Positions 1 to 64,000 of a stretch of DNA of 64,000 nt are shown in pieces; the stretch's first letter is position 1, and the number at the start of each line of letters is the position of its first letter. The notes below the pieces were generated by a model, which saw only the letters and a program-made list of their open reading frames with translations, was not told the origin of the DNA and ran no database searches. Origin of the DNA: Chryseobacterium sp. LJ668 (GTDB lineage: Bacteria > Bacteroidota > Bacteroidia > Flavobacteriales > Weeksellaceae); the NCBI RefSeq assembly GCF_019613955.1, contig NZ_CP080443.1, forward strand, positions 1,364,001 through 1,428,000. Reading direction: 5' to 3'. A program made the position numbers and the translations under genes.

Positions 1-2
1 TT

Positions 3-1826
3 TTCGTTCACGCAAAGAATGTAAAAGATGCATTGCAAGGCGATAAAGTTCTTATCGTTACTTACAATTTTAAAGGAAAGAAAATGGAAGGCTCTGTGCT
101 TGAAGTTTTAGAAAGAAGCCGCACAGAATTTGTAGGAACTTTCCAGCTCGTTCAGCATAAAGAATTCGGGTTTGTCGTTTGCGATAAAAAAACGATTAAC
201 ACGGATATTTTTATACCAAAAGGTAAAATTAACGGTGCAGAAAACGGCGATAAAGTCGTAGTAAAAATGCTGGAATGGAAACCTGGAGATAAAAATCCTG
301 ATGGTGAAATTATTAAAGTTCTTGGAGCTCCAGGAGAACACGAAACAGAAATTCACTCTATTTTAGCTGAATACGGTTTGCCGTACAGCTTTCCTGAAGA
401 AGTAGAGTCGGATGCCGATAAAATTGACAGAAGAGTGACCGATGAAGAGGTTGCGAAGCGTAGAGATATGCGTAAAATCTGTACGTTCACGATTGACCCG
501 AAAGATGCAAAAGACTTTGATGATGCCTTATCGATCCAAAAATTAGACAATGGAAATTGGGAAATCGGAGTACACATTGCCGACGTTTCTCATTACGTAG
601 TTCCTGGAACAATGTTGGATGATGAAGCTTATGAAAGAGCAACTTCAGTCTATTTGGTTGACCGAGTTGTACCGATGTTGCCCGAAGTTTTAAGTAATGA
701 TGTTTGTTCGTTACGTCCGAATGAAGATAAATTTACATTCTCAGCGGTTTTTGAGATGAATGATAAAGCTGAAGTGGTGAAAGAATGGTTCGGAAGAACT
801 GCTATTCATTCAGACAGAAGATTCACTTATGAAGAAGCTCAGGAAAGAATTGAGACTCAGGAAGGCGATTTAACGGAAGAAATTCTGACGCTCGACAGAC
901 TCGCAAAAATCATGCGTGATCAGAGAATTAAAAATGGTGCGATTACCTTTGACAGAAGCGAAGTTCGATTTAATTTAAATGAAAAAAGCGAACCGATTGG
1001 AGTTTACTTTAAAGTCAGCAAAGATTCAAACCATTTGATTGAAGAATTCATGCTTTTAGCAAACAGAAAAGTTTCTGAATTTGTTTCACTTAAAAAAGGA
1101 AGACCAAACGGAAATACCTTTATTTACAGAGTTCACGACGATCCTGATCCAGCGAAATTAGAAGCTTTAAGAGATTTCGTTTCGACTTTCGGATATAAAA
1201 TGGATCTGGCAAACACCAAAAAAGTTGCAGAATCTCTGAATAATTTACTTTCTGAAGTAAAAGGGAAAGGCGAAGAAAATATGATCGAAACTCTGGCTAT
1301 GCGAAGCATGAGCAAAGCGGTCTACTCTACCGAACCAATCGGTCATTACGGTCTTGGGTTTGATTATTACTCACACTTCACCTCTCCTATCCGTCGTTAC
1401 CCCGATTTGCTTGCTCATCGTTTGCTTCAGCATTATTTAGATGGCGGAAAATCTCCCGATAAAAATGAACTGGAAGAAAAATCTAAACATTGCAGTGCAA
1501 GAGAACGTTTGGCTGCCGATGCAGAAAGAGATTCCATCAAATTTATGCAGGTTAAATTCATGGAAAAACATTTGGGAGAAACCTTTACCGGAGTGATTTC
1601 TGGAGTGGCTGAATTTGGTTTCTGGGTACAGATTCCTGAAAACGGCGCGGAAGGTTTGATTAAATTACGCGATTTGATGGATGATTCTTACACGTATGAT
1701 AAGTCTACACATGCTGTTTACGGCTCAAGAACAGGTAGAAAGTTTCAGCTGGGCGAAGAAGTTCAGATTAAGGTAGTGAAAGCCAATTTAATTCAGAAAC
1801 AACTGGATTTTAAGATTGTTGACTGA
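3..1826 (+). CDS. rnr: Ribonuclease R (5'-truncated by window edge)
   Basis: A 3'-5' exoribonuclease of the RNase II/RNB family that degrades structured RNA in the cytoplasm. The reading frame is open from base 3, so the apparent TTG start at 33 is internal and the N-terminus lies outside the window. The first visible segment (LQGDKVLIV, then EVLERSRTEFVG) is the cold-shock/OB region. The RNB catalytic motif TIDPKDAKDFDDA, with its metal-binding aspartates, is near residue 155 of the visible part. A C-terminal S1 domain begins near GETFTGVISG. The stop overlaps the next start (TGATG). Family assignment is secure; only the N-terminal part is missing. Confidence 0.95.
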   Translation, partial: FVHAKNVKDALQGDKVLIVTYNFKGKKMEGSVLEVLERSRTEFVGTFQLVQHKEFGFVVCDKKTINTDIFIPKGKINGAENGDKVVVKMLEWKPGDKNPDGEIIKVLGAPGEHETEIHSILAEYGLPYSFPEEVESDADKIDRRVTDEEVAKRRDMRKICTFTIDPKDAKDFDDALSIQKLDNGNWEIGVHIADVSHYVVPGTMLDDEAYERATSVYLVDRVVPMLPEVLSNDVCSLRPNEDKFTFSAVFEMNDKAEVVKEWFGRTAIHSDRRFTYEEAQERIETQEGDLTEEILTLDRLAKIMRDQRIKNGAITFDRSEVRFNLNEKSEPIGVYFKVSKDSNHLIEEFMLLANRKVSEFVSLKKGRPNGNTFIYRVHDDPDPAKLEALRDFVSTFGYKMDLANTKKVAESLNNLLSEVKGKGEENMIETLAMRSMSKAVYSTEPIGHYGLGFDYYSHFTSPIRRYPDLLAHRLLQHYLDGGKSPDKNELEEKSKHCSARERLAADAERDSIKFMQVKFMEKHLGETFTGVISGVAEFGFWVQIPENGAEGLIKLRDLMDDSYTYDKSTHAVYGSRTGRKFQLGEEVQIKVVKANLIQKQLDFKIVD

Positions 1827-2341
1827 TGACAAAAGTTGATAAATACATTGTTTTTAGTATTTTGAATGTAGTTTTATCAGCAACCATGATGTTTAAAACT
1901 GTCCTTAACTTTTATTTCTTTGTTCTTATTATCAGCATAATTTGCATCATTACAAATAAGTTAATCAATAAAAACATTATTAAGATTAAAGACGGAGATA
2001 AAAAGTACTTTTTTGGAGTCGTATTTCCTTTAATTGTAAATTGTTTTTTTCTTATAAATTATTTTACAGGAATGAATCCAAAAAAAGAAACATATTGTTT
2101 TAAAAGCAAGATTGCTGTAGTTGGAGGTAGGAATAGCCACCAAAAAGGAAAAACTACTTACATTTATTTGAGTGGGGATGCCTACAAATATTCTTATATG
2201 ACAAGAAGTTTTTTTATTGATTATAAGAAAATGTGGGGTAATAATCAAATTATTTACACTTTTGAAAGAGGTATATTTGGTTTAAAAGTCAGAAAAGATT
2301 ACAAATTTGTCTACAGTGAGTCTTGTCCAGATAACTACTAA
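1826..2341 (+). CDS. Hypothetical membrane protein
   Basis: I do not recognise a family. The 171-residue product has about three hydrophobic segments in the first half (near residues 8-24, 28-45 and 60-78). A soluble C-terminal half contains SKIAVVGGRNSHQKGKTTY and a Cys near the end. The start codon overlaps the rnr stop by one base, so the two are probably co-transcribed and translationally coupled. A strong terminator hairpin follows 26 bases after the stop. The topology is read from hydrophobicity only. Confidence 0.6.
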   Translation: MTKVDKYIVFSILNVVLSATMMFKTVLNFYFFVLIISIICIITNKLINKNIIKIKDGDKKYFFGVVFPLIVNCFFLINYFTGMNPKKETYCFKSKIAVVGGRNSHQKGKTTYIYLSGDAYKYSYMTRSFFIDYKKMWGNNQIIYTFERGIFGLKVRKDYKFVYSESCPDNY

Positions 2342-2366
2342 ATTTTAAGCGAAACATTTCAACTTA

Positions 2367-2406
2367 ACAATGAAGACTGTCACATTTGCACAGTCTTCAT
2401 TGTTTA
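2367..2406 (+). terminator. Hairpin terminator after the rnr unit
   Basis: A 14-bp perfect inverted repeat (2367-2380 with 2390-2403, core GAAGACTGT/ACAGTCTTC) with a 9-base loop, followed by a short T-rich stretch. It lies between the 171-residue membrane protein and the next promoter. Confidence 0.8.
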
Positions 2407-2501
2407 AAAAGTTTTTAAAAATACAATTTATGCTTAAAAAAATCATTTTTAAACTCAAATAAAAATATAATCTTTAAATTTGAATTTGAAACAAATTGTA
2501 A

Positions 2502-3188
2502 ATGTTTGAACTTGTATTGTCGGCCGTTGGTCTGGGTTTTATGTTGAGCCTGGTTTTCATTGGTCCTATTTTTTTTCTCTTGATAGAAACCAGCTTTACA
2601 AGAGGCCCGAGACATGCTTTAGCGCTGGATTTCGGTGTTATTACAGCAGATTTGTTGTGTATCATTGCAGCGTATTATGCCAGTGCAGACATTGTGAGTC
2701 TCATCGATAAACATCCCGGGTTTTATAGAATTACATCAATTTTAATTCTTTCATACGGTATTATTATGTTGGTTACCAAAACCAAAATGCATTTGCCGGG
2801 AGAAGAAAAAATCATCAGTCAAAATTACATTAAAACGTTCCTGAATGGCTTCCTTTTAAATTTACTGAACGTAGGAGTTGTGCTTTTTTGGTTGGTGACT
2901 GTGATAGGCGTCAGAAATCAGTATCCCGATACAGGAAATATGATTCTTTACTTAGGTTTAGTCCTTACAACTTATCTGATAATTGATTTCCTTAAGATTT
3001 TTCTGGCAAAACAATTCCACGACAGGCTGACTCAGAGGCTGGCGAATAACATACGGAGAGGCGTTGGTGTAGTTTTAATCCTGTTCAGCTTTTTTATTTT
3101 CCTGCAAAGTTTCAAAAAGTTTAATCAGTTTGATAAAAAACTGGAAGAAGCTGAAAAGAAAGAATTAATCTACAAAAAATACAGATGA
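2502..3188 (+). CDS. LysE/RhtB-family amino-acid exporter
   Basis: An inner-membrane translocator of the LysE superfamily, probably exporting an amino acid or related metabolite. The substrate cannot be told from sequence. It has about six hydrophobic helices and the N-terminal signature LGFMLSLVFIGPIFFLLIE, typical of the family (a GP motif followed by a run with T or E). The charged C-terminal tail is unusual in length. A -7-like box TAAATTTG lies at 2475-2482. The stop overlaps the start of the LD-carboxypeptidase by four bases, so the two form an operon. The length of 228 residues is slightly above the usual 200-210. Confidence 0.8.
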   Translation: MFELVLSAVGLGFMLSLVFIGPIFFLLIETSFTRGPRHALALDFGVITADLLCIIAAYYASADIVSLIDKHPGFYRITSILILSYGIIMLVTKTKMHLPGEEKIISQNYIKTFLNGFLLNLLNVGVVLFWLVTVIGVRNQYPDTGNMILYLGLVLTTYLIIDFLKIFLAKQFHDRLTQRLANNIRRGVGVVLILFSFFIFLQSFKKFNQFDKKLEEAEKKELIYKKYR

Positions 3189-4117
3189 AAAAAATATTCC
3201 CAAATCCTATCAAAAAAGGTAATTATATCGCCATCATATCTCCTGCCGGTGCTGTAGATCCTTCACAGCTCGAAAAAGGAATTGAAATGATCAGGAAGAA
3301 AGGTTTTGAGCCTATTTTAGGTGAAAATCTTTACAGTAAGTATTCTAAAGGGTACAATTACGCCGGAACCGAAGAGCAAAGATTGAAAGATATCAACTGG
3401 GCATTAAACGATCCTGAAATTTCCGCAATATGGGCTTCCCGTGGCGGTTATGGTTGCCAGCATTTGATTGAAAAACTGAATTTAAAAGGCTTCGCTAAAA
3501 CTCCTAAATGGTACATCGGCTATTCTGATAACACAGTCATACAAAGTTATTTGCTGAAAAAAGGATTTGCTTCGATTCACGGACAGACTATTAAAACTTC
3601 CAGTTTCGGTGTGACCGATGAAAGCTATGATTTGACCTTTGAAATATTAAAAGGAAAACCTTTAAAATATGCATTAAAATCAAATCAATTTAATAAAGAA
3701 GGAATCATTGAAGGTGAATTGGTTGGCGGCAATTTAGCCCTTATTTATGCGCTTTTAGGAACTAAATATTCTTTTGAATTTAAAGATAAAATTTTATTCA
3801 TTGAAGATATTGGTGAAAACTTTTATGCTCTCGACAGAATGATCATGAGTTTGGAGCTCGCAGGAGTTTTCAGAAAAATAAAAGGACTTATTGTTGGCGG
3901 AATGACCAATATGGGTGACGAAAAAGAAAATAAACAATATGAAGAAAGTTTTGATGATTTTGCCTATCAATTGATCTCAAAGAAAATTTCAAAATACGAT
4001 TTCCCTGCAGCTTTCGGCTTTCCGAATGGTCATATTCACGATAACAGGCCATTGATTATTGGGGCAGAAGTTTCATTGACAGTCGGTAAAACAGTTTCGT
4101 TAAATTTTAAAAATTAA
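3185..4117 (+). CDS. LD-carboxypeptidase (peptidase S66, LdcA-like)
   Basis: Serine carboxypeptidase of MEROPS family S66 that removes the terminal D-alanine from murein tetrapeptides in peptidoglycan recycling. The N-terminus IAIISPAGAVD matches the family. The nucleophile Ser is in the GYSDNT motif, the Glu in FIEDIGENFYALDRM and the His in GHIHDNRPL, giving the Ser-Glu-His triad. Its 310 residues are full length and there is no signal peptide, as for cytoplasmic LdcA. It overlaps the upstream exporter by four bases and the downstream DoxX-like gene by one, which suggests one transcript. Confidence 0.92.
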   Translation: MKKIFPNPIKKGNYIAIISPAGAVDPSQLEKGIEMIRKKGFEPILGENLYSKYSKGYNYAGTEEQRLKDINWALNDPEISAIWASRGGYGCQHLIEKLNLKGFAKTPKWYIGYSDNTVIQSYLLKKGFASIHGQTIKTSSFGVTDESYDLTFEILKGKPLKYALKSNQFNKEGIIEGELVGGNLALIYALLGTKYSFEFKDKILFIEDIGENFYALDRMIMSLELAGVFRKIKGLIVGGMTNMGDEKENKQYEESFDDFAYQLISKKISKYDFPAAFGFPNGHIHDNRPLIIGAEVSLTVGKTVSLNFKN

Positions 4118-4467
4118 TGTTTCACTCAAAATTTATACTTGCATTTCTTTTAGTTGTAGCTGGAATTATGCACTTTATAAGACCGCATTTTTTTATGAAA
4201 ATAATGCCCGATTACATACCTTTTCATTTGAGAATGGTTTACATCAGCGGTGCAGTAGAAATTTTGTGTGGCATACTTCTGCTCTTTCCGGAAACGCAAA
4301 AATTGGGAGCTTATCTTTGCATAGCCTTATTTATCGCGGTTTTTCCTGCAAATATTGAGATGACGAAAAAGTTTTATCAGATTCATCATAAATATTTTTG
4401 GCTGACTGTTGTACGGCTACCTCTGCAGTTTGTGTTAATTTGGTGGGCGTATCAATTTAGAAGGTAA
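4117..4467 (+). CDS. DoxX-like small membrane protein
   Basis: A 116-residue inner-membrane protein with four predicted transmembrane segments and the pattern common in the DoxX/DoxD-like group (AGIMHFIRPHFFMKIMPDYIP, then AVEILCGILLL). Function is not established for this subgroup. Start and stop overlap the neighbouring genes by one base each, so it is embedded in the operon running from the LysE-type exporter to yraN. Confidence 0.78.
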   Translation: MFHSKFILAFLLVVAGIMHFIRPHFFMKIMPDYIPFHLRMVYISGAVEILCGILLLFPETQKLGAYLCIALFIAVFPANIEMTKKFYQIHHKYFWLTVVRLPLQFVLIWWAYQFRR

Positions 4468-4838
4468 TGGCAGATCACAACGAACTTGGTAAGAAAGCAG
4501 AAGATTTGGCCGCCGAATATCTTATAAAAAATGGGCACAGAATTCTTATGCGGAACTTTCGTTACCAAAAAGCCGAAATTGATATTATTTCAGAAAAAGA
4601 CAACTTAATTATAGTCACAGAAGTGAAGGCGAGATCGACCGATTTTTTTATCCTTCCCCAAGAAGCCGTTACAAAAGGGAAAATCAAATCGATTGTTACT
4701 GCAGCCAATCACTTTATGGAGGAATTTAATAAAACTCAGGAAGTAAGATTTGATATTATATCAGTGCTTCCAGACTACAACGGAAAACTGACCATAGAAC
4801 ATATCAACGACGCATTCGAAGCTTTCGATGCCAATTAA
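4467..4838 (+). CDS. YraN/UPF0102 family nuclease-like protein
   Basis: A small 123-residue protein of the UPF0102 (YraN) family, which has a restriction-endonuclease-like fold. The biological role is unsettled. Visible motifs are LGKKAEDLAAEYL at the N-terminus, the AEIDII strand and the VTEVKAR motif, corresponding to the E/D-xK nuclease-like site. The ATG overlaps the stop of the DoxX-like gene. Family identification is strong; catalytic activity is inference. Confidence 0.88.
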   Translation: MADHNELGKKAEDLAAEYLIKNGHRILMRNFRYQKAEIDIISEKDNLIIVTEVKARSTDFFILPQEAVTKGKIKSIVTAANHFMEEFNKTQEVRFDIISVLPDYNGKLTIEHINDAFEAFDAN

Positions 4839-4892
4839 TCTCGCTGCGGGTATAGCTTTTTGCCAATTGCCAACAGCCAAACGCTAAAGAAC

Positions 4893-5642
4893 ATGAAAAC
4901 AATACTCATCACCGGAGCGACGTCCGGAATAGGAAAATCTACCGCAGAACTTTTCGCAAAACAAGGAAACAGGATCATTATCTGTGGAAGGAGAGCAAAC
5001 GTTTTAGAATCTATAAAAAAAGAATTATCAGCTTTCACTGAAGTTTTTAGTTTAAACTTTGATGTTAGAAATCTTGAAAAAGTTGAAAACGCCATCAAAT
5101 CTCTCCCGGAAGAATGGAAATATATCGATGTGCTCATCAACAATGCAGGAAATGCACACGGTTTAGATCCCCTCTCCGGCGGGAAAACAGAGGACTGGGA
5201 TTCTATGATCGATGGAAATGTAAAAGGACTTTTATATGTCTCAAAAACGTTGATTCCGATGATGAAAGAAAGAGGTTTTGGGCATATTATCAACATCAGT
5301 TCGGTCGCTGCAAGACAGACATACGCAAATGGCGTTGTATATTGCGCTACCAAAAAAGCGGTGGATGTTATTTCTGAAGGAATGCGTATTGAGCTCACAG
5401 AATTCGGGGTACGGGTGACCAATATTCAGCCGGGAGCGGTAGAGACAGATTTTTCTCTAGTAAGATTTAAAGGAGATCAGGAAAGAGCAGCAACGGTTTA
5501 TGCAGGTTATGAGGCGTTGAAAGCCCATGATATTGCTGATGCCATTGCTTATTGTGTGAATGCTCCGCAACATGTAACGGTTTCCGATATGACGATTTAT
5601 CCGAGTGCTCAAAGCGAACCACGAACCATCTACAGGAAGTAG
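4893..5642 (+). CDS. SDR-family NAD(P)-dependent oxidoreductase (YdfG-like)
   Basis: A classical short-chain dehydrogenase/reductase, probably acting on a hydroxy acid or other small alcohol as YdfG does. The cofactor motif TGATSGIG is at residues 6-13, NNAG follows in the middle, and the catalytic Ser (NISSVA) and YCATKK (Tyr-x-x-x-Lys) are present. I use the ATG at 4893 rather than the TTG at 4860, because the beta-1 strand and the Rossmann motif begin directly after it. The 249-residue product has the usual length. Substrate is unknown. Confidence 0.88.
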   Translation: MKTILITGATSGIGKSTAELFAKQGNRIIICGRRANVLESIKKELSAFTEVFSLNFDVRNLEKVENAIKSLPEEWKYIDVLINNAGNAHGLDPLSGGKTEDWDSMIDGNVKGLLYVSKTLIPMMKERGFGHIINISSVAARQTYANGVVYCATKKAVDVISEGMRIELTEFGVRVTNIQPGAVETDFSLVRFKGDQERAATVYAGYEALKAHDIADAIAYCVNAPQHVTVSDMTIYPSAQSEPRTIYRK

Positions 5643-5651
5643 TAGTTGAAA

Positions 5652-6083
5652 ATGAAATTCCTCCACTGTTTTTTTTTATTTTTCTTTGTGTTTGGATATT
5701 CTCAAAGCTATTCAAATGAGGCACGGTCCGTTTTATTACAGGCAAAAACACTCGATTCTCTGATGAAAAACAACGACTCTGAAATTGTGAATCTGCTATG
5801 TTCAGATGTATCTTTTGGGCATTCAAACGGATGGATTCAAAGCTTAGAAGATTTTAAGAAAGATTTTACTTCGAAAAAAGTCATTTATAATGAAATTTCA
5901 CAACTTGAACTGTTAGAATTAAAGCAAAATAGAAATAGGATCAGCCTAAGAAGAACTGTGAAAGTCAGTGGTCTTTACAAAAACCAAAATTTTGAAATGA
6001 AACTGGCTTTACTTGAAATATGGATCAGGAAGAAATTTATATGGAAATTGTGGAGCAGACAAAGTGTGGAAATAAAGCCATAA
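5652..6083 (+). CDS. Secreted NTF2-like (DUF4440-type) protein
   Basis: A 143-residue protein with an N-terminal signal peptide (hydrophobic FFLFFFVFGYSQS). The ATG at 5652 is preferred over the upstream TTG because it gives a clean signal sequence. The rest resembles the SnoaL/NTF2-like nuclear-transport-factor fold: LLQAKTLDSLM..., LLCSDVSFGHSNGW, then beta strands ending IWIRKKFIWKLWSRQ. Such proteins can be small-molecule binders or enzymes; no function can be assigned. It starts 9 bases after the SDR stop. Confidence 0.65.
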   Translation: MKFLHCFFLFFFVFGYSQSYSNEARSVLLQAKTLDSLMKNNDSEIVNLLCSDVSFGHSNGWIQSLEDFKKDFTSKKVIYNEISQLELLELKQNRNRISLRRTVKVSGLYKNQNFEMKLALLEIWIRKKFIWKLWSRQSVEIKP

Positions 6084-6104
6084 ATTTGCACAAATTAGCT
6101 TAGA

Positions 6105-6785
6105 ATGAAAATCCTATACCTTGAAACCTCTTCCAAAAACTGCTCGGTCGCAATTTCTGACGATGATAAGCTTTTGTGTATCTGTGAAGAAGTTTCAGAA
6201 AATTATAAACAGTCTGAAAGTCTACATTCATTTGTAGAATGGGCTTTAGAAGGAGCCGAACTGTCAATGAAAGATATTGAAGCAATTTCTTTAGGTAAAG
6301 GTCCGGGTTCTTATACCGGATTAAGAATAGGTGCTGCTTCGGCAAAAGGATTTTGCTATGGGTTGAAGATTCCATTGATCGCGGTTAATTCTTTAGAAAG
6401 CATGATAGAGCCTTTTTTAGGGCAAAACTACGATTTGGTTGTTCCTTTGGTTGACGCAAGGCGAATGGAGGTTTATACTGCCCTTTATGATGGTGAAACA
6501 GGGCAAGAACTCTTTCCTACCGAAGCAAAAGTTTTAAACGAAACATCTTTTCAGGAATTTAAAGATAAAAAAGTGTTGTTTGTAGGTGATGGAGCGAAGA
6601 AAGCAAAAGAAATTCTCCAACTGCCGAATGCAAATTTTAATGAAGACCTCTACCCTTCTGCACAGTACTTGGTCAAGAAAACATTAGAGAAAATTAACAA
6701 TAAGGATTTTGAAGATATTGCGTACTTCGAACCTTTTTACTTAAAAGAGTTTCACGGTGTTAAAAAGAAAAAAAGCGAAGATTAG
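6105..6785 (+). CDS. tsaB: tRNA threonylcarbamoyladenosine biosynthesis protein TsaB
   Basis: TsaB is the non-catalytic ASKHA-fold partner of TsaD in t6A formation at A37 of ANN-decoding tRNAs. The N-terminus ILYLETSSKNCSVAI, the motif GKGPGSYTGLRIGAASAKG and the VPLVDARRMEVY segment are diagnostic. Its 226 residues match the family. A TAAATTTG box (6081-6088) overlaps the stop of the preceding gene and may give it its own promoter. The stop lies inside a strong bidirectional terminator shared with the convergent sprE. Confidence 0.95.
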   Translation: MKILYLETSSKNCSVAISDDDKLLCICEEVSENYKQSESLHSFVEWALEGAELSMKDIEAISLGKGPGSYTGLRIGAASAKGFCYGLKIPLIAVNSLESMIEPFLGQNYDLVVPLVDARRMEVYTALYDGETGQELFPTEAKVLNETSFQEFKDKKVLFVGDGAKKAKEILQLPNANFNEDLYPSAQYLVKKTLEKINNKDFEDIAYFEPFYLKEFHGVKKKKSED

Positions 6786-6796
6786 CCTTCGCTTTT
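6771..6796. terminator. Bidirectional terminator between tsaB and sprE/porW
   Basis: Perfect 10-bp stem AAAAGCGAAG/CTTCGCTTTT with a six-base loop that contains the tsaB stop codon. Flanking A and T runs make it usable from both sides, which fits the convergent genes. Confidence 0.85.
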
Positions 6797-6800
6797 TTAT

Positions 6801-9410
6801 TTATTTTTTTTGTGCCGGAATCGGAGCTGTCATTTCTGATTGCGGAGCATTCATTACTGGTTTTTTAGGAAGACCACTTTGTATCGCATTATTCACTGGT
6901 TGTGAACTGTTTGGCAACGGGTTATTCTGATTTCCTGGTGCTGTAATATTCTGAGATTGTTGCATATTCTGCGTCGGCTGACCATAACCAGCAGGATTTT
7001 GAGGCATATTGTTGTTTGGATTTTGAGGAACTGTATTTCCCTTGTTGTCTGTTGACTGAAATGCAATATCACTTTTCAGATAATTAAGCATTTCTTTAGC
7101 CTTTTCACCCTCCGGGGTTTTACCGTAGTTGAGAACAATCTGCTCAAGCTGTAAAATCATCACTTCCTTTCCGCTGGATTTTCCTGCATTAAAAGCATTT
7201 AGGAGATAAAGCTTAGGAACGAGTGCATCTTTAGGATTTTTCTGAATTGACTGATCAATAATATTCTGGCTTTCTGAGAACTTTTCAGATTCAAATAAAG
7301 CATAGGCCGTTTTGTAAGCCGTTTCTGTTTCCGGAGAGGATTTTACGAACGTATTGTTTTTAGGATTTCTGGCAAATTCTGCATAAGATGTGTAAGCATA
7401 ATCTGTCAGCAAAATCTGTTTTGCTTTCGCAGCAGCCTGTGAATTTTTCTCATAATTCATCGCAAAAATTTCATACAAAGCTTGTAGCATTACCTTTTCT
7501 TCGGGTTTTGCATCTACCAGATCATATAAAGTTTTTGTGGCTAACGGAGTATTGGTAAAATAATTCTGATACATGATTCCCAAGCCCAGCGAAGCGGTAT
7601 CTCTGTCTTTTTTCAGTTGTGACAACTTTCCTGCATCACTAGGGATCTGCTCAATGTAATATGCAGGCTCAAAACGTCTTGGGTTGGGTGCACTATTTAC
7701 TCCTAAAGCTTCATTTTTCAGATCTTCAATAGAAGCCATTTTTTTAGAATAGCGCCAGTTATCTACCAACGCTCTGTCTCCCCAGACTTGCTTAAAGGTC
7801 GAGGTTCCTTTACTTACTGTACCAGTATTTCCGAAGTAAAAGCCTTTCGTAGCCGTTCCAAAGTCTTCAAAAGAGGTTGAGCTGTTGGCAAAAATCGAAT
7901 TCGAATTATAATCTCCCGTATCAAATCCTTTGTTTCGTTCTGCACGCAGTCTTTCAAGTTCTTCTTTCTCTTCTTTGATTTTAAGCTTCTGTATGTATTT
8001 GGCAAAATATTCTGTTTTCTGAGCTTCTGGCATTCTCGCGATTGAAAGAATACTGTCATTTTTCTTGATGAAATAATAATTTCTGGAGATCTTTTTAATA
8101 TTTTCTGACTGATCTTTTAAGAGAATTTTTGAGGGCTCATACGTCATCGTTGCCAAAGCAGAATCGTAATAGGCACCGGCACCGATGTAGTCGTTTTTAT
8201 CTAAATAACTTCTTCCGATCTCATAATAAGTCAAGCCGCGCACCTGTGGATCTGAAACTTTTTCTAAAAGGGATTTTCTGAAAAATTCTTGTCCTTCATC
8301 AGATTTTCCGGCTTTGCTGGCCATTAATCCTAGTGCATAGTAAAATTCGTTCTTTCTAGAGCCATAGGTACCTTTTTTACTAATATCCTCCAAATATTTT
8401 TTTGCACCTGCGTAATCACCTTTTCCATTGAATGTTTTGGCAATCTCGATTTGAGATTTAACTTCAAATTCAAAATCATTCGCATATTTGTAAGCGGCTG
8501 CGAAGCTTTCACGTGCAGGCTCATTTCTCCCTAATTCTGAAAGAACCTGACCGCGCAAAAATGCGATTCTGCTTTTCAGTTTTCTGTTTCCATTAAGTTC
8601 AAAAGCACGATCCAGCTCTTTTACGGCCTCTTCTTTTTTTCCTGCATCCAGTAGTAATTCTGAATAATAAATACTCAAAAGCTTATCATGGTCTTTGCTG
8701 ATTCCTTCACTTTTTAATTGGGAAAAAATCTGGTCAGATTTAAAATAATCTTTAAGCTGCGCATATGCTAAACCTTCATAAACTTTTGCCAAAGGAAGCC
8801 TTTTGTCTTCTTTCATGTGGGTGAAAACATAATTCAGCGCATCCAGAGCCTGCCGTGATTTTCCCTGATAAATTCGTGATTGTGCAAGGATGATATACGC
8901 ATCAAAAATTGTATTATTTTGCTCCTCTCCTTTTCTTATTACAGAATACTTTCCGATAGCCTTCAGTGCCTTTGCTTCGGCAATTTCTAATGTAGTTGCG
9001 CCTTTATTGTCTGCTTGTTGATTAGGATCCTGTGGCATTCCCGGAACCTTATTTGGAGAGTTCGGTGGCATTCCGGGTGCGCTCCTTCCATTAGAATTTG
9101 ATGGAGCTGGTCTGTTAATCTCAGCCATTTTACTCGAGTTTTCTGCAAACGCAGAAGATTGTCCCAAATCACTTCCTATAGGCTGTTCTTCGTAAGTAAG
9201 AATAGGAATATAAGGTGCATAGAAATTATCTTTATGTGCCTTATCTCTACCTTCAAATTCACTGTTTAATGCATCTTTGGCATTAAACAATGTATTGTAG
9301 TATGTTGAAAATCCTTTTAAAAACTTTGATCGGGCTTCCGGTTTTTTCACTTTGGTACTACAGGAAACAACGATGATCGCCGTCAAAAGGAGTAAAATAT
9401 TCTTTTTCAT
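6801..9410 (-). CDS. sprE: Gliding motility / T9SS lipoprotein SprE (PorW), TPR protein
   Basis: An 869-residue TPR-rich lipoprotein corresponding to SprE of Flavobacterium johnsoniae and PorW of Porphyromonas, a periplasmic part of the type IX secretion and gliding machinery. The N-terminus has a lipoprotein signal with lipobox VVSCS (Cys near residue 17) and the characteristic segment FLKGFSTYYNTLFNAKDAL. Tetratricopeptide repeats fill the middle, for example the runs with AYAQLKDYFKSDQIF and AGKKEEAVKELDRAF. A Pro/Asn/Gly linker lies near residues 100-135 and a Gln/Asn/Pro-rich tail follows residue 790. Length matches the known proteins. No other T9SS core gene is in the window except one cargo protein. 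Confidence 0.9.
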   Translation of the reverse strand: MKKNILLLLTAIIVVSCSTKVKKPEARSKFLKGFSTYYNTLFNAKDALNSEFEGRDKAHKDNFYAPYIPILTYEEQPIGSDLGQSSAFAENSSKMAEINRPAPSNSNGRSAPGMPPNSPNKVPGMPQDPNQQADNKGATTLEIAEAKALKAIGKYSVIRKGEEQNNTIFDAYIILAQSRIYQGKSRQALDALNYVFTHMKEDKRLPLAKVYEGLAYAQLKDYFKSDQIFSQLKSEGISKDHDKLLSIYYSELLLDAGKKEEAVKELDRAFELNGNRKLKSRIAFLRGQVLSELGRNEPARESFAAAYKYANDFEFEVKSQIEIAKTFNGKGDYAGAKKYLEDISKKGTYGSRKNEFYYALGLMASKAGKSDEGQEFFRKSLLEKVSDPQVRGLTYYEIGRSYLDKNDYIGAGAYYDSALATMTYEPSKILLKDQSENIKKISRNYYFIKKNDSILSIARMPEAQKTEYFAKYIQKLKIKEEKEELERLRAERNKGFDTGDYNSNSIFANSSTSFEDFGTATKGFYFGNTGTVSKGTSTFKQVWGDRALVDNWRYSKKMASIEDLKNEALGVNSAPNPRRFEPAYYIEQIPSDAGKLSQLKKDRDTASLGLGIMYQNYFTNTPLATKTLYDLVDAKPEEKVMLQALYEIFAMNYEKNSQAAAKAKQILLTDYAYTSYAEFARNPKNNTFVKSSPETETAYKTAYALFESEKFSESQNIIDQSIQKNPKDALVPKLYLLNAFNAGKSSGKEVMILQLEQIVLNYGKTPEGEKAKEMLNYLKSDIAFQSTDNKGNTVPQNPNNNMPQNPAGYGQPTQNMQQSQNITAPGNQNNPLPNSSQPVNNAIQSGLPKKPVMNAPQSEMTAPIPAQKK

Positions 9411-9497
9411 TATTCAATATAACTCGCTAATCTGCTTTTTATTATCAAAACAGGTTGATGATTCTGTAAAAATAATAAAAATTTATGGGGAAATTAT

Positions 9498-10052
9498 TTA
9501 TATTTCTTTTAAAATTTTGTAAATCAAATGGGTAGGCAGTCCCATAATGGTATAAAAGCTGCCGCTCATCTTTTTAATTTTTGCCATTCCGAGCCATTCC
9601 TGGATGCCATAGCTGCCTGCTTTATCAAAAGGTTTGTAGTTTTTTACATAAAAATCAATTTCCTCCTCTGAAATTTCTTCAAATTCCACATCAGCAACAT
9701 CAGTTTCGGTAATGGTTTTGTTTATAGTTTTAATGGAAATTCCGGTGTATACTTGATGTGTTTTGCCGGAAAGTTTCTGCAGCATGCTTTTGGCGTCGGC
9801 TTCATCTTTTGGTTTTCCTAAAATCTGATTATCAAAGGCAACAACGGTATCAGCAGTAAGTAAAACTTCATCGTGTTCTAGTTTTCTGAACGCATCGGCT
9901 TTTAATTCAGATAGATAAGTGGCTGCATTTTCAATGTTAATATTTCCGGGTAAAATTTCTTCACAGTCAATTTTCACCACTTCGAAATCAAATCCTAAAC
10001 TGGCCAGTAATTCTTTTCTTCTCGGAGATTGCGATGCTAAAAGTATTTTCAT
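9498..10052 (-). CDS. maf: Maf-family nucleoside triphosphate pyrophosphatase
   Basis: Maf/YhdE-type pyrophosphatase that hydrolyses nucleoside triphosphates (dTTP/UTP or modified nucleotides), a house-cleaning enzyme. The N-terminal motif LASQSPRRKELL is diagnostic, followed by LLTADTVVAF, the GKPKDEADA segment and FDKAGSYGIQEW. I start at the ATG at 10052. The longer frame to 10085 would run into the kdsC gene and adds an atypical N-terminus. It is 8 bases downstream of kdsC and probably co-transcribed. Confidence 0.92.
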   Translation of the reverse strand: MKILLASQSPRRKELLASLGFDFEVVKIDCEEILPGNINIENAATYLSELKADAFRKLEHDEVLLTADTVVAFDNQILGKPKDEADAKSMLQKLSGKTHQVYTGISIKTINKTITETDVADVEFEEISEEEIDFYVKNYKPFDKAGSYGIQEWLGMAKIKKMSGSFYTIMGLPTHLIYKILKEI

Positions 10053-10059
10053 ATTCAAT

Positions 10060-10578
10060 TTAAACTGATTGTGTATTGTCATCATGCCATTTTCCCTGAA
10101 CTTTCATCACCTGTTCAATCACATCTCGTACAGCTCCGCTCCCACCCTGCTTTGGCGAAATATAATCTGCAATATTTTTTATCTCAGGAACGGCATTTTC
10201 GGGGCAGGTAGAAATTGCAGAATTCTGCATCATATGAATATCCGGAAGATCATCGCCCATAGTAAGAATTTCTTCGTTTTTAAGATTATATTTTGTTTTA
10301 AAATCCTCGTAATCAATCATTTTATCATGTGATTTTGCATAATAATCTTCAATTCCGAGATAATTGATACGATGCCTTACCATTTCATCGTTGCCACCGG
10401 TAATCACACCTATTAAATAATTGTTTTTTAATGCTTTAACAACGGCATAACCATCCAGAACATTCATCACTCTGCTCATGTTTCCTCCGGGCATCAGATA
10501 AACGCTTCCGTCTGTGAAAACTCCATCTACATCAAATACGAAGGCTTTTACATCTTTCAACTTCTTTTTATAGCTCAT
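10060..10578 (-). CDS. kdsC: 3-deoxy-D-manno-octulosonate 8-phosphate phosphatase (KdsC, HAD family)
   Basis: A small HAD-superfamily phosphatase that dephosphorylates KDO-8-phosphate in lipopolysaccharide core synthesis. It is a cap-less type C0 HAD: FDVDGVFTDGSVY carries the nucleophile Asp, VITGGNDEMV the Thr of motif II and MGDDLPDIHMM the acidic motif. Its 172 residues are typical. It overlaps the upstream DUF2520 gene by 11 bases, so translation is coupled. Confidence 0.9.
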   Translation of the reverse strand: MSYKKKLKDVKAFVFDVDGVFTDGSVYLMPGGNMSRVMNVLDGYAVVKALKNNYLIGVITGGNDEMVRHRINYLGIEDYYAKSHDKMIDYEDFKTKYNLKNEEILTMGDDLPDIHMMQNSAISTCPENAVPEIKNIADYISPKQGGSGAVRDVIEQVMKVQGKWHDDNTQSV

Positions 10579-11317
10579 ACATTTTTTTAATCGAGTGATT
10601 CATTGTTTTATAGATTTCGAGACTTTCATCTGTCAATAGCTGCTCATGTAATTGTAAAACTTTTATATCGTTTCTTACTGCGGGTCCGGTCTGGGCTGAT
10701 CTGGGCTCGATTTCATGGATCTTTTTTACCGTCTCATCTATTAACGGCAGAAAATAATTAAACGGTATTTCCTGACCGTCCGAAATTTCTTTAGCCCTTG
10801 AAAAAAGATGATTCACAAAGTTACAGGCAAAAACGGCGGTAAGATGAATGTATTTTCTCTTTTCGTGACTGCTTTCTATGACGTTTTCTGAAATCTGAGA
10901 AGCCAATTTAAAAAGCAAGTTTTTGTCTTCTTTGTTTTCAGTTTCTATGAAGAAAGGAATTTTTGAATAATCCAATTCTTTAGATTTTGAAAATGTCTGT
11001 AAAGGATAAAGGCTTGACTTTCTGTATTTTCCGGATAAGATTTCTTTAGGTAAAGAGCCGGAAGTATGTGCAACCAGACAGTCTTTTTTAGTTATCAGAC
11101 GAGAAACATCTTCTACCGAACCGTCATTTACACAGATGATGTACAAATCTGCATTTTCTAAAATGTCAGTAGAAAAAGGAACGTGGAATTCCTGTGATAT
11201 TTTGTTTAAATCATCAACATTTCTTCCAAAAACCTGAGCTAATGGAATGCTATTCTGTGTGAAAGCTTTTGCCAAATGATAAGCAACATTTCCGGAACCG
11301 ATGATTACAATTTGCAT
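10568..11317 (-). CDS. DUF2520 Rossmann-fold protein
   Basis: A ProC/F420-oxidoreductase-like NADP-binding protein with a DUF2520 C-terminal helical domain. The N-terminal dinucleotide motif IGSGNVAYHLA and the later segment VAHTSGSLP are typical. The C-terminal half (HLTAVFACNFVNHLFSRA) is the DUF2520 signature. Substrate and reaction are unknown. A TATCTTTG box on the minus strand (plus-strand 11322-11329) sits immediately upstream, so this gene probably heads the DUF2520-kdsC-maf operon. Confidence 0.85.
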   Translation of the reverse strand: MQIVIIGSGNVAYHLAKAFTQNSIPLAQVFGRNVDDLNKISQEFHVPFSTDILENADLYIICVNDGSVEDVSRLITKKDCLVAHTSGSLPKEILSGKYRKSSLYPLQTFSKSKELDYSKIPFFIETENKEDKNLLFKLASQISENVIESSHEKRKYIHLTAVFACNFVNHLFSRAKEISDGQEIPFNYFLPLIDETVKKIHEIEPRSAQTGPAVRNDIKVLQLHEQLLTDESLEIYKTMNHSIKKMYEL

Positions 11318-11321
11318 AAAA

Positions 11322-11329
11322 CAAAGATA
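11322..11329 (-). promoter_or_regulatory. -7 promoter box for the DUF2520-kdsC-maf operon
   Basis: Reads TATCTTTG on the minus strand, an exact fit to the Bacteroidota -7 consensus TAnnTTTG, five bases from the start codon. A possible TTG -33 element lies about 23 bases upstream. Confidence 0.6.
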
Positions 11330-11444
11330 GGATTTTAGGTTGATTACCGAAACAAGCTAAAAAGGAGCATAAGACATTTTATGGGATTTATTTATTTTAA
11401 TAATTGTTTTAAATTTAATAAATTGCTAACGAATGGACTCAAAA

Positions 11445-11477
11445 TTGAATAAGTAATTTAACTTTTAAATACTTTTG
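11445..11477 (+). promoter_or_regulatory. Candidate promoter of the ECF sigma operon
   Basis: TTG at 11445-11447 and TACTTTTG at 11470-11477 with 22 bases between them fit the Bacteroidota sigma-A promoter (TTG, 17-23 bases, TAnnTTTG). The sigma gene starts 26 bases later. Confidence 0.6.
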
Positions 11478-11502
11478 TAATCCAAAACAATGAAAGCATC
11501 TT

Positions 11503-12054
11503 ATGAAGATTAAAGACGCAGAGATTATTGCGCTGATGCAAAACCCTCGAACTCAGGAAAAAGGAGTTCGTATGATGATGGATGCTTATCAGAGTAGATT
11601 GTATTGGCATATCAGAAGAATTATTGTTGATGGAGACCTTGCTCAGGACACTTTGCAGGAGACTTTCATCAAAGCATATCAGAATTTTCATCAGTTTAAA
11701 AATGACAGTCAGCTTTATACCTGGCTATACAGAATTGCGACCAACGAATCTTTACAGCAGATCAATAAGCTGAAGAGAATGCAGAAAACTGACGAAGACC
11801 CTGAGTATTATATGCAGAATCTTGTAGCAGACAATACACACAGCGATGCAGAAGAGATACAGATCTTCTTGCAGAGAGCCATACAAAGCCTGCCTGAAAA
11901 ACAGAAACTGGTATTTATGATGCGGTATTATGATGATTTACCTTATGAAGAAATATCTAAAATTGTAGATATGTCAGTAGGTACTTTGAAAACAAATTAT
12001 CACTACGCCAAGCAGAAAATAGAAGAATTTATTAAAGAAAATTACGAAAGATAA
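11503..12054 (+). CDS. ECF RNA polymerase sigma factor
   Basis: A 183-residue extracytoplasmic-function sigma-70 factor. Region 2 contains DLAQDTLQETFIKAYQNFHQF and the TWLYRIATNES segment. Region 4 contains LPEKQKLVFMMRYYDDLPYEEISKI, with the helix-turn-helix ending at VGTLKTNYHYAKQKI. It is followed after 11 bases by a probable anti-sigma factor and then a Spy-like periplasmic protein, so the three probably form an envelope-stress unit. Which stress it senses is not visible. Confidence 0.95.
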   Translation: MKIKDAEIIALMQNPRTQEKGVRMMMDAYQSRLYWHIRRIIVDGDLAQDTLQETFIKAYQNFHQFKNDSQLYTWLYRIATNESLQQINKLKRMQKTDEDPEYYMQNLVADNTHSDAEEIQIFLQRAIQSLPEKQKLVFMMRYYDDLPYEEISKIVDMSVGTLKTNYHYAKQKIEEFIKENYER

Positions 12055-12065
12055 TTTTTAGCGAC

Positions 12066-12257
12066 ATGAAAGATTTTGATCTAGATAAATTAGAACGGAA
12101 GAACATTTACAAAGTTCCTGAGAATATGTTTGAAAATATTCAGGATAGAGTATTGGGAAAGATGAATGATTTTGATCTGGAATTACTGGAACGTAAAAAC
12201 ATTTACAAACTATCGGATGATGTGTTTGAAAATGTTCAAAAAAGGGTATTTAATGAG
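12066..12257 (+). repeat. Two tandem 96-bp units encoding a duplicated anti-sigma N-terminus
   Basis: Units 12066-12161 and 12162-12257 each encode a diverged copy of DFDL..LERKNIYK......FEN.Q.RV. Both start with an in-frame ATG. The copies differ at many codons, so the duplication is not recent. Confidence 0.85.
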
Positions 12258-12692
12258 ATTAACGCAGATAAAAAAGCACCGATCTTTAAATTAAACTGGG
12301 GATATGCAGCTGCGGCTTCACTAGCACTGATCTTTGGCTCAGCTTTTTTATATAATTCTTACTCTGATCCGAGTTCGGATAAGAATTCAACGAAAAATTA
12401 TGCAGATAATCCTGCACCGAAAAAGGAAAGTGAAATTGCTTACGAAACTTTAAAATCTGATTTAACTTCTGTTGAAAATAATAATCAAACATTTGACAAT
12501 CAGCAGGTAAAAGCAGTGGCTTATGTTCCTGATCATTCAAAAAACAATGAAGAACCGGCCAGGAAGCCAAAAACTGTTTCGAAACAGACTGAAGCTCATG
12601 TGGCAGAATATTTGGATTCATTCTCAAATTCTGAAATCGCTGAGTTAGCCAATAATTCCACTCAGGATGTTTATTTAGATTTATATAATTAA
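12066..12692 (+). CDS. Putative membrane anti-sigma factor with duplicated N-terminal module
   Basis: A 208-residue protein with one transmembrane segment (about residues 78-97), a cytoplasmic N-terminal part and a low-complexity outer part rich in Asn, Glu and Lys. The N-terminus carries the IYKVPENMFENIQ-type motif often seen in proteins encoded after Bacteroidota ECF sigma genes. Position directly after an ECF sigma gene supports an anti-sigma role, which is inference. The oddity is a tandem duplication of a 32-residue unit (residues 1-32 and 33-64) that other members normally have once. Confidence 0.65.
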   Translation: MKDFDLDKLERKNIYKVPENMFENIQDRVLGKMNDFDLELLERKNIYKLSDDVFENVQKRVFNEINADKKAPIFKLNWGYAAAASLALIFGSAFLYNSYSDPSSDKNSTKNYADNPAPKKESEIAYETLKSDLTSVENNNQTFDNQQVKAVAYVPDHSKNNEEPARKPKTVSKQTEAHVAEYLDSFSNSEIAELANNSTQDVYLDLYN

Positions 12693-12699
12693 AAGAGAG

Positions 12700-13212
12700 A
12701 TGAAAAAGATATTATTTACACTTCTTATTATTTGCGGTTTTGGCTTAAATGCTCAAAGGACAGACTATGACTGGAAAAAAATGGACCCTAAACAAAGAAA
12801 AGAAGTTATAAATAATCTTTCTCCTGAAGAAAGAAAAACGCTTCTGACACAGTTTAGAAATAATATGGTGCTGGATAATCTTAACGTCGATCCAAAAGAT
12901 AAAAACGAATTTACAGCAATGTATAACGAGTATCTGGATAATCAGAAAAAGATAAAGAGTCAGTTTGATTCTAATTTCAATCCGGAAACTTTGTCAGAAG
13001 AAGAAGCAAAAGCAAAACTTCAACAGAGCTTTGATGTAGGTCAGAAGTTGCTGGATAACAGAAAAAAATATGCGGAAAAGATGCAGACCGTCATTCCGTG
13101 TCAGAAAGTTTTGAAGTTGTTTCAGTCAGAAGGCATGATGAGAGATAAAATGAATGAAAGAAAGCCTCGAGAAGGGAATACTAAGGGCTCAAAACCCAGA
13201 CAAAACCCATAA
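12700..13212 (+). CDS. Periplasmic Spy/CpxP-like protein of the ECF unit
   Basis: A 170-residue secreted protein with a signal peptide ending near GFGLNAQ. The mature part is helical, charged and rich in Lys, Glu, Gln and Met, with the pattern DPKQRKEVINNLSPEERKTLLTQF that recalls Spy/ZraP/CpxP-type periplasmic sensors. It lies seven bases after the anti-sigma-like gene. The likely role is sensing or chaperoning in the periplasm; this is inference from composition and context. The C-terminus is a basic, probably disordered tail. Confidence 0.6.
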   Translation: MKKILFTLLIICGFGLNAQRTDYDWKKMDPKQRKEVINNLSPEERKTLLTQFRNNMVLDNLNVDPKDKNEFTAMYNEYLDNQKKIKSQFDSNFNPETLSEEEAKAKLQQSFDVGQKLLDNRKKYAEKMQTVIPCQKVLKLFQSEGMMRDKMNERKPREGNTKGSKPRQNP

Positions 13213-13234
13213 TAGTTTATTTTTTTAATGTTGG

Positions 13235-13267
13235 ACGACCCTTGCAATTTATTGTGAGGGTCGTTTA
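13235..13267 (+). terminator. Terminator of the ECF sigma unit
   Basis: ACGACCCT (13235-13242) pairs with AGGGTCGT (13257-13264), with inner pairing GCAAT/ATTGT, followed by TTTAATTTT. Confidence 0.75.
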
Positions 13268-13390
13268 ATTTTAAAGAGGTATAAAAATGTTTAATTCCAA
13301 TATATCATAGCTAATTATTATTTTTGTGAAATAATTAATTAAATTCTGAGTTTTTACTTACAGCGAATCTCTTTTTATAAAATCATCGGT

Positions 13391-14422
13391 ATGAAAAAAA
13401 TATTTTTCTTTCTAATACTTTCTGGTTTATTATCCGCCCAGAAAACGGAAGTTATTGACTTGTCGAAATCTATAAAAGACAGCAAAAACACGTATAAAAG
13501 TTTCAGGGTAATCGATCAGCGTCCCAATAAAGACATTGGAAGCATATTATTTCATAAAAATCAAGTGAATATTATTTTCGAAAATGATGCAAGTAAAGAT
13601 CTTTCAGACTGGTTTTATAAATACAATATAGTTAAAGGCAGTGATGACTTGGTGCTTTTATTGGAAAATTTAAATATTTCTGAAGACATTAAAGAGAAAT
13701 ATTCTATCGGAAAACTTGAGCTGCGAGCAAGCATTTTTAAAAAGAGAGAAGATGGTTATCATTTTGTCAACAAAATTGATACTGTTGCAACGCTTTCATC
13801 ACGCGATACACCCTATTTAGCTCAGAGTTTGGCAAAGAAGATTACATTATCTTTAGCAGATTTATTGAAAGATTCATACACTAAAACGACTTGGGAATTT
13901 GGTATTTCAGAAAATGATCTGACCAATTATAATTCTGTTTTAATAGATAAACTTGACATTTTGAAATCAGGCACATTAAAAGAAGGAGTTTATAAAGATT
14001 CTTACAGTTTTTTTACCCATAATCCCGAAACAGGGTATACAATTGAAACCAACAGTAAGGGTGTTGCGACAAAAGCAGTGAAAGGCGATGACAAAAAGCC
14101 AATCAGAAATTTTTATGCATTTGTTCATAATGGAGTTCCTTATAAAGTAATTCCGGTCGGTTATGTTGAAATATTCAGAGATGATATGGGGCTTTTCATT
14201 GAAGTAAAAAAAGAAGAACTATTTCCTGAATCTAATTCTACGATGGTAATGTTAGGAGGCGGTATAGGAGGTTTGATAGGCAGTGTTGTAGCCAATGTAG
14301 CCTTTGTAGCAATCGACGCCAGTATAGCGAAGAAAAGAAGAGCAATGGCAGGAACTGAAGTTTCACTTGATCCTTTAACCGGAAATTATATATTGCCGGA
14401 AAATTTTGGTAAATCTAAATAA
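13391..14422 (+). CDS. Hypothetical secreted protein with C-terminal glycine-zipper segment
   Basis: A 343-residue protein with a signal peptide (FFFLILSGLLSAQ). I do not recognise the main domain, which is mixed alpha/beta and contains SFRVIDQRPNKDIGSI. Near residues 285-310 there is a Gly-rich hydrophobic stretch (VMLGGGIGGLIGSVVANVAF) that resembles a glycine-zipper membrane helix. Proteins of this make-up are common and uncharacterised in Flavobacteriia. It appears monocistronic, upstream of lepA. Confidence 0.6.
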   Translation: MKKIFFFLILSGLLSAQKTEVIDLSKSIKDSKNTYKSFRVIDQRPNKDIGSILFHKNQVNIIFENDASKDLSDWFYKYNIVKGSDDLVLLLENLNISEDIKEKYSIGKLELRASIFKKREDGYHFVNKIDTVATLSSRDTPYLAQSLAKKITLSLADLLKDSYTKTTWEFGISENDLTNYNSVLIDKLDILKSGTLKEGVYKDSYSFFTHNPETGYTIETNSKGVATKAVKGDDKKPIRNFYAFVHNGVPYKVIPVGYVEIFRDDMGLFIEVKKEELFPESNSTMVMLGGGIGGLIGSVVANVAFVAIDASIAKKRRAMAGTEVSLDPLTGNYILPENFGKSK

Positions 14423-14507
14423 AATATTATATATGACCTGCCTTACTTTTTATTGAAAGATCAGCATTTGTCGCTAAAATTAAAAATGAATTTCTCCTGC
14501 ATTTTTT

Positions 14508-14515
14508 TATCTTTG
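14508..14515 (+). promoter_or_regulatory. -7 box upstream of lepA
   Basis: TATCTTTG, an exact TAnnTTTG match 18 bases before the lepA ATG. No convincing -33 element was found at the usual spacing. Confidence 0.5.
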
Positions 14516-14533
14516 CAGATTACAAGTTCTTAA

Positions 14534-16330
14534 ATGAAAAACATACGAAATTTTTGCATAATCGCCCATATTGACCACGGTAAAAGTACTTTGGCAGACC
14601 GTCTTCTTGAGTATACCAATACGGTAACTCAGAGAGAACTGCAATCTCAGACGCTTGATGATATGGATCTGGAGAAAGAACGCGGGATCACGATAAAATC
14701 TCACGCCATCCAGATGGATTATGAGCTGAATGGCGAAAAATATATTTTGAATTTAATTGACACACCAGGACATGTAGATTTTTCTTACGAAGTTTCCCGT
14801 TCTATTGCTGCCTGTGAAGGAGCGCTTCTTATAGTAGATGCTGCACAAAGTATTCAGGCACAAACGATTAGCAATTTATATTTAGCTTTAGAAAATGATC
14901 TGGAAATTATTCCGATTCTGAATAAAATAGATCTTCCTTCTGCAAATCCGGAAGAAGTTACCGACGAAATTATGGGGCTTATCGGTTGTAAATATGAAGA
15001 CGTTCTACGTGTTTCCGGGAAAACAGGCGAAGGTGTACATCATTTGTTAGAGCAGATCGTTGCGAGAATTCCAGCTCCCGTAGGAGACCCGAAAGCACCA
15101 CTACAGGCATTGATTTTCGACTCCGTGTATAATCCTTTCAGAGGAATTGAAGCTTATTTCAAAGTGGTAAACGGAAGCATTTCTAAAAACGAAAAAATTA
15201 AATTTTTCGCAACTGGAAAAGAATACGGCGCAGATGAGGTGGGAACATTAAAATTAAAACAGCTTCCTAAAAAAACGATTGAATGTGGCGATGTAGGCTA
15301 CATTATTTCCGGAATCAAAGATGCCCGTGAAGTAAAAGTGGGAGATACGATTACCTCTTTCGTGAATCCTGCTTCAGAAGCGATTGACGGTTTTGAAGAA
15401 GTAAAGCCAATGGTTTTTGCCGGAATTTATCCGATAGAATCTGAAGATTTTGAAGAACTGAGATTTTCATTGGAAAAATTAAGACTGAATGATGCCTCTC
15501 TTGTTTTCGAACCGGAAAGTTCAGCAGCTTTAGGTTTTGGTTTCCGTTGCGGATTTCTGGGAATGCTTCACATGGAAATCGTTCAGGAACGTCTGGACAG
15601 AGAATTCAACATGGATGTCATCACGACGGTTCCCAACGTGTCGTACCACGGGTATTCTAAAAAAGATCCTGAAACTACAATTTTAATCAACAACCCATCT
15701 GAAATGATTGATCCCAATCTTTTAGACAGGGTTGAAGAGCCATATATAAAAGCATCCATCATTACTAAATCTGATTTTGTAGGATCTGTAATGACGCTCT
15801 GTATTGAAAAAAGAGGTGAAATCGTTAATCAGAGTTATCTTACTGCAGATAGGGTAGAACTAACGTTTAATATGCCTCTTGCTGAAGTTGTTTTCGATTT
15901 CTACGACCGTCTGAAATCTATTTCTAAAGGATACGCATCTTTTGATTATTCCCCAATCGGAATGCGTTCTTCTAAATTGGTAAAAATGGATATTCTGATC
16001 AATGGAGATATGGTAGATGCGCTTTCTTCATTAATTCACGATTCTAATGCATATTACATCGGTAAAAAGATGTGTGAAAAACTTCGCGAACTGATCCCGA
16101 GACAGCAGTTTGACATCGCTGTTCAGGCCGCTTTGGGAGCGAAAGTTATCGCAAGGGAAACCATTAAAGCATTAAGAAAAGACGTTACTGCAAAATGTTA
16201 CGGAGGTGATATTTCCAGAAAACGTAAGTTATTAGAAAAACAGAAAGAAGGAAAAAAGAAAATGAAGCAGATTGGTAGAGTAGAAGTCCCGCAATCGGCG
16301 TTCATGGCTGTTTTGAAACTGAATGATTAG
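14534..16330 (+). CDS. lepA: Elongation factor 4 (LepA), back-translocating GTPase
   Basis: A ribosome-associated translational GTPase of 598 residues. The G domain is complete: AHIDHGKST (G1), ERGITIKS (G2), DTPGHVDF (G3) and NKIDLP (G4). The LepA-specific C-terminal domain is present ([27 protein letters not shown], then [13 protein letters not shown]). Length and motifs match LepA throughout. It is monocistronic, followed by a strong terminator. Confidence 0.97.
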
Positions 16331-16363
16331 AAATAGCTGATAAAAAGGCTAAACATAAAATTG

Positions 16364-16395
16364 AAATCCGCAGATATTTTCTGCGGATTTTTTAT
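16364..16395. terminator. Bidirectional terminator after lepA
   Basis: AAATCCGCAG (16364-16373) pairs perfectly with CTGCGGATTT (16381-16390), followed by a T run; it overlaps the end of the convergent minus-strand lipoprotein gene. Confidence 0.85.
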
Positions 16396-17180
16396 TTCAG
16401 ATAGTGAGTTGATCTTTGATTTTTAATGATTTTTTCATCAATCGAAATTTCAAATTCTTTCGAAAAGGCTTTAAAGAATACAATTTTCGCTTTTCTTTTG
16501 CTCCCATTTTCAAGATGTGGAAAAGAATAAATCAATATTTCATTAGGTTTTAATTCAAAATATGGGTTTAAGTTGGTTTCCATTCCGCATATTATATAGT
16601 TGCTATTTCTAATAAATTGAAACTGAATATCATTTGTAATATACAAAGCCACACCAGAAGCATCAATCGGAATTTTTAAAATTTTAGTTGAAATGTTTTT
16701 AATATAAATAGGATAAGCTTTATAGGCCTGTATTTTTTTTGTACCATAGTCCATTTTATAGAGTGGTATTGTGTCTTTTTCTTTTATAATAATTAAAAGA
16801 TTTCTGTTCGATAAGAAATCCGTCAAATCCTCTTCTGTATCTAAAATTTTAAGCCGTTCGTTTCTAAAATAAAAATTTTTAATATTATCTATTGAATCAT
16901 TTAATTTCTTTATTCTTTCATTATGATCTATTTGTGTTTCATTGTATTTTGGCGGGGGTAGAGGTTCAGGATAAATATTTTTAAAATATTTCACGTTAAT
17001 ATCAGTTTTAAATTTACCTTTATACATTAAGTTTTCTCCTTCTTCATTTGCATCCTCATTGAATCTCTGAATTTTCATCATTGTATGATTCGGAAAGCTC
17101 AAAACAATATCATCCGCAAAAGTTTTTTCTTCTTCGCAACTCACCAATAAAACCATTAAAATCAAAAGATATTTTTTCAT
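16392..17180 (-). CDS. Hypothetical lipoprotein
   Basis: A 262-residue protein with a clear lipoprotein signal (LLILMVLLVSCEE; Cys near residue 15). The mature part is rich in charged residues and shows no family I recognise. It includes a PLPPPKYNETQ proline stretch and a coiled segment HNERIKKLNDSIDNIKNFYF. It converges with lepA and shares its terminator. Codon use looks like its neighbours. Confidence 0.6.
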   Translation of the reverse strand: MKKYLLILMVLLVSCEEEKTFADDIVLSFPNHTMMKIQRFNEDANEEGENLMYKGKFKTDINVKYFKNIYPEPLPPPKYNETQIDHNERIKKLNDSIDNIKNFYFRNERLKILDTEEDLTDFLSNRNLLIIIKEKDTIPLYKMDYGTKKIQAYKAYPIYIKNISTKILKIPIDASGVALYITNDIQFQFIRNSNYIICGMETNLNPYFELKPNEILIYSFPHLENGSKRKAKIVFFKAFSKEFEISIDEKIIKNQRSTHYLK

Positions 17181-17209
17181 TCAGATCTTTCTAAGAATTA
17201 TGAATTTAC

Positions 17210-17236
17210 AAAAAAACCGTTTCAACTGAAACGGTT
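17210..17236 (-). terminator. Terminator of the DUF1579 lipoprotein gene
   Basis: AACCGTTTCA/TGAAACGGTT perfect 10-bp stem with a two-base loop; the A run at 17211-17216 reads as a T run on the minus strand. Confidence 0.8.
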
Positions 17237-17243
17237 CCTGTTT

Positions 17244-17879
17244 TTATTTTTTAGTAAATTTTATCTCCATCGTTTTAAATTCTTTTCCCGTTTTAGAATC
17301 GGGACCATACATTTCTAAAGTTTGATGGCCGTCATCATTAAAAGTATAGACTTCCCTCACATCACAGTCTTTTCCGGGTCTTGAAGGATCGGTCATTTTT
17401 CCTTTAAAATCTATTGATTTTTTAGAAGGATTCCAATCGCCCTCCATATGCATGATTCCTGTTCCCATATTGTCAATCCAGGTGCTTACAAATTTTTTCT
17501 TACTGTTGTCGTATGCAGTAATGCTCATTCCTTCAAAAGGCATTCCCATAAAATTCCCTTTATGATTGCTCACTTGATAGCGGCCGTCAAACATCATTTT
17601 ATTGGTTGCTTCAGACTTACTCATCATAGGTTGTCCTCCATTTTCCATCCACATTGTGGTTTCGCCGGACCACGTTCCGTCAGATTTTGCCAGCATTTTG
17701 TGCATTTCTCCCGGAGTAGCATATTCCATCCATGCCTTTGTTGCAGCTGCAGAATCAACAGGTTTCCACTCTTCTTTGGCTGTAGAATCCGCCTTATCAT
17801 TATTTTTCACATCAACTTTTACCTTATCACAGGCAAAAAATAAGAAAGCAGTACAGGTTCCGAATAATAAATTTTTCAT
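17244..17879 (-). CDS. DUF1579 family lipoprotein
   Basis: A 211-residue lipoprotein (signal ending FLFFACDK) with the DUF1579 pattern: DGTWSGETTMWM, SEATNKMMFDGRYQVSNHKGNFMGMPFEGMS, YDNSKKKFVSTWIDNMGTGIM and the Asp/Asn-rich beta strands that follow. The family is predicted to be a lipocalin-like beta barrel of unknown ligand. It is transcribed alone, with its own terminator. Confidence 0.8.
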   Translation of the reverse strand: MKNLLFGTCTAFLFFACDKVKVDVKNNDKADSTAKEEWKPVDSAAATKAWMEYATPGEMHKMLAKSDGTWSGETTMWMENGGQPMMSKSEATNKMMFDGRYQVSNHKGNFMGMPFEGMSITAYDNSKKKFVSTWIDNMGTGIMHMEGDWNPSKKSIDFKGKMTDPSRPGKDCDVREVYTFNDDGHQTLEMYGPDSKTGKEFKTMEIKFTKK

Positions 17880-17990
17880 AATAGTTTAATTTTAAGTTGA
17901 TTATAAAATTACTAAAATTTATTATCACTAAATTTAATATTTTAATGTCTAATTAAAAAAACCTAGAAATATATAATTTAAAACATAAAA

Positions 17991-18503
17991 ATGGAACCTA
18001 CAATTGAATTAATAAGCGGAGACATCACCAGGATAAAATCAGATGCCATTGTCAACGCAGCTAATTCATCTTTATTAGGAGGAGGTGGAGTTGACGGCGC
18101 AATTCATCGGGCCGGAGGTCCAAAAATTTTGGAAGAATGTAAAGAAATAAGAGACCGACAAGGAAAATGCAAAACAGGAGAAGCAGTGATAACGACAGCC
18201 GGAAACCTTCCCGCAAAATATGTCATCCATACCGTCGGTCCAATTTGGAATAATGATGAAGAAAAATGTTCTCAACTTTTGGCAAACTGTTACAGGAATT
18301 CTTTAAAATTAGCCGAAGGTTTAGATGTAAAAACAATTACTTTTCCAAATATCAGTACGGGAGTTTACAGATTTCCAAAAGATCTGGCTGCGAAAATTGC
18401 TATTCAGGAAGTTAAGAATTTTAACTCTGAAATCATTGAGAAAGTTATTTTTGTATGCTTTGATGATGAAAATGAAGAAATCTATAAGAAACTATTAAAT
18501 TAA
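17991..18503 (+). CDS. Macrodomain protein, O-acetyl-ADP-ribose deacetylase (YmdB-like)
   Basis: A single-domain macro protein of 170 residues. [32 protein letters not shown] carries the ADP-ribose-binding Asn and Gly loop, and [15 protein letters not shown] carries the phosphate loop. It matches YmdB-type enzymes that hydrolyse O-acetyl-ADP-ribose, the by-product of sirtuins. A sirtuin gene follows 147 bases downstream on the same strand, consistent with paired function. Other macro activities, such as mono-ADP-ribosyl hydrolase, are also possible. Confidence 0.92.
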
Positions 18504-18649
18504 AATCCTGTGGTTTGAAACTTTTAAAACGTTGTGCTCTTTGCTAGTGAAACGCCTTTGTGACCTTTAAACGGGGGAATAATAAAATTCTCTGTAAACT
18601 TTGCATTAAAAAAGATGATGAAAAACAATAAGAACTCAAAATTAAAACA

Positions 18650-19336
18650 ATGGAAAAACTCACCATCCTCAGCGGCGCCGGGATCAGTGCCGAAAGCGGA
18701 ATAAAAACTTTCAGAGACGGTGATGGTCTTTGGGAAAATCACAATATAACCGATGTCGCAAGTCCGGAAGGCTGGAGAAAAGATAGAGAATTGGTTCTCG
18801 AATTTTACAATCAAAGACGCCGACAGCTTCATGAAGTTGAACCTAATGATGCACACAGATTAATTGCAGAACTAGAAAAGTATTTTGAAGTTCAAATCAT
18901 TACCCAAAATATTGATGACCTCCACGAAAGAGCGGGTTCAAAAAATATCATACATCTTCACGGAGAATTGTTTAAATCTTGTTCATGCAACAATAAATCT
19001 TTGATCTACGAACAAAAAGAGGATATCAATATAGGCGACAAAGCAGAGGACGGAGCGCAGTTACGGCCATTTATCGTCTGGTTCGGAGAAGACGTTCCAT
19101 TGATGAAAGAAGCTGCGGAAAAAGCAAGAGAAGCAGATATTTTCCTGGTCATCGGAACTTCGCTGCAGGTGTATCCGGCTGCAGGATTGATTCACGAGAT
19201 TAAAGATGATTGTTTACTGATTGTTATTAATCCCAACGAAACAGGTTTTGGATACGGCGAAAGGGCTGTAGTAATAAAAGAAACCGCAACAAAAGGAATG
19301 AAATTGCTGTTTGATAAATTGATTAATATGAAATAA
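18650..19336 (+). CDS. cobB: Sir2-family NAD+-dependent protein deacylase
   Basis: A sirtuin of 228 residues. The NAD-binding motif GAGISAESGIKTFRDGDGLW is at the N-terminus. TQNIDDLHERAGS and LHGE with the catalytic His follow. The class III-type signature R..FY (EFYNQRRRQ region) suggests a desuccinylase/deacetylase. Only one zinc-like Cys pair (SCSC) is visible, so zinc binding may be partial, as in some class III enzymes. It lies between the macrodomain gene and the decayed kptA. Confidence 0.92.
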   Translation: MEKLTILSGAGISAESGIKTFRDGDGLWENHNITDVASPEGWRKDRELVLEFYNQRRRQLHEVEPNDAHRLIAELEKYFEVQIITQNIDDLHERAGSKNIIHLHGELFKSCSCNNKSLIYEQKEDINIGDKAEDGAQLRPFIVWFGEDVPLMKEAAEKAREADIFLVIGTSLQVYPAAGLIHEIKDDCLLIVINPNETGFGYGERAVVIKETATKGMKLLFDKLINMK

Positions 19337-19347
19337 AATTAAAACTT

Positions 19348-19894
19348 ATGAACGAAACACAAAAGAAAAAGACAAGCAAATGCCTGAGCTATATGCTCAG
19401 AACATTAACCTGAGTTTATCGATTTTGAGTCTGGATGAAAAATGGATGGGCGAATGTTGATAAACCGATTTTAAAATCAACAAATGATTCTCAAAATTCA
19501 CCTTTGAAGAATTAGATGAAATCGTACAAACCAATGATAAAAAACGGGTTATTTTTAATGAAGATAAAACCAGAATCAGAGCCAATCAAGGGCATTGATT
19601 AATATTAATTTGGCTTTAAAACGACAAAAACCACCGGAATTTTTTTATCACGGAACGCCGCAAAATAGTATTGATTCTATTTTAGAAAAAGGTATTGAAA
19701 AAAGAAACCGACAACATGTTCATTTAAGTCAGGATAAAGAAACCGCAACCAAAGTCGGAATGCGTCACGGAAAACCATTTATTTTAATTATCAACACAAA
19801 AAAAATGTCCGACGACGGAATTGAATTTTATCTTTCTGAGAATGATGTTTGGCTCACGGATTTTGTGGATGCTAAATATATTTATCAAAATTGA
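19348..19894 (+). pseudogene. kptA: Decayed RNA 2'-phosphotransferase (KptA/Tpt1)
   Basis: Reassembling the three frames gives a KptA-like protein of the normal length of about 180 residues. The N-terminus SKCLSYMLR is in frame from ATG 19348 but stops at 19411. DEIVQTNDKKRVIFNEDKTRIRANQGH follows in another frame. The C-terminal FFYHGTPQNSIDSILEKGI to the end is open from 19595. At least four single-base insertions or deletions break it. The enzyme moves a splice-junction 2'-phosphate to NAD+, making ADP-ribose cyclic phosphate. The C-terminal open frame (99 residues) lacks the first catalytic Arg/His region. A sequencing error cannot be excluded, but neighbours are intact. Confidence 0.85.
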
Positions 19895-20036
19895 TTTTTA
19901 TTTCAGTCAATTAATATTTAACTTTTTAATTAAAATAAATCCAGTCTTTTTCCTTCTTGATTCGGGTGTTTTTCCTTTAAGTTTTATGTTTTTATAAAGC
20001 GAAATTTGTTCTGTTAAACCATTAAAACCAAAAATC

Positions 20037-20318
20037 ATGGCAACTAAAAAACATTTTTTCGTTTCATTAGAAGGAGTAGATCTTAGCGATGAACAATTGA
20101 AAAACATCGACAAAGGAATTCAGAATGTAGTACTTTCTGAGCTGTCAAAAGTTGATAACACGCATTCCTTTTCTGCTCAACGAGATTTCAGAGCAATTAC
20201 AAAACCCCTTCGCATCAAAGACTGGTTTCCCTATGGAATCATCATCTTCAAACCGCAGATTGATATTCAGAGTCAGTTGAAAGACATACAGTCTCAAATC
20301 AAAGCTTATGGAGGCTAA
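20037..20318 (+). CDS. Small hypothetical protein paired with a Cys-rich partner
   Basis: A 93-residue protein I cannot assign. The N-terminus ATKKHFFVSLEGVDLSDEQLKNIDKGIQ is acidic and probably helical, and the C-terminal half is amphipathic with a hydrophobic YGIIIFKP strand. It overlaps the next gene by 11 bases, so the pair is translationally coupled. The leader-like first half followed by a variable second half recalls small precursor-type proteins, but no core-peptide cleavage site is evident. Confidence 0.6.
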   Translation: MATKKHFFVSLEGVDLSDEQLKNIDKGIQNVVLSELSKVDNTHSFSAQRDFRAITKPLRIKDWFPYGIIIFKPQIDIQSQLKDIQSQIKAYGG

Positions 20319-20712
20319 AAATAGCTCATCAAAAAAGATGTGTCCCAGTTACTTAGGAAAAACCGGGGCACAGCTTTTTGGAGTTTTAGGAAAAAACGGC
20401 AAAGTGAATTTTATTACGCCGCTTACCGTCACAGAAGAATTTCTTGAGCTTAATAGAGAGAAAAATAATCTTGAACAACGGTTTCGTTTTACCGGGAAAT
20501 GTGTAGAAAAAGGTTGTTTACAATGGAACCATGGAGAATCAAAATGTTCGCTCTCAAAAAAAGTTCAGGATTTTGCTACAGATATAGTAGAAGAATTATC
20601 CTTTTGCCCGATTCGTTCGCGATGCAGATGGTTTTTTCAGGATGGTGAAAATGCCTGTTACTCATGTAACGAAGTCACACGGAATATGGAAGAACTATTA
20701 GTAAGTGAATAA
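20308..20712 (+). CDS. Cysteine-rich small protein of unknown function
   Basis: A 134-residue cytoplasmic protein with eight cysteines, at positions 12, 65, 70, 80, 100, 106, 117 and 120. The clusters are C-x4-C-x9-C and C-x5-C-x10-C-x2-C, which could bind zinc or an Fe-S cluster. No known family is recognised. Translation is coupled to the preceding 93-residue protein. Placement after the NAD/ADP-ribose genes is noted, but a functional link is not shown. Confidence 0.6.
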   Translation: MEAKNSSSKKMCPSYLGKTGAQLFGVLGKNGKVNFITPLTVTEEFLELNREKNNLEQRFRFTGKCVEKGCLQWNHGESKCSLSKKVQDFATDIVEELSFCPIRSRCRWFFQDGENACYSCNEVTRNMEELLVSE

Positions 20713-20732
20713 ATTATGAACAAATATATTTC

Positions 20733-20760
20733 ACAAAAAACCACGCCCGAAAGCGTGGTT
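20733..20760 (-). terminator. Terminator of the giant T9SS protein gene
   Basis: AACCACGC (20739-20746) pairs with GCGTGGTT (20753-20760); a T run follows on the minus strand, matching the minus-strand gene that ends at 20791. Confidence 0.8.
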
Positions 20761-20790
20761 AAATTTATTTATTCTAATACTGAAATAAGG

Positions 20791-23700
20791 CTATTGTTTT
20801 ATTATTTTAACAATAGTTTCAGAATTATTTATTCGAATTAAGTAAACTCCACTGACTAAAGAAGAAACATTGGTTTGTTTGCTGTCAAATTTTCCTTCCT
20901 TTACAAGCTGACCAGACATATTATAAATCTGATAATAGTAATCTTTATCATCTTTTGCATCAATATGCAGAATATCTTTTACAGGATTAGGGAAAACTGT
21001 TAATTTTTCTGCTCTTTCTTTTACTTCTGTTTTATCCAATGTATTGCTTGCTTTTCTATTTGCATTTGGAGGTACCGGGATCGCATCAGGATTGTACCTT
21101 CCGATCTCATTACCATTTGCGTCATATTCTATTTTTGCGCAACGGCAAGACATGGCTGCTTGTGGCTTGAATACATATGAAGGGGTTAAAAAATATAGGC
21201 TGGATTCACTTTGTGTAGTAGATGATACATCAGCGTTGAAAAACATACCAAAAGAATTTCCACTTCCGTGATTGGCAGCTGTCCAGATTCCGGATTTCAT
21301 AAAGGTAGGATTGCTTCCCCCTTTTGTTGCGTCCAAAGTATTTCCTCCATTTAATCCTCTGATTCCATTATTTGGAAACAAACCGATATTAAAGTTAGGC
21401 TTATTCAATACGAATCCATATCTGAATGATCCGTATCCAGATGCATTTCCGTAAACAAAACTACCGGGATATTTCATTTTAGTCATGTCAAATGGCTCAT
21501 TACTTACCATTGCATTCATATTACCTGGATCCATTCCATATGCATTTGTAAATTTGGCATTATAGAACCAAGGTGTGTTTCCTTTCGAAATAAGATTTCC
21601 TAAAACGGCACCTAAAGATAAACTATGAACATCTACAATTCTCCAACCAGCAGGACAAGGGTCATATGGTGATTTCTCGGAGGCATGTCCCCATCTCTCC
21701 GGCATATTTCCATTTTCTTCAGATAACCAGTCAAATTTTGCTGTGTCAGTCTGATATAAAAAGTTGAATGGATTGGAAACCGAATACTTTAATACTTTTT
21801 TCAATTTGTCTATTTTTGAATCAGATGCTGATACATTTGCAGCGGCAGAATATGTTGCAAAAGATTGAGTATTTGAATTTAAATATTCAGTTTCTGTCAT
21901 ATTGGCGGTGTATAAAGCTGCTGTCATAAGACCTGTAGCTGGTGTTGCCGACTTCTGTCTATAAACATAATAGATATTGAATGGTCTCCCATTGTTGATG
22001 AAATAATTGTAAAAAATCCCTGGGTTGTAGAATACTGGTAATGGATCCTTCCTTCCCCATTGAAAATGCAATCCTCCACTATCCCTTATTTGCTCTAATC
22101 TTGCTACAGCAGACGGGTTATTATTATTGTATGACCCCAATGGACCTGTAAAGGTTGCATTGTCAAAACCGAAAAAATGTTCGTTGATAAATGGCATTCT
22201 GGCTCCTAAGTCCCGATCCATAAAAGTAGTCTTCATAGGTGCTCCGTATCCACTTGTGGTAGGATTTAAAAACTGTTCATTTGCTGGTTTTATTCCTCCA
22301 TTGTCAATAGTTTCAGGATCAACAGAATAGGCTGTTATTACAGATTTAGGCGCCCAAATGTGCCAACTCCAGACTACTGGGTCATTATGTTTACCATTGG
22401 ACCAAGCACCACTTCCTACATGGAAAGCAACTACCGCATTTCCTATTTGATTTTGATTAAGAGTGATTTTTAGTAAGGCAGTTTCAATAGAACCATCTAT
22501 AATCTCCATTTTTTGAATTAAACTTGTATTGCTTGTCCAAACAACAGATGAAGACTTAGTACTTTCTGCAGGGAAAGAAAAATCTGTGTTTAAATAAAGT
22601 TTATTCATTGCATATGCCTTCTTCAAAGGAATCTCAATAATTCTGTCATTATCTTTGTTTGTATCTATACTGTTTCCGTTGGGATTTGGTGTTACTAAAG
22701 CAGGATTAGTATATTCTACATAACTATTTGGTAATTTTGTCCACGATTTTAAAAGATCAAGCGAATAAAGTTCTGAAGATGAAGTAATGTATTCCGTTTC
22801 AAATTCCTGCGGAGTTGATGCACTATTTGGATCATATATACAACGTACACCTGTGCTTGGATATCCATAAGCAGTTTCTCTAAAACTATTCCATCCTATA
22901 GAAGTATGATAACTTAAAGGGTCTGAATATAGTAATAAACCGTTTGCACCAAATGTCGGATAACGTTGTCCATCAATAACTTCCGTAGCAGTAGTAAATG
23001 TTGAGGTAAATAATCCTCCATCTGCACTAGAGTCTTGATATGCAAGCTCTGGAGTTGCCCAACCGGTGCCATTCCTTGTAGGAGAGGTATTATTTGGATA
23101 CGCTTCATAATTTCCATTGATTGGAAACTTACCTAAGTTCATACCAGGAACAGCTGAAAAGTCAAACCCGAATTGAGGATATATTTTAATATTAGGATAG
23201 TCGGTATTTAAAACATCTGGTTTAAATTCGGGCTCTACAGTTTCTCCTGTATGTTTTCCCCATGGGCTGTATCTATTCTGATTAGGCATTGCTGTACTAG
23301 AGTTTCTTCCTCCAGAAAAATATTTGGAAGGAACTCTCCAATTGCATGGACACGGATCATATGGCGATTTTAAAGCATAACGACTGCTTTGATTAGCAAT
23401 TGCTGCCTTCGAATCATCAATGTCCGAATAGAATCCACTACGTGTATCTCCCCACAAATCCCATGCAACAATATTCTCACGATATGGCGGATTATATACT
23501 TTATACTTGTTTTTTGAGAACCATGTAGTCATACTTACAAGAGGCATCCAACTGTTATCGTCTCTTTGCTTTAAAAAATCTTCACCATCGTTTAACAAAG
23601 GTTGACCTTTTGTTGCTACATATATGGGAGTGGTAATAATATTAATAGGATTATGTATTGAAAATCTTATATTCCCGTTTGGTGTATCAGTACCGGTGTT

Positions 23701-25653
23701 GAGCTGTGCAGAGTATTTATTCCCTCTTATTCTTAAAAATTTATTTCTAAAATCGGAATCGGTTGGCTTTAAATTTACCTCCCCACTAATTCCATAAGTG
23801 TCTAAATCCTTGTGAGAAAATGAAGGGATTGGATCTTTTCTTCCCCATTGGTATTGCAATCCTGCGGATTTATGCCAATCATTTCCTACAAAATTTACAT
23901 TTGTTGCTCCAAGGTTTCTGTCCATCCATTTCCAATTAGCTACAACATTTCCGTCCTTATCTTTTTCAAAGCCATGATGATAGGTACTGCCGTTAGTGGG
24001 ATCATCTGTAGCCCAAATGTGCCATGTCCAATATATAATACTATTTATTCTATATGAAATCACAGCATTTCCTTCCTTCAATTTATTTACAAGCACTTTT
24101 ATCTTTGCATTTTCACCTGTTCCCTCTAATGCCACCGATTTTACTAATCCTACTTCATCTTCCCAGTACAGTCCCGCTGTAGCAGCTCCGGATGGAATAG
24201 GAGTGTAATTTCCATTATCATTTCGCATGAATTCGCCTCCGTTTTTCCACATTTCGTAGGCTTTTTTCACAGGAATATATAGTCCGTCTACATTGTTGCC
24301 ATTCTTGTCTTTGCCTGTGAAAATATAACTGTTAGGCGCTTTTGTCCAATCAACAGCATCGGGCTGTGCTCCCGGATTAATTGTGATACAGGCCGCTGTA
24401 TCGGGATTAATTGTATTGCCAAAAATACCTACATAATTAATAAATTTATTAATTTCTGTTTCTATCTCTGCTAAAGGTCGCGAAGTTCCGTTCCAACCTG
24501 GAGTGACTTGCCTGTTTCTGATAGCTCCGACTCCATATATAGATGCTTTTGAAGTGTTGCTCAGAAAGAAGTTTTCAGATCCTGGTCCTCTGTCTTTATC
24601 ATACAAAGGAGGATAACCGTAATCATTCGTGGTATTATAATTACTTAAGGCATTAATGGTAACATAGCTTCCATTAGCCTTATATATCCTTAAACCTGTT
24701 ACTTTACTGATAATAATTACTACAGGTTCCTGATTTGTGATTACATCAGTCAATTTTTCATTGATATAATTGTAAAGGTTATAATATCTATTGACTAAAG
24801 CATTCGGATTTTTAAAATCTAAATAACCTCTTCCCCAATCTTCTCCTCCTTCTTCTGGAGGCAAAAACCAGTTACTGAAATTGATGAAAAAACCGGCACT
24901 TGAAAATTTACCTGCAAACATATAAACAGGATCATGATAAGAATATTCCCATGGACTTGTATCGCTTCCCTGATAAATAAATTTTTGAGAACTTGCTATA
25001 GTTGCAAGATTATTAGGGTTTTCGATATTGATAACAGGTGCTTCGGGGTTTGAATTGTCTAATGTACCGTTGGCATTGATTGATAAAGCAATATTGTCTA
25101 GCTTTTTGGGTAATTGCAGAGATGTTACTCTGTCTTTCACGCTTTGTACAGTTCCGTCCGGATTCAACACAACGGTTCCGCTTGTTTTTGGTGTAAACAA
25201 ATAAGTATATTCATTTTCGTCTAATTGACATTTTCCTGTGGTATAATCCGATTGTTTGTAATGAGCTACCGTTTTTTGCCAAATAATAGACTGCCAGTTT
25301 GAAAGGCTGGAATTAGAACTTAATTCAATTTTAATATTTTGTATACCAACACTAGAAGCAGGTAATTCAAAAGTTGCGGTCAAAATTTGACTAAATTCAT
25401 TAGCGGCAATAAATGTTCTGTGCCATACGGAAATCCAATTTCCCAAGTCGTTTTTGTACTTGATTATAAGAACTACATGATCAGAGGTTACAGGTTTGCT
25501 AAAATTACCTTTTATCACAACAGCTCCTTTCTGGTTTACTGTTTGGGTAATTTCAATATTCGGGTCCATATCCACTATATTTTGAGAATATATAGGGTTA
25601 TACATGAGACCCAAAAATAAAAACAGAAACTTTAAAAAATATTTCTTTTCCAT
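20791..25653 (-). CDS. Giant secreted protein with T9SS C-terminal sorting domain
   Basis: A 1620-residue protein with an N-terminal signal peptide. The C-terminal T9SS type A sorting domain reads KLTVFPNPVKDILHI...YQIYNMSGQLVKEG...SGVYLIRI, so it should cross the outer membrane through the type IX system. Two related modules are visible: DRNLGA...GLQYQWGRKDPIPSF with a YDPCPCNWRVP segment (about residues 575-790), and DRDLGA...GLHFQWGRKDPLPVF with YDPCPAGWRIV (about 1147-1335). These resemble the Fibro_succ_major-type region seen in gut and soil Bacteroidota. Function (adhesin, binding or enzyme) is unknown. It is transcribed alone. Confidence 0.85.
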   Translation of the reverse strand: MEKKYFLKFLFLFLGLMYNPIYSQNIVDMDPNIEITQTVNQKGAVVIKGNFSKPVTSDHVVLIIKYKNDLGNWISVWHRTFIAANEFSQILTATFELPASSVGIQNIKIELSSNSSLSNWQSIIWQKTVAHYKQSDYTTGKCQLDENEYTYLFTPKTSGTVVLNPDGTVQSVKDRVTSLQLPKKLDNIALSINANGTLDNSNPEAPVINIENPNNLATIASSQKFIYQGSDTSPWEYSYHDPVYMFAGKFSSAGFFINFSNWFLPPEEGGEDWGRGYLDFKNPNALVNRYYNLYNYINEKLTDVITNQEPVVIIISKVTGLRIYKANGSYVTINALSNYNTTNDYGYPPLYDKDRGPGSENFFLSNTSKASIYGVGAIRNRQVTPGWNGTSRPLAEIETEINKFINYVGIFGNTINPDTAACITINPGAQPDAVDWTKAPNSYIFTGKDKNGNNVDGLYIPVKKAYEMWKNGGEFMRNDNGNYTPIPSGAATAGLYWEDEVGLVKSVALEGTGENAKIKVLVNKLKEGNAVISYRINSIIYWTWHIWATDDPTNGSTYHHGFEKDKDGNVVANWKWMDRNLGATNVNFVGNDWHKSAGLQYQWGRKDPIPSFSHKDLDTYGISGEVNLKPTDSDFRNKFLRIRGNKYSAQLNTGTDTPNGNIRFSIHNPINIITTPIYVATKGQPLLNDGEDFLKQRDDNSWMPLVSMTTWFSKNKYKVYNPPYRENIVAWDLWGDTRSGFYSDIDDSKAAIANQSSRYALKSPYDPCPCNWRVPSKYFSGGRNSSTAMPNQNRYSPWGKHTGETVEPEFKPDVLNTDYPNIKIYPQFGFDFSAVPGMNLGKFPINGNYEAYPNNTSPTRNGTGWATPELAYQDSSADGGLFTSTFTTATEVIDGQRYPTFGANGLLLYSDPLSYHTSIGWNSFRETAYGYPSTGVRCIYDPNSASTPQEFETEYITSSSELYSLDLLKSWTKLPNSYVEYTNPALVTPNPNGNSIDTNKDNDRIIEIPLKKAYAMNKLYLNTDFSFPAESTKSSSVVWTSNTSLIQKMEIIDGSIETALLKITLNQNQIGNAVVAFHVGSGAWSNGKHNDPVVWSWHIWAPKSVITAYSVDPETIDNGGIKPANEQFLNPTTSGYGAPMKTTFMDRDLGARMPFINEHFFGFDNATFTGPLGSYNNNNPSAVARLEQIRDSGGLHFQWGRKDPLPVFYNPGIFYNYFINNGRPFNIYYVYRQKSATPATGLMTAALYTANMTETEYLNSNTQSFATYSAAANVSASDSKIDKLKKVLKYSVSNPFNFLYQTDTAKFDWLSEENGNMPERWGHASEKSPYDPCPAGWRIVDVHSLSLGAVLGNLISKGNTPWFYNAKFTNAYGMDPGNMNAMVSNEPFDMTKMKYPGSFVYGNASGYGSFRYGFVLNKPNFNIGLFPNNGIRGLNGGNTLDATKGGSNPTFMKSGIWTAANHGSGNSFGMFFNADVSSTTQSESSLYFLTPSYVFKPQAAMSCRCAKIEYDANGNEIGRYNPDAIPVPPNANRKASNTLDKTEVKERAEKLTVFPNPVKDILHIDAKDDKDYYYQIYNMSGQLVKEGKFDSKQTNVSSLVSGVYLIRINNSETIVKIIKQ

Positions 25654-25755
25654 TTCATTAATGTGTTTTTAAGTTAATTGTTTCTTTGTTTTTTGTAAAA
25701 AAAATTCATACAAATATGATTTTTTTAGAATAACTTTACAATAAGTAAAAAAAAT

Positions 25756-26067
25756 ATGATTATTAAAAACACAAATGATAAGTCTCATATTTGCCCGGTA
25801 CAAAGCTTTCTGAAGCTGTTTTCAGGTAAATTGAAACCAGAAATTTTTCTTCTGGCTACCAAGTCTTTCCTTCGGTTTAACACTCTTTTGCGTGAAATAG
25901 AAGGTGCGAATAAACAATCTTTAGCCATCGCATTAAGAGATTTGACAGAAGCAGAAATATTAAAAAAAGTTGTAATTAAAAATAAGCCATTGCATATAGA
26001 ATATCACCTTACAGAAAAAGGCAAATCAATAGCACCTATTTTTGAGAAATTGGAACAGTTCTTATAA
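25756..26067 (+). CDS. HxlR-family winged-helix transcriptional regulator
   Basis: A 103-residue HxlR-type DNA-binding protein. The family pattern CPVQSFLKLFSGKLKPEIFLL, RFNTLLREIEGANKQSLAIALRDLTEAEIL and YHLTEKGKSIAPI matches, with the N-terminal Cys at about residue 12. It is divergent from the giant T9SS gene, with about 100 bases between them, so it may control that gene. The 5' region contains no clear operator. It ends in a terminator shared with the convergent cupin gene. Confidence 0.88.
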   Translation: MIIKNTNDKSHICPVQSFLKLFSGKLKPEIFLLATKSFLRFNTLLREIEGANKQSLAIALRDLTEAEILKKVVIKNKPLHIEYHLTEKGKSIAPIFEKLEQFL

Positions 26068-26110
26068 AAAGTAATATCCCGATTATTGTATGCAAAATAT
26101 TTGTCCTAAA

Positions 26111-26140
26111 AAAATACGCTCCAATTTTGAAGCGTATTTT
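26111..26140. terminator. Bidirectional terminator between HxlR and cupin genes
   Basis: AAAATACGCT (26111-26120) pairs perfectly with AGCGTATTTT (26131-26140) around a 10-base loop. Confidence 0.85.
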
Positions 26141-26144
26141 GTTA

Positions 26145-27026
26145 TTATTTAGGCAAACCTTTTTTCAGAGCATAATGAGCTCTTTCAACTGCTTTTTTCT
26201 CCTTCCAGTCCATATATCTTTTTTTGTAGCGACCTTTCATAAAATTGTCAAAATTTCTCTGAACTGTCAGATTCCACAAAGAGTTTGCTTTCACTGCCCA
26301 GGATTTATCCCATGCGCGAAGCGAAATAGAGAAGCTTCCGTCAAGATATTTCATCCAGTGCCACCATCCGGTCGGCATAAATAGAGTGTCGCCATGCTCA
26401 AGAAAGCATTCTATTCCTTCGATCCCATTTAGGGCAGGAAATTTTTCAAAATCAGGGTTTTCGATATCAAAATCTTCCAAAGCATACGTTGCATAAGGTA
26501 ATTTATATAATCGGTCTCTCCATTTCTGCTCAAAAAGCAGCACATGCTTTCTTCCGTTAAAATGAGTATGGAAAATATGAGCTAAATCGATATCGTAATG
26601 TAAAAATGTGACAGATCCCTTACCACCGAAAAACATTCCCGGATATTTATCCAAAAAGCCTCCCATCAGTTCTTTTGGCGGAATATATTCGTCAAGCAGT
26701 TTTGAAGCGTGCTTTATTGGATCGAAAAAGAAAATTCTAAGATCAGTAGGTTCCCGCTGAATAAGATCTATGTAATCTGCGAATTTCATTTCTGTTGTTG
26801 GCGCATTGATGGGCGCAGCGGGGTCGGCTTTAGCGCTGTCATACAAAGGAACTGTAATGTCACCCACCACCTCTTTCACATATTCCATCGTCCATTTTTG
26901 ATAGGCTGGCCATTTTTTAGCCATATTTTTTATCACTACCGGTCTTCTCGGTTTAAGATATTTTTCGAAAAACTCTTCTTTGCCAATATCATCAACAATA
27001 TCTATAGGTCTTAGAATAACCCCCAT
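26145..27026 (-). CDS. JmjC-like cupin (cupin_8) putative 2-oxoglutarate oxygenase
   Basis: A 293-residue protein of the cupin_8/JmjC type found in bacteria. The iron-binding HxD is in FLHYDIDLAHIFHTHFNGRKH and the distal His in GDTLFMPTGWWHWM. The N-terminus VIKNMAKKWPAYQKW is the usual cupin_8 lead-in. The family includes ribosomal-protein and asparaginyl hydroxylases. The substrate here is unknown. It shares a terminator with the convergent HxlR gene. Confidence 0.85.
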   Translation of the reverse strand: MGVILRPIDIVDDIGKEEFFEKYLKPRRPVVIKNMAKKWPAYQKWTMEYVKEVVGDITVPLYDSAKADPAAPINAPTTEMKFADYIDLIQREPTDLRIFFFDPIKHASKLLDEYIPPKELMGGFLDKYPGMFFGGKGSVTFLHYDIDLAHIFHTHFNGRKHVLLFEQKWRDRLYKLPYATYALEDFDIENPDFEKFPALNGIEGIECFLEHGDTLFMPTGWWHWMKYLDGSFSISLRAWDKSWAVKANSLWNLTVQRNFDNFMKGRYKKRYMDWKEKKAVERAHYALKKGLPK

Positions 27027-27459
27027 TATGTATAATTTTTTATGTTACAAAATTATTAAATAAATAATAACCACAAATGATTTAAGATTTTTTTAATCTA
27101 TTGTCTTTATGACTATTTAATCGCTAAAGGTGAGCGTTGTTCAAAATTTAATATTTTACGACGTCATTAATAGAATTTTAATTGTTTTTTATTACCTGTG
27201 ATCTTACGGATGTATATATTTTATATTTAAAAATGTATCCAAAATAAAAGAGTAATATAATTAAATAAAAAATATAACTAATTTTGTAGTGATAAAATAA
27301 TGCTTTAACTTTTCTTGATAAAAATCATCTTTAACTAAGTGTAACAAAAACCAAAGAGCCATTACTAATTAATCAAATAATAAACAACGAATCTGTGTGA
27401 TTGGTAAAATACCAACATCATTTTCGAGTCATAAGACCTTAAAAAAATAAACATTGTAT
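27027..27459 (+). other. 433-base intergenic region upstream of the outer-membrane barrel gene
   Basis: Very AT-rich, no coding frame. One exact -7-type box TAATTTTG at 27279-27286 could start a leader of about 170 bases for the downstream gene. No riboswitch or terminator pattern was recognised. Confidence 0.4.
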
Positions 27460-30162
27460 ATGAAAAATAAAATCTCCTTATTTCTCATGGTTTTTTTCTC
27501 TATAATTGCTTTCTCTCAGAAAACAATTTCGGGTAAAATTACTGATGAAGACGGCATTGCGATTCCAAGCGCAAGTGTAACGGTTGAAGAACCAGGAAAA
27601 GATGCTATCCTTGCATACGGAATTACAAATTCTAAAGGAGAATATAAAATAACGTTTACTTCTGCAGAATCTTTTGTTGATCTGAAGGTGAAAGCTTTTA
27701 ATCAGAAGCCTTTAACAAAACAAATCAGCAATATTGATCAGACAATGACATTCCAATTACAGTCTGAAGCAACAGAAATAAAAGAAGTTCAGCTGAAAAC
27801 CAAAATGATTACCGCTAGAGGCGATACCATAGCTTACGATTTGAAAGCATTCGACAGCAAGAACGACCGGACTTTAGCAGATGTTATGAAAAAAATTCCC
27901 GGAATTGAAGTCAATGCAGATGGCTCAATTCTTTATCAGGGAAATGCAATCAACAAATTTTACGTCAACGGCAAAGATTTAATGGAAGGCGGTTACGGTA
28001 CCATCAACAACTCGCTTCCAAAAGATGCTGTACAAAAAGTTGAAGTTCTAGAAAATCACCAGCCGGTAAAAATGCTTCAGGGTAAAATACCTTCAGATGC
28101 AGCAGCAATCAACATCAAGCTGAAAAATTCTGTGACCATGACAGGTCGAGGTGAAGTAGGAACCGGTTTTGGAGACCCGTGGCTTTGGAATGTAAAATTA
28201 ACACCGATGTTTTTTGGTCAGAAAAGCCAGTGGGTCGTTAATTACAAAACAAATAATGTAGGTGAGCAAGTAGAAAATGAAGGGAATATTTTAGGATTTG
28301 GAAGCAGGTATGAAGGAAGAAGAGTCAATGCTTCTCAAAATGACTGGCTGAATGTAGAAAATGCAATGAGCCCAAATCTGCCTGTTAGGAGATATTTATT
28401 TAATAATGTACATTACTTGTCAGCAAACTATTTGACTAATATTGATGCGAAGAAAGAGTGGGAGCTAAAAGCTAGTGCAAATTATACAAATAATGCCGTT
28501 GAAAGAGAAGCGTACAGCCAGACAGACTTCTTCGCAACATCGGATATTCCTGCATCTAGGGTAACTACGAATATTCTTAATAACTTTTATACCGATAAGG
28601 TAAAAGGTGAATTGATTTTTACTAAAAATGCAAAAAAAGGCTTCTTCAAAAACACCACCAGTTTTTCACAATTCTGGAATGCTGACAGAGCTGTAGTTGA
28701 CAGAACAGATCCTATTGCAAACAGAAACGGAAGTCAGGCTATTGAATCTCCAACTTCTTCTTTTCAGAACTCATTGAGCACAATCATTCCGTGGAAAGAA
28801 AAAATGGTGAATGTGCTTTCATTTGTAAGTTATCAGAACGACAGTCAGAAATTAGATATTACACCTGCAACATATCTTAATATACCAGGATTTAATCCCG
28901 GAGGTGCTGCAGAATCAGTGAGACAAAATCTACAGTTGAAAACTTTTGAGGCTAATCACTCTGCAAATATTGGTTTTTCTACGAAGGGATGGACCTTTAC
29001 ACCAGAATTAGGTTTCAATTATAAAATGACCAATCTAAGATCTGCTCTTACGAATTATCAGGATGGTGAAGCTTTCGGATATGGGTTTGATTTTGACAAT
29101 GATCTTAAATATACTACAGCAACACCATATGCGAGTGTAGGAATTAATTTTAAAAGTGATTCTTGGATGTTGTACGCAAATGTTCCGGTAAATTCAAATA
29201 TTATACAGGCTGAAGATCCTTTAAGAAATGTTTCAAAATCTGTCAATAAAGTGACTTTTGAGCCTAATCTTTTTGCTCAGTATAGCTTTGCATCATTCTT
29301 CAAAGCATCTTTGAATGGAAACATCAGCAATAATTTTGGAGAAGTAAATACGGCTTATTCAGGATATCTGATGACTTCACCGAGCGGATTAAATGCAATG
29401 GCAGCCGAAAATCCAATACCGGAAAACAATACAAAGTCAGCAGGCGCAAGATTAGAATACAGAAACCCATTGAATAATTTGTTTTTTAACGTAAACTACC
29501 GTTTATCGGATAATAGACGTAACCTTATTTCTTCTCCGACAAGAAACGCGGCAGGTTATACCGTAATTGAATATCTGGAACAAGAAAACAATACTACAAA
29601 CAGTGGTTATAGCGCTGAAATAGGAAAGTATTTCCCTAAATTTAAAACCAATGCATCAGTAAGCTATAGTAACAATACCTCTACGCAAGATGCTTATCTA
29701 AACTCGGATGAATATAAAAGTAAAAATAACTCACAATCCGTAGGAGTTAAATTTAATAACACCTATTTTTCTTGGATGAGTATCGATTATACTTTAAACT
29801 TTTCTAGAACCAATCAGAAAAACACAAGTTTTGTATCTCAACTGAATAGTGAAAATTCCAGATCAGGATTTAATCATAATTTGGCTGCGTTTTTCTATCC
29901 TTTAGAAAATCACACTTTAGGTTTTAGCTGGGATCAGGTAAATACAAATGCAGCCAGCCAAAAATACAATAACGGATTTTATGATCTTTCATACCAATTC
30001 ACCTGGTCAAAAAAGAAAATTGATTTTGAATTGAAATGGATGAATATAGCAAACAAAAAAGTATTCGAAACGTATGATATTAATACAACAAATATTACAT
30101 ACACCAGAGTTTTACTTCGCCCAAGCCAAGTCATGTTCACTGTAAAATTCAATTTTAAATAA
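27460..30162 (+). CDS. Outer-membrane beta-barrel protein with carboxypeptidase-regulatory N-domain (TonB-receptor-like)
   Basis: A 900-residue outer-membrane protein. A signal peptide ends near SIIAFSQKT. The CarboxypepD_reg-like domain follows (ISGKITDEDGIAIPSASVTV). A plug-like region (LADVMKKIPGIEVNADGSILYQGNAINKFYVNGKDLM) precedes a C-terminal barrel that ends in an aromatic strand (VMFTVKFNFK). It belongs to the OMP_b-brl_3 group related to TonB-dependent receptors. No SusD partner is next to it. I start at the ATG at 27460 rather than the TTG two codons earlier. Transported substrate unknown. Confidence 0.85.
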   Translation: MKNKISLFLMVFFSIIAFSQKTISGKITDEDGIAIPSASVTVEEPGKDAILAYGITNSKGEYKITFTSAESFVDLKVKAFNQKPLTKQISNIDQTMTFQLQSEATEIKEVQLKTKMITARGDTIAYDLKAFDSKNDRTLADVMKKIPGIEVNADGSILYQGNAINKFYVNGKDLMEGGYGTINNSLPKDAVQKVEVLENHQPVKMLQGKIPSDAAAINIKLKNSVTMTGRGEVGTGFGDPWLWNVKLTPMFFGQKSQWVVNYKTNNVGEQVENEGNILGFGSRYEGRRVNASQNDWLNVENAMSPNLPVRRYLFNNVHYLSANYLTNIDAKKEWELKASANYTNNAVEREAYSQTDFFATSDIPASRVTTNILNNFYTDKVKGELIFTKNAKKGFFKNTTSFSQFWNADRAVVDRTDPIANRNGSQAIESPTSSFQNSLSTIIPWKEKMVNVLSFVSYQNDSQKLDITPATYLNIPGFNPGGAAESVRQNLQLKTFEANHSANIGFSTKGWTFTPELGFNYKMTNLRSALTNYQDGEAFGYGFDFDNDLKYTTATPYASVGINFKSDSWMLYANVPVNSNIIQAEDPLRNVSKSVNKVTFEPNLFAQYSFASFFKASLNGNISNNFGEVNTAYSGYLMTSPSGLNAMAAENPIPENNTKSAGARLEYRNPLNNLFFNVNYRLSDNRRNLISSPTRNAAGYTVIEYLEQENNTTNSGYSAEIGKYFPKFKTNASVSYSNNTSTQDAYLNSDEYKSKNNSQSVGVKFNNTYFSWMSIDYTLNFSRTNQKNTSFVSQLNSENSRSGFNHNLAAFFYPLENHTLGFSWDQVNTNAASQKYNNGFYDLSYQFTWSKKKIDFELKWMNIANKKVFETYDINTTNITYTRVLLRPSQVMFTVKFNFK

Positions 30163-30181
30163 ACAAGACACAAATAAAATT

Positions 30182-30212
30182 AAAAACCAATCTCGATGAG
30201 GTTGGTTTTTTT
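30182..30212 (+). terminator. Terminator after the barrel protein gene
   Basis: AAAACCAA/TTGGTTTT stem with inner CTC/GAG pairing and a T run. A near copy occurs at 31106-31132. Confidence 0.8.
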
Positions 30213-30321
30213 GTGATATCAATAAAGGCAATTATCATAAAATTAATCGTAGTGCACATGTAAATTTACTTAAAAGGTTTAAAAAGGAAAAATTGTATTA
30301 TTTTAGCAAAAAATTCAATAG

Positions 30322-31086
30322 ATGAGAAAAAATTTATACCATAAAATTAAAAAATTTTTACCCTATTATAATGAATATGGATTCAAAGAAGGATATAAAA
30401 TTTTTAATAAACTATCATCTTCAAACTGGGATAACATACACATTTATGGTGTAAAACATCCGGTTCATCTTCGAATAAATGAAAAATCTGATTTAGACGT
30501 TTTTAATCAGGTCTTTATAGAAAAACAATATGACCCGAATTTTTATAAAAGTCCGAAGATTATCATTGATGCAGGAGGCAACGTGGGGCTTTTTACAGTT
30601 TTGATGAAGAATACCTTTCCCGACGCAGAAATTATAACCATTGAGCCAGATCCGGATAATTTTCTGATGGCAAAAAAGAACCTTCAAAACTATCCGAATA
30701 TTAAAGTATTGAATAAAGGGCTTTGGAGTAATGACGTTAGATTAAAAATTCTTGACGAAGATGTTGCAAAATGGGGGATTCAGGTGGTAGAGGATAATGA
30801 AAATGGTAAAATTGAGGCAATTTGTATTAACACTATTTTTAAAGAAAATAATTTTGACAGAATAGATTTATTAAAAATGGATATAGAAGGCAGCGAAAAA
30901 GAAGTATTCTCCAAAAATTATGAAGATTGGTTGCCAAAAGTAAAGATGTTGATTGTTGAGCTTCACGATTCTATGCAAAAAGACTCTTCAAGGACGTTTT
31001 TTGAAGCTTTGAATAAAACTTGGCCCCATTACCGTCTCTTTGTAAGCGGAGAAAACCTGGTGGTAGAAAATCTTTCTTTTAAATAA
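30322..31086 (+). CDS. FkbM-family methyltransferase
   Basis: A SAM-dependent methyltransferase of the FkbM type, 254 residues. IIIDAGGNVGLFTVLMKN is the SAM-binding motif I, ITIEPDPDNFLMAKKNL is motif II, and LLKMDIEGSEKEVF is the conserved FkbM block. Related enzymes methylate sugars in glycans and antibiotics. The acceptor here is unknown and no glycosyltransferase is nearby. It ends in a copy of the terminator that follows the preceding gene. Confidence 0.88.
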   Translation: MRKNLYHKIKKFLPYYNEYGFKEGYKIFNKLSSSNWDNIHIYGVKHPVHLRINEKSDLDVFNQVFIEKQYDPNFYKSPKIIIDAGGNVGLFTVLMKNTFPDAEIITIEPDPDNFLMAKKNLQNYPNIKVLNKGLWSNDVRLKILDEDVAKWGIQVVEDNENGKIEAICINTIFKENNFDRIDLLKMDIEGSEKEVFSKNYEDWLPKVKMLIVELHDSMQKDSSRTFFEALNKTWPHYRLFVSGENLVVENLSFK

Positions 31087-31103
31087 TTTTTAAGATTTAA
31101 ATT

Positions 31104-31136
31104 AAAAAACCAATCTCAATGAGGTTGGTTTTCTGT
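31104..31136. terminator. Terminator after the FkbM gene (near copy of 30182-30212)
   Basis: Same AAAACCAA/TTGGTTTT stem and almost the same loop; it can act for the convergent minus-strand DinB-like gene too. Confidence 0.75.
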
Positions 31137-31144
31137 TTTTAAAA

Positions 31145-31642
31145 CTAAAAGCTTTGCAAATCTGCTGTCGGGCCATAACTTCCGGGGAGGTCAATATCAT
31201 TCAATCTGTAATAAACACCAAGCTGAGCTCTGTGATGAGTTATTTGACTTAAGCTGTGCCGTATAGCTCCATATTTAGTCCATGAAGCTAAAGTATGACC
31301 ATCATTTTTTAATGCCCAGCTCGGATTAAGATCTTCTTCATTGGCTTTATTTAATGCTTCTTTGCTCGCCAGATAGTTTTCTTCAAATACTTTAAGAAGA
31401 TCTTCTTTAGTAGTGAGAAGTTTTGGCCTCAAATCGTTCTTCGCAAAATCAAGCTCTGAACTGTTGAGCATAAATCCTGCCCAGCCAAAAATTTCTGCAA
31501 TGTGAGTAACAAGATGTGCCATTTTCATGCTTTTTGGATGCGGAGAATAATCATTTTTATCTTCAGGATAAATTTCAAAAAACCTTTTTGTTGTCTGATA
31601 TTCGGCTTCCAGTTCGTCTCTGAGTTGTTTTAAAGTGTCCAT
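31145..31642 (-). CDS. DinB-superfamily (DfsB-like) protein
   Basis: A 165-residue four-helix-bundle protein of the DinB/YfiT metal-binding superfamily (not DNA polymerase IV). The His ligand pattern is visible: MAHLVTHIAEIFGW near residue 43 and SLSQITHHRAQLGVYYRLNDI near the C-terminus. Related proteins include thiol transferases and metal-dependent hydrolases. The specific reaction is unknown. It converges with the FkbM gene. Confidence 0.85.
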   Translation of the reverse strand: MDTLKQLRDELEAEYQTTKRFFEIYPEDKNDYSPHPKSMKMAHLVTHIAEIFGWAGFMLNSSELDFAKNDLRPKLLTTKEDLLKVFEENYLASKEALNKANEEDLNPSWALKNDGHTLASWTKYGAIRHSLSQITHHRAQLGVYYRLNDIDLPGSYGPTADLQSF

Positions 31643-31767
31643 ACATATTTGTTTTTTAGGTTATTTAAATTTAAAACTTTAGAAAATATAAATGAAAGAA
31701 ATATTAATTAAAAAATTCTGTAACAAAATTATAGAACAGCTAACTAATTATGTAAACGTTATTAAAA

Positions 31768-32685
31768 ATGAAAAATTTATTTTCAATATTATTTATCGCA
31801 GTTTTTACAATTGCTAATGCACAGGAAAGTGCAAACAGATTCTTTTATGAACTGACTTTCAAACCTAAAAAAGATTCTACAAAAATCGATAAGGTGATTT
31901 CAATATTAGATATTACAGGCAAAAAGTCGATTTATCAGGATTATACTGTTCCTGCACAAGATTCTATTATTAAAATTGCAGTAGAAGAGATGGAAAAAAC
32001 GAAGTCTTGGAAAGACATGTCGAAGATGATAAGAATGCCAAAATTCTCGTATAAGATTATTAAAACATATCCTGAAATGAAGCAGCAGTATGTTGACAGA
32101 ATAAGTATGAATATGTTTGGTTATGAGGATGATATTAAATTTAAGTGGAACATTCTTCCAGAAAAAGAGAAAGTGGGTGAATATAATACTCAAAAAGCAA
32201 CGACAGAATTTGGTGGACGAACTTGGAATGCATGGTTCAGCACAGATATTCCGTTTCAGGATGGGCCATACAAGTTTTATGGACTTCCGGGATTGATTGT
32301 TAAAATTGAAGATACCGATAAACATTACTCGTGGAAGCTTAGCGGAAACAAGAAAATTGCCGACTACGCGGAGTTGTCTTACTCTGAGCAGATTAATGCC
32401 AAGTACGGAATGTCAAATACAGTAACACCAACTACGAAAGAAAAATTTGAAAAAGCGTACGCAACTTTCAAAAAAGATCCTATGGGTGAGTTTCGCCAGA
32501 GAATTACGCCGGAAATGTCTAGTATGAAAATGCCGGGATCTGATATTACAATTGGTGAAATGATGAAAAAACAAGAAAAAATAGCGAAAGATTTTTTCAA
32601 CTCTAATGATAACCCGATAGAAAAAACTGCACAGGTAAGTGTAGGTAAACTTGAAAAAGTAGGAGTAGAGAAAAACAAAAAGTAA
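31768..32685 (+). CDS. GLPGLI family protein
   Basis: A 305-residue secreted protein with a signal peptide ending near IANAQ. It shows the family-naming motif (KFYGLPGLIVKIED) near residue 175. GLPGLI proteins are Bacteroidota-specific and uncharacterised. The C-terminal third is charged and probably helical. It is alone in its transcription unit and ends in a good terminator. Confidence 0.88.
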   Translation: MKNLFSILFIAVFTIANAQESANRFFYELTFKPKKDSTKIDKVISILDITGKKSIYQDYTVPAQDSIIKIAVEEMEKTKSWKDMSKMIRMPKFSYKIIKTYPEMKQQYVDRISMNMFGYEDDIKFKWNILPEKEKVGEYNTQKATTEFGGRTWNAWFSTDIPFQDGPYKFYGLPGLIVKIEDTDKHYSWKLSGNKKIADYAELSYSEQINAKYGMSNTVTPTTKEKFEKAYATFKKDPMGEFRQRITPEMSSMKMPGSDITIGEMMKKQEKIAKDFFNSNDNPIEKTAQVSVGKLEKVGVEKNKK

Positions 32686-32712
32686 CATTCATATTTAACT
32701 CGACTATATTGA

Positions 32713-32752
32713 AATAAACCCAGATGCAGCAATTTGTCTGGGTTTATTGTTT
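32713..32752 (+). terminator. Terminator after the GLPGLI gene
   Basis: AATAAACCCAGA (32713-32724) pairs with TCTGGGTTTATT (32737-32748), followed by GTTT. Confidence 0.8.
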
Positions 32753-32809
32753 ATGATAGTTTCTATAAATCTCTAAAACCATACTTATTTAGATTAAATT
32801 TAAATAGAG

Positions 32810-32817
32810 TATCTTTG
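32810..32817 (+). promoter_or_regulatory. -7 box of the feoAB operon
   Basis: TATCTTTG, exact TAnnTTTG match 20 bases before the feoA start. An iron-responsive operator was not recognised. Confidence 0.55.
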
Positions 32818-32837
32818 CAGATACAAAATTATAGGTA

Positions 32838-33092
32838 TTGAAAGATAACTATTTACAAACATTAAGCAGATTTCCTAAGAATAGACTTGGGAAAATTTTG
32901 GGCTATGATAATGATCATCTGAAAATGCCCAATAAAATAATAGAAATGGGGCTTCTACCTGAAACTGTTTTCAGAATTCTGTATCAGGCTCCTTTCAATG
33001 GTCCTTTGTATGTAGAATTTGGCGATGAAAAAAGCCGCATTGCCTTGCGGAAGGAAGAAGGAGAGTATATTATGGTAGAAGACTGGAATTAA
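32838..33092 (+). CDS. feoA: Ferrous iron transport protein A
   Basis: A FeoA-type SH3-like small protein of 84 residues that helps the Fe2+ transporter FeoB. The core MGLLPETVFRILYQAPFNGPLYVEFGDEKSRIALRKEE fits the family. The start is TTG: an in-frame TAG lies only two codons upstream (32832-32834), and the next ATG would remove a third of the domain. Its stop overlaps the feoB ATG by one base, so the two are coupled. Confidence 0.9.
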   Translation: MKDNYLQTLSRFPKNRLGKILGYDNDHLKMPNKIIEMGLLPETVFRILYQAPFNGPLYVEFGDEKSRIALRKEEGEYIMVEDWN

Positions 33093-35125
33093 TGCAGGGA
33101 AATAATAAAAAACAGATACTTTTAGTCGGGAATCCCAATGTAGGAAAGTCAACGGTTTTTAACGCACTTTGCAACAAAAAACAGAAAACCGGGAACTATG
33201 CAGGTGTTACCGTTTCTAGCCATTCCGGAACTTATACGTATAAAAACGAAGAGGTGGAGGTGGTAGATCTCCCGGGATCATACAGCATTTATCCAAGTTC
33301 AGAAGATGAGGCAATTTTTTCTAAATTCCTTCTGGAAGGTCAAAAAGATTTTGCCGGGGTCGTTTATATTTTAGAAGCATTGAGCTTAAAAAGAGGATTG
33401 CTTTTATTCCAGCAGATTCAGGATCTGGGAGTGCCGATGATTTTGGTCATTAATCAGGTCGATCAGGCAGAAAGAAGAGGAATCAGCATCGATATCGGAA
33501 AGTTTTCCAAAGCATTGAATATCAAAATTATCCAGACGAATGCAAAAGAGCAGTTAGGAATCGAAGCAATTCAGGAAGCTGTTTTAAATAATGATTTTGC
33601 TAAAATACATAAACCTTCATTTGAAATTCCTGCTGAGCATAAAGACTTTTTAAATAAAGTTTCTTTGTACAATCAGTTTGATAACGAATATAAAGCCTGG
33701 ATGAGTCTTTCGACAGGAGCGGATTTAAATAAATTAGATTCCGCAGCAGACTTAATTTATAATTCCGAAGCTAAAAGCTTAGTGCCGAAAAGATTGCAGG
33801 TTCAGGAAGTAGTAAGGAGATATCAGAATATTGATAAGATTTTAGCTAATGTAATTTCTAAAAAACCTCAGTTCAAAGAATTATTAACAGAAAAATTAGA
33901 TAAAGTTCTCGTTCATCCGATTTTAGGCTACCTTGTTTTTATTGGAATTTTGCTGATCATTTTCAACAGCGTTTTTTTTATTGCCGAATATCCGATGAAC
34001 TGGATCGATGAGTTTTTCGCCTGGCTTTCAGCATTTAGTAAAGAAAATTTACCGGAAGGCCCGATCAATTCACTGATTTCTGACGGAATCGTACCCGGAT
34101 TAGGCGGAATCATCATTTTTGCACCACAGATAGGTATTTTATTATATTTTCTTTATCTTTTGGAAGATTCGGGATATATGGCAAGAGTTATTTTCCTGAT
34201 GGACAGGTTTTTACGTCCGTTTGGATTGAATGGAAAAAGTATTGTGCCTTTGGTTTCAGGAACGGCCTGTGCAATTCCCGCAGTGATTTCAACAAGAAAT
34301 ATCGAGAATTTCAGAGAAAGATTGCTGACGATTTTGGTGACACCTTTTATGACGTGCTCGGCAAGGCTTCCTGTATACAGCATTATCATCGGGTTGATTA
34401 TTTCAGATAAAACATTCTTTGGGATTCAGTACAAAGCTTTAGTCCTTTTGGCGATGTATCTTTTAGGTTTTTTTGTAGCGCTACTTTCAGCAGCAATTCT
34501 AAAAGGTTTCATCAAAAATAAAGGCAAAACTTATTTAGTTATGGATTTGCCAACTTACAAAAAACCGCTTTTTGGCTATGATCTGAAAATGGTTTTGGGT
34601 AAAGTCTGGGATTTTATTACAGGAGCCGGAAAGATTATTTTTATTGTAAGCATCATTATTTGGTTTTTAAGTTATTTCGGTCCAAAACAAAATCCACAGG
34701 AAATGGTTGCTACCAATGTAGAGCTTGACCATTCTTACCTTGCTAAAATGGGGAAAGCAATTGAACCGGCCATTGCACCTTTGGGTTATGACTGGAAAAT
34801 GGGCGTGGGAATTCTCACAAGCTTTGTGGCAAGAGAGGTTTTCGTAGGAACGATGTCTACCTTGTATAGTTTGGATGATGACGCGCCGGAAGGAAAAGTA
34901 ATCGATAAAATGAGAAAGGATGTAAAACCAAACGGAGAAAAAGTATTCAGTTTTGCAACGGGTATTTCAATACTTTTGTTTTATGCATTCGCTATGCAGT
35001 GTATTTCTACTGTTGCAGTGGTTTATAGGGAAACAAAAAGCTGGAAATGGACCGGCTTTCAAATGGTCATGATGACCGGTTTGGCATATTTTGTGTCGAT
35101 GATAGTGTATCAAGTTTTAAAATAA
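33092..35125 (+). CDS. feoB: Ferrous iron transporter B
   Basis: An inner-membrane Fe2+ importer of 677 residues. The N-terminal G-protein domain has GNPNVGKST (G1), the YAGVTV switch region, DLPGSYS (G3) and NQVD (G4). Membrane segments with the two Gate motifs follow (PLVSGTACAIPAV and TPFMTCSARLPVY), then the C-terminal Gate region with FVAREVFVGTMSTLY. Length is typical of the Bacteroidota form. It lies in a feoA-feoB-Cys-tailed protein operon. Confidence 0.96.
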   Translation: MQGNNKKQILLVGNPNVGKSTVFNALCNKKQKTGNYAGVTVSSHSGTYTYKNEEVEVVDLPGSYSIYPSSEDEAIFSKFLLEGQKDFAGVVYILEALSLKRGLLLFQQIQDLGVPMILVINQVDQAERRGISIDIGKFSKALNIKIIQTNAKEQLGIEAIQEAVLNNDFAKIHKPSFEIPAEHKDFLNKVSLYNQFDNEYKAWMSLSTGADLNKLDSAADLIYNSEAKSLVPKRLQVQEVVRRYQNIDKILANVISKKPQFKELLTEKLDKVLVHPILGYLVFIGILLIIFNSVFFIAEYPMNWIDEFFAWLSAFSKENLPEGPINSLISDGIVPGLGGIIIFAPQIGILLYFLYLLEDSGYMARVIFLMDRFLRPFGLNGKSIVPLVSGTACAIPAVISTRNIENFRERLLTILVTPFMTCSARLPVYSIIIGLIISDKTFFGIQYKALVLLAMYLLGFFVALLSAAILKGFIKNKGKTYLVMDLPTYKKPLFGYDLKMVLGKVWDFITGAGKIIFIVSIIIWFLSYFGPKQNPQEMVATNVELDHSYLAKMGKAIEPAIAPLGYDWKMGVGILTSFVAREVFVGTMSTLYSLDDDAPEGKVIDKMRKDVKPNGEKVFSFATGISILLFYAFAMQCISTVAVVYRETKSWKWTGFQMVMMTGLAYFVSMIVYQVLK

Positions 35126-35126
35126 A

Positions 35127-35279
35127 ATGGATTCTTCGTTAATTTTTCAATACATAATTGTCGCACTTTTGGTGCTTTTTGCCTGTTATTCTTTATTTAG
35201 ATTGATCAGGAAAAATTTTGCACCGAAGAAATTCGATTCTAAAAGATCGGATTGCGATAAAGATTGCGGTTGCTCTTAG
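35127..35279 (+). CDS. FeoB-associated Cys-rich membrane protein
   Basis: A 50-residue protein starting at ATG 35127, one base after the feoB stop region. It has a single N-terminal transmembrane helix (FQYIIVALLVLFACYSLF), a basic stretch, and a Cys-rich tail ending CDKDCGCS. It resembles the FeoB-associated Cys-rich membrane proteins (the FeoC/virus-attachment-p12-type family) encoded after feoB in many Bacteroidota. The Cys-x3-Cys-x-Cys tail could handle Fe2+ or a cluster; this is inference. It is too short for common ORF thresholds. Confidence 0.8.
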   Translation: MDSSLIFQYIIVALLVLFACYSLFRLIRKNFAPKKFDSKRSDCDKDCGCS

Positions 35280-35416
35280 CACTTTGCCATAGTTAAAAAC
35301 CTTTGACAAAATTAGAATAGCTTCTTTTACACAAAACAATAACTTACTAACGTTAAGCATATTTCATTATTCAATCTTTGTTTTATTCGTATTTTTGCAA
35401 AAACATTTTTAATAGT

Positions 35417-36799
35417 ATGTCATTAATAAAAAGTATCTCCGGAATCAGAGGAACGATTGGCGGAAAAGTAAATGATAACTTGACACCGCTTGATGTTGTA
35501 AAATTTGCATCAGCTTTCGGAACATGGCTTCAGAATAATAAAAATAAAAAGGATTTAACCTTAATTATCGGTCGTGATGCAAGAATCTCGGGTTCAATGG
35601 TCAATTCTCTGGTTTGCGCAACTTTGCAAGGTTTGGGAATTCACGTTGTAGATTTAGGGCTTTCTACCACACCAACTGTCGAGATTATGGTTCCTGAATT
35701 AAATGCTGATGGTGGAATTATTTTAACAGCGTCTCACAATCCAAAACAATGGAATGCATTGAAATTGTTAAACGAAAAGGGTGAATTTATCAACGGGGAA
35801 AACGGTGCCGAGGTTTTAGCATTGGCCGAAAATGAAGATTTCGATTATGCCGAAGTGGATAACTTAGGAAAATACGAAACAAGAGATGATGCTTTTGATA
35901 TTCATATTCAGCAGATTCTTGATTTGCCGATGGTGGACGTAGAAGCGATTAAAGCCAAAAACTATAAAATCGTTTTAGATGCCGTAAATTCTACAGGCGG
36001 AATTGCAATTCCTATGCTTCTAGATAAATTAGGCTGCGAAACAATAAAATTGTACTGCGAACCCAACGGACAGTTCCCGCACAATCCTGAGCCTTTGAAA
36101 GAGCATTTAGGAGACATCTGCGAATTGGTTATCAAAGAAAAAGCAGATTTTGGTGTTGTAGTAGATCCGGATGTTGACAGATTGGCTCTGGTAGACGAAA
36201 ACGGAGAAATGTTTGGTGAAGAATATACGTTAGTTGCCGTTGCAGATTATTTGCTGAAGAACAAAAATGGAGTGGCGATTTCAAATCTCTCATCGAGCCG
36301 TGCTTTGAGAGATGTTGCGAAAACACATAATTCAGAATATTTTGCCAGTGCGGTAGGAGAAGTGAATGTGGTAAATTTAATGAAAGAAAAAAATGCCATA
36401 ATCGGTGGTGAAGGGAACGGTGGAATTATCTATCCTGAACTTCATTACGGAAGAGATTCTTTGGTGGGTGTAGCCTTGTTTTTAACACATTTGGCTAAAG
36501 AAAACAAAACGGTCTCAGAATTGAGAGCCGACTACCCTGGTTATTTTATGGGGAAAAAGAAAATTGAACTGACTCCTGAAATAAATGTGGATGATCTTTT
36601 AACTAAAATGGAAAAAGAATATCAAAATGAAGAGGTTTCTACGGTAGACGGCGTAAAGATAGATTTTGAAGACAACTGGGTTCACTTAAGAAAATCAAAC
36701 ACAGAACCTATTATCAGGATTTATACGGAGGCAAAATCTCAGGAAGAAGCCGACAGATTAGGTGATGATATGATTGCAAAAATCAGAAGTTTTATTTAA
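35417..36799 (+). CDS. glmM: Phosphoglucosamine/phosphohexose mutase
   Basis: An alpha-D-phosphohexomutase of 460 residues, in Bacteroidota annotated as phosphoglucosamine mutase feeding UDP-GlcNAc. SGIRGTIGG is at the N-terminus, TASHNPKQWN carries the active phosphoserine, DPDVDRLALV is the metal-binding loop, GGEGNGGIIYPE is the sugar-binding loop and RKSNTEPIIRIYTEA is the phosphate-binding domain 4. I start at ATG 35417; the longer frame adds a hydrophobic extension not seen in the family. A TATTTTTG box lies at 35390-35397. Distinguishing it from a phosphomannomutase needs a search. Confidence 0.88.
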   Translation: MSLIKSISGIRGTIGGKVNDNLTPLDVVKFASAFGTWLQNNKNKKDLTLIIGRDARISGSMVNSLVCATLQGLGIHVVDLGLSTTPTVEIMVPELNADGGIILTASHNPKQWNALKLLNEKGEFINGENGAEVLALAENEDFDYAEVDNLGKYETRDDAFDIHIQQILDLPMVDVEAIKAKNYKIVLDAVNSTGGIAIPMLLDKLGCETIKLYCEPNGQFPHNPEPLKEHLGDICELVIKEKADFGVVVDPDVDRLALVDENGEMFGEEYTLVAVADYLLKNKNGVAISNLSSSRALRDVAKTHNSEYFASAVGEVNVVNLMKEKNAIIGGEGNGGIIYPELHYGRDSLVGVALFLTHLAKENKTVSELRADYPGYFMGKKKIELTPEINVDDLLTKMEKEYQNEEVSTVDGVKIDFEDNWVHLRKSNTEPIIRIYTEAKSQEEADRLGDDMIAKIRSFI

Positions 36800-36925
36800 A
36801 AAATTTAACATCTCTTTTCATCATTTTAATCGTAATTATTATTAACTTTAAAGTAATAAGATTTTCAGAAACGAGTATTTGTACATCTCATATCTCTGGT
36901 CTTAAATCTTAAAACTCTTTTTATA

Positions 36926-38305
36926 TTGGAAGAATATTTTGGAAATGAACTTGTAAAAAAGTTCGAGGAAATGATGGAGAATAATGATGAATTCTACTTC
37001 GATACAGAAGAATTAGATGATATCATTGTCTATTATCTGGAGCTGGGAGATTTTAATTACGCCGATATGGCGGTAACTTATGGTCTCAAGCTTCATCCCA
37101 ATTCTTTGGATATCAAGATAAAAAAACTTGAGGTACTCTTAGAATGGGAAGATTATAATACAGCGAAGGAAATGATCGATGAGTTAAAAGGTTCTTCTAT
37201 GGAGAATACAGACTTTTTGGTATGCTACGCAAAGTATTATTCGAATTTAGGAAATCCTAAAAAAGCAATTGACATCTGTAAGAAAGCTTTAGAATTAAAT
37301 GAGGAAGAAAACTTTCTTAATAATTTTATTGCAGACGAATATGTCAATTTAGGAGATCCTTTTAACGCTCTTAAACATTATCAGCAGGCATTAAAAGATG
37401 ATCCTACGGATGAATATTCCCTGGAAAATGCGATGATCTGCTTTAGTGATCTGAATAAGAGCGAGGAAGCAATAGTTTTTCTGAACGATTATCTCGATAA
37501 TTTTGCATATTCAGAGGTGGCTTGGAGCGAATACGGACAGTTTTATTTTAACAGGAAAAACTATGAAGAAGCCATTAAAGGGTTTGATTATCTGTTAGCA
37601 ATTAATTCCAGCGCTGTCGGTGTTTATGCAAGTAAAGCCGCCTGTTATGAAGCCCTGAATCAGTACAAAAAAGCAGTCGAAATTTATGAAGAAATGCTTG
37701 AGCTGGAATATACAAAAGCATTTACGTTTTATAAAATAGGATTGTGCTATAAAGCTTTAAAGCAGCCTACAATAGCATTAAGTTATTTTCAGAAATCACT
37801 ACGGGAAGATCCTCAGTTTTATCTGGCAATGATGGAGCAGTCTTACTTATATGAAGAAATGGGTGGAATGCCGGAAGCGCTGCATTTTGCAAAAGAAGCT
37901 ACATTGTTGAATGACAGCAACCTGGATTATCAGAAAAGACTGGCGTTTTTATTCATTGATTCAGGAAAGTTTGAGGAAAGTCTTTCTTGCCTGAAAAAAT
38001 TGGTAGATGCAGAGCCTTCAAGATTTTATAATTGGTATGCTTATACAGAAGTTTTGATGCTTTTAGGTGAATATGAAGAATCTATAAGTGTTCTGATTGC
38101 TGCTTTAGAACACCACAACCGTGCAGAATTGTATTATCAGATGAGCAATTGTTATTTTAATTTAAAAGATAGCAACAAAGGCGCAGAATCATTGCAAAAA
38201 GCATTGAAACTGGATCCGTCATTAATTACTGATATGCAGAAAAAATATCCTTACATCAAAGATGAGGTAAGAAAGGTGAAAGCTAAAGTGAAGAAAAAAA
38301 ATTAA
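36926..38305 (+). CDS. Tetratricopeptide-repeat protein
   Basis: A 459-residue cytoplasmic TPR protein with a TTG start at 36926; the downstream sequence LEEYFGNELVKKFEEMMENNDEFYFD is the conserved N-terminus of a family common in Flavobacteriia. At least eight TPR units run to the C-terminus, for example NPKKAIDICKKALELNEEEN and NYEEAIKGFDYLLAINSS. It ends in a basic KVKAKVKKK tail. No catalytic domain. Role unknown, probably scaffolding. Confidence 0.8.
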   Translation: MEEYFGNELVKKFEEMMENNDEFYFDTEELDDIIVYYLELGDFNYADMAVTYGLKLHPNSLDIKIKKLEVLLEWEDYNTAKEMIDELKGSSMENTDFLVCYAKYYSNLGNPKKAIDICKKALELNEEENFLNNFIADEYVNLGDPFNALKHYQQALKDDPTDEYSLENAMICFSDLNKSEEAIVFLNDYLDNFAYSEVAWSEYGQFYFNRKNYEEAIKGFDYLLAINSSAVGVYASKAACYEALNQYKKAVEIYEEMLELEYTKAFTFYKIGLCYKALKQPTIALSYFQKSLREDPQFYLAMMEQSYLYEEMGGMPEALHFAKEATLLNDSNLDYQKRLAFLFIDSGKFEESLSCLKKLVDAEPSRFYNWYAYTEVLMLLGEYEESISVLIAALEHHNRAELYYQMSNCYFNLKDSNKGAESLQKALKLDPSLITDMQKKYPYIKDEVRKVKAKVKKKN

Positions 38306-38388
38306 GCTGAAAAACTGAAACGTAAATTTTAAATATTTAAATAAGAGAAATTTAAAATCAAATAAATAATCCTGCAGCAATGTGGGAT

Positions 38389-39273
38389 TTATTTTTTTGC
38401 AACGGCTTTGGCTCTTAAAAAGATCAACCCAGCAATAATAATACTTGCGCCAGCAAATTGTAAAACCGTCAGCTTTTCACCATCTAAAATTCCCCAAATG
38501 ATTGCAACAATCGGCATTAGCAATGTAACGGTCGATGCGAAAAGCGGAGTAGAGACTTTTAATAACCGATAATTCATCATCATCGCCAAGCCGGTTCCGA
38601 AAACAGATAATAAGCTTACAAACAGCAATCCGATCATGTTTTCTTTTGAAAAAGTAAATGTAGAAGCAAAACCTGTCGATAATAAAGAAACAAGTGAAGG
38701 GAGAAATAAGATAAAAGAAAATACAAAAGCTGACAAAACTGTTGAAGATACATCCATCAGTTTAGATTTTACAGTTGTTGTACTGATCGCATAGCATAAC
38801 GTGGCTAAAAGCAGAAGTAGGATGGGAAATATTTTAAATTTTGAATCATCGCCGCCACCGAAAGCAAGCAAACAAACCCCAGTAAAGCTGATGAAAATGC
38901 CGGTCATTTGTCTTTTGGTGGTTTCAAATTTCCAGAATAATGTTCCGACGATAATGACAAAAATGGGCATCATCGAATTGATAATTCCTGCAATGCTGCT
39001 GCTGACTTCTGTCTCAGCAATAGGAAATAAGAACATCGGAATAAAGTTACCCGTAAACGCTGCCAAAATAAGCCATTTTAAATGTTTTTTGGGAAACAGC
39101 TTGTATTTTGAAATGGCAATAGGCATCAAAATGATTCCGGCAATCAAAACTCTTAGTGCACCGACCTGATAGGGAGTGAAATGATCCAGCGATTTTTTGA
39201 TCAAAATAAATGATGATCCCCAAATGATGCTGAGAATAACCAGAAGAATCCACTTTTCTTTATCTGCGTTCAT
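38389..39273 (-). CDS. EamA/DMT-family transporter
   Basis: A ten-helix drug/metabolite exporter of 294 residues. Two EamA repeats are visible: WILLVILSIIWGSSFILIKKSLDHFTP with the PYQVGALRVLIAG helix pair, and the second half from about residue 150. Substrate unknown. It overlaps aat by 14 bases and lies downstream of it, so they are likely co-transcribed. Confidence 0.88.
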   Translation of the reverse strand: MNADKEKWILLVILSIIWGSSFILIKKSLDHFTPYQVGALRVLIAGIILMPIAISKYKLFPKKHLKWLILAAFTGNFIPMFLFPIAETEVSSSIAGIINSMMPIFVIIVGTLFWKFETTKRQMTGIFISFTGVCLLAFGGGDDSKFKIFPILLLLLATLCYAISTTTVKSKLMDVSSTVLSAFVFSFILFLPSLVSLLSTGFASTFTFSKENMIGLLFVSLLSVFGTGLAMMMNYRLLKVSTPLFASTVTLLMPIVAIIWGILDGEKLTVLQFAGASIIIAGLIFLRAKAVAKK

Positions 39274-39913
39274 TATTTTCGTGTAAAGTTTTTAAAAATT
39301 TTTTTTTGGAAATCATGGTAGCGCCTAAGCTTTCAAGATGCTCGGTGTGAGATTGGCAGTCGATTAATGCAAGCTGATCTTTGTGGGTTTCTACAAAATG
39401 GATAAAACCTGCTTTTGAAGCATTGCTCACTTTTGCAAACATACTTTCTCCGCAAAATACTTTCCCAACCAGTAAGCCATAAAATCCACCAACCAACTGG
39501 TCTTTTTGCCAGACCTCAATACTTTTAGCAAAACCAAAGTCGTGAAGTTTAACAAACGATTCTATCAGTTCATCAGAAAGCCATGTACCGTCTTGCCCCT
39601 TTCGATCAACTTCCCGACAGTTTTTGATAACGTCCCTGAAATTTTTATTTTCCGTAAAAGTAAAAAGATTGCTTTTTAAAATTTTTCTCATCGATTTGGA
39701 AACTTTCAGGTCATTCGGGTAAAGTACAAATCTTGGATCCGGGCACCACCAAAGAATTTCCTCATCGGGATTAAACCATGGAAAAATACCGTTCTGATAT
39801 GCAAACCAGATTCTTTCTACAGACAAATCTCCACCGAAAGCAATTATGCCTTCATGTCCGTCGTAATGCTGAGGATTGGGGAATGAGATTTCGTTGGGGT
39901 CTAATCGGATCAT
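39260..39913 (-). CDS. aat: Leucyl/phenylalanyl-tRNA-protein transferase
   Basis: Adds Leu or Phe to N-terminal Arg/Lys of proteins in the N-end rule pathway. FPNPQHYDGHEGIIAFGGDLSVERIWFAYQNGIFPWF and the ILWWCPDPRFVLYP stretch are diagnostic. GGFYGLLVGKVFCGESMFAKVSNASKAGF is the acetyltransferase-like core. I start at 39913 because the upstream extension lies in a terminator hairpin. Length of 217 residues is typical. Confidence 0.95.
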   Translation of the reverse strand: MIRLDPNEISFPNPQHYDGHEGIIAFGGDLSVERIWFAYQNGIFPWFNPDEEILWWCPDPRFVLYPNDLKVSKSMRKILKSNLFTFTENKNFRDVIKNCREVDRKGQDGTWLSDELIESFVKLHDFGFAKSIEVWQKDQLVGGFYGLLVGKVFCGESMFAKVSNASKAGFIHFVETHKDQLALIDCQSHTEHLESLGATMISKKKFLKTLHENNERR

Positions 39914-39917
39914 AGGT

Positions 39918-39947
39918 GAAAAAAATCCCACTTTAAAAAGCGGGATT
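39918..39947 (-). terminator. Terminator of the DUF3127 gene
   Basis: AATCCC/GGGATT stem with an extra C-G pair around a T/A loop; the A run at 39919-39925 gives a T run on the minus strand. Confidence 0.7.
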
Positions 39948-39968
39948 GTATTTGATTGTATGCTTTAA

Positions 39969-40352
39969 TTAAAAAGGTAAATCATCGTCATCGTCTCCGG
40001 CAAAAGGATTCTCATTAGAAACCGGTGTTGCTGCTTGCTGCGATGAAGCCTGAGTAGGTTCTGAACCCGTTGCGTTTTCAAAAACTTTTTCAACTTTCCA
40101 TCCTGTAATAGAATTGAAGTATTTGGTTTCTCCCTGTGGTGAAACCCATTCTCTTCCTCTTATGTTGATTGCCACCTTCACATTTTCACCTTCAGTTACA
40201 TTATCCAGTAAATTTATTTTATCAGATAAAAACTCAATGTTAATAGGCTGAGGATACTGCTCCTGAGTTAAAATAACCATTTCTCTTTTCTGAAAACCAC
40301 TTGTAAATGTTTGAACTTCAGAGATTTTCTTTACCGTTCCTTGTAATTCCAT
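39969..40352 (-). CDS. DUF3127 SSB-like OB-fold protein
   Basis: A 127-residue protein with the DUF3127 OB-fold (ELQGTVKKISEVQTFTSGFQKREMVILTQEQYPQPINIEF) and a disordered linker. It has an acidic C-terminal tip DDDDDLPF like the partner-binding tail of single-stranded-DNA-binding proteins. This suggests it binds nucleic acid and recruits partners; this is not shown. I start at 40352 rather than the longer frame, since the domain begins directly there. It is followed by a terminator. Confidence 0.85.
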   Translation of the reverse strand: MELQGTVKKISEVQTFTSGFQKREMVILTQEQYPQPINIEFLSDKINLLDNVTEGENVKVAINIRGREWVSPQGETKYFNSITGWKVEKVFENATGSEPTQASSQQAATPVSNENPFAGDDDDDLPF

Positions 40353-40450
40353 ATCGTAAATATTAACTTTGTAAAAGTAGTAAATTGAAATGTAATAAAA
40401 ATGCCTCGCAGATAAATTTTGCAAAAAAATATTTTTTTTCCTGAAAACTC

Positions 40451-40480
40451 TTGCAAATAAAAATAATTGCCCTATATTTG
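40451..40480 (+). promoter_or_regulatory. Promoter of the tRNA cluster
   Basis: TTG at 40451-40453, 19 bases, then TATATTTG at 40473-40480 match the Bacteroidota sigma-A consensus at ideal spacing. The first tRNA begins 47 bases downstream. Confidence 0.8.
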
Positions 40481-40527
40481 CACTCACAAAAACGAAAGAA
40501 GTTCTTTAAAATAAACTCAATAATAAT

Positions 40528-40609
40528 GCGGATGTGGTGTAATTGGTAGCCACGCCAGACTTAGGATCTGGTGCCGTGAGGCGTGGGGGTTCGAGTCCCT
40601 TCATCCGCA
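40528..40609 (+). tRNA. tRNA-Leu (anticodon TAG)
   Basis: Acceptor GCGGATG/CATCCGC, anticodon stem CCAGA/TCTGG with loop CTTAGGA (anticodon TAG), a long variable arm and the GGTTCGAGTCC T-arm. The 82-base length with extra arm fits a class II leucine tRNA. Confidence 0.93.
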
Positions 40610-40617
40610 CAAATTAT

Positions 40618-40693
40618 GCGAAAATAGCTCAGCTGGTAGAGCACAACCTTGCCAAGGTTGGGGTCGCGGGTTCGAGTCCCGTTTTTCGCTCCA
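40618..40693 (+). tRNA. tRNA-Gly (anticodon GCC)
   Basis: Acceptor GCGAAAA/TTTTCGC, anticodon stem CAACC/GGTTG with loop TTGCCAA (anticodon GCC), T-arm GGGTTCGAGTCCC, and an encoded CCA at 40691-40693. Confidence 0.93.
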
Positions 40694-40699
40694 CACCAT

Positions 40700-40783
40700 G
40701 CCCTGGTGGTGGAACTGGTAGACACGCAGGACTTAAAATCCTGTGTCCGCAAGGACGTACGGGTTCAAGTCCCGTCTGGGGTA
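40700..40783 (+). tRNA. tRNA-Leu (anticodon TAA), integration target
   Basis: Class II tRNA: anticodon stem CAGGA/TCCTG with loop CTTAAAA (anticodon TAA), variable arm and T-arm GGGTTCAAGTCCC. The acceptor stem GCCCTGG pairs with C76-T82 using three G-U wobbles. Its last 13 bases are inside the 21-bp direct repeat that recurs at 63833, so the mature 3' end now comes from the island copy. Confidence 0.92.
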
Positions 40784-40791
40784 CTTTAAAA
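40771..40791 (+). repeat. Left attachment-site repeat (tRNA 3' end)
   Basis: Starts CCCGTCTGGGG and ends TTTAAAA; identical over 21 bases to 63833-63853. Thirteen of the bases are the 3' end of tRNA-Leu, eight are downstream of it. Confidence 0.92.
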
Positions 40792-40823
40792 GCCTGATAA
40801 TCGTTTGATTGTCAGGCTTTTTT
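40788..40823 (+). terminator. tRNA cluster terminator supplied at the left island end
   Basis: AAAAGCCTGA (40788-40797) pairs with TCAGGCTTTT (40812-40821), then more T. It starts inside the attachment repeat. A different hairpin occupies the same position at the right end. Confidence 0.8.
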
Positions 40824-40829
40824 GTTTTA

Positions 40830-40851
40830 GCGTGCAGTAAATGTGCAGTAA
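40830..40851 (+). repeat. Left copy of paired TGCAGTAA boxes (candidate integrase arm sites)
   Basis: GCGTGCAGTAAAT followed by GTGCAGTAA; two TGCAGTAA boxes start at 40833 and 40844. The right copy at 63706-63727 has the same spacing and orientation and differs at one base. Confidence 0.75.
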
Positions 40852-40940
40852 TTTTATTTTTACTTGGCTTCCTCAATAGCATAAAAGTATGATTAAAGGA
40901 TCTAGATATTTTTAAAATTCTAGAAAAGTTGCAGAATCAA

Positions 40941-43412
40941 TTATATCTCAGATTCTATTTCAATCTCATTTTCTATTCTAATCAGTTCGTAAATCGGAAT
41001 ATTAGAGCCTAATATCTCCAATGAAACGGTTAAGGCATACGGAATCTCCTCCTTATCTAGATCCCAGCCCTGATGACCTAAAACAGCAATATGAATCTCT
41101 TCAGGTAATTCATATGACTTTATAATTGCCCAATCTTTTTGCAAAGAACTTCGATTCCTATTAATATCTTTAACTGCACCCCAGTTTGATTGTTCTCGGA
41201 TTTTGAATTGTATTACCTCACTAGAAAAATTCTCATCTGATTCTCCATCATGTACAAAATCACTTAAAGTACGCTTTCTAAAGTCGTCGTAAGTATCATT
41301 TAAATTTGAGCATTTCCATTCTAACCAAGTTGATAGATATGATTTAGTCTTTTGCCTAGTTCTTCTATTTTTGGCTGTAAATCCTAACGTGATCTCTAAT
41401 AAGACATCATATGAATCTCCAGGATCTCGAAGCTCGGCAGGAATTTTTAGCGAATAAATTTGTGCTTCCTTGGCTTTAACAAAATTAGTATTGTATAATG
41501 TTATTCTATGTTCAGTGTTATTAGTTACTCTTTCTAGTGAAGGTATGCCGTAACCAAAATGTTTTATGCTAACGGTAGTAGGATTATAGAAATGGTCATT
41601 TGGCAATCTTGCCCCCTGTACTAGTAGAGCCCTTATTAAATTAACATTTTCGTCTTTATACAGTTTAGAAAGTTCCGCAGCAATGTGAGTAACCTTCGGC
41701 GTGGCATAAGATGTCCCGACACTCTCTTGATTAAAGGCACTCCCTCCATCTGTAGTTGTTCGCAAAAGCTCCGATGATGTATCCTTATAACTTATTGTAA
41801 ATAAACCATTTTTAGATACTTGCATCCCTCCACCATATTCAACAACATCTGGCTTAATGTGTCCCCAAATGCCAGTTCCTATTCGAGAGTAAGGAGCGAC
41901 CTCATTTTCGTTACCTATTGAAGCCCAATCAACATTGTCTAACGAAAGATGGTTAATTGATCCTACAGAAATGGAGAAGCTACTTTGAGCAGGGTTTGCA
42001 AGCCTACAATAATTTCGTTCTAAATAATGTGGATATGGATATTTATTCAAAGAAAGATAGTGTTTTATTACATGTGAGTTTATATTGCCAACAGCATTAA
42101 TAAATAATACATTTCTTTCGTAAATCAATTTATCAAGCATTGCCGCCCAATTGCTCATATGTTTAGTCCTGAAAGATGCTGTCGAAGAAATCGAAAGATT
42201 AAAGATTTTACAATCATCATTTTCTTCAACAATTCTTTTCATTAACTCCGCAGGGAAATGGTGTTCAAAATTATTGTTATGATCGAGAACTCTCAGGTTA
42301 CGTACAAAAAATGGTAATTTGTACTCAGAAGTTAAATTAGACAATCCTTTTGGATATAATGCTGCTCCAGCGACTTTTGTACCATGTCCCCCTCTACTTA
42401 CTTTATCAGCTGTAGAGCTATCACTTGTTAAATATGATCGTGAATTTTCAGGCTTAATTGCTGAACTTAAATATTTATGTCCTTCCATAATACCACTATC
42501 AATAATGCCTATTTCAGGAGAATCTTCTTCTGGTGGCAATATCTCCGCATTACAATCCAATGTTTTAGCTTCAATTCCTAAGTCAGAATTAATTGATTCA
42601 ATTTCTCCGACTTCGAAAACAAAAGGATAATTTATTACAAGATCTTTCAATCCCCTTCCCGAGAGAGAGATATGGCAACCAAAACTATCCTCAAGATCAA
42701 TCAATCCACTGTGTAGTTCGGCGTTATAAAAACGTATGAATTTAAGAAAATGTGCTTCTCTTTCATCATACTTTAACATCCTATCATCATATTGCTGGTA
42801 GTACTTCGCTAACCTTTTTTTACCACCATGCTTAGTTGCATCAGGCATCGCACCTAATGGCATATCGAAGGCGATAGAAACTTCTAATTTGTATATTTCT
42901 TCATCATTAATCGTTTCCCATTTTTTCTGAAGCTCTGGAGTTAGAATGTGCTGAGGTTTCCAAATTTTTCTATCTCCAGTTATTATTTGCCAAAATTCGG
43001 CAATCTTTTCACCACCTCTTTCTTGTGAGAAAAAAAGTGAAATTTTTTCCTGTAAACTTCTTAGACTATCAGTGGATGCTCCAATTATAAAACCGTCATT
43101 TTCTTCGGATATAATTTCAATGCCAAATTTATGTAAATCAAAATTTGCATCAGAAAACAATGAGGGATTTAATTGCAGATAAACAGGGAAAACATCTGCT
43201 GCCAATGGTGCAAGATTCAATTCTTCTCTCTGCACAATGTACCCAGTCCATTCCTTGTTCAAAATGGTTGTTTTCCGTAATAATTCTATACTATACTCTT
43301 TCCTATTACTTTTATTTTTTAATGTTTTAGGGTTTATAGGAATTATACTTCTATCAAATTTTGCTGTACCAACTATCTTTTCCGAAAATTTTAGATGAGG
43401 GAATTTATTCAT
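40941..43412 (-). CDS. ietS: Subtilisin-like serine protease of an IetAS-type system
   Basis: An 823-residue S8-family protease with no signal peptide, so it is probably cytoplasmic. The catalytic set is complete: Asp305 in EIGIIDSG, His343 in GGHGTKVAGAA, Asn443 in INAVGN (oxyanion) and Ser568 in VGTSYATPKV. About 300 residues precede the protease domain and about 200 follow it; these I do not recognise. The AAA ATPase gene ends 7 bases upstream. An AAA ATPase followed by an S8 protease is the IetAS arrangement, first described in plasmid incompatibility and later as anti-phage defence. Assignment rests on this architecture, not a search. Confidence 0.85.
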   Translation of the reverse strand: MNKFPHLKFSEKIVGTAKFDRSIIPINPKTLKNKSNRKEYSIELLRKTTILNKEWTGYIVQREELNLAPLAADVFPVYLQLNPSLFSDANFDLHKFGIEIISEENDGFIIGASTDSLRSLQEKISLFFSQERGGEKIAEFWQIITGDRKIWKPQHILTPELQKKWETINDEEIYKLEVSIAFDMPLGAMPDATKHGGKKRLAKYYQQYDDRMLKYDEREAHFLKFIRFYNAELHSGLIDLEDSFGCHISLSGRGLKDLVINYPFVFEVGEIESINSDLGIEAKTLDCNAEILPPEEDSPEIGIIDSGIMEGHKYLSSAIKPENSRSYLTSDSSTADKVSRGGHGTKVAGAALYPKGLSNLTSEYKLPFFVRNLRVLDHNNNFEHHFPAELMKRIVEENDDCKIFNLSISSTASFRTKHMSNWAAMLDKLIYERNVLFINAVGNINSHVIKHYLSLNKYPYPHYLERNYCRLANPAQSSFSISVGSINHLSLDNVDWASIGNENEVAPYSRIGTGIWGHIKPDVVEYGGGMQVSKNGLFTISYKDTSSELLRTTTDGGSAFNQESVGTSYATPKVTHIAAELSKLYKDENVNLIRALLVQGARLPNDHFYNPTTVSIKHFGYGIPSLERVTNNTEHRITLYNTNFVKAKEAQIYSLKIPAELRDPGDSYDVLLEITLGFTAKNRRTRQKTKSYLSTWLEWKCSNLNDTYDDFRKRTLSDFVHDGESDENFSSEVIQFKIREQSNWGAVKDINRNRSSLQKDWAIIKSYELPEEIHIAVLGHQGWDLDKEEIPYALTVSLEILGSNIPIYELIRIENEIEIESEI

Positions 43413-43419
43413 TTGTATC

Positions 43420-44415
43420 TTATCTGTTTAAGGCGAGGTTCTCTTCCAAAGCATTGTCTAAATCTTGTACCGAAATGTCTTTTTGAGAGTTTATGACTGC
43501 TTTCTTAGCAGCATCATTAGCAATTTTCACGATAATCGCATAAGACAAGCCTAACATGCTAGTTGCATATTCACTGAGATCTATTTCGGAACTTAAATTT
43601 AGTGCTGAAAAAGACATCCTCAGCAATTCAATGATTTCTTTGTCCGTTGGTCTTGGAAATTCTATAAAGTCATCAAATCTCCTGAAAAGTGCTTTGTCTA
43701 AACTCCCTTCTAGATTTGTGGTTGCAATAAGAATTCCTTCTCCATCATATTCTTCTAAAAGTCCTAAAAGAATATTAACAATTCTATGAATTTCACCTAC
43801 ATCATTTGACTTAGTATCTCTTTGCTTTCCAATTATGTCAAATTCGTCTAGTAATAAAACACATGGGTAATCTTCCATACTTTCAAATAGACTTTGTAGA
43901 TTTGAAGCAGATTCGCCTAAATATGAGGATATAATCGAATCGAATCGTACCTTATAAAAAGGTAATCCTAATTCCCATGCAATTCTTTCGGCAGCCATAC
44001 TTTTACCACAACCGGAAGAACCATAAAGCAATATTTTTTTTCGTGGTTTCAAGCCGTGATGCGCCAATCTTTCTCTGCCTAGATATTCTTTTTCAATTCG
44101 TAAAATTTTGGTTTCAACATCCGGTGTTAAGATCATTTGATGTCGCAGTTTGTCATGATCCAAATGTGAAGCTAATGGTAATTTATAGCGTCTATCAACG
44201 GGTACTTTGTAAATTTCTTTTGCTAGCTTTAAGACAGGTTGGTTAAATTCAATCTTTGATTGATTAGTGATCAAAATAGAATTTAGTTTTTCAGCTAATT
44301 TTACATGTCCTTTTTTCCTTTCTTCTTCAATAATACTATATGCAACTTTCATCAAAGAAGTATTTTTGTCTCCTTCGATAGTTTTAAAAAGTCGTGTTAG
44401 TAATTCCTGATTCAT
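43420..44415 (-). CDS. ietA: AAA ATPase of an IetAS-type system
   Basis: A 331-residue AAA+ ATPase. The Walker A is GSSGCGKS (132-139), Walker B is CVLLLDEFD (Asp190, Glu191) and the Arg-finger segment is ALFRRFDDFIEFPRP. A short N-terminal helical part precedes the ATPase domain, and ERLAHHGLKPRKKILLYG is the usual lead-in. It probably couples ATP hydrolysis to the paired protease; substrate recognition is unknown. A TAATTTTG box sits just upstream on the minus strand (44433-44440), and the gene is first in its operon. Confidence 0.85.
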   Translation of the reverse strand: MNQELLTRLFKTIEGDKNTSLMKVAYSIIEEERKKGHVKLAEKLNSILITNQSKIEFNQPVLKLAKEIYKVPVDRRYKLPLASHLDHDKLRHQMILTPDVETKILRIEKEYLGRERLAHHGLKPRKKILLYGSSGCGKSMAAERIAWELGLPFYKVRFDSIISSYLGESASNLQSLFESMEDYPCVLLLDEFDIIGKQRDTKSNDVGEIHRIVNILLGLLEEYDGEGILIATTNLEGSLDKALFRRFDDFIEFPRPTDKEIIELLRMSFSALNLSSEIDLSEYATSMLGLSYAIIVKIANDAAKKAVINSQKDISVQDLDNALEENLALNR

Positions 44416-44432
44416 TAGATTTTATTATTTTG

Positions 44433-44440
44433 CAAAATTA
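44433..44440 (-). promoter_or_regulatory. -7 box of the IetAS-like operon
   Basis: Reads TAATTTTG on the minus strand, an exact TAnnTTTG match 18 bases from the ATPase start codon. No clear -33 element. Confidence 0.5.
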
Positions 44441-44550
44441 CAAATAAGCTTTAAGTACTTGATAAATAAATTCATAAATAAAAAATAATATTAGTGAAAA
44501 TTTCGCTAATACTCTAATTTAATTTTCCAAATTATTTGGCAGCTATATTG

Positions 44551-47500
44551 TTAAAGCATTTTTTGCCTAGGTAGCCCAATTTCATGTTCCTGTGGATAAG
44601 GTTTTCTAAACGTCATGCTTACATCTTCCTTTAAGCTTCTTGCTGCTTCTCCAGATTTTTCCTTGTCCATTGAATATCGAGGGTCAGGAATAAACGGCAT
44701 CTTTGCCATCTTATGAATTGTAATCGTTGGAAAATGAAAATCAACTTCCACAGTTCCGAGAAGTAAATAACAACCACCTCCCTGAAAAGGATATTGCTCT
44801 AAACAGTTGGGAAAATGTGCTGTATCGAAGTATTCTCCTTCAGCATCAATCCATGTTCCGAAAAACATTGTCCCTCGTTTAGTAGGCACATGCTTTCGAG
44901 AGATTAAGTACGCCAACATTTTAACTTGCCGTTTATGGTGCTTTACAAGATCCTTTGCCATCACACTACCACGGTATTTAGTTTGAAGAAGATCAAAAGG
45001 CGAATGGGAAACCGGAAAACCAAGAATTTCAATTTCGTCAAAATCATCTTCAAAAGGAAGTCTCTTTATTTCCGGAAGCTTGTATTCCCGTTGTGGCTCT
45101 TCAAGCAAAGTTAAATGCCTATATTCAGGCTTAGAATTAGTCAGCAGAAATCTAGCTTGTATAAGTAATTCGTGCTTTTGTTTTCCTGTAAACCTGAATG
45201 CTCCAACAAAGATCAAAGTTTGTATGGTTTCAATACCAATGGGGATTCTTTTTATTAAATTTTCTAGCGATGTGTATTCCCCATTTTTCTTTCTTTCAGT
45301 AGGAATCATTTCAGCAAGACGAACTTCCAGACTTTCGATGTGCATCAATCCTAAATAAACATCTTTATCATAAACAGTAGTTTGAAACTCACTGCGGTTT
45401 ACACAAGGATTGTTTATTATTGCCCCTGACATTTTAGCTTCATGTACATAGACTTCTGTTCGATAGAAACCACCACCATTATTAATAGCACACACCATAA
45501 ACTCAATAGGATAATAAACTTTGAGATATAAACTCTGATAACTTTCAACCGCATAAGAAGCCGAATGAGCCTTACAAAAAGAATACCCGGCAAAAGATTC
45601 GATCTGTCTGTACACTTCTTTGGAAAGCTGTTCAGGATGTCCAAGTTGCTTGCAGGATTCGAAGAAGTGATCTTTTACTTTTTGCAATGCTGTCAAAGAC
45701 CGTCCTTTTCCGCTCATAGCTCTTCTTAAAACGTCACCATCAGGAGCGGAAAGACCTCCGAAGTGGAGAGCGATTTTAATTACATCTTCCTGATAAACCA
45801 TAATTCCATAAGTCTCTCCAAGCTCTTTTTTAAAAACATCATGAAAGTATTCAAATTTCGTAGGATTATTATGCCTGAAAATGTATTCTTTCATCATTCC
45901 ACTCTGTGCTACACCCGGACGGATGATCGATGATGCAGCAACCAATACTTTATAATTCTCACACTTTAATCTTCTTAGAAGACCACGCATCGCCGGACTT
46001 TCGATATAAAAGCATCCAATTGTTTTTCCGATGCTCAAGAATTCATTACATCTTGCTTCATTTTTAGAGATCGTTGTATCTTTAATGTCAACTGTAATCC
46101 CTTTTTTTTCTTTTATAAGATCAACAGTATCTTTGATTGTCCCCAACCCTCTTTGAGAGAGAATGTCAAATTTTTCGAATCCTATATTTTCAGCAACGTG
46201 CATGTCAAACTGAACAATGGGAAATCCTTTTGGTGGCATTTCCAGAGCCGTAAAATTTGTGATTGGTTCTTCAGAAATAAGAATACCACAAGAGTGCATA
46301 CTTCTTTGATTAGGAAATTTTTCAAGTAGTTTTCCATATTTATGAACAAACCTGAATACGGAATTATCATCATGCTCACTCATAGGTCTTGTTGCAAGAG
46401 AATCAAGTTCTTCTTTCGGTAAACCAAAAGCTTTTCCTACTTCCCTGAAAATGGAACGGTACTTAAATTCTACATTTGTTCCACAAAAAGCAACGTGATC
46501 TTTACCGTATTTTTGAAAGATGTATTCTAAGATGATGTCTCTCGTCTGCCAACTCCAGTCAATGTCGAAATCCGGTGGCGTTTTCCTATTAAGATTCAGG
46601 AATCTTTCAAAATATAAATCAAGCTCCAACGGACAGATGTCTGTAATTCCTAAACAGTAGCTTACAATAGAATTTGCACCGCTTCCCCTGCCAACATGCA
46701 TAAATCCCATTTTGCTGCTGTACTGCACGATATCCCAAGTGATAAGAAAATAGCCGCTAAATTTTAATTCGTCAATTACCGCCAATTCTTTCTCTACTCT
46801 CGCTTTAGCTTCAGCATTGTCACAGGAGTATCTTTTTTCTAAACCTTCGTACGCGAGTTTTGTAAGAAGTTTAAAATCGTTCTCACGGCTGTCAGTAAAG
46901 AATCTTTTGTTCTTAGGTGTTGAAAAATCAAATTTAAAACTGCACTTTTCAATCAATTTAGCTGTATTGGCAATTATTTCCGGAAGATTTTCAAACGCTT
47001 TCAAAATCTTCTTCTTCGGTAAAAATGTTTCCGTTTTTCCACAACAGTCTTTTTCGGTAAGCATTGAGATAAGTGTATTGTTATCTATAGCCCTGAGAAT
47101 ACAGTGCAGATTATATTCCTGCTTTGTTTTAAAAGTAACAGGTTGTAAGATGACCATTTTTCCAACCAGTTTTTTCAGTTCAGGTTTGAAGATAAGATTA
47201 ATTTCTTCAGATCGTATTCCAATGTATTCATCTTCTGAAAGTTCTTCTGGAATATTATGGATGGGGTAAATAATGATGGTGTTCTTAAGTTTTGGGTTAT
47301 GTTTAGGAATTTCAACCTCATCACAATTGTAAGCAGTGAGCATTCTGTTGATCTCACCAATTGCTGTTTGATTCTTTGCAAGGCAAATGTATAATTGCTC
47401 ATCTTGTACCCTGACATCAACTCCAACAATAGGTTTTATTGAATGTTCTTTACATAGATTGTAAAAATCATAGATTCCGGTAATGGTGTTGATGTCGGTT

Positions 47501-47604
47501 AAAGCTAATGCTTTAAGCTTGAACTCTAGTGCCTGCTGAACCAATTCTTCGATAGAAATAGTTCCATATCGCAGGCTGTGATATGAATGACAATTTAGAA
47601 ACAT
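44551..47604 (-). CDS. DnaE-type DNA polymerase III alpha subunit (DnaE2-like, translesion cassette)
   Basis: A 1017-residue C-family DNA polymerase. An N-terminal PHP domain is followed by GRGSGANSIVSYCLG near residue 307 and the catalytic PDFDID motif at 344-349. Helix-hairpin-helix and OB segments follow. The PHP metal site is partly altered at the start (Asn4 where family members often have His). The length and pairing with a Y-family polymerase fit an auxiliary, damage-induced polymerase rather than the replicative one, which is usually longer. It starts 8 bases after the Y-family gene, so they are one operon. Confidence 0.88.
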   Translation of the reverse strand: MFLNCHSYHSLRYGTISIEELVQQALEFKLKALALTDINTITGIYDFYNLCKEHSIKPIVGVDVRVQDEQLYICLAKNQTAIGEINRMLTAYNCDEVEIPKHNPKLKNTIIIYPIHNIPEELSEDEYIGIRSEEINLIFKPELKKLVGKMVILQPVTFKTKQEYNLHCILRAIDNNTLISMLTEKDCCGKTETFLPKKKILKAFENLPEIIANTAKLIEKCSFKFDFSTPKNKRFFTDSRENDFKLLTKLAYEGLEKRYSCDNAEAKARVEKELAVIDELKFSGYFLITWDIVQYSSKMGFMHVGRGSGANSIVSYCLGITDICPLELDLYFERFLNLNRKTPPDFDIDWSWQTRDIILEYIFQKYGKDHVAFCGTNVEFKYRSIFREVGKAFGLPKEELDSLATRPMSEHDDNSVFRFVHKYGKLLEKFPNQRSMHSCGILISEEPITNFTALEMPPKGFPIVQFDMHVAENIGFEKFDILSQRGLGTIKDTVDLIKEKKGITVDIKDTTISKNEARCNEFLSIGKTIGCFYIESPAMRGLLRRLKCENYKVLVAASSIIRPGVAQSGMMKEYIFRHNNPTKFEYFHDVFKKELGETYGIMVYQEDVIKIALHFGGLSAPDGDVLRRAMSGKGRSLTALQKVKDHFFESCKQLGHPEQLSKEVYRQIESFAGYSFCKAHSASYAVESYQSLYLKVYYPIEFMVCAINNGGGFYRTEVYVHEAKMSGAIINNPCVNRSEFQTTVYDKDVYLGLMHIESLEVRLAEMIPTERKKNGEYTSLENLIKRIPIGIETIQTLIFVGAFRFTGKQKHELLIQARFLLTNSKPEYRHLTLLEEPQREYKLPEIKRLPFEDDFDEIEILGFPVSHSPFDLLQTKYRGSVMAKDLVKHHKRQVKMLAYLISRKHVPTKRGTMFFGTWIDAEGEYFDTAHFPNCLEQYPFQGGGCYLLLGTVEVDFHFPTITIHKMAKMPFIPDPRYSMDKEKSGEAARSLKEDVSMTFRKPYPQEHEIGLPRQKML

Positions 47605-47612
47605 AATAAAAT

Positions 47613-48755
47613 TTATTTTAGTAATCCTGAAGCCCGACCGACACTAGCAGTGCCGAACCTGTTTTTGATATTGTCCATTGTCTGATACAATGAGATCAAT
47701 TCTTCAGTATCTTCGAACAGATTCATTTGATGACAACCGTGAACCAGTCCGGTAAACTTAACTCCTATCAACCGAATTCTTATTCGTCTTGTATATAGTT
47801 TCCTAAAAAGCTCAAGTACATATTTCAAAATTGAATGATCTGCTGATGTGTACGGAATTTTGCACTGCTTCGTTTCGGTATCGAAATTACTGTACCTGAT
47901 CTTCACGACAATCACTGACGTAAGCCATTTTTCTGCTCTCAGTTGGTAGCATAATTTTTCTACCATGCCGGACAATATACTTCTCACATTAACAATATCT
48001 ATGGTGTCCTGAGAAAATGTGTCTTCAGTAGAAATCGATTTTCTCTCTGAATACTGAACAACAGGCGTATCATCAATGCCATTAGCTTTCTTCCATAGAT
48101 CACTTCCGCTTTTTCCGATGAGCCTATGCAAGACATCAACAGGCATTGCGGATAAAGTCTCTATTGTCCTAACTCCTAATCTTGATAAAAGTTGGTACGT
48201 TACATTACCGACCATTGGAATCTTCTTAACGGAAAGAGGATTTAAAAATGATTGAATGTTCTGTTCTTTGATCTCGAATCTTCCTGTAGGCTTTGATTCG
48301 CCTGTCCCTATTTTTGAAACAGTTTTGTTTGCTGACAAGGCAAAGCTGATTGGTAAACCGGTGTTTTTTTTAACGGCTTCAGCAATCTCAGTCGTCCATT
48401 TGTAACATCCAAAAAACTGATCCATTCCAGAGAGGTCAATGTAAAATTCGTCAATGCTAGCTTTCTCTAAAACGGGCACTCGCTCCTGAATAACATCAGT
48501 TACCATATGAGACATATTCGAATACATTTCCATGTCCCCTTTGATCACCCTTGCTTCCGGACATAATCTTAAAGCCATCTTAATAGGCATTGCGCTTCTA
48601 ACCCCAAAGTATCTCGTTTCGTAAGAACAGGATGCTACTACACCACGATCTCCACCGCCGATAATTACAGGCTTATTCTCAAGTTCTGAGTTCTTCAGTC
48701 TTTCACATGACACAAAAAAAGTGTCTAAGTCCATATGTACAATCGAGCGATTCAT
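47613..48755 (-). CDS. dinB: Y-family DNA polymerase (DinB/Pol IV type)
   Basis: A 380-residue translesion polymerase. The catalytic residues are present: Asp9 in HMDLDTFF, and Asp102/Glu103 in ASIDEFYID. The thumb and little-finger regions follow. Having these residues separates it from ImuB, the inactive Y-family member of related mutasomes. Translation starts at 48755, four bases after a TAATTTTG -7 box, so the message may be nearly leaderless. It heads the operon with the DnaE-type polymerase and is divergent from an S24 repressor gene. Confidence 0.9.
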   Translation of the reverse strand: MNRSIVHMDLDTFFVSCERLKNSELENKPVIIGGGDRGVVASCSYETRYFGVRSAMPIKMALRLCPEARVIKGDMEMYSNMSHMVTDVIQERVPVLEKASIDEFYIDLSGMDQFFGCYKWTTEIAEAVKKNTGLPISFALSANKTVSKIGTGESKPTGRFEIKEQNIQSFLNPLSVKKIPMVGNVTYQLLSRLGVRTIETLSAMPVDVLHRLIGKSGSDLWKKANGIDDTPVVQYSERKSISTEDTFSQDTIDIVNVRSILSGMVEKLCYQLRAEKWLTSVIVVKIRYSNFDTETKQCKIPYTSADHSILKYVLELFRKLYTRRIRIRLIGVKFTGLVHGCHQMNLFEDTEELISLYQTMDNIKNRFGTASVGRASGLLK

Positions 48756-48759
48756 TTGT

Positions 48760-48767
48760 CAAAATTA
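48760..48767 (-). promoter_or_regulatory. -7 box of the polymerase operon
   Basis: Reads TAATTTTG on the minus strand, ending four bases before the dinB start codon. In the 61-base space shared with the divergent repressor promoter. Confidence 0.65.
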
Positions 48768-48790
48768 GATACTAATTATCTCAAAATAGT

Positions 48791-48798
48791 TATATTTG
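48791..48798 (+). promoter_or_regulatory. -7 box of the S24 repressor gene
   Basis: TATATTTG, exact TAnnTTTG match, directly left of the palindrome and 18 bases before the ATG. No TTG at ideal spacing upstream. Confidence 0.6.
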
Positions 48799-48800
48799 CT

Positions 48801-48815
48801 GGTATAAATTATACC
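48801..48815. promoter_or_regulatory. Candidate LexA-like operator (perfect 15-base palindrome)
   Basis: GGTATAA-A-TTATACC: seven-base arms around one central base. It sits between the repressor -7 box and its ATG (two bases later), an ideal position for autorepression, and 46 bases from dinB. A weaker GATA...TATC symmetry lies at 48768-48780 near the dinB box. Confidence 0.75.
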
Positions 48816-48816
48816 A

Positions 48817-49578
48817 ATGTCAATTTTTTCAGATAACATCAGGTTTCTAAGGGGTCAGAAAAATCTCTCTCAAGCAAAAACAGCAGAAGAACTTTTAATT
48901 ACAAGAGAGCGGTATGCTAAGTATGAGGACGGTCGATCTGAACCGCCCATTGAAATCCTTTTGCGGATCTCTAAATACCATAAAGTGAGTATTGATTTGC
49001 TGGTTGCTATTGATATACAGAAATATCCGCTTGATGATATTGTTAAACTACCGGAAAACAGGATTGTCCTTCCAATCAAGGTTGACAAGACAGGAGAGAA
49101 TAAAATTGAATTGGTAACTCAGAAAGCGAAAATGGGCTATGTAAATGGTTACGATGATCCTGAATTTATCGAAGCTCTTCAACATATTTCACTTCCGTTT
49201 TTGAGAAATGGGAAATTCCGGGCGTTTCCCGCTGAAGGTGATTCGATGCCACCGTATAATGACGGGACATATTTCGTTGGGAAATACATTGAAAGCCGGG
49301 ATGATTTAAAGAAGGGAAATACTTACATTTTTGTTACAAAGGATGGAATCGTTTACAAGCGTTATTCAGCTCAAAACGATAAAGGAAACTTTGTAAAATC
49401 AGACAATCAATTTTACGAACCGTATGAAATTGAATGGGCAGAGGTTAGAGAAATTTGGCAGTTTGCTGCAAGCATTAATACTAAAGAGCTGACCGTTGAA
49501 AATTTTGAATTTCAGACAGTGAAAAATATGTTCGAAGAAATTAATGCAGGAATTAAATACTTAAAAACATATTCATAA
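48817..49578 (+). CDS. XRE-S24 LexA-like repressor of the polymerase cassette
   Basis: A 253-residue protein with an N-terminal XRE helix-turn-helix (FLRGQKNLSQAKTAEELLITRERYAKYEDGRSEPP) and a C-terminal S24/LexA-type peptidase. The catalytic pair is Ser143 in FPAEGDSMPP and Lys181 in GIVYKRY. The expected self-cleavage region reads KAKMGYVNGYDDP, with Met106-Gly107 where Ala-Gly is usual; whether it still self-cleaves is open. It is divergent from dinB-dnaE, with a perfect palindrome at its start. Self-cleavage under DNA damage is inferred from the family. Confidence 0.88.
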   Translation: MSIFSDNIRFLRGQKNLSQAKTAEELLITRERYAKYEDGRSEPPIEILLRISKYHKVSIDLLVAIDIQKYPLDDIVKLPENRIVLPIKVDKTGENKIELVTQKAKMGYVNGYDDPEFIEALQHISLPFLRNGKFRAFPAEGDSMPPYNDGTYFVGKYIESRDDLKKGNTYIFVTKDGIVYKRYSAQNDKGNFVKSDNQFYEPYEIEWAEVREIWQFAASINTKELTVENFEFQTVKNMFEEINAGIKYLKTYS

Positions 49579-49810
49579 ATCTATTACTATCTCTAATTTC
49601 AATTTCCGCAGTAGTTCTGTCACAAAGAAAAATAGTCATTTGCAAAGGGATACTAAATGATCTTTCAATAATATAATTTAGTTTAGTTTATGAATTCATG
49701 CTAAAATCAAGCTATATCAGTGCGACTATAAAATTTATCTAATAGTTGTGATGAAATCATGTGGCAAGAAATTGAAATTCTAATATAGCTACCCAAAATA
49801 AGGTTCTACT

Positions 49811-50407
49811 TTAAAACATTATCTTACGGTTTTTGATATGAAGTATTTTATCTCGCTCCATCTTTTTGATTGTTCTGATGGTTGTTTCTATGCACAGACC
49901 CGTAAGTGAAGCCAATTGTTGTCTTGTAAGGGGAACTTCAAATGTATACCGTTCTTGATTTTCCTGTTCTTTCTTCATCATTTCTATGACTTCCTTTAAT
50001 CTCTCGGCCGCATTATGACTTGATATTTTTTGCATTAAAACAAACTTTCTGTATAGTCGCTCTGAAAGAGATTTACAGACTTCGATGTAAATGTCAGGAT
50101 GTAAAGCTAAATAAGAAAATAGAGTAGTTTTGCAAACCTTCATGATGGTACATTTAGTCAAAGCAATAGCATTTATAGGATATGGCTTTTCCGTAAAAAG
50201 CATCGATTCTCCTACTGCATCTTCATTGGTTAAAATGTTTTGAATGAATTCTTTTCCGTCAGTGTTATAATTGTTTAGTTTCACATCGCCTTTTACTACC
50301 TGATAGTAGAACTGCGGGCTGCCGCTCTCACGGAAGATATAATCTCCGGGGTTATAATCTTCTTCTGTCGCTCCCATGGAGTGCAGAAGTTCTTCTTTGA
50401 TAGACAT
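49811..50407 (-). CDS. Crp/Fnr-family transcriptional regulator
   Basis: A 198-residue regulator with an N-terminal cyclic-nucleotide-binding-like domain (YIFRESGSPQFYYQVVKGDVKLNNYNTDGKEFIQNIL) and a C-terminal winged helix (PLTRQQLASLTGLCIETTIRTIKKMERDKIL). No Cys cluster of the Fnr type is present, so it is Crp-like. Targets unknown. A 9-bp hairpin lies just upstream at 50447-50474. Confidence 0.9.
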   Translation of the reverse strand: MSIKEELLHSMGATEEDYNPGDYIFRESGSPQFYYQVVKGDVKLNNYNTDGKEFIQNILTNEDAVGESMLFTEKPYPINAIALTKCTIMKVCKTTLFSYLALHPDIYIEVCKSLSERLYRKFVLMQKISSHNAAERLKEVIEMMKKEQENQERYTFEVPLTRQQLASLTGLCIETTIRTIKKMERDKILHIKNRKIMF

Positions 50408-51037
50408 AATATAATTTTTATGGTTGGTGTAGGAATATTGCCGTATACGATGTTCAGCGGAGTACGAACATCGTCATCCTGTATGTTACCAAATTTTTAT
50501 GGCAACAATTTAAAGAGAAAGTATAAAGCGTGTCATGAAGATCAGGTGTATTGTCTCTTGCATTTTTATGTACGAGACGACTTCGCTTCTAAAGATTGCC
50601 ATTGCTCCTTAGTTAGATCGGAGACGAGATATTAAATCGTTAACAATAAGTATTTTAGAAAGATACAATAATAAATTAGACATAACGTAATATTTCGAAT
50701 CATAATATTAATTATTAATATCGACCGTTTTTTCTGATAGTTTCGTAAATTAGTAGGTACGGTTTTCACAATCAGTTTACTGTAATTTATAATCGACATT
50801 AAGTTAAATTAGCAGAAAGAATGTCTCAAAAAACGATTAAATAAGTTAGATAACTAATAGTTTAATTTGTTTACATCAGCTCTGATTCAGAAGGGGCTGC
50901 AGCACGATTTAAGTGCAACTAAAGATTCCCTTACCTGCAACCACATTAGATAGGGTTTTGTTTTAGAGTAAGCAGATGTAAAACTCAGATTTTCTCAATA
51001 TCCAAAAAATGCGTAATTTTATCGTGAGGAGAAAAAA
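50408..51037 (+). other. 630-base intergenic region between two Crp-like genes
   Basis: No convincing coding frame; one 84-codon frame (50381-50635) overlaps the Crp-like start and looks like noise. The hairpin ACGATGTTC/GAACATCGT is at 50447-50455 and 50466-50474 with a 10-base loop, in the likely 5' leader of the minus-strand Crp-like gene. Confidence 0.5.
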
Positions 51038-51616
51038 ATGAAAAAATTATTTGACTACATAAATAGTCATTCGACAGAAGGGATTTCAGAGCAAGATTTC
51101 GAACTTGTTAAAAAGTACTTTATCCCTAAACGACTACGAAAAAAGCAATACTTTTTACAAGAAGGTGAAGTATGTAAATATTTTGGCTTCATTTTGAGTG
51201 GTGCAATGCGTCAGTATACCCTTGATGAAAAGGGATCTGAGCATATTTTACAATTGGCTGTCGAAGACTGGTGGGTCGGAGACCGTGAAAGTTGGACTTT
51301 GTCCAAACCATCTATTTACAACATCGATGCTTGGGAAGATACAGAATTATTACTGATGTCACACGCTAATTTGTTAGAGTTGGTTCAACGTTTTCCTGCT
51401 TTTGCTGCTACTAAGAAAATGATGGACGACAGGAATAATATTGCCAGCCAAAGGAGAATTACATCAACTATAAGTTCAACGGCCGAAAAACGCTACACAA
51501 CTTTTCTTGATTGTTATCCGGAGTTGGCAGAACGATTTCCCCAGCAACAAATAGCATCGTATTTAGGCATGACGAAAGATACTCTAAGCCGCATAAAGGG
51601 TAAGCTTATGAGGTAA
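51038..51616 (+). CDS. Crp/Fnr-family transcriptional regulator (YeiL/cyclic-nucleotide-binding type)
   Basis: A 192-residue regulator of the common Bacteroidota type with the N-terminal cNMP-like domain (FIPKRLRKKQYFLQEGEVCKYFGFILSGAMRQY) and a C-terminal helix-turn-helix (FPQQQIASYLGMTKDTLSRIKGKLMR). No Fe-S cysteines. It is upstream of and separate from the isochorismatase-like gene, with a terminator between them, so co-transcription is unlikely, though it may regulate that gene. Confidence 0.9.
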   Translation: MKKLFDYINSHSTEGISEQDFELVKKYFIPKRLRKKQYFLQEGEVCKYFGFILSGAMRQYTLDEKGSEHILQLAVEDWWVGDRESWTLSKPSIYNIDAWEDTELLLMSHANLLELVQRFPAFAATKKMMDDRNNIASQRRITSTISSTAEKRYTTFLDCYPELAERFPQQQIASYLGMTKDTLSRIKGKLMR

Positions 51617-51635
51617 GAATAAGACCACAGTTGTT

Positions 51636-51665
51636 AAAAAGTAGATCTACATCTACTTTTTTTTT
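51636..51665 (+). terminator. Terminator after the second Crp-like gene
   Basis: AAAAAGTAGAT/ATCTACTTTTT stem with a four-base loop and a long T run. Confidence 0.85.
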
Positions 51666-51868
51666 AGTTATATGTCATTTTTATTTTAAGGGATATGGTT
51701 GAATTTTGTAAAGAGAGATCCAAGGGTTATTGACTTATTGTTTCAATTCATGACATCTTAGTTGTTCAATTATATTTTTAGTTATAGATAGCTAATTACA
51801 AATGTCGTCACTTGAAAAGGTATAGTCAAGCAATTCCTTGTCTCATCATTAACTTAAATTAAATATCT

Positions 51869-52516
51869 ATGAGCAGTTTACCAATTCGTGACAAAGAAAA
51901 AGATCATTTGCTTACAGCAGAAAATGCGCTATTGATCGTAATTGATTACCAACCACCACAAGTTAATTCTATTGGTTCGATGGACAGACAAACATTAGTG
52001 AACAACATATGTGGTACGGTAGAAGCGGCTAAATTATATGGGATGCCTATCGTAGTATCCTCTGTAAATGTAGCGACAGGACTAAATAAACCAATAATTC
52101 CCCAGTTGCAAAAGCGTTTGGAAGGTATTACACCTATCGACAGAACTGGCGTTAATGCGTGGGAAGACAAAGAATTTGTAGAAGCTGTAAGGGCAACAGG
52201 CAGAAAGAAGCTAATTATTGCCGCATTATGGACGGAGGTTTGCCTTGCATTTCCAGCTTTGGATGCCTTGAAAGAAGGCTTTGAAGTTTATGTGCCAGTA
52301 GATGCTGTTGGCGGCACTTCGGTGGTTGCCCATGATGCGGCAATCCGACGCATGGAACAAGCAGGTGCAGTATCTATCAGCACGGCACAATTGTTTTGCG
52401 AATTACAGAGAGATTGGAGCAGGACAGAAACTGTTACAGGCTTCATAAAGCTATACATTGAAACTGGTGGCAACGCAGGTATTCAGTTTTCAAATGACAC
52501 CGCAGAAAAAAAGTAA
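51869..52516 (+). CDS. Isochorismatase-like cysteine hydrolase (YcaC type)
   Basis: A 215-residue isochorismatase-superfamily hydrolase. The catalytic Asp is in LLIVIDYQPP and the Cys in ALWTEVCLAFPALDAL. The DAVGGTSVVAHDAAIRRMEQAG segment is typical of the YcaC group. The substrate may be an amide, nicotinamide or a similar compound; it cannot be told. A strong terminator begins 5 bases after the stop. Confidence 0.88.
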   Translation: MSSLPIRDKEKDHLLTAENALLIVIDYQPPQVNSIGSMDRQTLVNNICGTVEAAKLYGMPIVVSSVNVATGLNKPIIPQLQKRLEGITPIDRTGVNAWEDKEFVEAVRATGRKKLIIAALWTEVCLAFPALDALKEGFEVYVPVDAVGGTSVVAHDAAIRRMEQAGAVSISTAQLFCELQRDWSRTETVTGFIKLYIETGGNAGIQFSNDTAEKK

Positions 52517-52520
52517 AAAC

Positions 52521-52554
52521 AAAAAGGAGCCTTCTTCATTGAAGGCTCCTTTTT
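52521..52554 (+). terminator. Terminator after the isochorismatase-like gene
   Basis: 14-bp perfect stem AAAAAGGAGCCTTC/GAAGGCTCCTTTTT with a six-base loop. Confidence 0.9.
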
Positions 52555-52815
52555 GTTTCTTTATAAATAATAGTTATTTTGACGCTTTCCACCAAAAGGG
52601 TTAATCAATTTAATACTTATCTCCAATTATCGTAATACGTAGTTTTTATTATTGTCGAATAGTTGCTTTTTACTTAGATTCTACTGTAAAGTTTAGCAGT
52701 TGTGCGATATTAAACTCAAGGATAAGGTTTATGTTCAGTGATGATCTTCGGTAAAGGATTTTAGAAAAAATACCCGCAATAATATCGTGGGCATTTTACA
52801 AGTATTCCAACAGTT

Positions 52816-53301
52816 TTATTTTGTTAGAACGGTTACAACTTTATCTATGACACCATCATTATTGTAATCTTTATCAAAATAATCCACGTAGCCTTCATCA
52901 AAACTCTCTATCTCTAATTGCGTATTGCTAACCGATTTCACCTTATAATCAGCATCACCGTAAAATGTGATCATTTTAGAACCTGAATTGTAAGTCCATT
53001 GACCATCATCATTAGTCGGCGTATCTAAACACGCGCCATTCTGCGTACTTTTATACATCCTAATGTTCAGGAAATTGTTTGCCTTCAATTGATATAAATT
53101 TTTGCCGGAACAATCAGGATTTGCAGAACCTATCTGCTGACCATTTAGGTTATTGATGAAGAGATATTTCGATATTTTCCAGTCTCCGATTAACGCATTA
53201 GCACCTGGTGTTTCTTCCGGAGTGTTATCATCATTGCTGCTGCAAGAGAAATTAAAAACTGAAGCCGTTATAAGGCTGAGAATAAAAATTGTTTTTTTCA
53301 T
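52816..53301 (-). CDS. Lipocalin-like lipoprotein
   Basis: A 161-residue lipoprotein (lipobox FNFSCSS) with the lipocalin-like start LIGDWKISKYLF and several beta strands, ending in a Asp/Asn-rich segment DKDYNNDGVIDKVV that may bind calcium. Such short lipocalin-like lipoproteins are common in Flavobacteriia. It follows the 231-residue hypothetical gene after 12 bases and is probably co-transcribed. A weak terminator-like repeat (about 52768-52797) follows. Confidence 0.75.
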   Translation of the reverse strand: MKKTIFILSLITASVFNFSCSSNDDNTPEETPGANALIGDWKISKYLFINNLNGQQIGSANPDCSGKNLYQLKANNFLNIRMYKSTQNGACLDTPTNDDGQWTYNSGSKMITFYGDADYKVKSVSNTQLEIESFDEGYVDYFDKDYNNDGVIDKVVTVLTK

Positions 53302-53313
53302 GTAAAAGATTGT

Positions 53314-54009
53314 TTATGTATTTATGACTTTATAGATTTGCTTCTGAGCTATTGACTTAATCCACTCTTGATAGATTGAGATGTCATAATCAGAAGAAAA
53401 AATATCTCCTGACCTTGCGTGATTAAAAATACCTCGATTGGCTTTAGACACGATTGTTGGTACTTCGTAATTGAGTGTATAGTGCTTAACCATTATGTCG
53501 TAATTAGATTTATCTATCGATTTACGTCCACCATAATATTTTATAGCATAAAATAAATCCGCAAATAAGTTTGATAAGTAAGTGAAAATATTAATTGGAA
53601 CAAATCTTCTTGCGAAAAGTAAATTATGAAGTTCTTGATCAGACAAATCCTGCGGTGAATATTGTAATCCAAAGGAATATGATTTTTTCTGAATCTCATT
53701 CAAGCTGTGGATTATTATCTTCGCATAGCTTTCATTGTAACACTTGGTTAAGTTTAAAATTTCGCTGTTATCTAAATGCAGCTGCAAAAATTTTATGATC
53801 TTATTTTCGTAAAAGGCTACTGCAAGTTCTGGATGCAATATTTCTTCACCTTGTCCACACTTTAAATATAGATTATAAAATTCTTTATCTAAAGGAAGCT
53901 TTTTCTCTTCGGTTGAAGGTATTTCAAAACTATCAAAAAGAAAGTCGTTTAATAGTTTCTCTATCACATGATAATGTTCATCAACATTTTCAGGAAGTAA
54001 AGATGTCAT
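53314..54009 (-). CDS. Hypothetical protein
   Basis: A 231-residue cytoplasmic protein I cannot assign. It is mostly helical, rich in aromatic and charged residues, and has no transmembrane segment or known motif. It is 12 bases upstream of the lipocalin-like lipoprotein gene, which suggests an operon. A large nested inverted-repeat element lies just upstream (54058-54215). Confidence 0.5.
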   Translation of the reverse strand: MTSLLPENVDEHYHVIEKLLNDFLFDSFEIPSTEEKKLPLDKEFYNLYLKCGQGEEILHPELAVAFYENKIIKFLQLHLDNSEILNLTKCYNESYAKIIIHSLNEIQKKSYSFGLQYSPQDLSDQELHNLLFARRFVPINIFTYLSNLFADLFYAIKYYGGRKSIDKSNYDIMVKHYTLNYEVPTIVSKANRGIFNHARSGDIFSSDYDISIYQEWIKSIAQKQIYKVINT

Positions 54010-54057
54010 AGATATCTGTTTTCAGGCACAGTCCCAATGCCATTATTAGAATGCAAA

Positions 54058-54215
54058 AAGCGTGGAACTACAGCTTAATTTGCAAGGAGAGGTTCTGGTT
54101 AACCTAATACTACAAACAAGTGTAGCCCACGCCATTACAGGCGAGGGCATTAACTCGTTCCGCAGTATTATTTGAAATGTACCAGATTTCTCCTTGCAGA
54201 ATGAAACTAACGCTT
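54058..54215. ncRNA. Candidate structured RNA or cruciform element (158 nt)
   Basis: Several nested inverted repeats are in register: AAGCGT (54058) with ACGCTT (54210); TGCAAGGAGA (54081-54090) with TCTCCTTGCA (54189-54198); TCTGGT (54094) with ACCAGA (54181); TAATACT (54105) with AGTATTA (54164); and an apical hairpin GCCC..GCC/GGC..GGGC (54125-54148). An alternative GCGTGG/CCACGC pairing also exists. It is non-coding and more GC-rich than its surroundings. It may be a structured RNA, a recombination site or an origin. Strand cannot be decided. Confidence 0.5.
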
Positions 54216-54364
54216 CGTTATTTTTCGATAAATTTTAGGATGTAAATTTAACACTCTTAAAACATAAAAACGCACTATTATTTTATTTTTTTAAAAGAAA
54301 ATGTTTCTATCATTGAGATATAGTAGAAAAACTATTAGATTTCGATGATCAGAATTTGGCTCCA

Positions 54365-55006
54365 TTAAGAAGCAGATGTTAAGAAGGCAATAGTGTCCCC
54401 CGTTAATAAAATAATTTCTTTCGGTTCTCTCTTATATCTTTCCAGATTTTCGCTTTCCAAAATGATGTACGAGCCATCCAAATAAGATCTTAATGTTTTA
54501 CCTTCGAGCGTTTTTGATTTTTCAAGTAGGTTTCTTAAATTGATGAGATCCTCCTGAATCTTTTCATCGGAAAAAATTGTAAGTAGGAGTTTTAGAGATA
54601 AATAATTGTATTCAGACCGGGGAATCTTTACTTGATCCTCTATTTGGTTGAAAAAATTTGAGTGTATAATCATATCACCTTGGTAGTTATGATGCTGTAT
54701 TTTGCGTGAGAACTCTGGACTGTAAAAAAAGTTTTCGGAAACTGTACCATTATGCTCATTGATTAAATCCGCAGCAAGTCCGGCTAAGAATGATAGGCAT
54801 AGCAAATCTATTTCAAACTGATTAAGATTTTCTGGATTTATTAGGTGTTTAAATAGCACCCCACCGTCTGAATGTATGTCGAAAGTTTTACTGTACTCAG
54901 GATCGATTGTAACATGGTGTATTTCGATAATATCACTGAATAGGTAACTGAGAAGGGCGTGTCCTGCTTCATAAAAAGCAACATCGTTTAATTTTGTTAG
55001 AGCCAT
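54365..55006 (-). CDS. FtsH-M41-peptidase-like protein with altered zinc motif
   Basis: A 213-residue protein whose start resembles the M41 peptidase domain of FtsH: FYEAGHALLSYLF, then VTIDPEYS..., a glycine turn DGGVLFKH, and LCLSFLAGLAADLINE, which matches the LLGGRAAEE-type helix of M41. The first metal ligand of HExxH is Tyr12, while Glu13 and His16 remain. So it may have lost catalysis or use another ligand. The AAA part of FtsH is absent. Role unknown; inference from motif resemblance only. Confidence 0.55.
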   Translation of the reverse strand: MALTKLNDVAFYEAGHALLSYLFSDIIEIHHVTIDPEYSKTFDIHSDGGVLFKHLINPENLNQFEIDLLCLSFLAGLAADLINEHNGTVSENFFYSPEFSRKIQHHNYQGDMIIHSNFFNQIEDQVKIPRSEYNYLSLKLLLTIFSDEKIQEDLINLRNLLEKSKTLEGKTLRSYLDGSYIILESENLERYKREPKEIILLTGDTIAFLTSAS

Positions 55007-55090
55007 CGGTTAAAGTTTCGCTCATAGTAAATATAAAAATTTTTTAGTAATCCTGATTACTGATCAAAAAAATGGTAGTTAAATTACTTT

Positions 55091-55130
55091 TTACACGCTC
55101 TCCTGTCGGCTTTTGCGGTTTCATCTTTGA
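55091..55130. repeat. Copy A of a diffuse island repeat (ACACGC...GCGGTTTC...TTTGAA)
   Basis: Shares spaced identities with 58605-58640 and 60275-60315: TAACACGC-type start, C-rich block, TTTGC, GGTT/GCTTC, then TTTCAAA. Each copy lies in an intergenic gap upstream of a minus-strand gene. Confidence 0.35.
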
Positions 55131-55163
55131 ACACGAAAATCATTTATATCTGGTGCTCATCAT

Positions 55164-55388
55164 TTACTTGTGATTTGGTTCTTTCATCGGTTCACAAAAT
55201 TTACCTAAATAATATTCATACGAAATTGATACGGTCGTAATTAAAAGATGGAAGGCGGGAAATAACCACGTAAAAGAAGTATTCAATTCTATAACTCTAT
55301 ACACAAGATAACATGTGCTAATTAAGATGCAAAAGCAAAACACTACCATTAATGATGGATAACACATACAGATTTTTCTATTTTTCAT
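55164..55388 (-). CDS. Small two-helix membrane protein
   Basis: A 74-residue protein with two hydrophobic helices (about residues 11-30 and 38-56) and a short basic start. Several Cys residues are in the first helix region. No family recognised. It could be real or a chance frame; the ATG with a plausible length and the membrane pattern favour a gene. Confidence 0.4.
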   Translation of the reverse strand: MKNRKICMCYPSLMVVFCFCILISTCYLVYRVIELNTSFTWLFPAFHLLITTVSISYEYYLGKFCEPMKEPNHK

Positions 55389-55529
55389 AATATAAAGATA
55401 AACAGCATGTACAAAAATCTACTTTTGCTTAATTTAATAGAGTACTACTAATTCAAATATTACTAGAATATATCTGGAAAAAGGCAACCATGATGATATA
55501 TTCTGATAGTCTAGTTGTGTTAAAATAAA

Positions 55530-55555
55530 ATGGTAACAGCAAAAGCTGTTACCAT
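55530..55555 (-). terminator. Terminator of the large PAS kinase gene
   Basis: Perfect 11-bp stem ATGGTAACAGC/GCTGTTACCAT with loop AAAA; T-rich on the minus-strand side, about 160 bases past the kinase stop. Confidence 0.75.
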
Positions 55556-55711
55556 CTTCTAAACAAATTAGAGTATAGATAATTTGTGCGGCTAAATATA
55601 CAAATAATAATTATACTGGTAAGGGATTTAAGCTCCTGCTAAATGTAGGAATGAAATAATAAAAGTGGCAGCAATATTAGTGGTTAGTATGCATAAAAGT
55701 TTATTAAATTG

Positions 55712-58408
55712 CTATAGAAGAGGTAATTCAAAATATAAAACAGATCCTTTTCCAAATTCACTCGTAGCCCACATTGTACCTCCATGTGCCTTAACAATTT
55801 CAGCACTCAAATAAAGTCCTATCCCAAAGCCTGCAATCTGGCTGTTATTTTTAACTCTATAGTATTGTTCAAAAAGCTTCTTTAGATTTTCAGCTTTTAT
55901 TCCCATTCCCTGATCTTTAACAATAACTCGAATTCGGTCTTCAAAAGTTTCATAAGAAATTATTACATCAGTACCATTTTCAGAATATTTAACAGCATTA
56001 CCGACTAAATTATTCATTACCTGTGCTATTTTGAGACGATCTGCATTTACAATAATAGATTCAGCTGGTAAAAAAATAAAATGATGGGTTGAATAAAGCA
56101 ATTTATAATCGATACATACTTCTTCAATGAGTTCAGAAAAGTCGAACTCTGATTTCTCTATTTGTAATTTTGCAGATTCTAATCGTGACACGTCAAGAAA
56201 ACCGTTAATCATATCAGTCATATGCTTAATCTGTTTCAGCGATTGTATATAAGCTCTCTTTAAAAATTCGTCATCCGTTTTTTCTGCTTTCCGAAGTAGC
56301 AGCTGCAAATATGTGTTGACGGAAGTTAGCGGTGTTTTAAGCTCATGCGAAACCATTCCAATAAAATCATTTTTTCGCTGTTCTTCTTCCTTCAACCATT
56401 GAATATCAGTGGTTGATCCGATCCACATTGTAAGATTGCCTTGCTCATCGAAAATAGGAGTAGCTATATTCAAATGCCAAATATATTCTCCATCTGTGTT
56501 TTTAAAACGCATTTCAGATACATAAGCAGTTTTACTAGAAGATGCATCTGCTAAACCTTTGTGAAATTTAGAGATTTCGTCAGGATGCATCATTTGATAA
56601 TATCCAAAATCACGAAGGTCTTCAAAACTCATCCCCGCAAATTCCAGCCACCTTTTATTGAAAAATGTCACCTCACCGGTTGGGAGCGCATTAGAGATTT
56701 TTGCAGGTACTAAATCAGCGAGCATTTTAAAATAAGCTTCACTTTTTTCTACTATTAGACGTGCTTTAACCTGTTCTGTAACATCAGCAGCAACTACTAA
56801 AATATCGGCAATATTTCCTTCAGCATTTGCGATGGGTTGGTAAACAACATTAAAAAATAATTCTTTAAGCTCATCATCATGCATTAACATTGCCTTTATT
56901 TCATTAGCATAAAATGGCTTTCCTGTAGCATATACTTTGTCCAAAAAAGCGATAAACGGCTGATCTTTTATCTCGGGAAGAGCTTCCGCTAATGTCAGAC
57001 CAACGATATTTTCTGTCTTACCCCAAACCTCTAGAATCTTTTTGTTAGCAGATTCGATAATGAAATCTTTCCCTCTTAATAAACCAATGGCAACAGGAGC
57101 TTTCTGAAATACAAGCTTAAATCGTGATTCACTCTTTGACAATTTATTGATCAAAATAGATAATTGATCATTAGCCTGCGATATCATATTGGCAGATTGC
57201 TCCAATTGTCTTTGGGCGAGTACTCGATCTGTAATTTCAAATGACATTACAAGTACACCATCCCGCTTTCCGTCCACTCCTGTTAAAGGTTGATATGTAT
57301 AATCTACAAAGGTTTCTCTAACCGTACCATCTGATTCGATAAATAGAACAGGACTTTCCTTCACGTCAATAATCTCACCGGTCTCCATCACTCTTCGTAA
57401 TTGACCGGCAAATGGCTGATCAGAGAGATCAGGTAAAATTTCAAGGAAAGGTTTTCCAATAACTTCATCTCTGGTCTTTTTCCAATATGCCAGATTAGCA
57501 TCATTAATCATCTCAACGATCAGGTTATCATACCTGATAATTACAACAGATGCAGGAAGCATATTGATGATTTGGTTTAAATTATTACTCGTACGTTCCA
57601 GATTCACCTTATCGTCAATCGCATGTGTAACTTCAGACGTGAATATAAAAATACCGTCAACTATTTTTTCGTTATTAAAACGTGGTATTAGTCGGTACGT
57701 AAAATAACGTTGTTCCAGTGCATCCAATTCCGTATTGGATAGTGGCACAAGGTCATCACTGAAATTTAAGGCAATACCTTCAGTATAAACTTTCTTAAGC
57801 GAGCGCTCAAGATCTGATCCGACTAACTCGGGCAATGCTTCCAAGAAAGGTTTTCCTAACAGTTCTCTTCCTGGCACTAAATTCTGATAGGTTGAATTAA
57901 TAAACTCGAATATGAGATCCTTTCCTGATAATATAGCAAACGCAGAAGGTATTTCCTTTAATAAAGAATTGGCATGCTCATTTTCTAAGTCAATAGCTGC
58001 TTTTTCTACATTTCCATTTTGAACATCGACTGAAGCAAAATCATTTTCAACAATCCAGATAGCAACTTTTTTTATCTCTCCCTCATTATTTAAAACGGGC
58101 GAATAAATTACTGAGATATTTACTCCCTGCTGATCTTTTAACGGAACAAAATTTAAATAGACAGGAGCAGTTTTAATCGTTTTTTTATAGAGAATTACAT
58201 CAGATACAATTTTCTTATCTAAATGATGTCCTTTCGCAATAAGATAATCCACGGATTCTCCGAGAAGAAATTCTGTAGATTCGCCATAAATTTCGACGTA
58301 TCTGTTATTAAGCATCTCAACTGTCAAAAGATCAGTATTAACAATGCATATTCCAAAAGGTGATGATTCGATAATGGTGCTTAGAAGCGGGGTATCAGTA
58401 AATTTCAT
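55712..58408 (-). CDS. Multi-PAS sensor histidine kinase
   Basis: An 898-residue histidine kinase with about five PAS domains in the first 670 residues (for example VNTDLLTVEMLNNRYVEIYGESTEF, and GEVTFFNKRWLEFAGMSFEDL in the last). It has no transmembrane helix, so it is cytoplasmic. The phospho-acceptor His is in FIGMVSHELKTPLTSV. The ATP-binding part has MNNLVGNAVKYS, DQGMGI and GFGIGLYLSAEIVKAHGG. No response regulator is next to it. A second PAS kinase is 371 bases upstream. The input signal is unknown. Confidence 0.93.
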   Translation of the reverse strand: MKFTDTPLLSTIIESSPFGICIVNTDLLTVEMLNNRYVEIYGESTEFLLGESVDYLIAKGHHLDKKIVSDVILYKKTIKTAPVYLNFVPLKDQQGVNISVIYSPVLNNEGEIKKVAIWIVENDFASVDVQNGNVEKAAIDLENEHANSLLKEIPSAFAILSGKDLIFEFINSTYQNLVPGRELLGKPFLEALPELVGSDLERSLKKVYTEGIALNFSDDLVPLSNTELDALEQRYFTYRLIPRFNNEKIVDGIFIFTSEVTHAIDDKVNLERTSNNLNQIINMLPASVVIIRYDNLIVEMINDANLAYWKKTRDEVIGKPFLEILPDLSDQPFAGQLRRVMETGEIIDVKESPVLFIESDGTVRETFVDYTYQPLTGVDGKRDGVLVMSFEITDRVLAQRQLEQSANMISQANDQLSILINKLSKSESRFKLVFQKAPVAIGLLRGKDFIIESANKKILEVWGKTENIVGLTLAEALPEIKDQPFIAFLDKVYATGKPFYANEIKAMLMHDDELKELFFNVVYQPIANAEGNIADILVVAADVTEQVKARLIVEKSEAYFKMLADLVPAKISNALPTGEVTFFNKRWLEFAGMSFEDLRDFGYYQMMHPDEISKFHKGLADASSSKTAYVSEMRFKNTDGEYIWHLNIATPIFDEQGNLTMWIGSTTDIQWLKEEEQRKNDFIGMVSHELKTPLTSVNTYLQLLLRKAEKTDDEFLKRAYIQSLKQIKHMTDMINGFLDVSRLESAKLQIEKSEFDFSELIEEVCIDYKLLYSTHHFIFLPAESIIVNADRLKIAQVMNNLVGNAVKYSENGTDVIISYETFEDRIRVIVKDQGMGIKAENLKKLFEQYYRVKNNSQIAGFGIGLYLSAEIVKAHGGTMWATSEFGKGSVLYFELPLL

Positions 58409-58779
58409 TCCTAAAAAAATGCTAATATAAGATAAAGATACATATTAATTTGATTGGTTTGTTATGGAAAATGATGCGTTTTTTTTAAAATGAATATTTG
58501 CAAACTAACCTAATTGGGACTTGTTGAGAAGACTTAGTCATCTAGTGTTAGTCACTATCTGTATATAGATACCATAAAAAAGTCAGGTATTTTAAAAACA
58601 TTTTAACACGCGCCCCCGGTTTGCTCGGTTCCGTTTTCAAAAAAAATATCTACAGTATATCAACTGAAGATTTATTTAAAACTGACATCTTTAATTGCCG
58701 GCAACGCATAATCACGGGACGGTCTAGATCAAATACGCTGCATACTTTTGAAATAGTTCCTGTAAACGACTGAATATAT
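58409..58779. other. 371-base intergenic region between the two PAS kinases
   Basis: No coding frame found. It contains copy B of the diffuse island repeat (58605-58640), with a CGCGCCCCCGG block. No promoter was recognised. Confidence 0.4.
58605..58640. repeat. Copy B of the diffuse island repeat
   Basis: AACACGCGCCCCCGGTTTGC then TCGGTTCCGTTTTCAAA; shares spaced identities with copies at 55091 and 60275. Confidence 0.35.
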
Positions 58780-59871
58780 CTAAATTGATGACGACCCCAT
58801 CTTTATAAATATCTTAAAAATAGAGCCTTTCCCCGGTTCGCTTTCCAATTCAATTCTGCCCCCTGCTGCATCGACCATTGTTTTTACTAAGTATAAACCA
58901 ACGCCAGAACCTTCATTCGTATTCTTTACCCTTTGGAACTTCTCAAAAATAAGTTTGCATTCCTCTTCGTTCATGCCTATTCCCTTATCAGCAACACTAA
59001 ATACAGTATATTCTTTTTCTCTGACACTTGTGATCGTAATTTCAGGATTATGGTCTGTGCTTGTATATTTGATTGCATTACTCACCAGATTATAGACAAT
59101 ACTGCGAAGCTTTCGTCTGACAAATGTGACTTCTGAGCATTCGAGGTTCACATTAATAACGGCTTTTGATTCCTGAATTTGTGGGGCAAGGGTTAACCTT
59201 ACATCTTCCAGTATACTCTCCAAGTCAATCAATTCTTCTGCTGCCACTTTGCTATGTTCCTTCCAACGGGAATCCATCAAATCACTAATTACTTTCTTCA
59301 TAGATTCCAAACTATTCTCTATATTATTAAGTAATACCGGAAGTTTTTCCATGTTTTTCTTTTCCTGCAATCTTCGCAGAAGCTCAGTTACCATCCCAAT
59401 TCCATGAATAGGATTTTTTAAATCATGGGCAACGGTATCGAGTAACAGTTCGTGTTCAGTAATCATACTTTCCTGCTCTTTCAGATCACGTATGCGGGAG
59501 GTGATGTCAACAAAAGTGATAATAACACCATTCATTTTATTTTCTTTACGAACGATATAAGGCAGAATGTTCATCTGATACCAGCGAAGATCCGTTGTCT
59601 GTATCTCCTTTTCTAAAATTTTCCTTGTAGCAATAACTACTTTGATATTATCAATGATCGAGTGGTAACGAAAATTTTCTTCTACTTCTTCCAGTGGCTT
59701 TCCGATAAACTCATTTTTCAGGTTAAAATGCTTCATCGCCGGAGGGGTAAATTTTCGTAGTATCAAATTGGCATCTACGAAAAGCTGGGGGATGATCGTA
59801 TTGCTAAAATAGTTTTCCAGCTCTTCATTGAGTTCGATTAATGAGACTATTTGTTGACTTTTATTCTGCAT
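58780..59871 (-). CDS. PAS sensor histidine kinase
   Basis: A 363-residue soluble kinase with one PAS domain (about residues 25-130; FVDITSRIRDLKEQ ends it) and a C-terminal kinase core. The phospho-acceptor is in LLDTVAHDLKNPIHGI. The ATP-binding motifs YNLVSNAIKYTS, DKGIGM and GSGVGLYLVKTMVDAAGG follow. It is an orphan with no response regulator beside it. It could cross-talk with the larger kinase downstream; this is not shown. Confidence 0.92.
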   Translation of the reverse strand: MQNKSQQIVSLIELNEELENYFSNTIIPQLFVDANLILRKFTPPAMKHFNLKNEFIGKPLEEVEENFRYHSIIDNIKVVIATRKILEKEIQTTDLRWYQMNILPYIVRKENKMNGVIITFVDITSRIRDLKEQESMITEHELLLDTVAHDLKNPIHGIGMVTELLRRLQEKKNMEKLPVLLNNIENSLESMKKVISDLMDSRWKEHSKVAAEELIDLESILEDVRLTLAPQIQESKAVINVNLECSEVTFVRRKLRSIVYNLVSNAIKYTSTDHNPEITITSVREKEYTVFSVADKGIGMNEEECKLIFEKFQRVKNTNEGSGVGLYLVKTMVDAAGGRIELESEPGKGSIFKIFIKMGSSSI

Positions 59872-60274
59872 AGGAAAAGTTGGTATTTGGCGTTTACATT
59901 ACTAAAGTACAAAATTAAGGTGATGTTATATAATTCCAATGAGATTAATGCAGTGATTTAAAAACCAGCACTATACTTATAGCTCAATTTCTCACAGTGT
60001 TGCTAGTTAGCAGAGACCATAACTTTATCTTTGTAAAAGACCCTATCTTCCTGCTAAGCAGCAATAACCTACGATACGACATTCCCCACTTCCTTGCGAT
60101 TCATCGTGTAGTAAAGCAAATTCACCACAATTGCCGTGGATTTGCGTGGTATAATGGTGCGTTATTATTAATTAACGCTAAAATTTTTGTTCGGTAAAAA
60201 TCGAGAGTGGAGAGTTGTTAGGTTAAGTATATATATACATAGTACAATAAAAATCAACCAAATTGAAAATCCAC

Positions 60275-60315
60275 TTTAGCCCGCCCCCCTTCGATTTGCT
60301 TGGCTTCATTTCAAA
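60275..60315. repeat. Copy C of the diffuse island repeat
   Basis: AGCCCGCCCCCCTTCGATTT, then GCTTGGCTTCATTTCAAA; the spaced identities with copies A and B are clearest over the C block, TTTGC and TTTCAAA. Confidence 0.35.
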
Positions 60316-60441
60316 AATGAAAGTCGATTTATCTAGGGGCTTGCCGTGTGCGCTGTGGATCTGTTTAGTAGTTTCGTTTTCTACTTGGAAACGAAACGAA
60401 CCTTAAAGAAATCAGGAGAAAAAATAAATTTCTAATACCCC

Positions 60442-60471
60442 CCCGTATAGAAAAAAATATTTCTATACGGG
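60442..60471. repeat. 12-bp perfect inverted repeat near the Rep-like gene
   Basis: CCCGTATAGAAA (60442-60453) and TTTCTATACGGG (60460-60471) around a six-base A/T loop; no T run follows on either side, so it does not look like a terminator. Confidence 0.7.
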
Positions 60472-60681
60472 CTAAGCCGATCAGCATGAGTTCTACAAAT
60501 CCACACTGTTTTCACATGTATAAAACTAAATCTTTAGTTTAGTGACGTTTTAAAGTATGCAAGTATTACTAGAAGGCATCGTAGCTATAAGTTTTCTTAA
60601 CATGATAATTAAATCTCTTACTTATATTATTTAACGCACCTCCCGCTTTAACTACCAGCTATATAATAAAAATGTAATTCT

Positions 60682-60723
60682 CATGCAGTCGTATGCGCAT
60701 GTTACTGTATGGTCACGCCATAC
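60682..60723. repeat. Tandem small hairpins
   Basis: CATGC/GCATG (60682-60686 with 60697-60701), followed by GTATGG/CCATAC (60707-60712 with 60718-60723) around loop TCACG. Confidence 0.45.
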
Positions 60724-60766
60724 TATTTAAAAGTATTTTGTAAATGAACATCTATCTTCCTACTGT

Positions 60767-60814
60767 TATAACTTCGAACCATTAACGGTAAATTCTATTG
60801 ACGTTCGAATTATA
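60767..60814. repeat. Inverted repeat upstream of the Rep-like gene end
   Basis: TATAACTTCGAAC (60767-60779) with GTTCGAATTATA (60803-60814), one base missing in the right arm, spacer 23 bases. Confidence 0.5.
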
Positions 60815-60929
60815 ATGTAGAAGCTGGATTTTTATCATTGTTCGCCGTAAACATATTTTCATGCCCTCGACTTCTATATCCCTCCATTTTTACATAAGTT
60901 GGAATTTGTTAGATTAAAATTTAATAAAA

Positions 60930-61811
60930 TTAGAGCTGAACATAGTTCAGGTTAGATAAAACTGTGGAAAACGTAACATGATTGAAATCTTGCACCTTTT
61001 TCAATATTTGCCTGAATGTTTTAGAATGTATACTATTACGTCCAAGCAACTGATAATATCTTTTTTTCTTTCTACTAAAAGTTTCTCTACAGCTGTTGTC
61101 CAAGATATTAAGCCAGAATTCAGTATAGAAGTATTCTTTTCCTGATTTAAGTGAATCAAAAATTATTAAATCATTCCATTTCTTAAGGATAATCTCGGAG
61201 CATTTTATGTAGGTTTCAGGGTTTAGTAGGTCGTCTAATGTAAATATTTTATTACTGTTCAAAAATTTTGATTCTTTAGTCGTCCATTCTATACGCAACA
61301 GATTAGGAGGTGTGAACTTTGGAAACTGGATTGATTTATTATAAATTTTTAAGCCGAAATATGATGTTCCTACAAAATATGCATCATCATAAACTTTATC
61401 TCTTCTAAATTGTTTCCTCCCCAAAAATCGTAGGTGGCTAAGAAAATCCTTAATATTCATTGGGAGCTCAATATTTAAACCAAATTCTAGTGCTGTAATT
61501 TTACAAAGCTCTGGGGTAATGCCGAATAAATTGCAGAAGGAAATAATTGTGTTAATACAGTCCAAAGGTGTGAAGTCATCACAATTGTGAACACCATCAT
61601 TTTTAAGGTAATGTAAGCTGCCGGAAATTTCGAGCCTGTTTTCAAACTTTTTAAACATCATATTTTTGTACATTTTTGTAAAAATAGTTTTCCATTCTCC
61701 AGTTTCTTCGACACCGTATGAATACTCTGTTAATTTTGTTAATTTAGGATTACTCCATATCAAGTCTATTAGCTTAATGTTCATTAAGCAAATCTTTATG
61801 TAATCAGCCAT
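60930..61811 (-). CDS. Putative replication-initiator-like protein (phage Rep type)
   Basis: A 293-residue protein I cannot place firmly. The segment EISGSLHYLKNDGVHNCDDFTP resembles the N-terminal region of small phage and plasmid replication proteins found in Flavobacteriia (rolling-circle-like initiators). No clear HUH motif is visible, so an active endonuclease is not proven. The region beside it is full of inverted repeats. Alternative: an unrelated island protein. Confidence 0.4.
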   Translation of the reverse strand: MADYIKICLMNIKLIDLIWSNPKLTKLTEYSYGVEETGEWKTIFTKMYKNMMFKKFENRLEISGSLHYLKNDGVHNCDDFTPLDCINTIISFCNLFGITPELCKITALEFGLNIELPMNIKDFLSHLRFLGRKQFRRDKVYDDAYFVGTSYFGLKIYNKSIQFPKFTPPNLLRIEWTTKESKFLNSNKIFTLDDLLNPETYIKCSEIILKKWNDLIIFDSLKSGKEYFYTEFWLNILDNSCRETFSRKKKRYYQLLGRNSIHSKTFRQILKKVQDFNHVTFSTVLSNLNYVQL

Positions 61812-61891
61812 ATAGGTATATTTGTCTTCGACAAAATAATTGTCGAAAAGAATTAATGTAATTTAGTAGGCTAGTAGAATAGCCTTTTAGT

Positions 61892-62236
61892 TTAAAATGT
61901 AAAGCCTGTATTGAATGGTCGTGTCCTATGACGATTAAGGGAATGGCTACGAAGTACTTCTCTAAGGTTTTTTTTCAGCAAATACATTATAGCAGTTGCC
62001 ACATTACACGTGGTAACTTTTTGTTTACTGTAATCCACCAAAGCTTCGTTTTTTAGTAAGGCATACTTCGCAATGAGGTATGAAGTTGGTGAAAAATGTA
62101 ACTTTACAGAAAATTTGAAAGAAGTTTCGATATCTGGAAGCCTATTTACGGTATGCTCCAAATCTTTTGCAAATTTGTGAGCTTTGTAAATTTCTTGTAT
62201 TCCGTGATCGATCAAAGATGCAGGAATTGCAATCAT
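61892..62236 (-). CDS. Small hypothetical protein
   Basis: A 114-residue basic, helical protein with no family recognised. Its start overlaps the stop of the excisionase-like gene by four bases (ATGA), so translation is coupled and it may help control or mobilise the element. The C-terminus is rich in Arg and His. Confidence 0.5.
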   Translation of the reverse strand: MIAIPASLIDHGIQEIYKAHKFAKDLEHTVNRLPDIETSFKFSVKLHFSPTSYLIAKYALLKNEALVDYSKQKVTTCNVATAIMYLLKKNLREVLRSHSLNRHRTRPFNTGFTF

Positions 62237-62505
62237 CTTCTTAAATTTTTCTTTTTAAGTAAAAACTTCGATGCTTCCGTTTCAATTTCATCGTTAGAGC
62301 TGATTCTGTTTTTAAATAAATAATCATCAACGTCTTCTTTTTTAAAGTAAATAACTTTACCTCCGGGCTTATAGTGCGGTATTTTCCTATTAAATATTAG
62401 TTTGTAAATATGCTTTTCAGATAATCCTGTGTAAAGTGATAGCTGTTTCACAGTCATTATATTCCGTAAAAACTCGAGATTTATCATATCTGTTATATCT
62501 GTCAT
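62233..62505 (-). CDS. Excisionase-like HTH DNA-binding protein
   Basis: A 90-residue protein with a MerR/AlpA-type helix-turn-helix in the helix-turn-helix_17 pattern: MTVKQLSLYTGLSEKHIYKLIFNRKIPHYKPGGKVIYFKKEDVDDYLF. In integrated elements this type usually acts as an excisionase or a regulator of the integrase. It lies 107 bases downstream of the recombinase gene on the same strand. Excisionase function is inferred from context. Confidence 0.8.
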   Translation of the reverse strand: MTDITDMINLEFLRNIMTVKQLSLYTGLSEKHIYKLIFNRKIPHYKPGGKVIYFKKEDVDDYLFKNRISSNDEIETEASKFLLKKKNLRR

Positions 62506-62612
62506 TGTGTAAAATTACTCACTTTTTTACGCAATGTTTTCTTTTTTTATTAACATAAACTGCAGTATTAAATGTTATATCGCTATAAATGAGAGGTTTA
62601 TGTATTTGATAA

Positions 62613-63674
62613 CTAATCTAAATTCGAAGTCGCGGCATCTTTTATTGAATTCACGTAATTAAGATATTTTACAGTATTTTGTATAGACTTATGACCAAGA
62701 CACTGTGAAACAGTCTTTAAATCTGCCCCTTTTATCAAAAGTCTTGTCGCAAATGTATGACGCCCGCAATAAAATGTAATGTGCTTATCAATGCGGGCTT
62801 TTTTTAGCCAATTGCTAAGGGTTTTATTGATACTTGTTTCGGATATGTGCTTCCCTTGGAAAGTTATATCGAAAATTTTTTCATCTGTGGAATTTGGTGT
62901 ACCGAGTAAACTTAATGCTTTTTTGCTAAGAGCAATGTTTATTTCGGTTCCTGTTTTTATACGCTTAATAATAAGCCTATCATTAGTAACATGGTGCTTC
63001 CAACTAAATGTTTTGATTTCTGCGTAGCCTAATCCTGAATAACATGCAAATAGAAAAGCTCTTTTTATTTCATTGTTTCCGCATTCTGTTTCAAAAAGTG
63101 TTTGCAGTTCTTCTTCCGTAAGAACTTGCTTGGTAAGCATTGTATCACTTAGATCACCTCGTTTTTTAAAGTGAACTTTTCTATAAACAGATTCGTCAAT
63201 GAGTTTATCTCTATTTGCCTGTGTAATTATCTTTTTAAACCTTTTCCAGTAAGAGTGGGGGCTATCACCTTTAAGCTTTGGGTCATTATTAAGAAAGTGA
63301 CCAAACTTTAAAAAATGCGTTTCTGTTAAATCTTTAATTTTAAAATTAGGGTTTTTTATAAATTCTTTTAATTTATTGGATGCACTTTTTATCATCCTAA
63401 TATCAGCTTTATCATATGTTTCGATATAATTATCTATATAGTCGAAGAGAGAGATCTTGTCCAGATGCTTAGGTTTGAAAATAGTATCATTTGACAATAT
63501 TTCAAGCTCTCGTTGATTCCTTATAGATTCAGCGATTAGCTTTTTTTCTTTGAGATTTTCCGGCTTAACAGTAAAAAGGGTTTCATTTTTTTTACCTTCG
63601 GTTGGGGAGTAGATCGCGAGATAAAACTGAATGTTTCCGCTCGGAAGCTTTCTTTTACATAAAGTTACGCTCAT
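62613..63674 (-). CDS. int: Tyrosine recombinase / integrase
   Basis: A 353-residue site-specific recombinase: an N-terminal arm-binding part, a SAM-like core-binding domain (about residues 80-170) and the catalytic domain. The catalytic set has Lys240 (RIKTG), Arg305-His306 (GRHTFAT), His328 (LGHKS) and nucleophile Tyr337 (TVKYLNY). The first Arg position reads GLGY (Gly216), a change common in Bacteroidota integrases. The start is about 160 bases from the right attachment repeat. Acting on tRNA-Leu is inferred from the repeats. Confidence 0.92.
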   Translation of the reverse strand: MSVTLCKRKLPSGNIQFYLAIYSPTEGKKNETLFTVKPENLKEKKLIAESIRNQRELEILSNDTIFKPKHLDKISLFDYIDNYIETYDKADIRMIKSASNKLKEFIKNPNFKIKDLTETHFLKFGHFLNNDPKLKGDSPHSYWKRFKKIITQANRDKLIDESVYRKVHFKKRGDLSDTMLTKQVLTEEELQTLFETECGNNEIKRAFLFACYSGLGYAEIKTFSWKHHVTNDRLIIKRIKTGTEINIALSKKALSLLGTPNSTDEKIFDITFQGKHISETSINKTLSNWLKKARIDKHITFYCGRHTFATRLLIKGADLKTVSQCLGHKSIQNTVKYLNYVNSIKDAATSNLD

Positions 63675-63705
63675 ATTTTTTCAAGATTAAAAGATGATCT
63701 GCGTG

Positions 63706-63727
63706 GCGTGCAGTAAATATGCAGTAA
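63706..63727 (+). repeat. Right copy of paired TGCAGTAA boxes
   Basis: GCGTGCAGTAAAT followed by ATGCAGTAA; boxes start at 63709 and 63720. Same direct orientation and spacing as 40830-40851, and close to the recombinase start, so it may also be an operator for it. Confidence 0.75.
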
Positions 63728-63832
63728 AAATATGAAAAAAAAGAGTAACAAAAGATAATAAAAAGTATAACAAATCGTTTATTTATGAGGGTTTGTGTAG
63801 TAGAGTATATATGTGCTATAGTTATATGAATA

Positions 63833-63853
63833 CCCGTCTGGGGTACTTTAAAA
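63833..63853 (+). repeat. Right attachment-site repeat
   Basis: Exact 21-base copy of 40771-40791, including the last 13 bases of tRNA-Leu(TAA), but with no tRNA upstream of it. Confidence 0.92.
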
Positions 63854-63894
63854 ATCCGTAACTGTTTAGAAATAAATAAGTTACGGATTTTTTT
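63852..63894 (+). terminator. Hairpin terminator at the right attachment site
   Basis: AAATCCGTAACT (63852-63863) pairs perfectly with AGTTACGGATTT (63879-63890), then T. It is probably the original chromosomal terminator of the tRNA cluster, displaced by the insertion. Confidence 0.8.
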
Positions 63895-64000
63895 GTTTAA
63901 ACAATCCCGGCATAATCCCGATTATTTGTTTCCGTATTGAAAAATACAGATATTCTTAATTTATAATTATCTTGGAATAGTCAAAGAATATATGGAAAAC

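Follow-up and report, generated by a model that had tools for sequence, protein, structure and literature searches.

Matching box pairs and terminator-like hairpins bound a predicted integrative element at a tRNA-Leu(TAA) gene of Chryseobacterium sp. LJ668

The main finding of this work is that positions 40771-63832 of the window, the whole 64,000-nt stretch of DNA analysed here, are by their sequence an integrative element of 23,062 bp (E1) in the 3' end of a tRNA-Leu(TAA) gene, of the tRNA-targeted, tyrosine-integrase kind and similar to CTnDOT and NBU1. The best explanation overall, which we hold with considerable confidence, is that E1 is a site-specific integrative element that would cross over within a core repeat, use paired arm boxes at its ends and bring its own terminator to the tRNA gene. 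All coordinates are positions in the window, and a window position equals the position in L035, the fetched flanking DNA, plus 61000. The target gene, the repeats and the presumed recombination genes are the following.

40700..40784, plus strand: tRNA-Leu(TAA), the target gene (ARAGORN, Rfam)
40771..40791, plus strand: left core copy (attL core), exact 21-bp repeat
62233..62505, minus strand: HTH_17 protein, probable excisionase (Pfam HTH_17, 1.2e-11; TIGR01764 excise, above cutoff)
62613..63674, minus strand: tyrosine integrase (Int), 353 aa (Pfam, structure model)
63833..63853, plus strand: right core copy, marking attR of E1 as well as the left end of E2, exact 21-bp repeat

Because the tRNA gene spans 40700-40784, the left repeat is made up of its last 14 nt and a further 7 nt. 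A sequence-only reading of this DNA had described an exact 21-bp repeat at both ends of the island and had taken it for the crossover core. The repeat is indeed present at 40771-40791 and 63833-63853, and its putative role as core is supported by a relative, genome G063, with which the chromosome is collinear from the third core on (L036), starting at the tRNA-Leu core of G063, and by a set of 26 elements (E1, E2 and the 24 of 43 relative loci whose far end was obtained), in which the block common to both ends is 12-26 bp of a tRNA 3' end. E1 thus has the features by which tRNA-targeted elements are known: flanking direct repeats, one of which completes the 3' end of the tRNA, a tyrosine integrase inside and close to one end, and an unoccupied site in a relative, here another species of the genus. 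That empty tRNA-Leu site, which the earlier reading had proposed to search for, was found in G063, but it is free of E1 and its neighbour E2 together (~32 kb); likewise, the island's repeats are real, but its right end adjoins a second element and not plain chromosome. The alignment to L039 (G093) begins ~120 bp behind the third core. The G+C content of E1 (34.3%) is near that of the window left of 40500 (35.0%), which counts against our reading, and that of E2 is 27.6%. An Rfam scan of 38000-64000 returned three tRNAs only, and one of L035 nothing. A palindromic GTAC-N9-GTAC core was considered as a general rule and dropped, being present in 7 of the 26 elements.

E2 lies mostly beyond the window and had been missed by the earlier reading. 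Between core and genes, the two elements carry the following features.

40788..40821, plus strand: element-borne terminator-like hairpin behind the tRNA (-20.3 kcal/mol, T-run; its AAAA foot is the core's last 4 nt)
40833..40851, plus strand: left box pair of E1, TGCAGTAA, 11 bp start to start (boxes at 40833 and 40844; repeat and pattern search)
63709..63727, plus strand: right box pair of E1, TGCAGTAA, 11 bp start to start, upstream of int (boxes at 63709 and 63720)
63833 to ~73121 (L035 2833-12121): E2, ending in a third core copy at L035 12122
63850..63892, plus strand: terminator-like hairpin at the left end of E2 (-18.3 kcal/mol, T-run)
63903..63920, plus strand: left box pair of E2, AATCCCG, 11 bp start to start (partner at L035 ~11974-11992)

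The inner repeat of 22 bp, with paired boxes in the same orientation and 11 bp apart at both ends, had also been reported and holds good, its copies at 40830-40851 and 63706-63727 being identical at 21 of 22 positions (95%). With up to two mismatches, the paired TGCAGTAA pattern is expected 0.02 times per window and was observed twice, both times exactly. Over 173 genomes of the genus, this one included, the exact pair occurs six times, twice here (at the two ends of E1) and once in each of four other genomes; no recognisable integrase was found among the ORFs of at least 90 aa in the 3-kb stretches around these four, and the L049 stretch had no ORF of that length. E2 encodes a type IIG restriction-methylation protein (PADLOC, 3.9e-113), an HTH protein that is a probable excisionase (phrog_66, 7.9e-8) and an integrase divided between two ORFs that share 4 nt, one with a SAM-like domain and the other with the catalytic domain. 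All three cores at the locus have CCCGTCTGGGGTACTT in common, and they are followed by three different hairpins, of which the third alone stands in chromosomal DNA alignable to the site of the relative. A second stack was seen in L068 and L110 at a tRNA-Leu-like end, where an internal core copy has AGTGAC boxes and the full tRNA-end match, ~8 kb beyond it, has boxes of the GTACAA type.

The paired arrangement is widespread among relatives of the integrase. Genome contigs provided 50 loci with such relatives, of which 43 were used, so that upstream boxes could be counted for 44 int genes including our own. Of the 44 genes, 40 have a perfect 7-mer repeat at an offset of 11 within the 110 bp preceding int, compared with at most 6 of 44 at the other offsets from 6 to 25 and about 2% of random windows. 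Since some of the top repeats at this offset are AT-rich stretches and not boxes (e.g., L065, L070, and L077), the count was repeated with a complexity filter, by which a 6-mer pair at offset 11 was found in 40/44 and at the other offsets from 8 to 15 in at most 3/44; the four exceptions (L057, L067, L077, and L093) have imperfect pairs. In 24 of 26 elements, the box pairs of the two ends have at least 11 of 12 letters in common, a level reached by none of 300 random windows, and the agreement summed over the true pairings was 297, the largest sum in 20,000 permutations being 278. Two elements, L063 (10/12) and L095 (7/12), fail here and count against the rule. Four box types are each confined to one of the 26 elements, of which they occupy both ends: TGCAGTAA in E1, AATCCCG in E2, AGTAGC in L056 and AGTACA in L059. 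On the tRNA side, core and box are 44-51 bp apart in 24/26 elements (median 48), and on the int side box and core are 120-130 bp apart, again in 24/26; E1 has 47 and 113, the latter off the family norm and counted against our reading, and E2 has 56 and 136, all of these values being subject to shifts of a few bases in the register of the automatic pair finder. When box classes, assigned by hand, were placed on the integrase tree, 7 changes sufficed, the minimum possible (mean of 19.1 after shuffling, with none of 200 shuffles as low), although box class is in part expected to follow the tree because of kinship. Conserved spacing, end agreement, geometry, integrase tree and integrase model together support the earlier proposal that the inner boxes are putative arm sites.

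The idea of a genus-wide occurrence of 11-bp pairs behind tRNA-Leu did not hold up: none of 39 tRNA-Leu(TAA) contexts contains a perfect 7-mer pair at offset 11. By eye, the L013 context has an imperfect 11-bp pair, and those of L010, L015 and L022 have box-like pairs at 12 bp (GGGGGAAC, GGTGG) past the terminator; offset-12 pairs were counted automatically in 2 of the 39, and they perhaps belong to other element families at the same tRNA. In L058, L088 and L122, the core or flank of the integrase relatives fits tRNA-Glu(TTC), like the site of ICECspPOL2, as if the target had been switched and the box spacing kept.

The integrase has 1,979 homologues at E ≤ 1e-3, of which 35 were aligned. In 42 aligned integrases (our own and 41 others), with residue places set by alignment to XerA, the usual place of the first catalytic Arg is occupied by Gly in all, Arg238 and Lys240 are invariant (42/42), and Tyr stands where the first His usually does in the 41 that have a letter there. 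Since Gly and Tyr replace the usual residues, activity would rest on alternative ones, a point that we counted against our reading. The structure model (mean pLDDT 85.3, pTM 0.51) begins with three strands and a helix (beta3-alpha), a predicted arm-binding fold similar to the N-terminal domain of lambda Int. By E-value, the top Foldseek hit was XerA, which has no arm domain and also counts against our reading, followed by full-length lambda integrase (1z1b, E 9.5e-11, TM 0.55), with a domain placement that differs from the model, as the rmsd is 15.7 over all domains. The Pfam arm domain PF17293 matches 8 of the 35 aligned homologues and not the integrase of the window. The N-terminal arm-binding domain that characterises IntCTnDOT is present in the predicted fold, and membership in that subgroup is likely. 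The distribution of the family in the genus is patchy, with 19/173 genomes at 1e-40 and 3/173 at 1e-100. Among viral contigs, 21 stretches matched a pattern and none encoded a relative. All matches in plasmid (104) and phage (68) records were below 60% identity (31.3% and 29.5% for the best among the matches listed), so that a close relative on a plasmid or phage is not known here.

A further component of the ends, absent from the earlier reading, is a hairpin. In all 26 elements, a hairpin with a T-rich run begins at most 30 nt from the core at both ends (random windows, 20/200), and on the tRNA side it always sits between the tRNA and the boxes. Its onset is within 7 nt of the core in 25/26, and a hairpin occupies the same place behind the host tRNA-Leu(TAA) gene in 39 of 39 contexts from the genus. 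In E1, the last four letters of the 21-bp core, AAAA, form the foot of the stem, whose G+C part is unlike at the two ends. Since a hairpin stands at every tRNA-side end, integration seems to bring the 3' end of the tRNA together with a stop signal, and we infer that the element would provide the terminator for the tRNA gene that it enters. Across elements, hairpin regions are more alike on the tRNA side than at the far end (0.67 vs 0.49 in alignment score per base), as expected if tRNA-side hairpins travel with the element. Counted against generality are L066 and L089, where int adjoins the tRNA and no strong hairpin stands directly behind it. In these two loci, the int-proximal end adjoins tRNA-Leu(CAA), and the core has the opposite orientation to int. 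In L122, a hairpin is seen by eye behind the tRNA-Glu-like gene. No description of tRNA terminators brought by integrative elements was found in the literature searched, chiefly freely readable papers.

These hairpins might instead be a spacer or a protein-binding dyad of the recombination complex and not terminators, which would suit the near-constant length from core to box, the greater likeness of the tRNA-side copies and the many stems with one A-rich and one T-rich side, thus readable from either strand; given that the T-run lies on the tRNA-sense side and that nearly all of the hairpins occupy the very place of the host tRNA-Leu(TAA) hairpin, we judge this unlikely, though worth keeping in mind. 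Another interpretation makes the boxes operators only, bound by Int, the HTH_17 protein or a host factor at the int promoter, and denies them a role as recombination arm sites. The pair does stand just upstream of int, and in 31/44 int genes a TANNTTTG-like -7 box precedes the first box by 15-21 bp (15% in shuffled upstream sequences), the median distance being 18 and the best match of E1 lying 30 bp before its box. Int on these boxes would cover the likely transcription start and may repress its own gene in E1. Such dual use is documented for intS of KplE1, a proteobacterial prophage in which arm-type integrase sites also overlap the int promoter at a tRNA; there, int lies at the tRNA side and self-repression has been shown, whereas for E1 it is predicted (PMC2951348). 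An exclusively regulatory role nevertheless strikes us as highly improbable, as in 24 of 26 elements the other end carries the same pair ~48 bp from its core, behind a tRNA and distant from int.

It could also be argued that E1 and E2 move as a single composite island of ~32 kb, from the first to the third core, as both are missing from the relative's site and CCCGTCTGGGGTACTT is common to the three cores. We find this rather improbable, since the E1 boxes flank E1 alone, the different boxes of E2 flank E2 alone, and the E2 integrase is in two pieces. We are equally doubtful that E1 is a decayed, immobile remnant whose ends have persisted: the 18 scanned proteins do include neither a relaxase nor a phage structural protein, but the integrase and HTH_17 frames are open, the core is exact over 21 bp and the box repeat has a single difference. 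We retain the reading of E1 as a site-specific integrative element.

The genes carried by E1 include the following.

40941..43412, minus strand: IetS-like S8 peptidase (PADLOC E 2.4e-50; below NCBI equivalog cutoff)
43420..44415, minus strand: IetA-like AAA ATPase (PADLOC E 3.9e-74; below NCBI equivalog cutoff)
44551..47604, minus strand: DNA polymerase III alpha-like protein (Pfam; NCBIfam TIGR00594 above cutoff)
47613..48755, minus strand: Y-family DNA polymerase, Pol IV-like (Pfam IMS, NCBIfam)
48817..49578, plus strand: HTH repressor with a weak S24 match (HTH_19 1.4e-11; Peptidase_S24 4.3e-4, below Pfam cutoff)
60930..61811, minus strand: 293-aa protein, perhaps a rolling-circle replication initiator (weak; low-confidence model, Foldseek)

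Further proteins are two with cyclic-nucleotide-binding domains (Crp/Fnr-type), one of the isochorismatase family and two PAS histidine kinases. By the tRNA-side end (40941-44415), the homologues of IetA and IetS adjoin as in IetAS, yet they fall short of the NCBI equivalog cutoffs (131 of 900 and 208 of 510 bits needed), and they are likely a divergent anti-phage gene pair. From 44551 to 49578, the HTH/S24-like repressor is divergent to two polymerase genes, that of the Y-family enzyme and that of a second DNA polymerase III alpha, an arrangement resembling a damage-inducible mutagenesis cassette carried by a mobile island. A perfect 18-bp inverted repeat with a 6-nt loop (52517-52558), located immediately behind the gene of the isochorismatase family, is probably a strong terminator. 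No relaxase, conjugation or phage structural gene was found among the 18 scanned proteins, and E1 in this set thus lacks the relaxase gene of NBU1-type mobilizable elements, which is present in the relative L068. The 293-aa protein has two other homologues at E 1e-3 and one more in L058 (local BLAST), and no convincing family match; its model (mean pLDDT 68.3) resembles 4cij (E 2.4e-4, TM 0.36) and Inoviridae G2P (E 3.8e-8, TM 0.44). If truly an initiator, it could, at a guess, replicate or mobilise the circle.

The attachment site of E1 is presumably comparable to those of the lambda or P2 type. CTnDOT and NBU1 likewise have a Bacteroidota tyrosine integrase, with an N-terminal arm domain that in E1 is predicted, and the CTnDOT integrase also lacks the usual first catalytic Arg, for which an alternative Arg is described (PMC8138268). 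The core of NBU1 overlaps the 3' end of a leucine tRNA gene, as in E1 (PMC10865867), whereas its integrase keeps the usual Arg, in place of which the E1 family has Gly, together with Tyr for the first His (41/41); a His-to-Tyr change is described for the IntDes subgroup (PMC8138268). The 10K genomic island of Riemerella anatipestifer, from the same bacterial family (judged from the relatives named), shares a tRNA target and an IntN1-like integrase, and its excision and circularisation have been shown (PMC6764341). It differs in its Arg-tRNA target and in a 53-bp repeat that appears to hold a hairpin inside (PMC6764341), while the hairpins of E1 lie outside the repeat, save for the A-rich foot, and are unlike at the two ends. 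ICEEaII and ICECspPOL2 of Elizabethkingia and Chryseobacterium insert into the 3' end of tRNA-Leu-CAA or tRNA-Glu-TTC, like relatives of E1, but are conjugative and up to 116 kb in size (PMC8694125), unlike E1, whose 18 scanned proteins include none for conjugation. The nearest statement on terminators in the literature searched concerns the fis PICIs, which restore the end of the target gene and whose identity block can reach into a rho-independent terminator; there the terminator is within the shared block, whereas elements of the E1 type each bring their own (PMC10111431).

From the ends described above, we infer how binding, excision, termination, autorepression and transfer may proceed. 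Int is probably heterobivalent like lambda Int, with the catalytic part on the core and the N-terminal domain on the paired direct boxes. In the excised circle, a box pair would be followed by ~113 bp, the core, ~47 bp and the other box pair. Crossover in the core would preserve the 3' end of the tRNA, the 47-bp interval would bring a terminator that takes over the end of the tRNA transcript, and the host's own terminator would end up at the island's far end. Through the boxes next to int, the integrase may in addition repress its own promoter, and excision is probably directed by the HTH_17 protein. As E2 has the same core and other boxes, each integrase should recognise its own element.

More generally, we tentatively propose, with doubt still slightly outweighing confidence, a family of Bacteroidota elements with a portable end cassette, in which stacked elements share the core and have private arm codes (TGCAGTAA vs AATCCCG). 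Since such a cassette would unite the tRNA 3' end, a terminator and arm sites at fixed spacing, integration would preserve the transcription of the tRNA as well as its sequence. What stands out in this element of a known kind is a conserved end design, whose generality is worth testing. For Bacteroidota, it offers a rule for locating and delimiting such elements: the tRNA end is followed by a hairpin and, ~48 bp on, by a box pair with 11-bp spacing, which recurs ~123 bp inside the other core. The rule also tells apart stacked elements with common cores. Two testable questions follow: must an integrative element bring a terminator to the tRNA gene that it enters, and does the sequence of the arm boxes alone decide which integrase moves which island? 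If the proposal is true, private arm codes would let one tRNA gene gather a stack of separately movable defence islands.
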